64,000 bases of DNA from Ilex aquifolium (Eukaryota > Streptophyta > Magnoliopsida > Aquifoliales > Aquifoliaceae). This document shows, piece after piece, positions 1-64,000 of the stretch. The stretch lies in assembly GCA_951799425.1 (NCBI GenBank), contig OX637391.1, forward strand, positions 54,907,069 through 54,971,068, given 5' to 3'. The notes under the pieces are model-generated. The model was not told where the DNA came from. It did no database searches and saw nothing but the letters and a program-made list of their open reading frames with translations. The translations under genes were made by a program, and so were the position numbers. Within the stretch, counting starts at the first letter, position 1, and every line of letters begins with the position of its first letter.

Positions 1-172
1 ATGCCGTCTGGTACTTCACACAGGCAGTGGCTGATTGCCTTAAACTTCCAAGGATTGTCTTACGCACTACCAGCGTCTGCTCATTTCTTGCTTTTGCTGC
101 CCTTCCACTTCTAAGGGAAAAGGGGTATCTGCGTAAGCAAGGTGTGATTTAGGCCCCCCCCCCCCCCCCCCC

Positions 173-209
<37 letters not shown>

Positions 210-1238
210 GACACACGAACATGTCCTAGAAAATGTCTGACTAAAGCTTCTCTCTTTCAAAAGGATTGCTTAGGATTTTTCTGCCTTGTTACTAAGTCCA
301 TTTCCAAAGCCATATATCAGAATATTTGTTTATTTTTTCCTTGTTTTTTGGTTGGCTCAGATTCCGAATTTGAAGCACCAGTGCTTGAGCTTCCACCGCT
401 GAAAGTAAAAGACATTCCGATCATCAAGACGGGCAACCCAGAAGATCTCTATAAGGTCATAGGTAGCATGATAAGAGAAACCAAGTCAGCTTCAGGGCTC
501 ATTTGGAACTCATTCAGAGAACTTGAACAACCTGAACTGGCAAAACTAGCCCAGGAATTTCCCATCCCAAGTTTCTCATTCGGACCATTTCACAAACACT
601 TTCCGGCCTCCTCGAGTAGCTTACTAGAGCAAGACCGAAGCTCTATTTCCTGGCTAAACTCACAAGTACCCAAGTCTGTAATCTATGTGAGCTTTGGGAG
701 TGTTGCAACCATGGATGAAACTGATTTTTCTGAAGTGGCTTGGGGATTAGCCAACAGCATGCAACCATTCTTATGGGTGGTTCGGCCTGGCTTAGTCAGT
801 GGCTCAGAATGGCTCGAACCACTGCCAAATGGGTTCCTCGAGACAGTGGGTGGAAGAGGGCATATTGTGAAATGGTCTCCCCAACAAGAAGTGCTGGCTC
901 ATCCTGCCATTGGAGGTTTTTGGACTCACAGTGGGTGGAATTCGACACTAGAGAGCATTTGCGAAGGAGTTCCCATGATTTGTTCCCCAGTTTTTGGTGA
1001 CCAAATGGTGAATTCGAGATATGTAAACGATGTTTGGAAAGCTGGGTTGAGGTTGGAGAAAGGTCTGGAGAGAGGGGAGATAGAAAGGACAATTAGAAGA
1101 GTAATGGTGGAGAAAGAAGGAGAAGAAATCAGACAGAGAATGATGGGTCTACAGGAGGAGGTAAATCTTTGTCTAAAGAAGGATGGATCTTCATACCAAT
1201 CACTAGAGGGCCTCACTGATTACATCTTATCATTGTGA
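1..1238 (+). CDS. UGT76-like UDP-glycosyltransferase, 5' end cut by window
   Basis: This is the 3' part of a family-1 UDP-glycosyltransferase, a cytosolic enzyme moving sugar from UDP-sugar to small acceptors. Exon 1 runs in from the left edge in the frame starting at base 3 and ends at 141 (donor GTGTGA). Exon 2 runs 361-1238, after the acceptor TTGGCTCAG. The intron is phase 1, and joining the exons restores an Asp codon followed by SEFEAPVLELPPLKVKDIP, the usual UGT76 linker. The complete 44-residue PSPG box lies at 873-1004, from WSPQQE to VFGDQ, and contains HSGWNSTLES; its last Gln is typical of UDP-glucose users. About 340 residues are visible of the usual 450-460, so roughly 115 N-terminal residues, including the catalytic His, lie outside the window. 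No stop or frameshift is seen. It differs from the UGT709-like array that follows and lies on the opposite strand. The acceptor cannot be told. Confidence 0.88.
154..203. repeat. Poly-C plus (CT)n microsatellite inside the UGT76-like intron
   Basis: A run of about 22 C is followed directly by a CT dinucleotide tract. It lies wholly inside the 219-bp intron (142-360) just after the donor site, so length changes would not alter the protein. Homopolymer length may be unreliable in the assembly. Confidence 0.9.
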
Positions 1239-2021
1239 CCTGTTAATTACATGTGTCTTACTGCTCTCTCATTATTTGATTTAACAGCCAAAATGCCACA
1301 TTGTGCTGAAATGCTTGTGCTAATAGTCTGGGCAGAGCAGCCATTATTAAGAAAAATTATGCAGTGAAGTCGTGGGCAACACCATTTTCTTGTCAAGTTC
1401 ATTTGATCTTTGCAATTGTCCATTTCATGAATGCAGAGGAAAAATAAATGAGATCATGATGGAGTCCCCAAGGAGGAACATTTTCCAGGAATTTGGATCT
1501 GCCTGCTTGCTGTTTGCACGAATATTGATTGATCAAAAACCTCCTATCTAAACTTATGCAATAATATTATTGCGATCTATTTTTAGGATTTATTGTATTG
1601 TGTCAATTAAAATGACTGAATCTTAATATTAAATGTAGTCCAATTTCAATTCAATTATCACACTGAATTAACTCTTCAAATTAAGTATCTATATGAAATA
1701 AAAGTGACATTATTGGCCCTTCCTGTTTAACTCAACAAGAACCAAGCTATGTGAGATCGCTGCATATAGTATTGAAGCCGGAACGACAAAGCCAAGATAA
1801 AAAAAAAAAATTAGCAATATTATACTTACCAAATTTCTTACAATTTTTTTTATCCTAAGTGGTATGACATAATTTCTATCATTAACTATTAATGAGACTC
1901 ACTTATTTGATGGTGAAAATTATACCACATCACTTGAGATAGAAAACTTGGCCAGTGTTAAAACAAATAGTTAATTAGGTTAGGGTTTCTCCTTTGGTGT
2001 GTAAACTAATTTTAGTCCTAC
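1239..2021. other. Intergenic DNA, no gene seen
   Basis: AT-rich sequence downstream of the UGT76-like gene. I see no reading frame with recognisable protein content, no RNA gene and no clear terminal repeats. It ends at the start of the decayed hAT element. Confidence 0.6.
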
Positions 2022-2379
2022 TAGGGGTGTTCAAATTTTCGATTACTCACAATTTTCGGCCCTATCCAACCTTACTGATCGGCTAATTGAACAAATCGAG
2101 TAAAAATGCGGAAGAATTTTTGTTCTTCTGAAAAAATCGGGTAGGAATGCGGAATACCCATCAAATTTTCGTATTCCTACCCTACCCTACTCACATTATA
2201 TATATATAAACTAAAAACTCTAACGCCTCCTCTCTCACACTCTCTGTTCTCTGTCGCTTGACTCTCTCTTTCGTTTCTCAGTCTCTCTTTCAGTTGACTG
2301 TTTGGGGATCTAATCGATGGTCCCAGGTGCTACTCCGTTGATGGATCGATGGTTGGTGGTTTTGCTTAGGGCTATTGAT

Positions 2380-2655
2380 TACACTCCGGGATACTCTTCA
2401 AGTATTGTTGGAGGGTATGGAGTTAGAATGGATGATAGATTCAGTCCAATTGCTACTGGTAGAAGTGGTTTTGCTCCATTTGGTCTTGGTTACGGAATGA
2501 ACTTGGACTTTGAACCAGGATTGAGACCAAATTACTGGGGCAATTCAAACTTCAATACTAATCTCAGCTATGGACGGGGACTGAACCCTTATTATGTTGG
2601 TAACTCAAATAGATTTGGTAGTTCTAATCGGTATCATACCCATTTATCATATTAA
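2380..2655 (+). pseudogene. Captured hnRNP-1-like C-terminal fragment
   Basis: The frame encodes a Gly/Tyr/Asn-rich stretch with blocks such as GGYGVRMDDRFSP, GRSGFAPFGLGYGMN and YGRGLNPYYVGNSNRFGS. These resemble the glycine-rich tail of plant heterogeneous nuclear ribonucleoprotein 1 (RNA-binding proteins with two RRMs followed by such a tail). No RRM precedes it. The open frame starts at 2317 with unrelated residues and stops at 2655, so this is an isolated piece of a host gene lying between the left end of the hAT element and its transposase remnants. The assignment rests on remembered family features, not on a search. Confidence 0.6.
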
Positions 2656-3108
2656 ACTCAACATATGTGATTTCTGAAATTGGGGCTCCGTGTTATTTTT
2701 ATTAATGGTTTGTTCTATCATAAGTCAACATATCTGATTTTTTCATCGAATAAAGTGTAATTATTTTAATTGTGTCCTTTTGTTTTCTTCGGAAAATGTG
2801 ACCATACTGTCCAAAATCAGTGACACGATATATATACATATCTATAAATGCCTGTCAATTTTCTATCTTAAATTTGCTGCATTGCAGGAACTATAACAAG
2901 GAGAACAATAATTTAGTGTGGTTGTGTTCTTTTGTTTTCTGCTTCTTCTTATGCTTTCAATTTTCTATTTTGTATTGTTTCAATTAGTGATTTTTCTGTT
3001 TTGTTCACAGATCCTTATGGATGATATTACTCCTCATCATCTGTTCAAGCTGATTCTAGCAGTAACATCCAAGTTACCGATGACATTTAGGGTGAGGGAC
3101 AAGACACA

Positions 3109-4039
3109 AGAAAAAGATCTAGAGTTTGGGAGCATTTTGAAAAGATTGAAGTTGCAGATGAAGCTAAATGTAATCATTGTAGTAAGATTTACAATTATCA
3201 TCCAAGAAAAACAGGTACTTCATCATTGCTTTATCATTTAGATCGCTGTAAATCCTATTTGACGAGTGTGAATAAGAATGACACATCTCAACTAAAGTTA
3301 ATTGGTGTATTCAAAAAAGATGGAGATAGTGTTTGTTGCTATTGTCCTTGGCCCACGCTATAAATTGGATGCTTCAGAATTTTGGCTCAATGACAATTAT
3401 AAGAATGAGGATAAAGTAGTTAAGGTTCAATTAGTTAAAAATATCAAAAGGGTTATTGACCGGTTATGCCAACAGTACACTAGATTTAGTGTGGGGTGTG
3501 GAGTGGAGTCAAGTGTTGACCATGAGAAAAATGTGTATTTGGCTGATATGTCTGTTCAAAATCAAGTACTTACGAATTTTATGAATAGGTACCGCAAGTA
3601 TAGAGCGAAGTGAGGTAATGTACAGAACAAATCAGAGTTGGATCGATATTTGATGGAGGATGTTGAATTAGCTAGTGTCAATTTTGATATTTTGAATTGG
3701 TGGAAGGTTAATTCTTCTAAATTCCCGATCCTTGCCCAAATAGCTCGCGATGTGTTATCTATTCCCATTTCTACGGCGGCATTAGAGTTGGCTTTTAGCA
3801 CTAGGGGTCGTATTTTAGATCTTTTTCAGAGTTTCCTGGCACCCAAAACAGTTGAGGATCTCATATGTGCACAAAATTGGCTTCGATCGTCATCCATTTC
3901 TTATGACTTTGAAGATGTTTTGGAGGATTTAGAAAGTAGTAAACTAGATTTAGATTTTTTTACTTTTATTGTTACTTTTTTATTATTTGTTGATGAGTTC
4001 TTTGTATCTAATTTTTTTCCTTACCCCTTTGTTATCTAA
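3109..4039 (+). pseudogene. hAT transposase remnant (BED finger, PRYKLD, dimerisation domain)
   Basis: Three separated pieces of an hAT transposase are present. From 3109 a BED-type zinc finger reads SRVWEHFEKI, CNHCSKIY and LLYHLDRC, giving the C-x2-C...H-x4-C ligands. From 3302, in another frame, comes GPRYKLDASEFW, the conserved region ahead of the hAT C-terminus. From about 3627 come LDRYLMEDVE, FPILAQIARDVLSIPIST and LELAFSTRGRILD, the C-terminal dimerisation domain, running on to stop at 4039. The several hundred residues holding the DDE catalytic core that should lie between finger and PRYKLD are absent, and the frame changes at the junction. It is therefore an internal deletion derivative with no expected activity. 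Confidence 0.85.
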
Positions 4040-4662
4040 AAAATAATTGCAGAGAAAATTCCAATTGCTCTTGAGTGAAGAGAGGTGAATTACACTAAAA
4101 AGAAATGTGCAATTTAATTTTTACATATTTTTTTAGTAATTATAAGAATATTTGTGTGGTTAATTTATAACATTTTTATTATTGTGGATGTTTGAATTGC
4201 TAAAATATCAACTTATTTTTGGTGCAGGTTACATGATTTGTAGTGATCTATTGAAGCAATTATAATTTTTGATGTGTTTCATATGGTTTAAACCTAAAAT
4301 AGTTGTTATTATATTTGTACAACAATTATGATGAATTGATATTTATGGCTTAGGCTTTTTTGTGTTTTATTGTATTTATTTATGTATTATGGAATTTATT
4401 GTGTCTTTTTTTAGTATTATTGGTTTATTGTGTTGTTAAATTGGTGCAGGTTATTTAATTGAATAGTTAAAATGATTCAAAAATTAATAATTACAAAACG
4501 TGTTCACCTGATTTCCTACCCGATTAATTTGAACGGAATTCGGGTAGGAATACTACACTATATCAGGAAGGGTAGGTTAAGAAAAAATTCTTCCGCAAAG
4601 TATCGGGTAGGAAGATGGAAGACTATATTTCCTAACCGTAGAGTAGGGAGAACACGGGCCTA

Positions 4663-6822
4663 CTGAATTTTTAGTATAAAAAAACCTCTGATTTTTGAAT
4701 TAACTTGAATGCGGTCCATTTGTTGGCGCGAATATTAAGGAATTTGTTAGTTACTGATTTTCATTACCCATTTTGCCATCATCATGTGATTTTAGCCTAA
4801 AACATAGTTTTTTTTTTTTTTATTGAGGTTTTTGCGATGTTATTTATCAATTTTGAAACTCAAACTCGTAAACCAAGCTATTTGGACATTATGATGACAT
4901 CTGACGATTTGTGTTTTTAGTATACTTGTCTGACAATTTGTATGTTAGTATGCATGTTTGACGATCTTTGTTTTAATGTACATGTCTGACGATATTTGTT
5001 TATAGAGAAAAATATACATTAACAATTTGTGTTTATAGAAAAAAAGGTACATTAACGATCTGTGTTTTAGTGTATCTGTCTGACAATCTGTGTACCTGTT
5101 ATTTTTTATTTTTTTATTGCGTACCTGTTAAATATATATATAAGTGCGCACCTGCTTTTTTTTTTTTTTAGCATACTTTAATTAAGTTCAAAATTATTCC
5201 TGGTGGGGGGACATGAATCTTTCCCCTTAAATGAATTAATTACAGCATATTCAAAATTTGAAAGAATTTAAAAAAGATGCTAGGTTGGATTTTTGAATTC
5301 GTAGGAAACATTTGAATTCAAAAAAAGAAACCTCTTAGCTACCTTGGATAGTGTCTTTCTTCCTTAAAACTCTCAGTTGGCGTTGATCATGGAGGAGAAG
5401 TCTTGCTTTAGTAGGAAGGAAATCCGCGTATATTGTTTATCGTACAGATACACAAAATTAAATTATCATAGGTACAAAATTAAAAATTATATTTCATTCA
5501 TAGAGGGGAGATCACATATGTGGTTCATTTGTTTTATATATAAAAAAAATAGAAAAAAATTATTTTTTGAGGTCCTTCAACTTTGCCTCAAGCTTCTTCA
5601 CTTTCTTCTTCTCCTTTGCAGCTTTTTTTTTTTGAAGGACCCGCCATTTTATTCTAGATGGTTGATATCAACTTGCATGCGATCTTGTTTTGCGTGGGTG
5701 TTGTTCAGAAAACCTAAAAACATTTGTATGTTAATTTGTGTTCTTTGTTGTCTTAATTGTTCTATTTTTTTCCTGTGTTTTTGTTCTGAATTTTAGATAT
5801 GCTATTTATAAATGTATTTTCCATGGGGTAGATGAAGAGGTTTAAATGTATATTTATTATGGTGTTAATTTCATAGTTAATCGAAGAGATGTCAATCCAG
5901 ACGTCTGATCTCAATGTATCTGTTGTAGAGTTATATTGAGTACAACCGTTATTAGTAAATATAACTTAATGTACCTTCAAACTTTCAGTTAATGAGCACG
6001 TTAGTCAAGAACATGCCATTTTTTTAGAACAATGCTACGTACATTAAAAATATGCACCAAATCACTTGCAGTCATTAGATCAGTGGGTCCCATCAGTGAT
6101 CCAAAAAATGCAGTTGATTTAGTGTTAGTTTTCATACACAAATTCGCTGCACACAAAATTATATTTTTTTTTAGTGTACTTGTCTGACGAATTGTGTTTT
6201 TGAAAAAAAAGATACATTATAAATTTATGATGATGTATTTTTTTAGAATAAATATCTTATTTACGTGACGTCATTGTCATTATTTTTTACATTTTTAAAG
6301 GGTGTTTGCTATGACTATTGTTTTGACTTTTTAACGGAAACATAATTCAAAAAGAATTTGGTGAGTGAATTTTTTTAAAATCTTATTGGGCTTAAGGACC
6401 GAATTAAAAAAAAAAACTCTAAAAAAAATTAGAAGAGAAAACCATGCAATAAAGTTTGAATAGTCAGATGGATCATCTAGGAATGGGGCAATGAGAAAGC
6501 AACTCCCCTTTTAAGAGCTAACTTATTAAATTACCAATTGGGAAAGCAACATCAAGACAAAAACAACAAAACAACCCAGACTTCAGCAAATAAAAGGTCA
6601 TCCACTCCCCATCCTCACCACTTGTTTGTTAGATTGTAGGAACTTGAAAAAGTGGATTAGTGATGGAACAAATGGAACGGGGCTGAGTCACAGCTCCACA
6701 AAGGTAACATGACCGACTTTCGTGGTACTAACATTCGCAACATAAACATCTATCGACTTCACTTTACCATTGAAAAGATACAACAATGATTGAAACACCT
6801 CTGATTTGCACTCAGATCTTAG
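4663..6822. repeat. Duplicated spacer downstream of UGT-A1 (partner 18.88-22.10 kb)
   Basis: No gene is seen. From about 5040 the sequence aligns by eye with 18880-22100, including the shared phrases CGTTGATCATGG (5386 and 19168) and GTCTGATCTCAATGTATC (5904 and 21207). The partner carries a 1440-bp Mutator-like insertion that is absent here; the empty site is at 5724-5732. The open frame at 5377-5796 is not conserved between the copies and is not called. Confidence 0.75.
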
Positions 6823-8447
6823 CTATGAGTTGCTCCTCTTACCATTCATCAATCTTATATCCTCAATCAGACGGTCCAAGTTACAGTATGAGGACCCACC
6901 TTCACTCACAGCCCTTTTCGCCAACTTTGACATTTCATCTGCTGATTTATTGAACTCATCCTTCCTCGCCTCCATCAGATCATTGATCATCTTCTCAATT
7001 ATGACTCTGTCACAAGTGTCTTTCATGTCCACCCCAAGATTCCAAACCTCCCCCACAAACCTACTATTCACCTGCTGGTCAGCAAAATATGGCCAGCAGA
7101 TCATTGGCACACCCTCAAATATGCTTTCCAAAGTAGAGTTCCAACCAGTATGAGTCAAGAAACCACCAGTGGATGGGTGGGCCAGGACTTCCTCTTGTGG
7201 GGCCCAACCCACCATGTACCCCCTCTCCTTCGTACCCTCCTCCAGCTCCGCCGGAATATGATGTTCTCCATCTTTTCCGGCGATGGAGTCTGGCCGCATG
7301 ACCCACAAGAATCGCTTCCCACTATTCACCAAACCGTGCCAGAACTCCAAGAGCTGGTCTCTTGTCACAACCGCTATGCTTCCGAAGCTCACATAGAGCA
7401 CAGATTTCATGGGCTGCTCGTCAAGCCACCTAATGCAGCTCCTATCTTCCTCCCACAAACTGTTCGAAGAGGTCGATGAGGAAGTTGTTTTTCTGGCGAG
7501 GCTGGTCTTCAGTTGAGCATGGAGTGGCCCGATGGTGTAGAGTTTTGGACAAACAGAACGGATGTGAGAGAGAATTGATCCTTCAAGGTCTTCAAACGTG
7601 TTGAGTATGAGAGCTTGGGCTCGAGGGGTTCGCCTGGTTTCAGTAAGAAGCATCTTAAAGTGATCGGATTCCAAGTCGCTGACGCGGCAAAAGCTCGGTA
7701 GATCACGTCGCCGGAGAAAGCCTTCCATGCCCTTCACATTCGCTATTCCTTCATCCATATTGTCTCCTACAATTTGTTTACAGTAAAAGTATTTACATTC
7801 TCCGAAAATCAAATACTCAACATATAAAGTGCGTGCGTAAATGCCTCAATTAATGAATCAACAAAAATAAAAAAATAATACGCGAGACATCAGAGGATTA
7901 GAAAGCAAAGTAGCAAACTAATCGACAACCCACCATTGAAAGGAAGCTCGCCGACTTCAATGAGTTCGGGGATGCAAAAATAAGCCCAAAACGAGCAAGC
8001 ACTCGCCGTACGGAAAAATATGACTGGAATACCAATCTTTTCACCAACTTCAATTGCTAGACTCAGAAGACCGTCGGCTATAATGCACGTCACTGGCCGG
8101 CGGGCGTCGCTACTCAGACGATGTGAAACTATCAAGTCTATGAGAAATGGTTTCGATATGGCTTTCAGAGATTCATACATCTGTATTATCCCATCAGGGG
8201 TGTGTAAACTTCCTTCATAAAGGTCGTCTGGAAGGGTTTGGAAACTGAATCCGGGATAGTGATTGAACCGGGGTTGGACATTGGTGTGAGTAAGGAGGCG
8301 GCCATGGATAGAAGCAGATACAAGGTAAGTGACATGGATGCCAGAAAGGCAGAGAAGCTCAGCGAGCTTGAGCATGGAGTTTACGTGGCCCTGTATTGGG
8401 AAGGGGAAGATGATAACATGAGGTGCCAGATCTGGTTGATCCATCAA
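6823..8447 (-). CDS. UGT-A1: UGT709-like UDP-glucosyltransferase, intact
   Basis: Two exons, 7934-8447 and 6823-7766, are joined by a 167-bp phase-1 intron (donor GTGGGT, acceptor TTGTAG), giving 485 residues, the normal family length. A second Met follows the first directly; the related copies begin with that MDQ. The N-terminal acceptor domain has FPFPIQGHVNSM with catalytic His21, and CIIADG with its partner Asp125. MEGFLRRRDLPSFCR follows the splice. The full 44-residue PSPG box lies at residues 359-402, with Trp22 and terminal Gln of the box suggesting UDP-glucose. Sequence blocks match UGT709C-type enzymes, including 7-deoxyloganetic acid glucosyltransferase, so an iridoid or terpenoid acceptor is plausible but unproven. 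It is nearly identical to A2 and is followed upstream by B1 on the same strand. Confidence 0.92.
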
Positions 8448-9638
8448 TGGAGTTTTTTTGTTTTTCCAAATTTTCTCACACTAGTTGCTGGCTATTGTAT
8501 TGTTAAACAGACTTCAGCTGATTCATGTGCGCCAAAATTGGATCATTCACTGATTCAATGATTGCAATTAATTTAGTGCAAGTTTTAATATCCATAAAAT
8601 AATTCTATACAGACAGGATGCATTTGGTGACGTTGGTAGGTTCAACGACTCCAAGAGATCAATTAATTAAGTTTTGCTTTTACATATACAAAGGGAACAA
8701 AATTATATAAGGGAAGCTAGTAGGGTGGTTGGAAATTGGCTTAAAGATATCATATTTTGAAATTAAGTTCGATTCTCGTAAGAGTTGTGATTTATCTTAT
8801 GCACTTGGTATTTGAATAGTTAAGCGCATAGTTGTATTAATCACGAGTTTAAAAGGTTGGTGATTCTTCTTCATTATTTGTAGCTAAGTTATTGTCATTC
8901 GATTATGATAAATAGAATAAGTGATAAGAATGTGGTGTTAGTTGATCCGCACAATGAAGTCATAGATAAAATACAGTTACACTTGAGAAATGTTACACGG
9001 ATCTAATTTGAAAATATAGTCAATAACGGAATATGTTGTAATTATTGAATTATTTTGAAGTTTTGATATTAGATGAAGTTTAATTTTAATTTAATGATTA
9101 CAAGTGATTAGATCTCTAGATTTTAAAAGAAAAAGTTAAAAAACAGGTGTGCCAGAGATGAATGATGTAAAATTAGAGTTAAAAGATATAGTAAAACTTC
9201 CATATTAATCACTCAGTCCACCATATTGATGACACATTGAATGTAGTAGTTATATTACGTTAGTATTAATTGTCAAATCTATAATATAAAATAATACAAA
9301 TTTCAATAAGTTCATTCGATCATCTTAAATAAGCTTATCAATGATTATCAACGTTGTTTTCAAAACTATTTTTATTACGGGATGTGTTCAAGGAAGAGTA
9401 ATCCCTAATATTAAATAAACAAGCCAAACATGATTTATTTTTCGTGGTAAAAAATTATGAGGTCAATCTTCCATTAGAATTAGCATAAAAAATCAACATT
9501 ATTGTGCTCATTGAAAAATTTATTAAATTGTTTGTATCAGATTAGTATGAATGATTGGATATTGGGTCCAACTAAATTTCTTTATTATCCCAAATTTGAT
9601 ACAAATTTTGGTAAACACAATATTATTAAAGAAATTAA
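8448..9638. repeat. Spacer between B1 and A1, duplicated at 25.63-26.12 and 34.95-36.20 kb
   Basis: This 1.2-kb spacer holds the A1 upstream region and the B1 3' flank. Its first part recurs upstream of A3 (from 25628) and its second part downstream of B2 (34947-36199). In the duplicate these two parts are pushed apart by the 8.8-kb CACTA-like element, whose empty site is here at about 8890-8900. No gene and no clear TATA box is seen for A1. Confidence 0.8.
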
Positions 9639-11432
9639 TCATGGGGTGGTCCCACTCATTAATCTTATATCCTCAATCAGACGGTTCAAATTACAGTATG
9701 ATGATCCACCTTCACTAACACTTTCTTTTGCCAATTTGGCCATCTGATTCGCCTTTTCCAAAAATTCCTCCTTCCTCACCTCCATCAGATCTTTCACCGT
9801 CTTCTCAATTATGGCTCTGTCACAGGTGTCCTTTATGTCCAATCCTAGCTTCCACACCTCCCCCACAAACCTACTGTTCACCTGCTGATCAGCAAAGTAC
9901 GGCCAACACATCATCGGAACTCCGGCAGCTATGCTCTCCAACGTAGAGTTCCATCCACTGTGTGTCAAGAACCCACCAACAGCTGGGTGCCCCAACACCT
10001 CTTCTTGAGGAGCCCAACCCACTATATAGCCTCTCTCTCTCGTACCCTCTGAGATTTCGGTCGGAATCTGACTCTCCCAATCTTTTCCGGCGACTGAATC
10101 CTGCCGAATGACCCAGAGGAATCGTTTCCCACTATTCACCAAACCGTGCCAAAACTCCATAAGCTGGTCTCTCGTCATCATTGTAAGACTTCCAAAGCTT
10201 ACGTATATCACAGATTTAGATTGTTGTGCGTCAAGCCAAGTGATGCAGCCCTTGTCTTCTTCCCACAAGCTGTTTGATGACAGTGAATATGGCGTTGCTG
10301 CCGCTACGAGTTTGGTCTTCAGATGTGCATGTTGTGGTCCGATGGTGTAGAGATTTGGACATACAATATGTATATGTGAGAGTATGGGTCGTTCTAGTTC
10401 TTCAAATGTGTTGAGAATGAGTCCACGGGCTCTTGGGTTTTCTTCGCGCTCCATCTTGAGGATTGATATAATTGGATCAGATAGGTCACCGGAACGGCAC
10501 CAACTCGGAAGATCTCGTCGCCGGAGAAAACCCTCCATGCCCGGAACACTTTTTATCAGTGTGTCCAAGTCATTCCCTTACAAGCAACAGTATTTAATAC
10601 TCGTTAATTTCAAATATCAAAATAATCAAATTTCTAGATTACAATAGCATTACTCTCAAGTATAACTCACTGTTATATTAATTGGAAACAGAAGATATAT
10701 CCTCTTTGCTATTCTTCTAAAAAAATTCTCTTAGACAAATAGAGATTAAAAGAAAACAAATGATTAATACTATTTAGATTCAAAATTTTGACTTAATTCT
10801 AAGTTTTATTGTTTGATTAGATCACAATCAATTCAAAAATTATAATAAATTAAGTACAAATAAGATTACTCAACAACAAATTAATAGAGGGCAAAGAGAA
10901 GACAAATATAGTCAAACACACCTTCAAAGAGAAGCTCATCAGCTTCAATGAGTTTGGGCAGACAGAAAAAGACCCAGAGGCTGCAAGGACTAATCGTACG
11001 GGAATATATAACAGGAATTCCAATTTCATCAGCAACATCACAAACAAAACCCAAAGCACCATCTGCTATGATACATGTCAACGGCCGACGAGTTTCAGAA
11101 CTCAGGCCGCCGGAAATTAGCTTCTCTTTGAACAGTTTCTTGGTTATGGACTTTAAAGAATCCAACACCTCCATTATTCTGGCCCCGGAACGGGGATGAT
11201 TTTCCGGCAGGCCATCGGAGATGGTTTCGAGATGTAACGAGGGATAGTTTTGAAAGCGGGAATGAAAAGTAGAGTGACGTTGAAGACGATTGTAGATGTA
11301 GTCGGTGAGAAGGATGGTGATGTGGAAGCCTGAAAGGCAGAGAAGCTCGGCTATCTTAAACATGGAGTTTACAGGGCCCTGGAAGGGTAACGGGAAGATG
11401 AGTACGTGAGGTGGGAGCGCACTTTGATCCAT
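9639..11432 (-). CDS. UGT-B1: UGT709-like protein lacking the catalytic His
   Basis: Exons 10922-11432 and 9639-10576 flank a 345-bp phase-1 intron (donor GTGTGT, acceptor TGTAAG) and encode 482 residues with no break. The N-terminus reads IFPLPFQGPVNSM: Pro20 replaces the His that acts as general base in plant UGTs. The partner Asp124 in CIIADG, the linker SVPGMEGFLRRRDLPSWC and the full PSPG box (residues 358-401, WAPQEEV to PYFADQ) are kept. It has the ETISDGLPENHPR block seen in 7-deoxyloganetic acid glucosyltransferase-like proteins. UDP-sugar binding is therefore expected, but ordinary glycosyl transfer is doubtful. A 181-bp MITE sits 94 bp upstream of the start codon. B2 is its closest copy. 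Confidence 0.9.
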
Positions 11433-11525
11433 CAGAGAGACTCACTGTTTTAGTTTGATTTTTAGCAAAAGCTTCAAACTTTGAAACATGTATTGAACTC
11501 TAAAATGGAACCCGGTTTTATTTAT

Positions 11526-11706
11526 CACTAATGCTATTGGGACATAATTGAAGGACATAATTTGGGGACTTAATGCATTATGACCATTGGATTGATAGTG
11601 TTGGGACCCAGTGATAATTTAATGTTGGGACCCAATGACAATCCATGGTCATAATATATTAAGTCCCCAAATTATGTCCTCAAATTATGTCCCAATAGCA
11701 TTGCTC
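11526..11706. mobile_element. 181-bp Mutator-type MITE in the B1 promoter
   Basis: Bounded by a perfect 9-bp target duplication TTTATTTAT (11517-11525 and 11707-11715). The arms are inverted: AATGCTATTGGGACATAATT on the left matches the right arm read in reverse, which ends GCATTGCTC. The equivalent places upstream of B2 (about 38149) and B3 (about 48603) are empty, each with a single TTATTTATTAACG. Three relatives occur at 14394, 40952 and 48691. Confidence 0.88.
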
Positions 11707-11810
11707 TTTATTTATTAACGTAACAACACGTCAAACAATAGATTCCTAATAAAAAAATCAAACTGTTAAGGTGTGTTTGTTAATTTAAATTTAACACTTA
11801 ATAAAATTTA

Positions 11811-12754
11811 GGGAAAATTTCAGTCACACCCCTCCTAATTTATTATATCTTCAAGGACACCCCCTATATTATCAAAAAATTTCACTGACATCCTTTCTAC
11901 TTTATATTTAAACATCACTAACACCCCCTACCATTAAACTACAATTTTAACAAAAATAATTCATCTAAAATACCAAAAATGTCCCTACATAAATTTCAAG
12001 TAATCTTTCTACATAAAATTTTATTAAAATTAGAGTCGATTAAAATTTATTTTTCTACATATTAAAATTTGAACAAATTAAAATTCCATTGAAGCTGATT
12101 AAATTTTATTTTTTTTAACGTATTAAAATTCGAGTTTATTAAAATTTATTTTTTATGTATTAAAATTTGAGCCGATTTAAAATCTACCCGAGTTATTAGC
12201 GCCGATTAAAATTTTCTTTTGAGTCGATTAAAATTTATATTTTTTTACTTATTAAAATTTGTGTCAATTAAAATTCGATTTATTAAAATTTGAGTCAATT
12301 AAAATTTATATTTTTATGTATTAAAATTTGGACTTATTAAAATTTAAGGCGAGTTGATTAAAATTTTATTTGAGTTGATTAAAAATAATTTTTAATTGGC
12401 TCAAATAGAATTTTAATTAGCCCAAATTTTAATACGTAAAAAATATAATTTTTAATCAGCTCAAATTTTAATATGTAAAAAAAATAAATTTTAATTAGCT
12501 TGAATCGAATTTTAATCAGTCTGAATTTTAATACGTAAAAAAAATTAGAAAATAGAGGGGGTCTCATTGAAGATATGTTTATCTAGAGGGGGTGTAGATG
12601 AAGTTTGTCCTCAAATATATCATGGGTAATTTAGTAAAATTGCATTTTAGGTAATATTTTTAATCTGACAGGAGGTGTCAGTAAAAATTCAGAAAATAGA
12701 AGGAGTGTCTTTAATGATATGATAAACTAGAGGGGGTGTGGTTGAAATTTTCTC
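11811..12754. mobile_element. 944-bp non-autonomous Mutator-like element with inverted minisatellite core
   Basis: A perfect 9-bp duplication TAAAATTTA flanks it (11802-11810 and 12755-12763). The ends are GGGAAAATTTC and GAAATTTTCTC, and the similarity of the arms extends for about 90 bp with repeated CACCCCCT-type motifs. The core is a degenerate array of ATTAAAATTTGAG-like units that reverses orientation near 12390, so most of the element could fold on itself. No transposase is present. Confidence 0.82.
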
Positions 12755-12763
12755 TAAAATTTA

Positions 12764-13911
12764 AGTGTAAGTGGTTGTAGTTATCCTATGCTTAAAAAAA
12801 AATTAACACTTAAAATAAATGTATTTGACACTTAATTTAAACTCTCCTTATTTAATTCTAAAAGTTAAAAGCGCTCAGCAAAATATTTTTAATAATATTT
12901 AAAATATGACAATTATACTCCAAAATATTTTATAATTCTATTAAAATTTTAATTAATCTTCTCTCTAAAATATCTAACATATCTATCCTCTTAGCCCATC
13001 ATTTTCTTCAGCCACTGACAGATAAATTTCTTCCTTGTCGTCTTCTTTTTTTTTACCTTCCCATGTTTTGTCCTATAAAAAAAATACATATTTAATTACA
13101 CACACATGCACTACACACAGACACATGCACTATACACACACACATAATTAGACATACACATGCACACATACACACGCGTTGCACACACACGTTGTGCACA
13201 CACACGTGCCTTTTATTGTTATTTTTTTCAATATTTTTTTATTATTTATTAGTTATTATTATTTTTTATTAAATGTTATTATTCAGTTATTGTATTATTC
13301 AATTTGTTTTTGTTTAGTTATTGTGATTGTTCACTTATTACTATTCTATTAAATTAATTTTATTATCATGTTTATTAAATCTAGACTATAATATGATAAT
13401 AGTGATTATGATTAATGTTATAAATTAAACTGATTTGATATATCGTAATTTTTTATTAGATAAAAATATATTTTATAAAATTTTCAAATTAAAGAGTGGA
13501 AGGATAAAATTAAAATTAATTTTTTTTCTAGACGTCAGTTATGTTTAGTTATCAAACAGTTTAGTTAAATTCAGTAATTAAATTTCAATGGCTATCAAAT
13601 AATCCACGAATTTAGACTTCAGTTTTCTGTTTTCAGACTTTAGCTTTCAATTTTCAGTTTTATCAAACACCACCATAGTAATGATATTAAGATCTAAAAA
13701 AATAACCTTCGTGATTAGCTAAATTACAAATTAGTAATCCTATCATAGTTTCAACATTATAATGCATATCTCATCAGGTTTTGTCCACAAGAGGTATTAG
13801 CAAAATACTTATACTGCCACTTTTGTCATTAATAAGAGCCTTTGCACACAGCATGCTTGTGAGTATCTCATTTAGAGGAAGAGTTAGTTATGGAGGATAT
13901 ATAAAAATATA
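12764..13911. repeat. Spacer upstream of B1, duplicated near 38.2-39.6 kb
   Basis: AT-rich, no gene. A CA-rich tract with many CACACA and TGCACA motifs lies at about 13097-13210 and recurs at about 38884-39022. The text on both sides is alignable with the segment beyond B2. Confidence 0.7.
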
Positions 13912-14306
13912 GGGTAAAATATGTTTTTAGTCCCCAAAGTATGCATTTAATTATATATTTGGTCTCCAATCTTTCAATTATGTCTAATCAATCTCTAAGG
14001 TTTCTAATTTGCATCTAAGTAGTTCAATTTCAAATATCCGTCAAAAAATTGTGACGGTTCTGGTCACGCATTAATCACGTGGTTCCTAATTTTATTTTTA
14101 TTTAATCCTTAAAGTTCATAATTTGTGTCTATTTAGTCCCAAGTGATTGCCTCGTGATAAGAGGCGTTAGCTATTTTTTGATGGAGGTTTGGGATTGAAT
14201 CACATTGATACAAATTAAGAATCTTTGGGACTAAAAAGACAATTGAAATATTAGAGACCAAAAAGACACTACACGCTTATTTAGAGGCTACAAATATATT
14301 TTACCC
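13912..14306. mobile_element. 395-bp Mutator-like MITE
   Basis: The ends are GGGTAAAATATGTTTTTAG and, in reverse, GGGTAAAATATATTTGTAG. The flanks are AAAAATATA and TAAAATATA, a 9-bp duplication with one mismatch. A partly deleted copy lies in the duplicated spacer at about 39610-39967, so insertion preceded the segmental duplication. No coding capacity. Confidence 0.7.
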
Positions 14307-14393
14307 TAAAATATAAAAATGTAGAAAGACTAATAACGATGACAAGTTATGAATAATTATGGGTGCTCGACAAGTAATATTGCTATTTGATAA

Positions 14394-14574
14394 GAAAAAT
14401 GTTATTTGGACCTAATTTGAGGATCTAATCTAGGAACCTAATGATGTACAATCATTGGATTGGTTATAGGTTCCATCTAACATTGAAACTCACAACTAAT
14501 CCAATTGTTACATTGAAATCACATCATTAAATCCCTAGATTAGATCCCTAAATAAGATCCCTATCGCATTGCTC
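14394..14574. mobile_element. 181-bp Mutator-type MITE, second copy
   Basis: Same family and same length as the element at 11526. The flanks ATTTGATAA (14385-14393) and ATTTCATAA (14575-14583) form a 9-bp duplication with one mismatch. The paralogous spacer has the single empty site ATTTCATAA at 40042-40050, so it inserted after the duplication. Confidence 0.85.
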
Positions 14575-15545
14575 ATTTCATAATGCAGACCCCAAAACCC
14601 TAGTCGTCCTTAACTAGTTGTATAGAATCTTATTTCTCCAAAACACCTAGTTTGGATTAAGACAAACTCAAGCAACAATTAAGACGCATCCAACCCAACG
14701 ACCAAATATTCTTAAATCACACCTTCTACCAAATTTGTTCGTCAAGTTTATTATTTTATGTATTTTTTACTTTTTATATTGTATGTTTTTTTCTTTTTAT
14801 GTTGAATGATAATACATGAATCAATAGAAAATCTACCAATACAAATCTCTTTCATAGTCTTGTTCTGAAGAAGTACCTCCTGAAATGCCAATCAAATTAG
14901 AAGGGGTGCAGAGTTATTTTAAAAGCTATGTAGGCCCCATTTGTAATTTAACTTGACTAAAAGAGGCGTGACTTCTTTTTCCATCATTTTTTTTGTAAAT
15001 ACTATTTTTGGATCTAGTGCTTCTCTTTTTTTTTTCTTTTTGTTATATGATGTTCAAGTTTGTGTCGATTATTTTATCGAGCTCGGATACTAATCATCGT
15101 AGTTCAAGCGAGTTTAGAACATGTCCCCTTATAAACAAGAATAACTGACCCTTAATAAATATAAAAAGTGTTAAACCTAAAATCTTGAATCTAGTGTTTA
15201 TTAATCATTACAAGACAAAAGCTTTACCCGTCTCTGTAGGAGATTGATTTATTGGTGGTCCCTAATATTATTCTAATAAAGATATCAATTTCATATCACA
15301 TTTTCTTATGGAAATTATGATGGTCGTCTAGAAAAATGACAACCATAACAACTGCGGTCAGAATGAGTAATAGACGTGATATAATTAATAATCTATGTTA
15401 CGACAAAAAATATTACGTCATGCATGAAGTTTTATATATTAAATTAATGTATCGTGTCTGAATTGTTAGTATTTTTTTATCAAGAAAATTTGAAGTTATA
15501 TGCCCAAAATATTTGACTGAGGGGCAGACAATGTCCTATCAACCA

Positions 15546-16654
15546 TAGTGGTGCAATTCGGGCGGGTTGGACAGTCAACTCTAGTCCAACCCTAGGTATA
15601 TAATTTTCAACTCTAACCCTAATCCTAACCCTACTTCGAGTTGATAAACTCAACCATGCACTGCCCGAGTTAAATTCGGGCTGATTTTGGGTCTCACACA
15701 CACACACACATATATATATACACACATGCATATTTGCCTGTTGTTACCTCAACTATATTAACACAGAAGTTAAGGAAAGTAGGTAGAGCTTTGCCTCCTA
15801 CATAAGCGTCTGCTTTAATATTTAGATGGTTGAATCTAACTTCAATTTCAGGCAAATCAATTCCAACTCTGAGAAATTCCACGGAAGAACACAAACTCAT
15901 TATTGACAAACCCAAAATAAAAAAGCATTTATAAACCAAAAATAGTTAAGATACAAAATTGAAAGGAAAAGATTAGAAGAAATCTAACCTGTCAATTCGA
16001 TCCCTGAAATTTAACAAGAACTGCTCATTATCTTCTTCTGCTACTTTAATCAGCCTCTCAATCAAAACCTTTCTTTGTTCAAACCCAAGATTCTCTACAT
16101 CAACCTCATTGGTCACACCAGTTGATCCATGCAACAGACCTTTCTTCAATCGTTTGAAAGTGGGAAGCTTTTCAAGGGAAGCCCATTTAAGAGTATTTGA
16201 GAGAGAGAGGCGAAGACGAAGGAAGATGATCTGAGAGTGAGAGTGAGACCGAGAGACCGAGAGAGACTGAGAGACCGAGAGATAGGTCTGATCTGAGGGT
16301 GAGACTGAGAGATCGAGAGACCGAGAGAGACTGAGAGTGAGAGATAGGTGAGGGTGAGACTGTGAGAGTGAGAGACCGAGAGAGACTGAGAGTGAGTGAG
16401 GGTTATGGGAGGCGCAGACTGAGTTGAGAATCAGAGTAACCCTAGTATAAATTATAAAATTATATTTATATAATAGTAATTCGGGTTGAACCCGTGAATC
16501 CGAGGGGTCAACCCGAGGCCCGCCCAAATTAAATTCGGGTTGAGATTTTTTGACCCAAGCCCAACCCAAGTATTAAAAACCTTTGCCAAAGCCCTAATTT
16601 TTTCGGGTTGAGCTCGGGTTGAAATCGGGTTGCCCAACCCAAGTTGCACTCCTA
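15546..16654 (-). mobile_element. 1109-bp hAT-like element carrying a captured ABCG/PDR fragment
   Basis: A perfect 8-bp duplication ATCAACCA (15538-15545 and 16655-16662) flanks it. The left end TAGTGGTGCAATTCGGGC mirrors the right end, which reads TAGGAGTGCAACTTGGG in reverse. The paralogous spacer at 41236 has the uninterrupted empty site CTATCAACCACCTAAC. It holds no transposase; the cargo is two exons of a transporter gene, plus CA/TA and GAGA low-complexity tracts. Confidence 0.87.
15748..16199 (-). pseudogene. Captured N-terminal exons of a PDR-type ABCG transporter
   Basis: On the minus strand the first exon (about 15988-16199) encodes LKWASLEKLPTFKRLKKG, then DVENLGFEQRKVLIERL and AEEDNEQFLLNFRDRIDR. 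A roughly 120-bp intron (donor GTTAGA, acceptor TTTCTCAG) leads to a second exon (about 15748-15867) with VGIDLPEIEVRFNHLNIKAD and ALPTFLNFCVNIVE, ending at a GTAACA donor. This is the conserved N-terminal region of plant pleiotropic-drug-resistance ABCG transporters, and the splice phase restores the family order exactly. Both nucleotide-binding domains and all membrane segments are missing. The junctions are preserved, so genomic DNA, not a spliced copy, was captured. Function is unlikely beyond small-RNA effects on the donor gene. Confidence 0.85.
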
Positions 16655-18879
16655 ATCAACCACCTAACACTGTAAAACACTTTGCATTTTGTCTTGCTCT
16701 AGCTCTCTACATTTTTCATTATAGAAATCCTATGTACATAAAATTTGGAGCTAATCTCACTTTGTATTGGATATTTCGGTTTTTAATTTGTATCTTTAAA
16801 TATTAAAAATTTTAATTTACACTTTTAATGTTACTACTTGATGCACACGTGCATTGATGCACACGTGCATTGATGCACACATCCTTGAGACACCAACATT
16901 CAAAAAATTCATACAAAACCCTTTTTAATAAGTTTCTTTTTCTTGGCTAGGGGTTTAGCACATGGAGAAAATCTTGCAAATTTGAGAAGATATGTTTATT
17001 ATTGTCTCTCTAAATTTGAGACTAATATCATTGCAAAATATGACTACATCTCAATCAAAACCCCCATAGAAGACCTTTTGGTTCCAATGATTGGGTAATT
17101 GAGCTTCCTTGCTTCCAATTTGTCCAAGAGAAATGACTTTATTACCATGGAAGAATATCTATATATCATAGACCCAATTCAAATAACTCGGTCCCTACAA
17201 ACAAACAAAAAAAAATAGAGAAATAAAAATAGTCGAGTAAAATGACAAAAGATTCAAGAAAATTGCAGCAAATTCCAATTTGGAACTTAAAAAAATCTGA
17301 GTTTCAACAATAAAATAAATCATGATAGTTTCAACTTTGTTGCATAGTCAACCATGCACATAGAAACATGACTATAACCAATTGACATGAAAAAAAGGAA
17401 ATAAATGAGAATGAAAAAATAATAAAATCTAGAATATCAATATGTAGCAAGGAAACTGAAGAGATAATTATGAAATATGAATGAACGAAAAGAACAAAGA
17501 AAAACAAGGATAAGAAATGAACTGAGAACAACAAAGGAAAGAAACGGAAAAAGGAGGGGGGCCTCTCTCTGTTTTTTTTTTAATTAGAAAGATGAGGTTG
17601 AACAATTTTGTCAATTGCCATTACTTGAGGGACTATGATCAACAGTTTTTTGTCACAATGACATTAGCTCGCCTACACATATATCAAGTGACAATAAGAA
17701 ATAAAAAAAGTTAAAGTGTTCCTTTCTTTTGAAATTAAAAAAGAATAAGATAAGAACACGCTAAAAGCAAAAATATAGTCATTATCACCAACACTCCCAC
17801 AGCTCTTCACAAATTATCCTTCTACAACCTTAGAATCAATATGTAAAAATGAAACATGGACAATGATAATAGATCGGTGTTAAAAAAAATCAGACTATTA
17901 AATAGGCAAACAAATTTAGATAATGACTAAAATATGGTATATAACTGAAGAAAGTAGCTAAGGCAAAATTGCATATTTACTGGCCCCTTTCTAAACTCCC
18001 ATGTAGTCAATTTATTTGATGTACAATTTGAGGAATAGCTCTTTTATAACACAATGACATGAAGCCAACCAAGCAACTCAAATCAATATTAAGATTACAA
18101 GAAGATTTTCACATCAATGCAAACAACTGAATTCAATTATTACTAATTGAAACTTCATCAAATCAACCTGAGTCAATACTCAAATATCCAAACCAAATCG
18201 AGAATTAGCCCCAGTTTAAGAAGCTTTAAATTCTCGGTGCACTCATCATTCTAATAAATCTGGTTACTAACTTCAAGAACAAACCTCTCAATGTGGTTCT
18301 TTTCTATTTATAGTACACCAATTAAAAATTTTCTAGGTGTACTTCAGGTTTAGTTTTTTTTTTTTTTTTAAATGGTTAATTCAGGTTTCATTCAAGAATA
18401 ATTTTTACAACTGCATAGATCAATATTCGTTATTTGTTCCTCCAATATTTCACAACTTTGTCCTCAAATGAAAGCTACAAAATAGCATAATAAAAAGTAC
18501 CTTGCAAACTAAACCAAATTAAGCCTTATCCCTCAAAACCCATCAAACCCTCCAAATCTGGATAAACATAAAAATTGATAAACTGAATTTATAACTCCAA
18601 CCATCAATCTACTTCTTTTCCATTCGACCAAATATATAACACAGAAAATATTTAGAAAAAACCACTCAATTCATTGACATTTTTTTTTGATTGTTTCAAC
18701 TTTGGAGCATCTGATTTTGCATATTCTGCTTATTCTATGGTAAATCTATAGTCTCTTATCCTTATCATATGCTATTTATATTTTAAATAATTTCAAAATT
18801 GTATGAATTTTATGATAATTAACTTATTATCTTTTATTTTTAGTAAATTATTATCTTCGGTTAATAATTTATAAAAAAT
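16655..18879. other. Intergenic DNA; small 16-bp tandem repeat
   Basis: The first 200 bp align with 42125-42236, the end of the duplicated spacer. At about 16838-16884 the unit GATGCACACGTGCATT occurs nearly three times. The rest is AT-rich, and I see no gene, RNA or clear element. Confidence 0.55.
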
Positions 18880-20159
18880 AAATTATTAACGATCTGTATT
18901 TTAGTGTATTTATCTGACGATCTGTGTTTTAGTGTACATGTCTGACGATCATTGCGTACCTGTTAAGTTCAAAATTATTCCTGGTGGGGGGGGGGGGGGG
19001 GGGATTTTTCCCCTTAAATGAATTAATTACAGCATATCCAAAATTTGAAAGATTTTAAAAAAGATGCTAGATTGGATTTTTGAATTCGTAGGAAACCTTT
19101 GAATTCAAAAAAGGAAACCTCTTTACTGCCTTGGATAGTGTCTTTCTTCCTTAAAACTCTCAGTTGGCGTTGATCATGGAAGAGAAGAAGTCTTGCTTCA
19201 GTAGGAAGGAAATCCGCGTATATTGTTTGTCGTACAGATACACAAAATTAAATTATCATAGGTACAAAAACTAAAAATTAAATATTATATTTCATTCATA
19301 AAGGGGAGATTACATATGTGGTTCATTTGTTTTATATTTAACCAAAAAAAAAAAAGAAAAAAAATTATTTTTTGAGGTCCTTCAACTTTGCCTCAAGCTT
19401 CTTCACTTTCTTCTTCTCCTTTGCACCTTTTTTTTTTTTTTTTTTTGAAGGACTTCGCCATTTTATTTCACTCTTCTTTTTCTTTGTTAGACATGTAGAG
19501 TTCGGATTTCAAATGGTTGATATCAACTTGCATGCGATTTTGTTTTGTGTGGGCGTCATCCAGAAAACCTGAAAACATTTTTATGTTGGGGAAATTGCAC
19601 CAATAGTCCCTGAGGTTTGCCACTTGTTGTACTTTCGTCCATAAAGTTCTAATTTCATCCTCTATGTTAACACATTGACTCACTTTGGTCCTTACCCCTA
19701 ATAGCCGTCCAAATAATAGATGAAAAATGTCATGTGCCTCGCACATGGGAATGTTAATGGGTGTTTTTGTCATTGTGCATTCAAAATATAGGGCAAAAAT
19801 GAAAACTCAAAATAAGTCTAGCGGACAAAAAACCACCATTACTTGCCACACTCCTTCTTCTCCACACTGCCGGTAAACCCCTGATTATGGCAATCACACA
19901 CCTTCCCCCACTTGAGCTGTAGCCCCAATTCTCTCTCTGCACACTCTTTTCTCTCGCTCTCTCTCAATCAGCAACCTCTCTCTCTCTCTAACTCTTCTCT
20001 TCTATGGCTCACCCCAACAACGGCAACCCACCGGCGACGACCACTTAACCCAGTTAATCTGTCTATCATTTTCTCTCTCTATATCTCATCTCTCCTTCTT
20101 CACACACACAAACACTCGACACAGGCGCACAAACCACACAAACACGCACACAGACCACA

Positions 20160-20196
<37 letters not shown>

Positions 20197-22100
20197 CACA
20201 CAACCCAGCATAAATAGAGTAACAAAGATCTCGCTTCAACTCCACCTCCACTCACAAGCTAACCCAGAAAACCCACCTCCACCACAACAAATCTGCCCCC
20301 CCCCCCCCCCACTACCACCACCACACTAGATCCATTAATTCTCATGTCCCCAACAAAATTTTAGAAAACAAGACAGTTCAAGAGGGAGATCTATAGAGAA
20401 ATTTACAATCAAAATTCAATTGAGCAATATCCAATTCATACCAAATTCTTCATCAATTCAAAACCTTTATTGCCACCACAGCAGCTATCGATCTTCTCCA
20501 CACCCTCTCCGGCAAAGAATACATCACTCCTTTGCATCTCTCTCTCTCTCTGCGTTCTGTTGTGTTTGTGTTAGAGTTTAGATGTGTTGGGTTTGAGGGG
20601 TGGAGATGCAGTAATGATGTGGGTGTGTATTTGTGATTTTCTGTTGTGTTTATGCTAGGGTTCAAATGTGTTGGGTTTGAGAGTGGAGAGAGAGAGAGAA
20701 AGAGAATGATGTCTACGTTTTTTGAGGGAGATAAAGGAGAAAAAAAGAAGAAGAAGAAAGTGGGTGTTTGAGTTCATGTTTAATATATACATATAATGGA
20801 TAATTGTGTTTGGATGCATAAATAGTAGTAAAATACCAAAAATATCCCTCAAAAGTCCCATGTGCGAGGCACGTGACATTTTCCGTCTATTATTTGGACA
20901 ATCGTTAGGGGTAAGAACTAAAGTGAGTCAATGTGTTAACATGGAGGACGAAATTGATGAAATTATAATTTTATGGACGAAAGTGCAATAAGTGGTAAAT
21001 CTCAGGGACCATTGATGCAATTTACTCTTTTATGTTTGTTTGTGTTATTTGTTGTCTTGATTGTTATATTTTTTTCTGTGTTTTTTTTCTGAATTTTGAA
21101 TACGCTATTTATAAAGGTATTTTTCATGAGGTAGATGAAGTGGTTTAAATGTATATTTATTATAGTGTTAATTTCGTAGTTAATCGAAGAGACACTTGTC
21201 CAGATGTCTGATCTCAATGTATCTATTGTAGAGATACATTGAGTGCAACCGTTATTAGTAAATATAACTTAATGTACCTTCAAACTTCCAGTTAATGAGT
21301 ACGTTAGTCAAGAACATACCATTTTTTTTAGAGCAATGCTACGTACATAAAAAATATGCACCAAAACTTGCACCAAATCACTTGCAGCCATTATATCAGT
21401 GAGTCTCATCAGTGATCCAAATATTGCAGTTGATTTGGTGTAAGTTTTGATGCACACAGAATTATACTTTTATTAGTGTACTTGTTTGACGATCTGTGTT
21501 TTTGAGAAAAAAAAGTACATTATGATGGCATAGATTTTTAGAATAGGTACCTTATTTACGTGATGTCTTTGTTATTATTTCTTACATTCTTAAAGGGTGT
21601 TTGTTAAGACTATTGTTTTGACTTTTTAGCAGAAACGTAATTCAAAAAGAATTTGGTGAGTGAATTTTTTAAAAATCTTATTGGGCTTAAGAACAGGACC
21701 ACAAAAAAAAAAAAAAAAAAAACTCTAAAAAAAATTAGATGAGAAAACCATGCAATAAAGTTGCATTGTCAGATGGATCATCTAAGGAATGGGACAATGA
21801 GAAAGCAACTCCCTTTAAGAGCAAACTTATTAAATTACCAATTGGGAAAGCAACATCAAGACAAAAACAACAAAACAACCCAGACTTCAGCAAATGAGAG
21901 GTCATCCACTCCCCATCCCCACCACTTGTTTGTTAGATTATAGGAACTTGAAAAGGTGGAACTGGGCTGACTCACTGCTCCACAAAGGGCATGATCGACT
22001 TTCGTGGTACTAACATTAGAAACATAAACATCGATCGACTTCACTTTACCATTGAAAAGATACAACAATGATTGAAACACCTCGAATTTGCACTCAGATA
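18880..22100. repeat. Spacer downstream of A2, duplicate of 5.04-6.82 kb
   Basis: This aligns with the sequence downstream of A1, with small indels and an interrupting 1440-bp Mutator-like element at 19588-21027. A run of about 18 G lies near 18986. No gene is conserved between the copies. Confidence 0.78.
19588..21027. mobile_element. 1440-bp non-autonomous Mutator-like element with long TIRs
   Basis: A perfect 9-bp duplication TTTTATGTT flanks it (19579-19587 and 21028-21036). The terminal inverted repeats extend about 170 bp: the left end starts GGGGAAATTGCACCAATAG and the right end in reverse starts GAGTAAATTGCATCAATGG, and both arms share GTTAACACATTGACTCACTTT and the GTGCCTCGCACATGGGA block. 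The interior has CT-rich and (CA)n tracts (20163-20193) and a C run at 20287. No transposase is found and I could not identify captured exons. The paralogous empty site is at 5724-5732. Confidence 0.9.
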
Positions 22101-23760
22101 CTAGCTATGAGTTGCTCCTCTACCATTCATCAATCTTATATCCTCAATCAGACGGTCCAAGTTACAGTATGAGGACCCACCTTCACTCACAGCCCTTTTC
22201 GCCAACTTTGACATTTCATCTGCTGATTTCTTGAACTCATCCCACCTCACCTCCATCAGATCATTGATCATCTTCTCAACTATGACTCTGTCACAAGTGT
22301 CTTTCATGTCCACCCCAAGATTCCAAACCTCCCCCACAAACCTACTATTCACCTGCTGGTCAGCGAAGTATGGCCAGCAGATCATTGGCACACCCTCCAA
22401 TATACTTTCCAAAGTAGAGTTCCAACCAGTATGAGTCAAGAAACCACCAATGGATGGGTGGGCCAGGACTTCCTCTTGTGGGGCCCAACCCACCATGTAC
22501 CCCCTCTCCTTCGTACCCTCCTCCAGCTCAGCCGGAATATGATGTTCTCCATCTTTTCCGGCAACGGAGTCTGGCCGCATGACCCACAAGAATCGCTTCC
22601 CACTATTCACCAAACCGTGCCAGAACTCCAAGAGCTGGTCTCTTGTCACCACCGCTACGCTTCCGAAGCTCACATAGAGCACAGATTTCATGGGCTGCTC
22701 GTCAAGCCACCTAATGCAGCTCCTATCTTCCTCCCACAAACTGTTCGAAGAGGTCGATGAGGAAGTTGTTTTTCTGGCGAGGCTGGTCTTCAGTTGAGCA
22801 TGGAGTGGCCCGATGGTGTAGAGTTTTGGACAAACAGAACGGATGTGAGAGAGAATTGATCCTTCAAGGTCTTCAAACGTGTTGAGTATGAGAGCTTGGG
22901 CTCGAGGGGTTCGCCTGGTTTCAGTAAGAACCATCTTGAAGTCATCGGATTCGAAGTCGCTGACGCGGCAAAAGCTCGGTAGATCACGTCGCCGGAGAAA
23001 GCCTTCCATGCCCTTCACATTCGCTATTCCTTCATCCATATTGTCTCCTACAATTTGTTTACAGTAAAAGTATTTACATTCTCCGGGAATCAAATACTCA
23101 ACATATAAAGTGCTTGCGTAAATGCCTCAATTAATTTGTCAACACAAAAAAAATTTACGCGAGACATCGGAAGATTAGAAAGCAAATTAGCAAACTAATA
23201 GACAACCGACCACCCCCACCCCTTTTTTAACCAGCAAAAAAAAAAATAGACAACCGACCATTGAAAGGAAGCTCGCCGGCTTCAATGAGTTCGGGGATGC
23301 AAAAATAAGCCCAAAACGAGCAAGCGCTCACCGTACGGAAAAATATGACTGGAATACCAATCTTTTCACCAACTTCAATTGCTAGACTCAGAATACCGTC
23401 GGCTATAATGCACGTCACTGGCCGGCAGGCGTCGCTACTCAGACGATGTGAAACTATCAAATCTATGAGAAATGGTTTCGCTATGGCTTTCAGAGATTCA
23501 TACATCTGTATTAGCCCATCAGGGGTGTGTAAACTTCCTTCATAAAGGTCCTCTGGAAGGGTTTGGAAACTGAATCCGGGATAGTGATTGAACCGGGGTT
23601 GGACATTGGTGTGAGTTAGGAGGCGGCCATGGATAGAAGCAGATACAAGGTAAGTGACATGGATGCCAGAAAGGGAGAGAAGCTCAGCAAGCTTGAGCAT
23701 GGAGTTTACGTGGCCCTGTAGTGGGAAGGGGAAGATGATAACGTGAGGTTGATCCATCAA
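22101..23760 (-). CDS. UGT-A2: UGT709-like UDP-glucosyltransferase, intact
   Basis: Exons 23259-23760 and 22101-23047 with a 211-bp phase-1 intron (donor GTCGGT, acceptor TTGTAG) give 482 residues. Compared with A1 it lacks four residues after MMDQP and has a different C-terminal tail (NGRGATHS in place of NGKRSNS); otherwise it is nearly identical. The catalytic His is in FPFPLQGHVNSM, Asp is in CIIADG, and the complete PSPG box runs from WAPQEEVLAHPSIGG to PYFADQ. All key residues for UDP-glucose transfer are present. It is expected to be a functional paralogue of A1; the acceptor is unknown. The intron is longer than in A1 because of a small A/T-rich insertion near 23225. The acceptor of exon 2 could also be reached from the orphan exon 1 of A3 lying upstream. 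Confidence 0.92.
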
Positions 23761-25116
23761 TGAAGTGTTTCAATCGGGAGTTGATTGTTGATTTCAGGCT
23801 TCAGCTCAACCTAGCCTTGGTGTCCTACCTATAAATCTAGGACTTCTGGTGAACAAAGGAATTAGATTTGATCCAAATTTTAATGAGTAAATTACATTTT
23901 GGATTTTTAGGGTTGTGATTTAATCACTTAAATTTCTTGATATTAAAAATATTATACATAAATTTTTTAAAGTTTGTACACCTGTAACACTTAGATCTCT
24001 ATCGTAAATGTTCACTAATATATCCATTAGAATTTTATGATTTTGATTCTCATGGGTAAATTACACTCAAATTCTTTAAAATTTGTTATTTAATTGCATA
24101 GATCTCGTCATATTTGAAATATTACATTTAAATCCAAAATATCTATGTGATTAAGTTATAAACTTCAGATGATCTAATTGAAAGTCTCAAATTTTTCTCA
24201 AAATAAATCACCACTCCTTCTAAATAACTTCTTCATTTTCAATTATATTTTTTCTTTGTTAATGGTGCATGAATCATAGAATCATAGTTATCATAACCAA
24301 GCCAAATGTCGAACTATCAAAAAGATTGGGCCATTAGTTTTTTGGTTCAAGTATTATGTCAACTGATCGGACCGGTCATATAATAAAAAAATAAAAAATA
24401 TGTTCAAATGCATATAATTTTTCATAAAATTAATGAAGTTAAATTACAAAAAAGCAATATGTGTCAAAAAAAATTCCACTGAATACATGTGTCAAAGTTG
24501 ATGACCCATTTGACATAAAAAAGGCATATTTCAAAGAATCTAAAATGCAAAACCATTTGCAGAGTGGAAAAACCCACTCAAAGCTTTAACTTTGAAGTAC
24601 TTTTCGGAGAGAGAGTGATTTTAGGAAGGAGATAGAGATGAGATCTAGAAAGATGATCGAAGCAAGAAGAAAGGAGGACCGGAGGAGGCTCATAGGAAAG
24701 CAGAGAGACAACATGAGAGAGATCCAGTGGAGATGAGGAGAATCGAACGCCGGAGAGAGATTCGTCGCCTGAGCCACCGTCGCCTGAGCAAGATCGAAGT
24801 GTTCAACTGGGCTTTAAGGCAAAATTTTCCCAATTATTTTTTAAAATATTGATTCCATATATAATCGGTCGATTTAACAGTTTAAAGGCAGTTTGATTGC
24901 ATAAACGGTCGAATTCAAGAACTGGACAAACTTAGGGTTTGATTCAGGGATCGACCTATCTGGTCGGATTTTAATAACACTGCATAGAACCTAGGTTATG
25001 TGATTTATTATTTAGAAGTAAAATTAGGTCAAAATTACAGTTTTACCTCACTGCTTGAGACAGAGGTGTAATAAAATGTGTTTCGTGCAAAGCAATATTA
25101 TTAATAGACAACGCAC
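23761..25116. other. Intergenic DNA between A2 and the A3 remnant
   Basis: No exon 2 for A3 is found here. The only structured item is the 699-bp Mutator-like candidate at 24284-24982. The rest is AT-rich with a repeated GTAAATTACA phrase near 23886 and 24057. Confidence 0.6.
24284..24982. mobile_element. Candidate 699-bp Mutator-like element
   Basis: The flanks CATAGAATC (24275-24283) and CATAGAACC (24983-24991) form a 9-bp duplication with one mismatch. The ends, ATAGTTATCATAACC and CAGTGTTATTAAAATC in reverse, are similar, and GGTCGA/CGGACC motifs recur near both ends. No coding content was recognised. Confidence 0.5.
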
Positions 25117-25627
25117 CGTTGAAGGGTAGCTCTCCGGCTTCAATAAGTTCCGGGATGCAAAAATAAGACCAAAAGGCACAAGCACTGATTGTACGGAAAA
25201 ATATGACCGGAATACCAATTTCTTCACCAACTTCAATTGCTAGACTAAGAACACCGTCCGCTATAACGCAAGTCACCGGCCGTCGGGCGTTTTTAACCGG
25301 ACCACCCGAAACCATCAACTCTTTCAGAAATGGCTTCGCTATAGCTTTCAAAGATTCATACAACTTGAACACACCATCATGTGTATGTACAGTTCCTTCG
25401 TAAAGTCCGTCAGGAAGGGTTTGAAAACAGAAACCGGGATAGCGATTGAACCGGGATTGGACATTGGTGTGAGTTAGGAGGCGGCCATGGATAGAAGCAG
25501 AGACAAGGTAAGTGACATGGATGCCAGAGAGACAGAGAAGCTCAGCCAGCTTGAGCATGGAGTTTACGTGGCCTTGTGCCGGGAAGGGGAAGATGAGAAC
25601 ATGAGGTGCCTGATCTGGTTGATCCAT
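25117..25627 (-). pseudogene. UGT-A3: orphan exon 1 of a type-A UGT
   Basis: This is a complete, open exon 1 of a UGT709-like gene, beginning MDQPDQAPHVLIFPFPAQG and ending ELPFNG at a consensus-like GTGCGT donor in the same phase as A1 and A2. It encodes the whole N-terminal acceptor half, with the catalytic His in QGHVNSM and Asp in CVIADG. No exon 2, PSPG box or acceptor site follows in the 1.3 kb before A2, so on its own it would make a truncated protein of roughly 190 residues that reads into the intron. It is more diverged from A1 and A2 than they are from each other. Its upstream flank is a copy of the A1 upstream flank. Confidence 0.88.
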
Positions 25628-26139
25628 CAATGGAGTTTTTTTTTCTCCAAATTTTCTCACACTAGTTGCTGGCTATTGTATTGTTAAACAGACTTCAGCT
25701 GTACCTATTATACAGACGAGCAATGTCAAGTGCGCCAAAATTGGATCATTCACTGATTCAATGATTGCAATTAATTTAGTGCAAGTTTTAATATCCATAA
25801 AATAATTCTATACAGACAGGATGCGTTTGGTGACGTCGGTAGGTTCAACGTCTCAGTATATTAAATAGAGAAGCTGTACAATTAAGTTTTGCTTTTACAC
25901 ATATACAAAGGGAACAAAATTATATAAGGGAAGCTAGTAGGGTGGTTGGAAATTGGCTTAAAGATATCATATTTTGAAATTAAGTTCGATTCTCGTAAGA
26001 GTTGATTTTTATCTTATGCACTTGGTATTTGAATAGTTAAGCACGTATTCGTATTAATCAAGAGTTTAAAAGGTTGGTGATTGGTGGGTGATTCTTCTTC
26101 ATTATTTGTAGCTAAATTATCACTACAACAAAAATCGTT

Positions 26140-26890
26140 TTTTGCGATGTTTTTTTTCGTCGCTAAATTAAAAAAAAATCATCGCTAATTATTTTTTGCG
26201 ATGTTTTTTTTTCGTCGCAATATCTTCGTCGCAGAAAGTATTTTGCGACACAAATTTATTTTCATCGCAAAAAAAAAAATTTTGCGACAAAAAAAAAACG
26301 TCGCGAAAAGTTAAAAAAAACGTAGCTAAAAGCTATTCCACCAGTATAACAAAATAAAAAATAATAATTTAATTAATTTTTCGCGACGTAAAAAAATTGT
26401 CGCCAATAATTTTTTACATAAATAAAAAATGTCAATAATAATAATTTAATTAATTTTTCGCGACGTAAAAAAATTGTCGCGAATAATTTTTTTTACAAAA
26501 AATAATAATTTAATTAATTTTTAGCGACGTAAAAATATCGTCGCGAATAATTTTTTACAAAAATAAAAAAGAAAAAAATAATAATTTAATTAATTTTTAG
26601 CGACATAATAATATTGTCGAGAATAATTTTTTACAAAAATAAAAAAGAAAGAAATAATTATTTTATTAATTTTTCATGATGTAAAACAATCGTCGCCAAT
26701 AGTTTTTACATAAATAAAAATGTAAATAATAATTTAATTAATTTTTAGCGACGTAAAAAAAACGTCGCAAATAATTTTTTAGATAAATAAAAAAAGTAAA
26801 AAATAATTAAATAAATACATTTGCGACGTATAAAAATCGTCGCAAAAAAGATTGTTCCTACAATTTTTCGCGACGATTTTAATTTCGTCA
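26140..26890. repeat. Left subterminal GCGACG repeat array of the CACTA-like element
   Basis: Units of roughly 75-110 bp consist of TTTTTCGCGACGTAAAAA followed by AATAATTTTTTACA-like filler. The core CGTCGC/GCGACG occurs many times in both orientations. Arrays of this kind are expected to be transposase-binding sites in CACTA elements. Confidence 0.8.
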
Positions 26891-27602
26891 CAAAAAAGTT
26901 TATTTTTTTTTAAATAATTCATAAAAAATGATATTCCAATAAAATTTTTCACTTGTACACCAATAATATCTGTGTTCAATAAAAAACTAACACAATTAAT
27001 ACATTTCACATATTTTCCATTCAACATTCATTTCACATCTTTTTTAAAAAAAAAAAAATTTTACTTAAAAAAAGAATGAATTACAAGAATCAAAGAACAA
27101 TAAGTTCTAAAAATTAAAAAAATAGATTTAATCCTTCAAGAGGATTTAAACCATCTCTAATTACATTTAATGTCTTTTAAACTTGAACAGCTCCAGCAGT
27201 CCAGCTCCATGCCTTGAAATACCATCTCCAAGCTCAACAGATCAATACCAACCCAGATTCGGAGGAACAAGGAGGAGTGTGAAATAAACTCACTCTTCCA
27301 TGAATCTTCTCATCTAGTCTTTTCAATGTCTTGGCTACACAATCTCTAGTTGGCTGTAAACCATAAAATTCTATTAGGAGGAAAAATGACATGTGCTCAA
27401 TACTCATGCAATCACCCCTACTTTACCAGGTATCATGAAATGAAGACATATTATACTGAATATGAAAATCAACCCTTTAAAAAATGCTCATTCTATTGCA
27501 AAGAACATATATACACCACTATTGAAAACAAAATCCCACTACTTGCAGCGATGGTCCATACAGGCCCTAGCAATAAGATTGCAGAAAATAGGTCTAATGT
27601 AC

Positions 27603-29117
27603 CGGAAGATGTGTGTAATCATCCCCTTCATCAGCTTCCATGTCTAAAGTTGGATCGACCCTTCTGATCTGCAAGAAAGATAACCAAGTTATAATTGATC
27701 TACTGCACAACTAGTTTCCTTGTAGTGTTAAAACATTAACCTAAATAATGCAAAACCCCAATCTTCTAATCTAGAGCACCTTCCGCCGAGCTTCACTTGC
27801 TGCCATGTCATCTTGCTTCAAGAAAACAGCCAGCTCATCATCTTCTGTAGCCTCTGCTGCAGCCACAACAACATTTTTCGTACTGTGCAAGTATTCTACT
27901 CTGGAATATTTCGTCCAGAACTCCTTCTGTCATCGGAAATCCAGAAAATGTATACAATAACCCCAATGTAGAAGTTAGCTTAAAGTTAATTAGAAAAATA
28001 CTAAAGGAGGTGATCTTTGAAGAAAAAAAATATTGTCACAAAAAAGAGAAAAAAGTTGCACATTCTCTAACTTTGCTTGGAACAAAATTTAGAAATGCCT
28101 GGCGTACAGCCGGTTTCTCAGCAAAAATCTGAAAGTCAATCCAACAATAAATAAGAGGGAGAAGAGGTAGATGGCTACTGAGTCACAATGATATTATCGA
28201 CAATCCTAACCAATAACTAACCATGCAGAGAAAGATATGCATCAAAGTACAAAATTTTCTATCATATCAAGCCCGGCACACTTTGGTCACCGGTTTGTAT
28301 GCTACTCAAAATGCATGACTGATCCATTTCACCAATATTAAGGAGCAAAAAGCATAACACAATTAAATTCTGCAAGATGTAAATTTACACAAGTGAGTTA
28401 GGACAACAACTCTCCTCCCCTTCATTCTCTCCCCATCCTTTGTAGCCGGCACGTGTCTTGGATTATGCGCTTTAGAATTTTTATTCTTTTTGAAATTAAT
28501 ATTAGTTAACCATGTGTATATGAATGTATATTTATATATAAATCTATATAGTGGTGAAAGCGATCTCAATAAGAATTACAAAGTGAACTATGACCCAAAA
28601 CAACATACCAACTAAGTTTGTCCCCACCATAGCACATATCGAAAAAAGTATCATATCGTGTACGTGTACCATACACCAACTCGACCCACACTACAATTAA
28701 TATTGATCAAAGAAGCACAAGTGCCCCAACTTCTAGTACATTGTAAGGTTATTGCCAGTCCAAACAAACAATATAAATACATAAGATGGTTTGACATGGA
28801 ACATGTCATTTCTCAACCCCACCTGTTGTTTTGACTTTCCGCTAGCATTCTCATCCAGCAACTTCTGCACTTTATCGTAAAATAAAGTTTTCTGTTACAG
28901 CTTTCCCAAGAGTATATCTAACTAATAAAAAGAGCACATCTCTCCAGGTAGACACACATCGGCTCAAAGTTCAATTCGCTTTTCCTAAAATCCATGCTCG
29001 TAGAAGCGGACATATTGGAAAAAATATAACCAATAGATAACCTTTCTTGTTGCCCAAAATTCAGCCTCTGATAGGACACCTCCAATCACCAACTGCTTAT
29101 GAAGTTTCTGCAACTCA
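27603..29117 (-). pseudogene. TFB1: Captured multi-exon fragment of TFIIH subunit TFB1
   Basis: Five exon-like pieces occur in family order on the minus strand: 29042-29117 (ELQKLHKQLVIGGVLSEAEF, ATRK), 28823-28864 (KLLDENASGKSKQQ), 28072-28128 (IFAEKPAVRQAFLNFVPSK), 27780-27926 (KEFWTKY, then EYLHSTKN and DELAVFLKQDD) and about 27603-27668 ([18 protein letters not shown]). Together they match the middle of plant TFB1, the p62 core subunit of TFIIH in transcription and nucleotide-excision repair. GT and AG borders are kept, so genomic DNA was captured. The exon between KSKQQ and IFAEK is missing, a small frameshift seems to lie just before EFWTKY, and the last piece runs into a stop. Both gene ends are absent. 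It is a non-functional passenger. Confidence 0.85.
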
Positions 29118-30878
29118 CTGCAAATGATACCTTATCAACTAAAAGGAAAACTTAAATGTGAAGAGATGAAATACTAAATTCAGCAATCAATGATACAATG
29201 AAACTGGACATTTTATCAAAAGTTCCGTTCATATTTCACAAGAGTATGCCAACTGTTCCATAGGAATTCAGACATTACATAATTTGTAGTAACTTGCACA
29301 ATGACTAGCAATAACCCGTGCCTAAAGGCACTACCGGACACAAAAAAAATCAAGTAGTTGAATATCAATATCTCTAGCCAATAAGAAAATTATTTTTTCT
29401 TCATAGTTTACTATAACTCATACTTTTAATTTTCCAATTGAAGTACCATCTTTCCATACATTATAAATCAACTGAGACTCATTATTTGAAATCAAGTGAG
29501 ACTCATTATTTGAGATCATTTATACTAATAACCAAATGTGTCCAAATATCAAGAGTTCACACCTCAACATCATATTTAATCATGCTTCAATGTCCCTAAA
29601 CCATAACAATCATCCATCAACCCTAGAATATCCCCACTACATTCTAGAAGTATGGAAAAAAACATCATGTAAGATAATAAAACACCACACGATGAATGAA
29701 TGTCTAACTTAATATTGTTTTCAACAGTTAAACGAACTTTAAATTTAAAATAAGTAAAGTTGGGTTAGTAAGACAGTTAGAACCAATAATTTATACATTA
29801 AATGAGAATCCACCAAAAGGAAACTTTTTTTTAAACATAGAAACTCGACCAGTTGTTTAATGGGTACAATAACCTAGTGCAATACAATCCGGTACTGCTG
29901 CTTTGACTATATCTTCAATTCCTAACCCACATCAGAAAACACAACAATCAGAATATTCATCCATAGAAACACAACATGCTACCACAATTGCACTGTCATT
30001 TTATCAGAATTTTGAGTCAGTCGATATCACCACCTAGTCAATTCCAGTAAATTCATGTTAAATTTTGCCTAAAAACATATAAATGTATTCCAAGATAGTG
30101 TTCATGCCTGAAGGCATTGTGTAACATAAAAAAAGTTATGCACTACATGAACAATGACATTTAATGAATTCAAATATATTTTTTATAAACTATTAACCAC
30201 AAAAAAAAATTATCAATACAAATAAAATACAAAAAAATCTTGTCCTATGTACTAAGAAAGCAATCATTATCCTCTTGTTTAAGTTAATGACAAATGTAAG
30301 CGAAAAATCTTAATTAAATAAAAATGAGCACATTAAAGATCCCACTTGAGACAACTGTGGGATATCTTTAGAAAATAAAATTTTCTTCAGAAAATATCAA
30401 AAAATTGGTAGTATGAAAAATGAATCAAAGCAATAGAGATGACCTTCCTTACCACCAGTAATGCCAACATTAGTTATAGTTGGGAGTCATTCAATTAGCA
30501 TACTTGGACTTGGTGCCCGCTATTAGATACTACTACTCATTCCTATGCAAGGCAAGTTGATAATCAAAAAGGTGGTGCACAATCAAGGGAAAAGAACCAT
30601 TGCCAAGGATTCATAAATTCACAAAAATATGAAACCAAAAAATAAAAAATAAAAACAAACTCAAATTCACTACCAGATTGAATGTCAGAAAGATACATGT
30701 AATAAAAAATCCATTGCTAAGTATTCCACAAATCCAAAAAATTTAACACACAATTTAACAAACTTACACATACATGTATAGGAAAAAATCCACAACAAAC
30801 ACAGAAACACATGAAAATAAAAAACCCAAAACAACAAACCAATTTGGTCATCATTGCCATTGCTAGCTGGAGAAGAGG

Positions 30879-31007
30879 CTCCCCATGTGAAGCTAAAATG
30901 GTTCTTAGAAGATCAAATGGATATGATCCAATAGTGGCTGCACATCCTGCTACTGCCCCACTGATATAAGACATGTAAAGACTTAAGTGAAGATGATCTT
31001 CTGCACC
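30879..31007 (-). pseudogene. Captured exon of a mitochondrial thiamine-pyrophosphate carrier-like gene
   Basis: The frame encodes [20 protein letters not shown] then [20 protein letters not shown] and HGEP. PFDLLR fits the mitochondrial carrier signature P-x-[DE]-x-x-[KR], and the flanking residues resemble plant mitochondrial thiamine diphosphate carriers. After HGEP the similarity ends and the frame runs into low-complexity residues. Only one of the six membrane helices is represented, so this is a passenger fragment. It lies upstream (minus-strand sense) of the TFB1 pieces within the same CACTA-like element. Confidence 0.75.
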
Positions 31008-33879
31008 ACAGGAAAACAACTAGGTCCAAATGAAAGATCAGAAGACACCATTAACATAAGATGTTATATTCGGAAGCAATTTTTAATGTTCCTGTTCCTT
31101 CTATTATGCAATTAAAGTCTCGACATCTCTAGTAGGAAACAATAAACAGTGCACATCAGAACTCATAGGGATCTGCAACATAAGCAACCACATATACTCT
31201 GCTCCAGATTACACAACACTCAAGAAAAAAATGAATACAAAATGCCTAGAGTTCCAATAAAAGCAATTTATGGCCCCCTAGATTATGCATCATAACCAAT
31301 AGATTTAGTGGTCATCAATATCAGTCAAACACCAAGCTTGAGAAAAAGCGTATGTTTGAAGGTAACTGAAATTAGCCAAATAGGATACACAGGCCAGTAG
31401 GGTTTTGTTTGGTGGTGGAGGAGAGAGATCATTAGTTGTAAAATCTGATCATACATTAAAATGCGCTGCCAAGGAGGGCTATATAGCCTATACATACACC
31501 AAAGATGCAGTCTGGTTCTAGAACAGACCTATCTTTGAAGAACCCGCAGCAAATGTTTTCCATTGATGCAACAATGTAAATTGTATGGCACTATAAGAAC
31601 AATCATGATCATTAACTACTTATATAAGAGAATTTGTCCAACAATAGGTTTTGCAAATTGGGGATTTGGAAATACTAAATCCATTCACTTCAAATATCCC
31701 AGGCACTTTAAAGTCCTTCACTCATGCACCGATAAGGTATGTTTGGAATGCAGTCCATCCACCAAAGCCTAAAACGCATTGAATATGAATCTTCCATGTT
31801 ATACCTCCCTCTTAATAGAAGAACACATGCTTATTATATTGTTCACTCAATATTGACTGTTTCAGGGTAAAGCATTGTAAGCCACTCAACTGCCCATGGT
31901 TCAATTGAATCAAACAAATCATTAAAGAATTAGGAACCCATTATATAATAGATCTAACAATTTCACCACTTATAAAGTCTTAGACCATGAACTTGACATT
32001 CTATCATATGGGCTGGCACGTTGTTGAGAACAAAATCACAAGATCAATTTTTATGTTTTTTACATTGAGCCAAAACAACAAATATTTTGAAAGCATAAAT
32101 TCAAAATCTATAAAAGCCACCAGTTTACACAGTATATACAATGCCTAAAATAACAAAATTTTTGTGGGAAATGTAGAGAGAGTGGAAGGAGATGAGGAGT
32201 AGAGAGGGGAAGAGAGAGATAGAATAGACATACCTTGATGGCATATGGGGACTGGTAAGGCTGGAGGTTCGCTGATCGATGGTCGCTGGAGGATTTGGTG
32301 AGAGTTCACTGGTCGTTAGCTAGCTATCCACAGCTTAGGGCGCGAGATTAGAGATTTAGGGCTGAGATGGAGAGGCGTGCATGGTTGATTTTGGCAGAGA
32401 TGCAGAGTGATTTCAAGTGTGGGTGAAGGACAGAGAGAGAAAGAGAAAGAGCGTCAGAAGGAGAGAGAGGTTATGGGAGAATAAGAGGCTGGTGGCTTGT
32501 GGCTTCGACTGGCAGGGAGAGGCAGAGAGAGAGAAAGTCTGTGTGTGTGTGTGTCGACTGAAAACGAAGAGGCAACGATGGGGAAAGAGAGAAAGAGGGA
32601 AAAAGAGTTCGGTAAGGGGAAAAAAAAAGAGACCAAAACGACGTCGTTTTGTTTTTTTGAAAAATTATATTCTGCGACATAAACAAAAAACGTCGCAATT
32701 TACTATTTTTTTTGTTTTATTTTAAGTTTAAATGTGTTATAATTTATATTCTGCGACGAAAATAAAAACGTCGCAAATTAAATTTTATTTTATTTTATAT
32801 ATTCCCCACAAACTTATAAATATTCCCGACAAACTTATAAAAAACGTCGCGATTTAATATTTTTATTTTATTTTTACTTTAATAACTAAAATTAACATTC
32901 TGTGATGAAAAATATTTTTCCTAAAAATATTTTCACTAAGCAACATTACTTTTTTGCCCTTTTTCGGAAATTATGCCACGTTTATGTATATCGAATACAA
33001 AAAGTATAGAAAATCACCAAAACCTGTCCCTCTCCCACAATTCTTCCTCCCACAGCCTATCCAATACCTCTGTCAGATTTCCACTTGGGATTGTTTCAAT
33101 CTGCAAAACAAAAAGTGAAAAAAAGAAGAAAAAAATAAAATTAAGGGAAAACCCCATACTTTCTCTGCCGATATCTACCAAAATGACACTCAAGACAAAA
33201 CAGTTATCCAAATCCATAGAGTAATAGTTAAAGAACAAGAATTTTGACACCCAAAACCACTAATCCCAAAAACTTAATCAAGTCATTGCAAATATTTAAT
33301 TAGTTAAAAAAAATAAAAAATATGAGACTCACAAGAAGCATACGAGTCTGTACTTTCATGTGGACATGCAAAAACTCACCTAGTAATTCCCCCAATGGGA
33401 TCTTTACCTCAGCAATGGGAGGGCAGGAAACGATCTAGTTCGAGAGTGATGGAGGTGGGTTCACTGGTGGTGGTACTCCGGTGGCTTCGGTGGCAGTGGC
33501 AATTCACTGGTGGAGATGGCGATTAGGGTTAGGGATTTGGGAGTTGGGCGAGGCAGAGAGAGAGGCAGAGTTAGGGATTTTAAACAATAATAATGTCAGT
33601 GCTTAATAAATAGTTATAAATAATTAACATTTTATTTCTATAATACTAGTTAAACATGTTAATTCCATCGAGTAGTTGATAGACTTACGTGGTTTTATTG
33701 AGCAGTTGAGGAGTTGGGGTCGTGTGGTGATTCCATGACTTGGTTATGTGACAAGGGGAGCTGAACAACAGGGAAGGTGGAGTCGGGTAAATAGCGGAAC
33801 ACAGTGAGGGAGAGGGAGAGAGAGAGAGAACTTACGGATTAATTAAATTATTATTTTTTAAATTTTTTATTTCTGTAAA

Positions 33880-34930
33880 AATTTATTGGCGACGTATTTT
33901 AAAAAACGTCGCAAAAAATAATTAAATTATTATTTTTTAAATTTTTTATTTTTGAAAAAATGTATTTGCGACGTTTATTTAAAAACGTCGCCAAAACTTA
34001 ATTAAATTGTTTTTTATTTAATTTGCCAATTCCCGCCTTTTCCCCCGCCAAAAACAATTAGCATGAAATCGCCTTTTGCGACGTTTCTAAAACACGTCGC
34101 AAAAAATTAATAAAATTGTTATTTTTTAATTTTTTCATTTAAGTAAAAAATTTATTTGCGACATTTTTTAAAAACGTCGCGAAAAATTAATTAAATTGTT
34201 ATTTTTAAAATTTTTTCATTTAAGTAAAAAATTTATTTGGGACGTTTTTTTAAAAACGTCGCAAAAAATTAATTAAATTGTTATTTTTTAATTTTTTTCA
34301 TTTAAGTAAAAAATATATTGGCGACGTTTTTTAAAAAAGTCGCGAAAAATTAATTAAATTGTTATTTTTTAATTTTTTCATTTAAGTAAAAAATTTATTG
34401 GCGACATTTTTTAAAAACGCCGTGAAAAATTAATTTAAATTGTTATTTTTTAATTTTTTCATTTAATTAAAAAATTTATTTGAAAAACGTCGCGAAAAAT
34501 TAATTAAATCGTTATTTTTTAATTTTTTATTTAAGTAAAAAATTAAATTGCCAATTCCCGCCATTTCTCTCGCCAAAAAAACAATTACGAGGGAATCGCC
34601 GTTTGGCGACGTTTTTAAAAAACGTCGCAAAAATTGAAAAAATAGAAATTTAAAGTTTATTTTACTTTAAATTTTAGATTATTTATTTTTGCGACGATAT
34701 GAAACTATTTGCGACGAATAATTTTTATCGTAAAAAATTGCCAATTCCCGCTATTTCTCCCGCCAAAAAAACAATTAGGAGGGAATCGTCTTTTCGCGAC
34801 GTTTTTAAAAAAACGTCGCAAATAAATTTCCCAAAATAGAACTTTGCGACAAAATTATAAAATCGTCGCTAATAGTAAACTTTTTGCGACGATTTTAAAA
34901 TCGTCGCAAAAAAAAACGTCGCAAAAAATA
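33880..34930. repeat. Right subterminal GCGACG repeat array of the CACTA-like element
   Basis: About ten imperfect units of 60-120 bp share GCGACGTTTTTTAAAAACGTCGC, a near-palindrome, separated by AATTAATTAAATTGTTATTT-like filler. It mirrors the left array in inverted orientation. A GCCAATTCCCGCC phrase recurs three times (about 34023, 34549 and 34738). Confidence 0.8.
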
Positions 34931-34946
34931 CTTTTTTTTTGTAGTG

Positions 34947-36199
34947 ATATTGTCATTCAATTACGATAAACAAAATAAGTGATAAGAATGTGGTGTTAGT
35001 TGATTCGCACAATGAAGTCATAGATAAAATACAATTACACTTGGGAAATGTTAAACGCATCTAATTTGAAAATATAGTCAATAACAGAATATGTTGTAAT
35101 AATTGAATTATTTTGAAGTTTTGATATTAAATGAAGTTTAATTTTAATTTAATGATTTCAAGTGATTAGATCTCTAGATTTAAAAAGAAAAAGGAAAAAA
35201 AAATGGTGTGCCAGAGATAAATAATGTAAAATTAGAGTTAAAAGATATAGTAAAACTTCGAGATTAATCACTCAGTACAATATATCGATGATACATTGAA
35301 TGCAATAGTTATATTACGTTATTATTAATTGTTAAATTTATAATATAAAATAAGATAGGTTTCAATAAGTTCAGCCAATCATCTTAAATAAGCTTATCAA
35401 TAATTATTAACGTCTGTTTCAAAATTATTCGCATTACTGGTTTCTTTGAGCAAGAATAATCCCTAATATTAAATAAACAAGCCAAACATATCACGTATGC
35501 ACTAGAAGCGACAAACTTTTTCTGTGGAGTGCAAAACCAGTCAAATAGTCAATAAAGACATACAATAATTGTATACATGATACACACATTTGTACTACTT
35601 GTCTAATAGGACAGCTCACATCGGATAGTTCTGGGTGTGTGTGCGCGCTTATATAGAGTCTACAGACTTCCACTTTTAAGTGGTTGTATGTAGTTCTCAC
35701 TGTTCAAAAAAAAAATAGGACAGCTAAGTCCAACCCTTTCGCCATGAATTCAAGAAAAATAATGCTATATGAATTTAAAAAATAATATTTTAAATATATT
35801 TAATAATTATAATTATTAATTTTATTATAAGTTTTATTATTTATTAGAACTCATTATATATTTATCTGTGATCTTATCTTAAAAAATTATTAAGATTCGA
35901 ACTCGAAACATTTGAAATTAACAGTTCGTACATATTATCACTTAAACTGCATGTTAGAATTACTTTGCAAAATGTCACCAAAGCCAAACATGTGTTATTT
36001 TTCCTGGTCAAAAATTATGAGGTCAATCTTCCATTAGAATTAGCATAAAAAAATCAACATTATTGTGCTCATCGAAAAATTTATTAAATTTTTTGTATCA
36101 GATTAGTATGAATGATTGGATATTGGGTCCAACTAAATTTCTTTATTATCCCAAATTTGATACAAATTTTGGTAAACACAATATTATTAAAGAAATTAA
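34947..36199. repeat. Spacer downstream of B2, duplicate of about 8.9-9.64 kb
   Basis: This is alignable with the B1 3' flank, including the last 150 bp before the stop codon. The copy here carries a 491-bp insertion at 35490-35980 that is absent near B1. Confidence 0.8.
35490..35980. mobile_element. 491-bp insertion with 11-bp target duplication, unclassified
   Basis: The 11-bp AAGCCAAACAT stands on both sides (35479-35489 and 35981-35991) and occurs once at the empty site 9421-9431. No terminal inverted repeats are obvious. On the minus strand GAGTTCGAATC resembles a pol III box B and an A/T run is present, so a SINE is possible but unproven. Confidence 0.7.
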
Positions 36200-38032
36200 T
36201 CATGGGGTGGTCCCACTCATCAATCTTATATCCTCAATCAGACGGTTCAAATTACAGTATGATGATCCACCTTCACTGACACTTTCTTTTGCCAATTTGG
36301 CCATCTGATACGCCTTTTCCAAAAATTCCTCCTTCCTCACCTCCATCAGATCTTTCACCGTCTTCTCAACTATGGCTCTGTCACAGGTGTCCTTTATGTC
36401 CAATCCTAGCTTCCACACCTCCCCCACAAACCTACTGTTCACCTGCTGATCAGCAAAGTACGGCCAACATATCATCGGAACTCCGGCAGCTATGCTCTCC
36501 AACGTAGAGTTCCATCCACTGTGTGTCAAGAACCCACCAACAGCTGGGTGGCCCAACACCTCTTCTTGCGGAGCCCAACCCACTATATAGCCTCTCTCTC
36601 TCGTACCCTCTGAGATTTCGGTCGGAATCTGACTCTCCCAATCTTTTCCGGCGACTGAATCCTGCCGAATGACCCAGAGGAATCGTTTCCCACTATTCAC
36701 CAAACCGTGCCAAAACTCCATGAGCTGGTCTCTCGTCATCATTGTAAGACTTCCAAAGCTTACGTATATCACAGATTTGGATTGTTGTGCGTCAAGCCAA
36801 GTGATGCAACTCTTGTCTTCTTCCCACAAGCTGTTTGATGACAGTGAATATGGCGTTGCTGCCCCTGCGAGTTTGATCTTCAGGTGTGCATGTTGTGGTC
36901 CGATGGTGTAGAGATTTGGACATACAGTACGTATATGTGAGAGTATGGGTCGTTCTAGTTCTTCAAATGTGTTGAGAATGAGTCCACGGGCTCTTGGGTT
37001 TTCTTCGCCCTCCATCTTGAGGATTGATATCATTGGATCAGATAGATCACCGGAACGGCAACAACTCGGAAGATCTCGTCGTCGGAGAAAACCCTCCATG
37101 CCTGGAACACTTTTTATCAGTGTGTCCAAGTCATTCCCTTACAAGCAACAATATTTAAGACTCGTTAATTTCAAATATCAAAGTAATCAAATTTCTAGAT
37201 TACAATAGCATTACTCTTAAGTATAACTCACTGTTATATCAATTGGAAACAGAAGATGTATCATCTTTGCTCTTCTTCTAAAAAATTCTCTTAGACAAAT
37301 AGAGATTAAAAGAAAACATATGATTAATACTAATTATTTCAAAATTTTGACTTAATTTATTTAATCATACAATTTTATTGTAAGCGTTGAATTAACACCA
37401 AGTTTTAATGTTTGATGAGAATCATAATCAATTCAAAAATTATATTAAATTAAGTACAAATAAAATTACTCAACAACAAAGTAATAGAGGATAAAGAGAA
37501 TGCAAATATAGTCAAACACACCTTCAAAGAGAAGCTCATCGGCTTCAATGAGTTTGGGCAGACAGAAAAAGACCCAGAGGCTGCAAGGACTGACCGTACG
37601 GGAATATATAACAGGAATTCCAATCTCATCAGCAACATCACAAACAAAACCCAAAACACCATCTGCTATGATACATGTCAACGGCCGACGAGTTTCAGAA
37701 CTCAGGCGGTCGGAAATTAGCATCTCTTCGAACAGTTTCTTGGTTATGGACTTTAAAGAATCGAACACCTCCATTATTCTGGCACCGGAACGGGGATGAT
37801 CTTCTGGCAGGCCATCGGAGATGGTTTCGAGACGTAACGACGGATAGTTTTGAAAGCGGGAATGAAAAGTAGAGTGACGTTGAAGACGATTGTAGATGTA
37901 GTCGGTGAGAAGGATGGTGATGTGGAAGCCTGAAAGGCAGAGAAGCTCGGCTATCTTAAACATGGAGTTTACAGGGCCCTGGAAGGGTAACGGGAAGATG
38001 AGTACGTGAGGTGGGAGTGCACATTGATCCAT
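36200..38032 (-). CDS. UGT-B2: UGT709-like protein lacking the catalytic His
   Basis: Exons 37522-38032 and 36200-37137 with a 384-bp phase-1 intron (donor GTGTGT, acceptor TGTAAG) encode 482 residues. It is very close to B1. Like B1 it has IFPLPFQGPVNSM, with Pro20 at the catalytic His position, and keeps CIIADG Asp124, the MEGFLRRRDLPSCC linker and an intact PSPG box (WAPQEEVLGHPAVGG to PYFADQ). The open frame has survived since the B1/B2 duplication, which suggests it is either young or still under constraint. Its promoter lacks the MITE seen upstream of B1. A UDP-sugar-binding pseudoenzyme, an altered catalytic mechanism, or a dead gene not yet decayed are all possible. Confidence 0.9.
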
Positions 38033-41000
38033 CAGATAGACTCACTGGTTTAGTTTGATTTTTAGCAAAAGCTTCAAACTTTGAAAGATGTATTGAACTC
38101 TAAAATGGAACCTGGTTTGATGCAAGATTACAACTTCTGTTATTTATTAACGAAATAACACTTCGAGTCGTAATAAAAAAATCTAATAGGGGTGTATTTG
38201 TTAATTCAAATTTAACACTTAAAATAAATGTATGTGACACTTATTAATTAAGTCTGTTTGATAATTAAAATTAAAACTTTCTTAATATGTTAAGTATTCT
38301 TTAAAAATAAATTACAGTATTAAGTAGGATATCAGTCAAACTCTAATTACTTTTCTTTTCAAAGCTATTAACCTATCCACCCTCTTAGAGCATTTCCAAC
38401 AGATGCTGTAAATCATCAAAATAGGTATAATTTAGCTAATCAAGCCACTTTTCATGCTCCAACAGATGCTCTTCATTATAGTTATAATGCATTTTTGCTA
38501 CAGTGATTCTCTAAATATAGAGAATTATTGTAGCAATATGTAAACATAAATATATATTATTTTCTCTCTCTTCCTCTCATTTCTTTCATTATCTCTCTTT
38601 CTCCCTTTCGCTATTCCCAAAAAATATAATACAAAATGGATGATAAATAATATTTAAAACGAGTAGTTAAAAATATAGAGAATTTGTTGGAGTGTGTATT
38701 GAAAAAATGAATAGCTAAAATAGAAAAAATTATTTTTTGGGTAACTAAAATAGCTACTATTGTTGGAGATGCTCTTAGCCGACAATCTTCTTCGGCGAGT
38801 AAGAGATAAATTTCTTTCCTGTCTTCTTCTTGTTTTTTTTTTTCCTTCCCTTGTCATGTCCAACCAAAAATACATATTTAATTACATAAACACATATTTC
38901 ACATACACACATCCACTACACACCCAGACACGTACACTGCACACACACATAGTTATACACACACACAAGCACACATACACACATGCACGCACTACACACA
39001 CGCACAGTACACACACGCGCCTTTTATTGTTCTTTTTTTCCAATATTTTTTGATTATTTATTAGTTATTATTATTTTTTGATTAGATGTTATTGTTCATT
39101 TATTGTGTTATTCAATTTGTTATTGTTTAGTTATTGTGATTGTTCACTTATTACTATTATATTAAATTAATTTTATTATCATATTTGTTAAATGTAGACT
39201 ACAATATGATAATAATGATTATGATTAATTTTATGAATTAAACTGATTTGATATATCGCAGTTTTTTATTATATAAAAATATATTTTATAAATATTTTCA
39301 AATTAAAGAGTGGAAGAGTAAAACTGAAAATTAATTTATTTTTAGACATCAGCTCTATCTAGTTATCAAACAGTTTAGTTTAATTCAGTAATTTAATTTC
39401 AGCGGTTATCAAACAGTCTACGAATTCAGACTTCAGCTTCTTATTTTCAAACTTCAACTTTCAGTTTTATCAAACACTACCTTAGTAATGATATTAAGAT
39501 CTAAAAAGTTAACCTTCGCGATTAGCAAATCACAAATTAGTAGTCCTATCATAGTTTCAACATTATAATGCATATCTCATCAGGTTTTGTCCACAAGTGG
39601 TATTAGCAAAGTATGTATTTAGTTATATATTTGGTCTTCAATCTTTCAATTATGTCTAATCGATATCTAAGGTTCTTAATGTGTATCTAAGTAGTCTAAT
39701 CTCAAATGTCCGTAAAAAAATCGTGATGATTCTGGTTGCGCGCCAGTCACGTGGTTTTTAATTTTGTATCTATAGTTTGTGTCTATTTAGTTTCAAATGA
39801 TTGTCTCGTGATCAGAGGCGTTAACGATTTTTTGATGGAAGTTTGGGATTGAATCACGTTGATACAAATTAAGAATATTTTGGACTAAATAGACAAAATT
39901 AAAAGATTAGAAACTAAATAAGCACTACACGCATACTTTAAAGGTTAAAAATATATTTTATCCTAAAATATAAAAACGTAGAAAAACTAATAACGGTCGT
40001 AAGTTATGAATGATTATGGGTGCTTGACGAGTAATATAGATATTTCATAATGCAGACCCCAAACCCCTATTTGCCCTTAACTAGTTGTATAGAATCTTAT
40101 TTCTCCAAACACCTAGTTTGGATTAAGACAAACTCAAATAATAATTAAGACGCATCCAACCAAACGACCAAACATACTTAAATCACATCTTCTCTCTTCT
40201 AACCAATTTTGTTCGTCAGGTTAATTTATTATTTTATGTATTTTTTTACTTATTATATTGTATGTTTTTTTCTTTTTATGATGAATGATAATACATGAAT
40301 CAATAGAAAATCTACGAATACAAATCTCTTTCATAGTCTTGTTCTTATGGAAGAAGTACCTCATGAAATGCCAAACAAATTAGAAGGGGTGCAGAGTAAT
40401 TTTAAAAGCTATGTAGGTCCCATTTGTAATTTAACTTGACTAAAAGAGGCGTGACTACTTTTTCTATCATTTTTTGTATACTATTTTTGGATCTAGTGCT
40501 TCTCCTTTTTTTTTTTTTTATCTTTATGTTGTAGAGTGTTTAAATTTATGCCGATTATTCTATTGAGCTCGAATACTAGTCATCGTAATTTGAAAGAGTT
40601 TAAAACATGTCTCTTTATAAACAAGAATAACTTACCCTTAATGAAAATAAAGAGTGTTGATCCTAAAATCTTGAATCTAGTGTTTCTTAATCATTACAAG
40701 ACAAATGCTTTACCCGTCTTTGTAGGAGATTGATTTATTGGTTCTCCCTAATATTATTCTAATAAAGATATCAATTTCATATCACATTTTCTTATGGAGA
40801 TGATGATGACCATGTAGAAAAATGACAACCATAACAATCGCGGTCAGAATGAGTAACAGACGTGATATAACTAATAATCTATGTTACAACAAAAAATATT
40901 ACGTCATGCATGAAGTTTTATATATTAAATGAATGTATCTTATTTTTTAAAGAGCAATGCTATTGGGACCTAATTTACTGACTTAATTTGCTGACCTAAT

Positions 41001-41305
41001 TCACTATGACCTTTGGATTGACTGTGGGCTCCATCAAATATTGGAACTTGGTGTTAATCCAATGGTTCCAATGAAACCATGTCATTAGGTCAGTAAATTA
41101 TGTCAAATTTTTAGGTCCAAATAACATTTTCCTTTTTTAGATGGTTAGTCTAAGTAGTTAGTATTTTTTTATCAAGAAAATTTGAAGTTATATGCCCAAA
41201 ATATTTGACTGAGTGGCAGACAATGTCCTATCAACCACCTAACACTGTAGAATAGAACACTTTGCATTTTGTCTTGCTCTAGCTGTCTACATTTTTCATT
41301 ATAGA
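38033..41305. repeat. Spacer upstream of B2, duplicate of 11.43-15.5 kb
   Basis: This aligns with the sequence beyond B1 but lacks the 11526 and 14394 MITEs, the 944-bp element and the 1109-bp hAT-like element. It carries its own 181-bp MITE at 40952 and additional AT-rich sequence at about 38390-38780. A CA-rich tract spans about 38884-39022. No gene is seen. Confidence 0.75.
40952..41132. mobile_element. 181-bp Mutator-type MITE, third copy
   Basis: It starts GAGCAATGCTATTGGGACC and ends, in reverse, GGAAAATGTTATTTGGACC. The flanks TTTTTTAAA (40943-40951) and TTTTTTAGA (41133-41141) give a 9-bp duplication with one mismatch. The equivalent site near 15430-15470 is empty. Confidence 0.82.
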
Positions 41306-42124
41306 TGATAAGGATGGAATTTTGAGCATGGGTCGCCGTGACATCGGAGTTCAATATATCTTGAGAACCCAGAAGGTGGGCTTATTAGCCCAAAGGAAGT
41401 GCCTCCAATTAACCCACGATAAAGAGCAGGAAAGGCCCAAAGATCAAGCCCAACGGCTCCGGATGACCAGCAGCCCAGGCTCGGCCCAATCGAGTAGCAG
41501 CCAAAGGACAATCTGGGAACGAGAAATCACCCCCTTGTCCTGAAAAGGATTCCGTCGCGCCACGTGTCCAAGGTTCAAGGGGACCATCTCTGAAACCTAA
41601 GACAGTTACGCCTCCCCGGAGGCAGGAAGAGGTGGTGCACAACGATCCAGAGATCCTGGGCACAGGGGCGCCGGCTAGTACAAGCTTTTGCAGGACAAGG
41701 ACTGGAGGTCCCCACAAGATCAAGAAAAAGGCAGGAGGAGCCACCAAGAACCCTAGGACGAATGACTCGTATAAATAGAACAGTGCTATGTAGCTGGAGC
41801 TCTCTCGAGAACTTCCTATGAGAATCATCGTCTTCACCTTCCCCATTGTCTTTTCTATTCACAGATATTCAGCAAGATAAGACATATACATTTGTAAAGG
41901 CCCAGTGCCTGTAATCCACTGGTACTCACCTGAAATCAATACACGACCTCAAGGAGCTAGAGACTCTATTGTAGTGGACGTAGCCTTAGTCCATCGACTA
42001 AGGTGAACCACCTATGTCATGTACCCTTTATTCTAGATAGATCAATTTCTCTTTTAAACCAGCTAGCAAAACCTATCAGCAGATCAACTGCTGGGCTTGG
42101 GCTATTATTTCCGAGTCCCCGTCA
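41306..42124 (+). mobile_element. Solo LTR, 819 bp
   Basis: It begins TGATAAGG, ends CCCGTCA (TG...CA) and is flanked by the perfect 5-bp duplication ATAGA (41301-41305 and 42125-42129). The paralogous sequence at about 16723-16727 has a single ATAGA. A TATAAATAG box lies near 41770. No primer-binding site or internal region is present, so it was left by LTR-LTR recombination. It differs from the LTR at 49430. Confidence 0.85.
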
Positions 42125-45100
42125 ATAGAAATCCTATGTACATAAAATTTGGAGCTAATCTCACTTTGTATCAAAGATATTTTGATTATTAATTTGTATC
42201 ATCAAATATTAAAATTTTTTATTTGTACCCTCTGATGATGCACAAATTGATTTTGCACACCACCTGTCAAGTAATTAAAGCAATAACAAATAAGAAAAGA
42301 GCTAACACAAGCAATACTCAGATATAGAGTGATTCAGTCAAGGTGACGTACTCCACTATAGAAGACTAAAATATCCTGGGTGTTTTATTGCTTCAAAGAG
42401 AGTAATAGGTGAAGTTCAAGAATGGGAGATCTGCCCCCCCCCCCATGTGTAGACGGAACTTACAATTTATAGTGTCTCTTAACAGATTGAGGCGCATTTT
42501 CAATAACTAAGAAACTAATTTGGTGGAGCTAACATCATTCTCACAACGGATGAGGCAGTTATGGAGTTCTCCTCAAGACCAGGTCTTAGGATAACGTGGT
42601 TGACTTCTTCACTCCTTACTCCAAGGTGACGTGGATGAGGCTCTTGGGATGACACTACTCACTCCTTGACGATGTGGTTGTTGGAGCTTTGATGAGCTTG
42701 GCTAGACATGAATCTCTTTTGGGTTGGGTCCATCGGGTTTTGTCTAGGTGGGTCTTTTATTCAAGTTGGGACCCCTAGCCTGAGTTGGGCTTTGGGCAGG
42801 GCCCATTACCTTCAATGTTATGAATTGATAGTAATATGGACATGACTCAAACTGTCATTCAATTTTTCTTCAGAAATTGAAATACATAAGGTACAAGTGT
42901 TTCGGGTATGAGAATGAGGTATGTCCATCGTTGTAGATCTTCGTGTGCGATCAATTTGTCACCCTTTTATTTTGTGTATCAAAAGTAAGTTTTCATTAAT
43001 TAGATAAAGACTAACTCAATCATGTGCAACTCATATGAAATGTCAACAGTTTATGAATTTACACATAAGTTCATGCCTGAAGCACTTACAATTCACACGT
43101 TTCAATTTATCACGAAAAATTTACCGAGAATCTGAGTCAAATTCACATTTCTACCAATTCATAATATTAAATGTGTAAATTAAGATTTTTAATATTTAAA
43201 TGTATAAATTGAGAATTGAAACATTTTCATGATGGAAAGTGAGATTAGCCTTAAACTTTGTGCATCATATGATTGTGATTGTCAATTGTTGAAATAAAGA
43301 GCCTATTGTTATCCAATAATTGATAATTATTTGGGTTTTTTGGCGTGGGTGCATTTTTTTAGACTTATTTGAGAGAAAGTGTATGAATAATTATTTTACT
43401 CTATTAAGTTTAATTTTAATAAAATGTCTTGTGATTAGGTATAAAAATTAAATGTAATTCGAATTTTTTTACTTATCATTCTTTAAATTATGCATATTTT
43501 TTATTATTTGACTCTCTCTCTCTCTCCCCTATTTTCTCTCCATCTCTCTCATATCTATCTCCAATTGATCATTTATTTTCTTTTCAAATATGTAATGATT
43601 TAACTTAATTTTATATATATATATCTCTCTCTCTCCTATTTTCTCTCACTCAGTCTCTCTTTCCTTATTTTCTCTCTTTCTCTCTCTTTATATCAACATT
43701 ACAACAACATAATTATACTAATCAGTTACAATTGCCCTATAATACACCAAACAATTACTCATGTGTTCTAATAAACCAAACAGTTGCACTAAATAATTAT
43801 ACAAAATTATGACACCAACCTAATTTGTTATTCAGTTATTTACATAAATTAAAGAGTTGCATCATTTAGTATCACAATATAGTTAGACAAATTATATACA
43901 CAAAATTTGGTATAATGGTAAACTCTTTTGTGTAATGATAAACTCAATTTGATGTATATAATTAGTATAACCATATTATGATCCTAAATATTATAACTCT
44001 TTGATTTATATAAACAACTGAATAAAAAATTGGATTGGTGTTGTAATTGCGTGTACTTATTTAGTGTAACTTTTGATTTATTAAAACAAATGAGTAACTG
44101 CTTGGTGTATTATTTGGTAATTATAACTAATTAGTGTAACTGTGTTGTTATAACGTTGATATAATGAGAGAGTAAAAATAAGGAGAAAAAGAGTAACTGT
44201 GAGAGAAAATAGGGGGAAAGAGAAAAAAATAGGGGAGAGAGATGAAAAAATTAAATCAAATCTTTACATATTTGAAAAAAAAAATTATCAATGTGTGTAT
44301 GTGTGTGTGAGAGAGATAGATAGAGAGAAAATAGAGAAGAGAAATGGAGAGAGAGAGAGAGAGAGGGAGACAAAGAGAGAGAGTAATGAAGTAATAAATG
44401 ACTTTTTAGTCTTTTTTTTCAAAAAAATGCAATTAGGGTCAAATAAGTTTTTTTAATGTAGTTTATCTCAATTAAGTCCAAATTTTTGTACCGACTTTCA
44501 AAGTTCCCTAATTATTTAATGCATAAAATTAGTGCTCATAACATTACTCTATCTATTATCTATTTGGATTTGCAAAAAACCATATCAAAGGCTCTGGCTT
44601 TATAACCACCTCTCGATCAATTCAATGAATCACACTACACAAACAATCTATGGTACAAAGGGATTTTAAAGGTTTCATCACGGCTATTTTTTTTTTTATC
44701 TTTATTATCAATTTACCAGTGTCTCTGAGTTATTTCTCAATTTGTCTATTGTTGTATTAAATCAGATTATAAACCCATGTTTTTTAATCAAAAATGCATT
44801 TGTAAAACACATCGTCCAGCACCTTTAAACAAAAACACTTTTGCTCGAAAGCGCGTTTCACACCTATTCCATCTAAAGCAGGTTTTTATCTCTTCGTTCT
44901 ACTCATCCAGATTAGAGACATTGATTATAAGTACTACTAACAGCTGAACCAAAAGACCGAAAGTCCCCCTCACCCACAGAGGGGGAACAAACAGGAGAGT
45001 TTTTATATCACGAAAAGTCCAGTGCTCGTGCTTCTTTCGAGAAATGTGTGACCATGAGGATCCCTCCTAATGTGGAATATCCGGTTAGAGCTATAATGAT
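42125..45100. other. Intergenic DNA with large inverted repeat
   Basis: The first 110 bp end the duplicated spacer. A C run lies at about 42433. The large palindrome at 43497-44400 is listed separately. From about 44560 to 44870 the sequence resembles 49090-49400 (shared CAATTTACCAGTGTCTCTG). No gene was found. Confidence 0.55.
43497..44400. repeat. About 900-bp foldback (large inverted repeat)
   Basis: The left arm (about 43497-43900) and right arm (about 43920-44400) are imperfect inverted copies. Left TTATTCAGTTATTTACATAA pairs with right TTATATAAACAACTGAATAA, and left TTTCAAATATGTAATGATTT pairs with right AAATCTTTACATATTTGAAA. The outer arms are CT/GA microsatellite-rich. No coding content and no convincing target duplication was found. 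The transcript would form a long hairpin. Confidence 0.8.
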
Positions 45101-45815
45101 TAGGGCTATCAAAATCTGACACGACACGATTAACCGACACGAATTAAACGGGTTTGGGTGAGATCTTAACGGGTTTGTGTGATAAACGAGTTGACACGCC
45201 AAACACGTTTAATAAACGGGTCGTGTTCGGGTGAGACCTATCAAACCGTTTATCACACGTTTACCCGTTTAAATAAAATTCATATAATAATAAATTAATA
45301 ATTATTTTGAAAAAATTAGCAAGAGAAAAGAAGTAAAGAAATCAATATAAAAAAAAAAAAGTAAAGTAGTAGTTCAAAGACAAATGAGGGGATTTGGGGA
45401 GCACTTCAAAGACAAAGGCAAAACAATGCCTTTTGTTTTTGTCCCACATTGGAAAATGAGAGGAGAGGGGGAGGGTTGAGTTGCCTATAAAAAGTCAATG
45501 AACTCTTGTTTTTTTTTTAAGCCTTCAAGTCTAATTTTTTATGAGATTTGAATAAAAATTCCTCTTTTTTGAGGTAAGTACGTACAATTGGAAGTAAAAT
45601 AAAAGTTGAATATTAAAATTTGTTGATATAATTATTTTAAAATTAAATGGGTTAAACGAGTCGTGTTGTGTTACCCGTTTATTAAACGGGTCATGTTCGT
45701 GTTGAGATTTTTCACCCGTTTATTAAACGGGTCGTGTACGGGTTTACATATTTTTCACCCGTCACCCGTTTAACCCGACACGTAACTGTTTAACCCGACA
45801 CGATTGACACCCCTA
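45101..45815. mobile_element. 715-bp non-autonomous hAT element
   Basis: A perfect 8-bp duplication ATAATGAT (45093-45100 and 45816-45823) flanks ends TAGGGCTATC and GACACCCCTA. The right end in reverse reads TAGGGGTGTC, a common plant hAT terminus. Subterminal ACGGGT, AAACGGG and CGACACG motifs are repeated at both ends. No transposase. Confidence 0.88.
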
Positions 45816-45823
45816 ATAATGAT

Positions 45824-46734
45824 GCAGGGAAGTGGGTACAAATAATAATTTAATGAACGAAAGGGGATAAAAAGAAAGAAATTTTCAAACTACTTATACT
45901 ACTAAAAATTACTAATCACTCGGATTAAGACAGAACTGGTAGTGATCAATTCTGACTTTAGACGGTGAAGTTATTCAATTATAAAATATTACCAAAAAAG
46001 ACAAAAAGGCCATTTTCAAACCCTAAAAGAAGGAATTTGTTTGAAATCCACCCTGAGTTATTGCATCCCCTATTAAGGGTGCAATGAGTTCATTTCGCCA
46101 CGCCGTTGCTGATTGGATATGGGTGATTAAAAACTCATGTTAAACGAAAGTACCTATGAAAAAGCCAATCTAATTGACCAGCCCGAACCACCCCGACATT
46201 AATCCCATTGATTTAAGTAATGTGCTGCTATACGATATGCATCACATAACTACAAACCCAAAATGGCATCCGGTCACCAGTACCACCAAAGTCAAGCAAC
46301 AAATCACGTTACTCCCGTGAATCGTACCCTATTTAATAATCACATGAAAATCAAGAACGATTTTAAACAGATACGACTTATATCTAAACTACCAACTTGG
46401 GTGGTGAAAGTCATAATTCTAAACCATATTTTCATTCAGTAAGTTAAATGATCAAAGCATCTTCAAAAAGTCTCAAAGACTTAAATACCATCCATGGTCC
46501 TAGGCGTAAGTCCAAAAGTTTTGCCCATCACTGATGATTTAGCCATAGGTTGGGCACCTGAAAAATTTTAGGCCTTTAATTTTAAATAGACTGAACAATT
46601 TGAACTACAATAAGGTAACTTCATAAAAAAATCGATACAGAATTTATAATTCGATTACAGTAATTGAATGAGCGACAAAAATGGAGCCTTAGTTGATCCG
46701 CAACCCATTCTTAGAGAAATTAATCATGGGGTGT
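45824..46734. other. Intergenic DNA, no gene seen
   Basis: Between the 715-bp hAT element and the B3 3' flank. Homology to the other B copies begins only near 46710. No reading frame or element was recognised. Confidence 0.55.
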
Positions 46735-46809
46735 GGTCCCACTCATCAATCTTATATCCTCAATCAGACGGTTCAAATTATAGTATGATGTTCCACCTTC
46801 ACTAACACT

Positions 46810-48471
46810 TTATTTTGCCAATTTGGCCATCTGATTCGCCTTTTCCAGAAACTCCTCCTTCCTCACCTCCATCAGATCTTTCACCATCTTCTCAACTATG
46901 GTTCTGTCACAGGTGTCCTTCATGTCCAACCCTAGCTTCCACACCTCCCCCACAAACCTACTGTTCACCTGCTGATCAGCAATGTACGGCCAACATATCA
47001 TCGGAATTCCGGCGGCTATGCTCTCCAACGTCGAGTTCCATCCACTGTGTGTCAAGAACCCACCAACAGCTGGGTGCCCCAACACCTCTTCTTGAGGAGC
47101 CAAACCCACTATATAGCCTCTCTCTCTCGTACCCTCCGAGATTTCCGTAGGAATTTGACTCTCCCAATCTTTTTCGGCGACTGAATCCGCTCTAATCACC
47201 CAGAGGAATCGTTTCCCACTATTCACCAAACCATACCAAAACTCCATGAGCTGGTCTCTCGTCATCATTGTAAGACTTCCAAAGCTTACGTATATCACAG
47301 ATTTGGATTGTTGTGCGTCAAGCCAAGTGATGCAGCTCTTGTCTTCTTCCCACAAGCTGTTTGATGACAGTGAATATGGCGTTGCTACCGCTGCGAGTTT
47401 GGTCATCAGATGTGCATGTTGTGGTCCGATGGTGTAGAGATTTGGACAGACAATACGTATATGTGAGAGTCTGGGTCGGTCTAGTTCTTCAAATGTGTTG
47501 AGAATGAGTCCACGGGCTCTTGGGTTTTCTTCGCCCTCCATCTTGAGGATTGATATAATTGGATCAGACAAGTCACCGGAACGGCACCAACTCGGAAGAT
47601 CACGTCGCCGGAGAAAACCCTCCATGCCCGGAACACTTTTTATCAGTGTGTCCAAGTCGTTCCCTTACAAGTAGCAGTATTTAGGACTTGTTAGTTTCAA
47701 ACATCAAAGTATTCAAATTTCGACTAATTAGTACAAATTTATAGATTACAATAGCATTACTCTTAAGTATAACTCAATGAAGATATATCTTCTTTGCTCA
47801 TCTTCTGAAAAATTCTCTTAGACAAATCAAGAGTAAAAAATCTGGCTTTATTTGTTTATTTAATAACATGATTTTATTGTAAGTGTTGGATTAACACAGT
47901 TTCAATGTTCGATGAAATTCCTAGTTAATCAAAAAATATTAAGTATAATTTATAGTTAGTCAAACATACCTTCAAAGCAAAGCTCATCAGCTTCAATGAG
48001 TTTGGGCAGACAGAAAAAGACCCAGAGGCAGCAAGGACTAAGCGTACGAGAATATATAACAGGAATTCCAATCTCATCAGCAACATCACAAACAAAACCC
48101 AAAAAACCATCTGCTATGATACATGTCAACGGCCGGCGAGTTTCAGAACTCAGGCGGCCAGAAATTAGCATCTCTTTGAACAGTTTCTTGGTTATGGCCT
48201 TTAAAGAGTCGAGCACTCTGCCATCGGAACGGGGATGATCTTCCGGCAGGCCATCGGAGATGGTTTCGAGACGCAACCCGGGATAGTTTTGAAAGCGGGA
48301 ATGAAAAGTAGAGTGACGTTGAAGACCATTGTAGATGTAGTCGGTGAGAAGGATGGTGATGTGGAAGCCTGAAAGGCAGAGAAGCTCGGCTATCTTAAAC
48401 ATGGAGTTTACTGGGCCCTGGAAGGGTAACGGGAAGATGAGTAGGTGAGGTGGGAGTGCACTTTGATCCAT
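46810..48471 (-). pseudogene. UGT-B3: type-B UGT with early stop
   Basis: Exons 47970-48471 and 46810-47663 flank a phase-1 intron of 306 bp (donor GTATGT, acceptor TTGTAAG) and give 451 residues. The reading frame ends at a TAA where B1 and B2 have GAA (in the B motif LAKESVSEGGSSY). Beyond the stop, the next 30 codons remain similar to B1 and B2, so one base change removed the C-terminal helix region that packs against the N-terminal domain in GT-B fold enzymes. It also has Pro for the catalytic His (QGPVNSM, codon CCA, where B1 and B2 use CCT), a three-residue deletion in exon 1 after RSDGR, and Leu for Trp as the first PSPG residue (VGLAPQEEV). It is probably a pseudogene, though the protein could still be made. 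Confidence 0.82.
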
Positions 48472-49429
48472 CAGAGAGACTTACTGGTGGTTTAGTTTGA
48501 TTTTTAGCAAAAGCTTGAAACTTTTAAAGATGCATTGAACTCAAAAATGGAACCTTTGGTTTTATGCAAGATTAATACTATTTTGGGATTTAAAAATTTC
48601 AGTTATTTATTAACGTAATAACATGTCAAACGGTAGAGTCATAATAAAAAAAATCTAACAATTATATTCACAAATAAAATTATTGAGATCGAGCAATATT
48701 ATTGGAATCTAATTCACTATGATATTTGAATTGACGGTAGGCTCTATCAATCATTGAAATTTTGTATTGATCCATTGATTTTAATGAAGTCAATAAATTA
48801 TGTCAAATTTTTAAATCTAAATTGTTAGATTTTATACCTCATAAAATGCCGATCAAATGAGAAGGAGTGCAGAGTTATGTAAAAAGCTATGGAATAACTC
48901 CAAATGGTAATTCAAGTATTAATAGGGACGAGTATAAATTTTTTGAATTTAAATTTGGACGACCTCTTAGAGTTAGAGTATGAGTGACTTATCCCTTATG
49001 AATACTCTAGTCCTAACGTGGATGACCTGTCTTTGACTAAAATAAAAAAATGCTTAATTAGAATACCCGTAAGTTGAACCCGAACATCCCGATATAGTTG
49101 AAAATTTATTGCACACGGTATTACTCTATCTATTTTGAACCAACTCTCTATATCTATTCAACGAATCACACTACAGAACCAATCTATGGTCCGAGAGATT
49201 TTAAGGGTTTCATGACCATTTTTTTTTTCTTTATTATCAATTTACCAGTGTCTCTGGGTTATTTCCCAATTTGTCTATTGTTGTATAAAATCAGATTATA
49301 AACCCATGTTTTTGAATCAAAAATGCATTTATAAAACACGTCTTTAAGCACCTTTAAACAAAAATATTTTTTGCAAAATGAAGTTTTTTCTTACAGTGTT
49401 GTTTCAAAATGCAGTTTTATAATGAAAAG
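48472..49429. other. Intergenic DNA upstream of B3
   Basis: The first 180 bp align with the B1 and B2 upstream flanks. A diverged MITE copy lies at about 48691-48828. The block 49090-49400 resembles 44560-44870. It ends at the target duplication AAAAG of the Ty3 element. Confidence 0.6.
48691..48828. mobile_element. Diverged, shortened copy of the 181-bp MITE family
   Basis: It starts GAGCAATATTATTGGAATC and retains AATTATGTCAAATTTTTAA near its right end, both shared with the copy at 40952. Internal sequence is missing, and no clear 9-bp duplication was found. Confidence 0.6.
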
Positions 49430-50143
49430 TGATGATACCTGATATGAACAGACACGAGCTCAGAAAATGAGCTCGGGTCGGGAGCTCAGACAGAAGAGGC
49501 AGAGCTCATCTGGCATTGGCCAGAGCTCATCTAGTCAGCACTAAAGAGCTCCCAGCTGAGGACACGAGTTAAGGAATGATGAAAGGACAGCAAGGTAACT
49601 ACGGGTATCACTAAAAGGAAAGTAGAACCATTCCAAGGCATAAGACCCGTAATCAACCACGATCCCCTCCTAAAGCTAAGGAGAATCCCACGAAAGAAGG
49701 CAAAGAACTCTCCGTTTGAAGCCAGCCATATGGAGTTTAGGTAACTCCGGAATTATGGAGGAAGATAGGGCACGATCCCTTCGATATAGGAGGTAATTCC
49801 GTGTTAGAGGTAAGGATGAGGCCATAAAAAAGGAGGGCAACCTCCATGGCAAAGGAGGGAGATTTTCTGAAACCCTAGTTCCCTGAGTATTCGACTGTAA
49901 CACCTTCAATTCATCAATAAAGAGACAGGAGCAAGAGCCTCCATTAGAGAGTGGACTAGCCGAGCTCATCAGCCGGTGAACCACTATATTTCTATTGTAT
50001 TTCACACATTACACACGACTAATTAGAGCTGTCATTCCCCACTTCACGAACCTTGTAGCTCAGATGCCATATTAGTCCCCATGCAAACTGCTCACGCCAA
50101 TTAATCTGGTCCCTTAGCTCGTATCCGAAGGTTTACGCCATCA
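49430..50143 (+). repeat. 5' LTR of the Ty3 element
   Basis: Starts TGATGATACC and ends TTTACGCCATCA. It is rich in GAGCTC/AGCTCA motifs. A CATAAAAAAGG box near 49812 and CAATAAAG near 49914 are candidate promoter and polyadenylation signals. It looks identical to the 3' LTR by eye. Confidence 0.93.
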
Positions 50144-50165
50144 GTTTGGCGCCGTCTGTGGGAAC
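50144..50165 (+). promoter_or_regulatory. Primer-binding site
   Basis: Directly after the LTR end comes TTGGCGCCGTCTGTGGGAA. This TGGCGCCG... form is widespread as the tRNA primer-binding site in plant Ty3 elements. I do not assign the tRNA. Confidence 0.8.
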
Positions 50166-50205
50166 GACTGTTCCTGTTACAAGTAAGCTGATTCCTCAGT
50201 GACTG

Positions 50206-53200
50206 ATGGTAATAACTCGAAATATGAGCAGAAGCCAAACAAACCTACCTCGAATGCAAGATCAGCCGGAAACTGCCCACGGCAGGCAACCCGGGAACAT
50301 CCAGGATGCGAATTCCCTCATTAATAACGAGTTGGAGGCCCTGCGTCTCGTCAACCAACGTTTGCTAAAGGAAAATGAAGAGCTGTCAAAGCTCGTACAA
50401 CACCCACAAGAGGCACCACCGGCCCATGAAGGCCAGAATAACCCCCCTCATAGGGAACCTCGATACTGGGACCCCCATAGAGAGGTCAGCGAGGGGGGGG
50501 AAGGCAGCCAGGCCAGGGGATATGTCCCCTACGTACCCCCTGGTAATGGCCCTAACGACGAAGTGCAAAGTCGGAACGACAGGGGTGAGAGAGGTGATTT
50601 CTTCCCTTATCCGCAAGACAGGAGAGAGCAGCACTGGGAGCAACGCTTCAAAGATTTCCAGCAAGAGCTCAGCCATATGAAGGAGGCCGTAAAAAGTAAG
50701 GCCCCGGTTACAATGGATGTTTTGGTCCAGCAAACCGAATCCCCATTCACCACGGGGGTGCTACACTTCCCTCTCCCACCAAAATTCAGGATGCCTCAAA
50801 TGGAGGTCTTTGACGGATCGAAAGATCCCGTGGATCATCTCAACACTTACAAGAACCAGATGGAGCTACATGGGTACCAGGATCCTGTACGATGCAGAGC
50901 TTTTGCTATCACGCTGAAAGGCTCCGCCTTAAACTGGTTTCATAGGCTCCCGCCAGCCTCGATCTCATCCTTTAAAGAACTCTCCATTGCTTTTGTCTCT
51001 CATTTCATAGGAGCCCGGATACACAGAAAGCCGAGCTACCACCTGCTGAATGTGAAGCAGGGTCCCCAGGAAAACCTGAGGACTTATGTCCAAAGATTTA
51101 ACTCGGAGACATTGAAAGTAGACGTCCCGGATGAAAAATTCGCCATAACTGCTTTCATTGCAGGGCTGGGAGTGCAATCAAAGGATTTGATGTTCTCCAT
51201 ATCAAAAAACCCTCAGGCAAGTATGGCTGAAGTGTTAGCCAAGGCAGAGAAATATATAAATGGTGAAGAGGCACTCCTTTCTAAGGTGGTCGGTACATCT
51301 TCACGAAAGGAAAAGGAAAAAGAAGAAAAGAGAAGGGACAGAAGCCCTAGGAAGGAAAAAGGACGAGAGAGGTCCCCAAGGAGGGACAGAGACCGCTCGC
51401 CAAAGAGGAGAGGAAATGTCAGAGATCGGCTGGGTCCCATGCAACCTGAACTACAACCCAGGTATGGGCCTCAGCGGTTTACCCCACTCACCGCTGCTGT
51501 GTCACAAGTACTGTATGAGGTCCAGAACGAGAAGTTTTTAAAATGGCCACCTAGGATGAAGGCAGACCCGGCAAAGAGGGACCCCACGAAGTATTGTGAT
51601 TATCATCGAGATCATGGACACCACACTGATGACTGTATTCAATTGAAGAAGGAAATCGAGTTCTTGATCCAGCGAGGTCAGCTGCGTCGTTTTATAGCCA
51701 ATGATAACCTGAACCGAGCTCTTCCGCCTCCGCCACCCCGACAGCAGGCACCTGCACCGCACCAGCAGCCTCTAGGAGAAATCAGAGTGATATCTGGAGG
51801 TTTCGCAGGAGGTGGAGAGTCAAGCTCAGCCAGGAAGGCGCACCTCCGGCGGATCAGAGCCGAAGAAACTCTCGAAGTGCACGCTGTATCCAAGGCTCCA
51901 CGCTTGGATACAGCTATCACTTTTTCAGATGCTGATTTAGAAGGGTGCCAATACCCCCATGATGATCCACTGGTGGTACGAGCTGTGGTGGCAAATAGAA
52001 CAGTTCATCGGGTTCTAATTGATAACGGGAGCTCGGCAGATATTATTTTCGCACCTGCGTTTGACAGGATGGACATAGGAAGACAAAAACTTGAGCCAGT
52101 AAGCACTCACTTGCTGGGATTCTCCGGGGAAAAGGTGCTCCCCCTGGGTTCAATCCAGCTCGTGCTCACCCTGGGGGATCCACCTTGCCAAGCCACTACC
52201 ACTGTCAAATTCCTAGTAGTCGATGCACCATCGGCGTACAACATCTTGCTTGGAAGGCCATCCCTAAATTCTATAAAGGCAATCCCATCTGCCTATCATT
52301 TAGTCGTGAAGTTCCCTACAGAAAATGGAATCGGAGTGGTCCGAGGAGACCAGCGCGTAGCACGGGAGTGCTACTTGGCTTCTGTAAAAAGGAAGGAGGT
52401 CGAGAACATCCAACTGGATGAGCTCGACATGAGAGATGAAATGGAGACAAGACCAATGCCATCGGAAGAGCTGGAACCAGTACAGCTTGATGAGAAATCA
52501 GAACACCTTGTTTATGTGGGTTCCAAACTAAACCCTGAGCTCAAAAGACTCCTCATCCAGTTCCTAAAAGAGAATATAGGAGTGTTCGCTTGGAAGCAAG
52601 AAGACATGGAAGGAATTGATCCCTCGGTTATTACCCACAAGTTATGCGTAAACCCAACTTGCAAACCCATCAAACAGAAGAGGAGGAGCTTTGCTTATGA
52701 AAGGCAAAAAACAATCAATGAGGAGGTCAGCAAACTCCTCCATGCCAAGGCTATCAGGGAGGTTCATTACCCCACTTGGTTAGCAAATGTAGTTCTCGTA
52801 AAGAAAACCAATGGGAAGTGGCGATTGTGCATCGACTTCACTGATCTCAACCGAGCATGCCCCAAAGACAGTTTTCCCTTACCTCGGATTGACCTAATAG
52901 TGGACGCCACTGCAGGGCACGAGCTCCTCAGTTTCATGGACGCTTTTTCAGGCTACAACCAGATCGGGATGGATCCCAGCGATCAGGAGAAGACCTCCTT
53001 TGTGACTGAACAGGGAACATATTGCTATCAGGTCATGCCCTTCGGATTGAAGAACGCCGGAGCCACTTACCAGCGGTTAGTAAATAAAATGTTCCAGAGG
53101 CAAATAGGAGCATCCATGGAGGTTTACATTGATGATATGCTAGTGAAGTCGCTGAAAACAGAGCTCCACATCGAGCACTTAGCTGAGTCATTCCGGATTC

Positions 53201-55677
53201 TACAGGAGTACAAAATGAAGCTAAACCCTGCGAAGTGCGCATTCGGGGTCTCGGCTGGAAAATTTCTGGGCTTTATAGTCAGCAGCAGAGGGATTGAGGC
53301 CAATCCAGAAAAGGTTAAAGCAATGGTGGAAATGAAGTCACCATCCAACACAAAAGAGGTGCAACGTTTGACAGGCAGGATAGCTGCACTTAGCCGTTTT
53401 GTGTCTAGGTCTAGCGATAAATGCCAGCCATTTTTTCAAATCTTGAAGAAGGCATTCCACTGGGATTCCAAGTGTGAAGAAGCATTCGAAGACCTAAAGA
53501 GATATATGAGCTCTCCCCCTGTTCTGGTGAGCCCTCTAGAAGGAGAAATCCTCACCCTCTACCTAGCAGTTTCAGATTTTTCAACAAGTGCAGCGCTAGT
53601 TAGGGAGCGAGACAGAGCTCAGCAACCAGTCTACTACTGTAGCAGAGCTCTGAGGGGGGCAGAGGAGAGATATCCAAGGATGGAAAAACTCATTCTAGCT
53701 CTGGTTACAACAGCTAGGAGACTTAGACCTTATTTCCAGGCTCATACTGTTGAGGTTCCAACAGATCAGCCAATGAAGCAAGTACTACACAAGCCGGAGT
53801 CCTCAGGGAGGTTGGTTAAGTGGGCCGTAGAGCTCAGCGAGTTTGATATCAGGTACAAGCCAAGAACTGCCATCAAAGGGCAAATTTTGGCAGATTTTAT
53901 TGCAGAATTCACAGCAGCAGCGCCTATGGAAACCACGGATTTAGTACCAGACCTTCCCATATGGAAGCTTTCGGTGGATGGAGCCGCCAATGCTCAGGGA
54001 AGCGGTGCAGGAATGATCCTGACCTCCCCAGAAGGAATAGACGTCGAATATGCCCTCAGATTTGGGTTCAAAGCTTCAAATAATGAGGCAGAATATGAAG
54101 CCGTCATCGCTGGGCTTAATCTTGCCTACTCTATGGAAGCAGAGCAGCTGGAGATCTGCAGTGATTCTCAACTGGTGGTGAAGCAGATAGAAGAGTGTTA
54201 CGAGGCAAGAGGCGAGAAGATGGTCCTGTACCTTAAAAAGGTACGAGAACTAATGAAACAGTTTGTGCAGGTTAAGGTCAGACACGTGCCTAGAGTGGAG
54301 AACTCACGAGCAGATGCTCTGGCAAGGTTAGCAACTGCCTCACAAGAGGATTTGGATAGGCTAATTCCAGTAGAGCACCTTCCAAAGCCCTCGGTAAGCA
54401 TTGAAGAAGAGGAAATTCTGTCAATTGAAGCTCAGCCGAGCTGGATGGACCCCATCGTAGAGTACCTTCAGAATGGAACTTTGCCAAATAGTGCCAAGGA
54501 GGCATCCAAGCTAAGGGCCAGGTCAGCCAGATTTTCCCTGATGCAAGGGAAACTGTACAAGCATGGATTTTCAATGCCTCTCCTTAAGTGCGTAGGAGAC
54601 GAAGATGCTAACTACATACTCAGAGAAGTACATGAGGGGATATGTGGCAACCACATAGGAGCTCGGGCCTTGGCAGGAAAAGTACTGAGGCAAGGATATT
54701 ATTGGCCCACCATGTTCAAAAGCGCCACCGACTTAGTAAGAAAATGCAAAACTTGCCAAGAGCATGCTAATATGTCCCACTGTCCTCCCGAGTTCCTAAC
54801 CTCGGTGGTAAGCCCATGGCCTTTTCAGCAGTGGGGGCTAGACATTCTGGGACCCCTACCCACCGGTGTGGGGCAGTGCAAGTTTGCCGTCGTAGGAGTG
54901 GATTACTTTACTAAATGGGCAGAGGTCGAACCTTTGGCAACGATCACAGAGCAAAAAGTTCAAAACTTCGTTTGGAAGTCGATAGTTTGCAGGTTTGGAG
55001 TTCCCAGAGCGTTCGTATCTGACAATGGAAAGCAGTTTGATAATTCAAAGTTCAAAAGTTTTTGTGCCGAGCTCGGAATCAAGAACTACTTCTCAGCTCC
55101 TGCCCATCCCCAGTCTAATGGGCAGGCAGAGGTCACAATAAGAACCATAAAGTCAGCTTTGAAGACCAAGCTAGAAAACCTGAAAGGCAAATGGGTGGAG
55201 TACATTCCGGAGGTATTGTGGGCCTACAGGACCACCGCCCGATCTGCGACTCAGGAAACCCCCTTTGCTTTGGCCTTTGGGACTGAGGCAGTGGCCCCAG
55301 TGGAGATAGGGCTCCAATCACCAAGGGTGGAGTTTGCAGATCCCGAGCACAATGATGAGTCTCTCTTGCTAAACCTCGATCTCTTGGATGAAAAGAGGGA
55401 CAGAGCTCTGCACCGTGTCCGTACTTACCAAAGGAAAACGGCAAGGTACTATGACAGGAGGGTAAGACACAGAAGTTTCAGGGTTGGAGATTTGGTGCTT
55501 AGGAGGCTTCTGCTTGCGAGAAAGGATCCCACGCATGGGAAATTGGGACCCAATTGGGAAGGGCCCTATATCGTGTCAAGGATAATCAGACCAGGGAATT
55601 ACGAGTTGCAAACAGAGGAAGGAAAGGTTTTACCTCACTCATGGAATGCCGAGCACCTTAAGAAGTTTTTTCAGTAA
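50206..55677 (+). CDS. Ty3/Tat gag-pol polyprotein, 1823 aa, intact
   Basis: A single uninterrupted frame encodes all functions needed to copy the element through RNA. An N-terminal coiled-coil-like region is followed by the gag domain (about residues 200-330, FDGSKDPVDHL and GSALNWFHRL), an Arg/Lys/Glu-rich linker, and a CDYHRDHGHHTDDC knuckle near 465. The protease active site LIDNGSSADI is near 603. Reverse transcriptase starts near 860, with YIDDM near 973. The first RNase H has YYCSRALRGAEERY near 1145, and the second, Tat-type RNase H starts SVDGAANAQGSGAG near 1257. Integrase has an HHCC finger near 1475-1520 and the DDE residues in GLDILGP, SDNGKQFD and GQAEV (about 1544, 1604, 1639). 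Gag and pol are fused with no frameshift, so separation must be by protease. The start Met follows the primer site by about 40 bp. Confidence 0.95.
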   Translation: MVITRNMSRSQTNLPRMQDQPETAHGRQPGNIQDANSLINNELEALRLVNQRLLKENEELSKLVQHPQEAPPAHEGQNNPPHREPRYWDPHREVSEGGEGSQARGYVPYVPPGNGPNDEVQSRNDRGERGDFFPYPQDRREQHWEQRFKDFQQELSHMKEAVKSKAPVTMDVLVQQTESPFTTGVLHFPLPPKFRMPQMEVFDGSKDPVDHLNTYKNQMELHGYQDPVRCRAFAITLKGSALNWFHRLPPASISSFKELSIAFVSHFIGARIHRKPSYHLLNVKQGPQENLRTYVQRFNSETLKVDVPDEKFAITAFIAGLGVQSKDLMFSISKNPQASMAEVLAKAEKYINGEEALLSKVVGTSSRKEKEKEEKRRDRSPRKEKGRERSPRRDRDRSPKRRGNVRDRLGPMQPELQPRYGPQRFTPLTAAVSQVLYEVQNEKFLKWPPRMKADPAKRDPTKYCDYHRDHGHHTDDCIQLKKEIEFLIQRGQLRRFIANDNLNRALPPPPPRQQAPAPHQQPLGEIRVISGGFAGGGESSSARKAHLRRIRAEETLEVHAVSKAPRLDTAITFSDADLEGCQYPHDDPLVVRAVVANRTVHRVLIDNGSSADIIFAPAFDRMDIGRQKLEPVSTHLLGFSGEKVLPLGSIQLVLTLGDPPCQATTTVKFLVVDAPSAYNILLGRPSLNSIKAIPSAYHLVVKFPTENGIGVVRGDQRVARECYLASVKRKEVENIQLDELDMRDEMETRPMPSEELEPVQLDEKSEHLVYVGSKLNPELKRLLIQFLKENIGVFAWKQEDMEGIDPSVITHKLCVNPTCKPIKQKRRSFAYERQKTINEEVSKLLHAKAIREVHYPTWLANVVLVKKTNGKWRLCIDFTDLNRACPKDSFPLPRIDLIVDATAGHELLSFMDAFSGYNQIGMDPSDQEKTSFVTEQGTYCYQVMPFGLKNAGATYQRLVNKMFQRQIGASMEVYIDDMLVKSLKTELHIEHLAESFRILQEYKMKLNPAKCAFGVSAGKFLGFIVSSRGIEANPEKVKAMVEMKSPSNTKEVQRLTGRIAALSRFVSRSSDKCQPFFQILKKAFHWDSKCEEAFEDLKRYMSSPPVLVSPLEGEILTLYLAVSDFSTSAALVRERDRAQQPVYYCSRALRGAEERYPRMEKLILALVTTARRLRPYFQAHTVEVPTDQPMKQVLHKPESSGRLVKWAVELSEFDIRYKPRTAIKGQILADFIAEFTAAAPMETTDLVPDLPIWKLSVDGAANAQGSGAGMILTSPEGIDVEYALRFGFKASNNEAEYEAVIAGLNLAYSMEAEQLEICSDSQLVVKQIEECYEARGEKMVLYLKKVRELMKQFVQVKVRHVPRVENSRADALARLATASQEDLDRLIPVEHLPKPSVSIEEEEILSIEAQPSWMDPIVEYLQNGTLPNSAKEASKLRARSARFSLMQGKLYKHGFSMPLLKCVGDEDANYILREVHEGICGNHIGARALAGKVLRQGYYWPTMFKSATDLVRKCKTCQEHANMSHCPPEFLTSVVSPWPFQQWGLDILGPLPTGVGQCKFAVVGVDYFTKWAEVEPLATITEQKVQNFVWKSIVCRFGVPRAFVSDNGKQFDNSKFKSFCAELGIKNYFSAPAHPQSNGQAEVTIRTIKSALKTKLENLKGKWVEYIPEVLWAYRTTARSATQETPFALAFGTEAVAPVEIGLQSPRVEFADPEHNDESLLLNLDLLDEKRDRALHRVRTYQRKTARYYDRRVRHRSFRVGDLVLRRLLLARKDPTHGKLGPNWEGPYIVSRIIRPGNYELQTEEGKVLPHSWNAEHLKKFFQ

Positions 55678-55755
55678 GTGTTACTTGTAATAGGACTACT
55701 TTTAAATAAGAAAGAGCAAGTCTTTTATTCACCCTCCAATGGTCTCCAAAGTAGC

Positions 55756-56325
55756 AAGATGAGCTCTTCAGCTCATAAACAAACGATAAGCTTCAAAGCT
55801 TATAAATGCAAGATGAGCTCTTCAGCTCATAAACAAACGATAAGCTTCAAAGCTTATAAATGCAAGATGAGCTCTTCAGCTCATAAACAAACGATAAGCT
55901 TCAAAGCTTATAAATGCAAGATGAGCTCTTCAGCTCATAAACAAACGATAAGCTTCAAAGCTTATAAATGCAAGATGAGCTCTTCAGCTCATAAACAAAC
56001 GATAAGCTTCAAAGCTTATAAATGCAAGATGAGCTCTTCAGCTCATAAACAAACGATAAGCTTCAAAGCTTATAAATGCAAGATGAGCTCTTCAGCTCAT
56101 AAACAAACGATAAGCTTCAAAGCTAATAAATTTAAGATGAGCTCTTCAGCTCATAAAAACCCGATAAGCTTCAAAGCTTATAAATTTAAGATGAGCTCTT
56201 CAGCTCATAAAAATACGATAAGCTCCAAAGCTTATAAAAGAAAGATGGGCTCCTCAGCTCATAACTACAGGATAAGCCTCAAAAGCTTATAAACAAAAGA
56301 CGAGCTCTTCAGCTCGTACAAAATT
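55756..56325 (+). repeat. 54-bp minisatellite, each unit with two perfect hairpins
   Basis: Ten full units and a partial eleventh begin 78 bp after the pol stop codon. The first six are identical; the later ones diverge. Each unit contains ATGAGCT-CTTC-AGCTCAT and ATAAGCTT-CA-AAGCTTAT, two perfect stem-loops. The unit length is a multiple of three, so it forms an open frame encoding an 18-residue repeat (KMSSSAHKQTISFKAYKC) with only a GTG start; I do not call a gene. It lies where pol and the antisense genes converge. Just after it, a 30-bp phrase containing CTGAACGCTTCTTGGAGAC occurs twice. Confidence 0.92.
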
Positions 56326-56706
56326 CAAGGCTGAACGCTTCTTGGAGACACCAACAGTCAAATTCAAGGCTGAACGCTTCTTGGAGACACCAATGGTCCT
56401 CCCCCCAGGACCAGATACCCTTGTGCACTGCCTACACACTCGAAGACCTCGAAAGGTCCAGAACAACTGAGAACACCTATGAGGTCAGATGAGAAGTAAG
56501 GTCAGAGCAGACATGATCTTCTGTTCTCCATCTACGTTCGTATCTCGAACGAGAAGAGTAAGCTGAAATAACCTAACAGAATTCGAGATGAATGAAAAGT
56601 CTGGCATTCGAAATATCCGACAGTGCAAATATTCAGAAAAATACAAAAAGAGTCATAGTCTGATATCGCTTAAGAAAAGAAAGAACGATACAAGGAAACA
56701 AAGATT

Positions 56707-57795
56707 CTAGTCTTTCTTAAGTTCAGATTTCAGCTCAGCAACCTCTCCCTTCAGGCTAGCATTCTCTTTCTTCAGCTCATCCCTTTCCTGCTCAGCCTTT
56801 TGAAGCGAATTAAAGAGCTTCTGACCAACAGAGGTAAGGAAGATGGTGGACAGAGAGTCAGGAGAAGGGGAATCGTCCCTTTTACGCTTCCTCGAACTCG
56901 TGACGGTGTTTCCATCCTTGTCAGAATCCCCATCCTCATCAGAATCAGAGAAAGAGGTCCAGGAAGAGTAAGGAATAGTGGAAAACTCAAACCCAGTAGC
57001 CTCAGCCCCAAGCAAATAGAGGTTTGCGCTCGTCATCAGCTCGGAATAAGTCTTAGACTCCACAAGCAACAACTCGTTGATATTCACCATCCCTGGTAAA
57101 TCCAGGTCAGGTGGATCTGCACAGCAAGGACATAATCAGAGCATGTCTTTAAAAGGAAAGTACTCAAAAGAGCTATGCTCGAGCTTACCAATACGAGAGA
57201 AGCTCTTCCAGGACCGAGGAATCCTGGCTTTATGACAGCGATCCTCAGGAGACCTCCAAGCCTCTCCAGAAGCGAAGAAGAAACGCTCAGACCACCCTTC
57301 AGGATTGGAGGGAAGATCTAGAACCAAAGGGCGTAAATTGACATCCCTCCAACGGAAGAAACTGAAGCAGGGGGCATCATCTTCCTCAATCTCAAAGAAG
57401 TACAGGAACTCAGAGACAAAGGGGAACCTGCCAAGAGCATGCAGACGACAGAACAAGAAGAAGCTTACCATAGCAGCCCACCCTCGTGGAGAAAGGCGAG
57501 AAGGGCACAGGCCATAGTAGGCAAGAACTCGCCCAATGGCCGGATGAAGGGGAAGGCGAAGTCCCATGTCCATAGCACCTTCAAAGAAACAGACTTCCCC
57601 TCGGGGAAGGTAGTTGCAAGGCTCATCGGAGGAAGGGACTCGCAAAGGCAAGTCAAGATAAGGGAAAAACCGTTTTTTGATGTCCACCAAATCAGAAGAT
57701 TCAAGTATTGAAGGGGACAGATAGCGACAATGCCAATTCCATTCAATTCCGAAGGAGGATCGTTCCTGGAACGAAGAAGAAACAGAGGCAGCCAT
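56707..57795 (-). CDS. Antisense gene 2 of the Ty3 element (gypsy-type putative transposase domain, short form)
   Basis: Exons 57189-57795 and 56707-57116 with a 72-bp intron (donor GTAAGC, acceptor GTGCAG) join in frame to give 338 residues. The first exon has the motif series LRLPLHPAIGRVLAYYGLCP, RGWAAMVSFFLFCR and FPFVSEFLYFFEI, which matches the 'putative gypsy type transposon' domain (Transposase_28 family as I recall it). The second exon has an acidic Ser/Asp stretch, a basic KRKRDD patch and a C-terminal coiled coil (QKAEQERDELKKENASLKGE). The name of the domain is historical: no DDE catalytic residues are evident and the role is unknown. Antisense extra frames between pol and the 3' LTR are known from Tat elements. 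It is paralogous to antisense gene 1. Confidence 0.75.
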
Positions 57796-58974
57796 CGAAA
57801 GTGCTGATAAAGACGCAAGAAATCAAGAAGAGAGTCAAAAATATGTTAGGAAAAGTTGGGAGCTTTTCAGGAAACCAAGAGCCAAGAAAGAGAGAATCAA
57901 GTTGCCTGTGTAGTTTCTGAATTAATAAAGGAAGCAACGGTTATGGGAAGTGGCTACGGTTATGGAAAGAGGCTACGGTTATGGAAAGGGGTTGCGGTTA
58001 TGGAAAGGGAAAAGACGTGACGGTTATGGGAAACGGTTAAAAAAAAAAAAAAAAAAAAAAAACGAGGGAAAAGGAATACGTACAAGACCACCCCTTATAT
58101 TGCATTCAAGACAACGAAGGAACATTCTGACCCCACCAAGCCACATACCCCCCACACTTTAGCTCAGCCCAGTCAAGAACAAGACACTGGCATAGCAAGT
58201 CTTTAAGGCCGGCGATCATAACAGCCCTGTTCACCTTAAAGAGGAATAGCTCCAAATAGTTTCTTCAGTTCATCAAGTGAACTTGACAGCAGGTGAAAGT
58301 TCATAGCCTTGCTTAAAGAAGGCCGGCAGGATTTGTTATCCATTCCAGAGAAAGATCTGTCGAAAACAATGAAGCTCAGAAATAACCTTTAAGGTCAGAC
58401 AACTGAGCCAAGTAGCTCAGAAGGAACTCTTAAGATAACAAAAAGAGTTAAAAAGCGCAGTAAGAGCTCTTAGGTTCAGAAAGAAGAGCTGCATAGCTCA
58501 GCAAAAATTCACAAGCGTGAGCTATGCAACCCGGAAGAAGCACGCCAGTTCAGAGTATCAGTCTGAATAGCTCAAAACGAAGAATGATAAGTAATGGATT
58601 CTTAGGGTGCCAACCACTGAGCTTAAAAGGCTAAGGAAAAGCAATTGAGCATGGCACCAAGTCTCCCGTACCCTTCAAATCTAGTAAGTTTGCTTCAAGA
58701 AGTGCACAACACCCCTCAAAGCAAAAGGGGACAAGGGGAGTATACCAAGTTGAATACATACAGGTGCGCAAATTCAAAGATATATTCAAAAATATATATG
58801 TGCTGGAATTCAAAGGGACATGTGAATAGCTGGAATTCAAAGGGACATATGAATATGACAAACCAGCAATGAAAAAACAAAATAACAAAGAAATTACGAA
58901 GTAGCACAAGGCCCTAGCCCAAGTCAAAGTTACATCTCAAAAATTCTTTACAAAGAAATTACAGTCAAAAAGAC
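57796..58974. other. Region between the two antisense genes
   Basis: Presumably the promoter and 5' leader of antisense gene 2 and the 3' flank of gene 1. It contains a GGTTATGGAAAG-type tandem tract at 57945-58040, an A run at 58040-58062, and many AGCTCAG phrases at 58370-58630. No gene was recognised. Confidence 0.55.
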
Positions 58975-61631
58975 CTAAGTTTCTGAAGGGGGAGTGGACA
59001 GAAGACCCTGCAGCTCGGCAGACATAGCATCAGCAGGAGAATCAGAACCCAGGAGCTCAGGGGGCAAGGATCCTGATGCTGGAGGAGGGGAATTTCCAGG
59101 AACACTGGCCCCAGGAGCCTCTGCCGTACCAGGCAATGACGTTTGTTCAAATACCTCAGTCACCAGGTCAGCAGGTGAGGCCACAGCAAGAACAGTAGAG
59201 GGGGAAGCAGAGACATCTGGGAGTGGAACTCCAGGAGGAAGAGCTGAGTTGTCCTCCTCACCACTAGAGTCAGATTCTTCCATTTCCTCCTCAGTAGGGA
59301 TAGGGAAATTGAATGCGAGATCTGGGTAAGCTTTGATTGCTTTACGCCTAAAAGCGACCCACCCAGTAGCCCACAAAGTGGTGGCCTCATCCTTAAGCTC
59401 GACAATCTCCTCACTTTTCTGTGTGACCAAGTTTTTCTGCTCCTCAAGCTCCTCACAGAGTTTGCCATTTGCTTCATTGAGGGCAAGATAGTCTTGCTTG
59501 GCCTGGCTGAGCTCTTTCTTGGCGTCAAAAGCCTCTTGGCTGGCCTTGGTCCACGCCTCAACCTTAAGCTGCAGGTCCTCCCTAACCAGCCTCAGCTCGT
59601 CCTGAGTTCTCTTCTCCCCTTCCTCAGCTCTGACCTTGACGGTCAATGTATGCTTAAGGTCGGAAGCTTGCTTCTCCAACTGCTCGTTGAGGATCTCCAC
59701 CTGAGCCTTGAGGTCTTCACTCTGAGTTCTAAGGCCTTCGTTCTCAAGAGACAATTCAGAAACTTTGTCCTTATATTTCTTTAGGACCTTAAAGGAGCTC
59801 TCTTGAGACTGGACTCGGTGCAGTAGACCTCTCGTATGAAGGGCAGCCTGAGAATAAAAAGAAAGAACAGAAAAATTACATCAAACCACGAAATGCGAAC
59901 AAGCAAAGAGGAAAAGGGGGTTAACACTCACAGTAGCAGCTCCCTGAAGGGCCAAAGAGACGGATTCCTCCAGGGGCATGGAAGCGGCCTTCAGGACATC
60001 AGATTCAGAAAAGATAGAGGAAAGAGCTCCAGCAGCAAGGTCTATATTGTCAAAAAAGGAGTCCTCATCTTCCTCCTCAGACTTTCTCTCTTTTTCAGTC
60101 ACCTTCCCAGAAGCACTGTATTCGAACTTCCCGGGTTGAAGGTCGGGAACCAATTCCAAAGCCTCCTTGACCTCAGAAGAAGAAGGGGAAGCCTGATCCC
60201 TCTCCTGAGCAGACGCCAACTTAGAAGGGGCCCCTGGAGGGGAAGAAAAGGTGGTTGCAGCTTGTGAAATCCCAGAGGAAGAGGTCGGAACCTTGCTTGG
60301 AACCTGTTCTTTAGTTATAGAGGGGCGAGAAGACACCTCCAACCTGGGGATTTTAGCCCGGGTACCTGGACCACTCCCAGAACTAACCCGGGACTTGCGC
60401 TTGCTGGATCTACCACCTTGCAGCAGCTCATCCACCTTGGCTTTGAGCTCTTCTGGAGTAGACTTCATGGTAGAAGAACCTGGAATGTCTGGGGGGAGTA
60501 GGGAGATGTAAGGAGAAGAAGAAGGGAAGGAAGCACAACAAAAAAACAAAAAAAAAAAAAAAAAAAAAGAGGGTACCTTCGTCAGCCCCTAAAACCGATA
60601 ATGGGATCGCCAAGGTCACCGCAGGAGGACTTAGACCTATCCGCACCAAATTTTGTAACTCAATAAGGTCAGCGTACTTCTCTGGCTTGATCTTCTCCAA
60701 CTCCACTAGTGTTTTCTTATCCTCAGGGCTGAGCTCAAGACGATCACCTGAAAAGAAGAGAGTGAGCAAATAAGAAAAAGGCTAAAGGTTTGCAAGTACC
60801 AGGTCAGGACTCAGTTGACTTGAGAAAAGACTCACGCAAGTTGTCCGGTTCAGCCCAAGCTGTAGGGATACCAAGAGTATCCGTCTTATCAGCAAGATTA
60901 TACTCCCAATTGGTGCCCCCGACAAAAAAGAAGCGTTCCTTCCAGTGCTTATGAGAGGTCGGAATGTTAGAGATAAGCTGCCTAACGTTGGCACGCTTAG
61001 AGGCATATAAGAAGCCTCCAGAGGTCGGCTTGACGTTGAAGAGCTCCAAAAACAAAGAAAGACTAGGAAGCCCAAGTCTATGCTTCCTAAAGATGACCAG
61101 AAGACCGGTCATGACACCGTAAAAGTTGGGGGAAATCTGGGATGGGCACACATGGAAGTGCTGCATAACAGCCTTGATGAAGGGATGCAGAGGAAAGCGA
61201 AGACCGTTCTCAAAGGAGGCAAGGAAAAAGCAGACCCTATTGTGTACTTGTTCTACGTAGTAGACAGATTTGTCTGGACACCAGGGTTCGACCCCAGGAG
61301 GAAAGCCGTACCGAAGCTTATAAACCTGCATTAGTTCAGGGGCCTCTTTGCTGTAGCCCACAGACTCAGCGTGCGTATAGGCAAGCCCCAAATATGAGGT
61401 CTTCCCTTCAACCCCAACTCCACTGACCTTACCTTTGCCTTTGTCTGGCCTAGGGGGCAAGGAAGGGGACGCTGAAGGAGGCACTTCGGTATTAACCTCA
61501 GAATCTACGGCTTCCACCCCAGGGAAGTTATCTATCTCGTCACCTACCTCCCCTAATTCGGAGTCTTCCTCGACTGACCTAGACCCTAAAAGTGAGACAG
61601 AGGAGCGAGTAGCTCCAGAAGAGGCAGACAT
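58975..61631 (-). CDS. Antisense gene 1 of the Ty3 element (gypsy-type putative transposase domain, long form)
   Basis: Four exons, 60836-61631, 60577-60747, 59932-60479 and 58975-59847, with introns of 88, 97 and 84 bp, all GT-AG, join in one frame of 795 residues. The start chosen is the Met of MSASSGATRSS; the frame stays open upstream to 61889. Exon 1 has an acidic/Pro-rich stretch, then LRFPLHPFIKAVMQHFHVCP and KHRLGLPSLSLFLELFNV, the same domain as antisense gene 2, and ends near WKERFFFVGG. Exon 2 has LELSPEDKKTLVELEKIKPE. Exon 3 is basic, then Ser-rich. Exon 4 starts with a long coiled coil (about 130 residues, heptads from SELSLENEGL to LKDEATTLW) followed by an acidic, Pro-rich tail. 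It may be a structural or regulatory protein of the element; the function is unknown. Confidence 0.72.
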
Positions 61632-62280
61632 GATAGGAAGAGAAAAAGGAAGGTTAAAGGAACGATAAAGCAAAGGAGCACGAGTCAGACACTCTTTAAT
61701 AACCCTTGGGTCGGCACAGTAACTCCCGACGGCAAGAATGTGAACTATGGAGCTCCAATCAACGAAATGAGGAAGGGGGGCTAAGCAATGGTCACGATTC
61801 CAGAAGTAAAAGAATCGAAAAGCCCAAAAATGCAGCAACCACCTCGAATTCGAGGGATCCAGAGCAAAAGGAGGAAGAGGAAGGGACAAAAGACGTACCT
61901 AACCCAGGAATAGCTGTGAACGGCAGCCTGAAGCACTATCGGAGGAAGGAGGCGATGCGAATCTTCGAAACGAGAGTAGGGAATTCGACTTCAAGCAAGA
62001 AAACAGAAAGGCTCAAGCAAAATGGTCCGAAATCGCAGAGAGAATGGAGACGAGGAGCAGCGAGGAAGATGAACAGTGTAGAAAGACGGTTCAGGTAGCC
62101 ATTTGGGTCTTTAAAGCTTGAGGGACGTGGGTAAAGACATGCGCGGGAATCAAGGAAAGACATGATTGCTATAAACCGTCAAAAATCCTAAAGCCACATG
62201 CTGGCCACGTGCGGGTCTAATTCAGTTCGTGTAGATCAGCCCCTGCCTAGGCTAACCTAAGGCAAGGGCTGGGGGGCAAC
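61632..62280. other. Leader of antisense gene 1 and region before the 3' LTR
   Basis: The minus-strand frame continues open to 61889 but without clear conservation signals, so it is treated as leader. Nothing else was recognised apart from the purine tract just before the LTR. Confidence 0.5.
62255..62280 (+). promoter_or_regulatory. Polypurine tract
   Basis: Purine-rich AAGGCAAGGGCTGGGGGGCA immediately precedes the 3' LTR, where plus-strand DNA synthesis is primed in LTR retrotransposons. Confidence 0.75.
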
Positions 62281-62994
62281 TGATGATACCTGATATGAAC
62301 AGACACGAGCTCAGAAAATGAGCTCGGGTCGGGAGCTCAGACAGAAGAGGCAGAGCTCATCTGGCATTGGCCAGAGCTCATCTAGTCAGCACTAAAGAGC
62401 TCCCAGCTGAGGACACGAGTTAAGGAATGATGAAAGGACAGCAAGGTAACTACGGGTATCACTAAAAGGAAAGTAGAACCATTCCAAGGCATAAGACCCG
62501 TAATCAACCACGATCCCCTCCTAAAGCTAAGGAGAATCCCACGAAAGAAGGCAAAGAACTCTCCGTTTGAAGCCAGCCATATGGAGTTTAGGTAACTCCG
62601 GAATTATGGAGGAAGATAGGGCACGATCCCTTCGATATAGGAGGTAATTCCGTGTTAGAGGTAAGGATGAGGCCATAAAAAAGGAGGGCAACCTCCATGG
62701 CAAAGGAGGGAGATTTTCTGAAACCCTAGTTCCCTGAGTATTCGACTGTAACACCTTCAATTCATCAATAAAGAGACAGGAGCAAGAGCCTCCATTAGAG
62801 AGTGGACTAGCCGAGCTCATCAGCCGGTGAACCACTATATTTCTATTGTATTTCACACATTACACACGACTAATTAGAGCTGTCATTCCCCACTTCACGA
62901 ACCTTGTAGCTCAGATGCCATATTAGTCCCCATGCAAACTGCTCACGCCAATTAATCTGGTCCCTTAGCTCGTATCCGAAGGTTTACGCCATCA
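62281..62994 (+). repeat. 3' LTR of the Ty3 element
   Basis: Same 714-bp length as the 5' LTR. I saw no difference on reading the two copies side by side, and the minus-strand 109-codon open frame inside them is identical in both. Confidence 0.93.
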
Positions 62995-64000
62995 AAAAGC
63001 ATAATTCTAGACCATAGGCCAGAGCCAGATGATTTACCCATAGGTTGGGCTCAACCCAAGGCCGACCCTAGGCATATGCGACGAAGCCTGCCGCCTAGGG
63101 CTCCAAACGGATAGAATTTATAAGTTTGATTACAACTTTAATACATTTGAGTGATAAAAACAAGTGAACGTAGTATACCCTTCAAATAAACAGGTCAATA
63201 TAAATCTATTGAATATAGTCTATATGCGGTACAAATCTAATTATATAAAATTGTAAATGAAGTGGATATCTGTTGAGTAAATTTTATCACGACATATCTA
63301 AATGACTGTCTTTATATTACTTTTGTTTATAAAGTCGTTATCTATTACCTAATATTATGGATTGGATTTTTTGATTAACTATTTTTTAACATACAAGAAA
63401 CACACAAAATGACTAGAAAACATAATGCGTAGCAGTAACTTACCATTCAAAAATTCTACTAACCTCCGTTTTATGAAAACCAAATTTGGTGCATTAATAA
63501 ATTTAAATTTTTTTATATTGTATTGATAAGACACTTAATTATATTATATTTTGGTCTTCAATTTCAACTTCTACTAATAAACTTTTTATTCATAATTTTT
63601 TTAATACAAAAATTGAATTAATATTTTTATATCTCAAAAATAAGAAAAATAAATTCCAAATGAATATGTATTATTTTTTAATAATTATTTAGTTATATCC
63701 ATATTATTATCCTATAAAATATTAGGGCCTCCAGTTATGTCAAGTTACCCCTGGCACAACCCAACTGTTAATATTACTGGTTTGGTTTGCATCTAAAAAA
63801 AAATATTCAAAAATTATTTTTGGGAAGAGTTTTAAAAAATTATTTTGGTATTTTTTGTATAGTATAACTTGTTTGGTTATATGATTCTAAAAACAGTTCT
63901 ACATAATAGAAAATATTAAAACTTGTTTAGACAGTAACTCAAAAAATAATGAAAATAGAAATGTAATTGATGGGTCAAGCCCAAATGGTCCAATCTATAT
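62995..64000. other. AT-rich flank right of the Ty3 element
   Basis: It begins with the target duplication AAAAG. No gene was recognised. CAACCCA occurs at 63052-63058 and 63757-63763 and might bound a further insertion, but the ends do not match as inverted repeats. Confidence 0.5.

Follow-up and report, generated by a model that had tools for sequence, protein, structure and literature searches.

The question raised by this locus is what has become of a group of UDP-glycosyltransferase (UGT) genes that carry Pro in place of the catalytic His. The His-Asp pair is the catalytic dyad of the UGT family and is regarded as a hallmark of plant UGT catalysis. The window, meaning the whole stretch of 64,000 nucleotides that was analysed, lies on contig C1 of a searched genome of 800 Mb in 103 contigs, and gene models built from the DNA revealed a minus-strand array of two-exon plant-type UGT genes (Table 1). 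Complete models were obtained for A1, A2, B1 and B2 (481-484 aa); exon 2 of A3 was looked for within the window and was not found. The models agreed with an earlier note on this DNA, which had claimed that B1, B2 and B3 have Pro at the catalytic position (QGPVNSM) where A1, A2 and A3 have His (QGHVNSM), that the codon is CCT in B1 and B2 and CCA in B3, and that B1 and B2 are fully open with intact PSPG boxes; each of these two reading frames was open over 482 aa. In the alignment with UGT85H2 (2pq6), Pro20 corresponded to His21 and Asp124 to Asp125.

Table 1. UGT exons modelled in the window (window positions) and related genes and fragments elsewhere in the genome (contig, Mb).
Feature	Position	Strand	Remarks
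A1 exon 2	6823..7766	-	gene model
A1 exon 1, canonical neighbour gene	7934..8444	-	His20
B1 exon 2 (PSPG donor half)	9639..10576	-	PF00201, E 1.6e-26
B1 exon 1 (acceptor half, N-terminal)	10922..11432	-	Pro20 at 11375-11373 (CCT); Asp124 at 11063-11061; aligned to UGT85H2
A2 exon 2	22101..23047	-	gene model
A2 exon 1	23259..23757	-	His at aligned position
A3 exon 1 alone	25117..25627	-	His20
B2 exon 2, intact	36200..37137	-	PF00201, E 4.7e-27
B2 exon 1	37522..38032	-	Pro20 at 37975-37973 (CCT)
B3 exon 2, decaying copy	46810..47663	-	premature TAA; PSPG Trp to Leu
B3 exon 1	47970..48471	-	Pro20 at 48414-48412 (CCA)
B4 (Pro), fourth copy	C1 54.976-54.978 Mb		5 kb beyond the window
C18a-e, five Pro genes	C18 21.67-21.76 Mb		
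Pro fragment	C13		
Thr gene	C3		
Arg place	C19		more distant UGT

B1 was 63% identical to A1, exon 2 being more alike (71%) than exon 1 (about 50%), and its intron was 345 bp with the acceptor TAAG/GG. Stretches of about 5.2-15.5 kb that hold A1 and B1 recurred at 19-23 kb and 35-41 kb, and dS was alike for A1/A2 and B1/B2 (0.04-0.05), so A and B probably duplicated together; this co-copying is accounted for by duplication of tandem blocks, without a functional link. Between pairs of B1, B2 and B3, dS was 0.05-0.14 by exon. These genes are recent duplicates, and the Pro that they share is therefore one inherited change and not three observations. The earlier statement that every B copy carries Pro was correct for all three genes; it did not hold as a threefold observation, and B3 is a recent copy in decay, with TAA after 451 aa, Leu for the first PSPG Trp and a 3-residue deletion.

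A search of the genome with B1 exon 1 as the query gave at least 107 matches. Ninety of these 107 were fetched and 88 were read at residue 20, as 74 His, 11 Pro, one Thr, one Gln and one Arg. One place (L045) was left out, its site being destroyed in a broken fragment; the Gln (L091) arose by misalignment and was counted as His, read in another frame; visual inspection gave His for L115 and L117-L120, and L121 was unreadable. L044 does not include residue 20, and, judged by their ranges, the other 12 unfetched matches either do not include it or lie inside fetched stretches. This gave 92 readable UGT exon-1 places (A3 being L040): 80 with His, 10 with Pro, one with Thr and one with Arg. All ten Pro places and the Thr place belonged to a single family, which we take to be UGT709-like, and this clustering exceeds chance. 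The possibility that Pro was an oddity of this locus alone was rejected, because C18 also has Pro genes and C13 a Pro fragment. The His members of the family were A1-A3, a C18 fragment (L057) and four C18 genes, one of which (H10) is interrupted by a stop codon in exon 1. Broken relatives were present on C2 and C13; eight of the nine two-exon Pro genes were open. All four Pro codons (CCT, CCA, CCG and CCC) were used among the Pro genes. B1 exon 2 had no relative in a scan of the viral collection.

In a DNA tree of 16 genes from which codon 20 had been removed, the Thr gene and all nine Pro genes with two exons were united with support of 97/96. Support for this group was 84/89 in the protein tree without an outgroup, 55/79 in the exon-1 DNA tree and 50/0 in the protein tree to which three UGT85-like sequences of this genome were added as outgroups; when the exons were treated separately, protein trees that included the outgroup did not unite it. 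With codon 20 included, one alternative topology was 20.6 lnL worse, a penalty that stemmed from exon 2, exon 1 alone giving 0.1 lnL in the opposite direction. His was taken as ancestral because the outgroup has His and His is near-universal in this genome. Judged from these trees, the simplest history, and the favoured one, would be a single old change from His to Pro, followed by silent changes and one change from Pro to Thr; two separate changes from His to Pro are not favoured. B4 and C18e, both with Pro, were separated by a dS of about 1.0 and a dN of about 0.2 (omega of about 0.2), and Pro has therefore long been retained, if it was present in their ancestor.

Selection was analysed with a GY-type codon model (F3x4, fixed tree, 464 codons) and by 40 pairwise exon comparisons of dN/dS, three of which failed numerically. 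Omega was 0.265 on the His branches and 0.267 on the Pro branches, with no gain in lnL over a single omega; there was no relaxation of selection on the Pro branches overall. For the older Pro branches omega was 0.22, and a value of 1 was rejected at a cost of 139 lnL. The corresponding values were 0.333 (18.0 lnL) for recent C18, 0.547 (3.4 lnL) for recent His, 0.354 (5.7 lnL, a value of 1 being rejected here too) for B1/B2 alone and 0.383 (2.7 lnL) for B3 alone; omega on the C3 Thr branch was 0.392. Calculation of dN/dS along the B branch had been asked for by the earlier note, and omega for recent B was found to be 0.367, below 1, with a cost of 10.2 lnL for omega = 1. When exon 1 was analysed alone, omega for older Pro was 0.235 (48.6 lnL); for recent B it was 0.58 and omega = 1 was not rejected (1.1 lnL; 2 x delta lnL of about 2.2), and the values for recent C18 (0.625) and recent His (0.593) were both like that for recent B. 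On the His to Pro branch the exon-1 omega lay at its bound, this branch being too short for use. The alternative topology gave the same branch classes and nearly equal omega values. The earlier suggestion of a maintained His-less subfamily was supported by these results, which strengthen it and extend it to a larger clade with four Pro codons and omega well below 1.

Asp124, the 44-residue PSPG box and the final D-Q of that box were retained in all ten two-exon Pro/Thr genes; Asn replaces the His of LxHP in the PSPG box of C18a-d. Exon 2 of B1, B2, B3 and B4 scored above the Pfam cut-off for PF00201 (UDPGT). No Pfam match was found for B1 exon 1 by itself, and spliced B1 matched 2pq6 across residues 7-476. 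Most of the acceptor side lies in exon 1. A model of this half of B1, built from a 15-sequence alignment (mean pLDDT 77.6) and used for fold comparison only, had as its best PDB matches UGT85B1 (TM-score 0.70) and UGT85H2 (0.62), both by query length. The splice acceptor was AAG in B1-B3 and TAG or CAG in B4 and the C18 genes, and the AAG acceptor may make splicing weaker.

The Pro and His groups were compared at sites where the Pro group uses no more than three residues. In exon 1 they had no residue in common at positions 20, 36, 43, 106, 131, 152 and 154, and position 149 was Ala in all seven His genes, whereas the Thr gene and eight of the nine Pro genes had Pro there. No gained charged residue was found in the Pro genes at these exon-1 sites. 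Exon 2 had ten such differing sites, the sole new acidic residue being Glu216, which was present in all nine Pro genes and was Lys in the Thr gene. A substitute base was sought in the sequence of the Pro genes and no clear candidate was found. A likeness of the SPC motif (148-150) to the QPC of other UGTs was dropped, since the alignment was off by one residue.

The catalytic His of plant GT1 enzymes is absent from the Pro/Thr genes; its loss is compatible with membership of the family-1 UGTs because reported active members are also without it. Human UGT1A4 has Pro at the catalytic His position; a search of PMC for text stating UGT1A4 Pro40 found none. According to PMC8781437, His is not conserved in UGT2B10 and UGT1A4, Asp is conserved in UGT2B10, and both human enzymes perform N-glucuronidation. 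They differ from the Pro clade in being animal enzymes of independent origin that use UDP-glucuronic acid. In Arabidopsis, UGT76C1-3 and 5 are reported to have Cys at the His position and to keep the dyad Asp; UGT76C2 and UGT76C3 favour N-glycosylation over weak O-glycosylation, a change of the Cys to Ala lowered their N-glycosylation, and the authors suggest that substrate approximation may suffice (PMC12246196). The UGT76C enzymes resemble the Pro clade as a small, His-replaced subfamily of plant family-1 UGTs with the Asp kept, and they are active. They differ in belonging to another UGT group, in the role of UGT76C2 in cytokinin N-glycosylation, and in their Cys, in place of which the Pro clade has Pro or Thr. 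His to Ala forms of QsFucT, SvFucT, GmIF7GT and UGT74F2 are reported to retain reduced activity on partly ionised acceptors, and UGTs that use less acidic acceptors to need the His (PMC12728629). The likeness here is His-free transfer to partly ionised acceptors; the difference is that these are laboratory mutants of enzymes that have His in the wild type, whereas the Pro clade is natural. A soybean UGT that lacks the catalytic His is cited in PMC4188811. The nearest solved structures, UGT85H2 (2pq6) and UGT85B1 (7zer), ranked among the top matches of B1 by sequence and by fold and, unlike the Pro clade, carry the catalytic His, as seen for UGT85H2 in the alignment and reported for UGT85B1 in PMC9545476. 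No natural plant UGT with Pro at this position was among the matches listed in a search of PMC titles and abstract openings, a scope mostly outside subscription papers; the phrase 'replaced by proline' in PMC3965439 refers to a different residue.

By analogy with these systems, our preferred reading, held with moderate confidence, is that B1, B2, B4 and the C18 genes encode functional glycosyltransferases of family 1, in a UGT709-like clade from which the general base was lost, most simply in a single event. These genes are homologous to UGTs, have Pro at the catalytic position, a retained Asp and a largely intact donor box, and they are under purifying selection. Such selection would equally appear in a non-catalytic protein, which counts against the reading as active transferases, as do the exon-1 result for recent B, where omega = 1 was not rejected, and the AAG acceptor common to B1-B3. 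The UDP-sugar would be bound in the PSPG pocket as usual, and an acceptor in the N-terminal pocket would attack C1 with no need for the enzyme to deprotonate it. Deprotonation would be dispensable because the acceptor, as an amine or N-heterocycle, would already be a good nucleophile, or would already be ionised (a carboxylate, acidic phenol or enol), and catalysis would proceed through the placing of both substrates, with Asp124 or water perhaps taking the proton. A choice between an N-acceptor and an ionised O-acceptor would be made by analogy alone, and the precedents cut both ways: the Cys to Ala change lowers N-glycosylation by UGT76C2/C3, and less acidic acceptors need the His.

The Pro proteins might instead be pseudoenzymes that bind a UDP-sugar or metabolite without transfer and act as a scaffold, sensor or UGT partner. 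A catalytic residue that was lost and stayed lost would be expected of such proteins, as would an N-terminal half that still models as a UGT fold and a largely intact donor box. This explanation nevertheless appears unlikely: the Pro genes have undergone repeated tandem expansion (four on C1, five on C18), which is usual for specialised-metabolism enzymes, all ten Pro/Thr genes retain the PSPG D-Q that is reported to contact the sugar, and other His-less plant UGTs are reported to be active. The earlier note had offered two readings, one of a UDP-sugar-binding pseudoenzyme, for example a partner of the A-type enzymes, the other of an enzyme that works by a different mechanism. The latter fits the results better. 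Partnership with A-type proteins gains no support from the C18 cluster, where five Pro genes lie and none of the His members that were fetched is A-type, and the joint copying of A and B is explicable by tandem duplication.

Ordinary O-glycosyltransferases in which another acceptor-pocket residue has become the base are quite unlikely. The differences at positions 36, 43, 106, 131, 149, 152 and 154 suggest that the pocket may have shifted, and the Pro group has gained Glu216 in exon 2; however, there was no acidic or basic gain in the Pro genes at the listed exon-1 sites, the Thr gene has Lys at 216, and Glu216 is known here from sequence alone. That the Pro genes are simple pseudogenes being lost is improbable. 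The stop and PSPG change in B3, the broken relatives on C2 and C13 and the lack of significant constraint on exon 1 of recent B are in agreement with such loss, but eight of the nine Pro genes with two exons have open reading frames, the older Pro branches are constrained, overall omega is the same as for the His genes, and broken copies (H10, A3) also occur among the His genes of the family.

If the Pro genes do encode transferases without a general base, a wider and more tentative possibility, again drawn by analogy and to which we give somewhat less than even weight, is that the clade is old, that one change from His to Pro founded a base-free line which spread over several chromosomes, and that this line is a plant counterpart of UGT1A4, with N- or ester-linked products new to the family. 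The Pro clade, whose roughly ten members differ by as much as about one synonymous substitution per site yet keep a residue other than His there, is natural material for testing the role of the His, and could show whether its loss steers UGTs toward N- or ester-glycosylation. UGTs of this clade that are annotated by homology may be assigned the wrong chemistry.

The near-identity of the direct repeats, and the presence between them of the gag-pol ORF and of ORFs carrying Pfam Transposase_28 on the strand opposite to gag-pol, indicated that the interval adjoining B3 (49427-62994), a UGT709-like gene with Pro at the catalytic His position (residue 20), is probably a young LTR retrotransposon insertion. 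Directly past the pol ORF lay a tandem repeat (55754-56324); one frame of its unit reads MSSSAHKQTISFKAYKCK.

Exon 1 and upstream DNA of A3 (25102-26082), a UGT gene with the catalytic His, matched the A1 counterpart at 87%, and a search of the window for A3 exon 2 found none; A3 is therefore a truncated duplicate. For the UGT gene at the window start, the exon-1 match in the genome search with B1 exon 1 began ahead of the window, at C1:54906759.

Elsewhere in the genome, L019 shared 84% identity with B1 across 198 exon-2 residues; its exon-1 matches covered a range outside residue 20. The exon-1 match of L116 contained no stop, and both exons of the Thr-bearing Pro-clade member were open.

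Coordinates of features in the window (no prefix) and on other contigs of the genome
Feature	Position	Description
Direct repeats	49427-50143, 62278-62994	99.86% identity between copies
gag-pol ORF	50203-55677	between the direct repeats
UGT exon 2	1-1238	more distant gene; plus strand
L018/L038	C3:53065343-53067425	Pro-clade member; Thr (ACT) at catalytic His position
L116	C19:15539200-15539900	distant UGT; Arg at catalytic His position, QGRITPM
L019	C2:13237946-13239252	broken B-like copy; stops present
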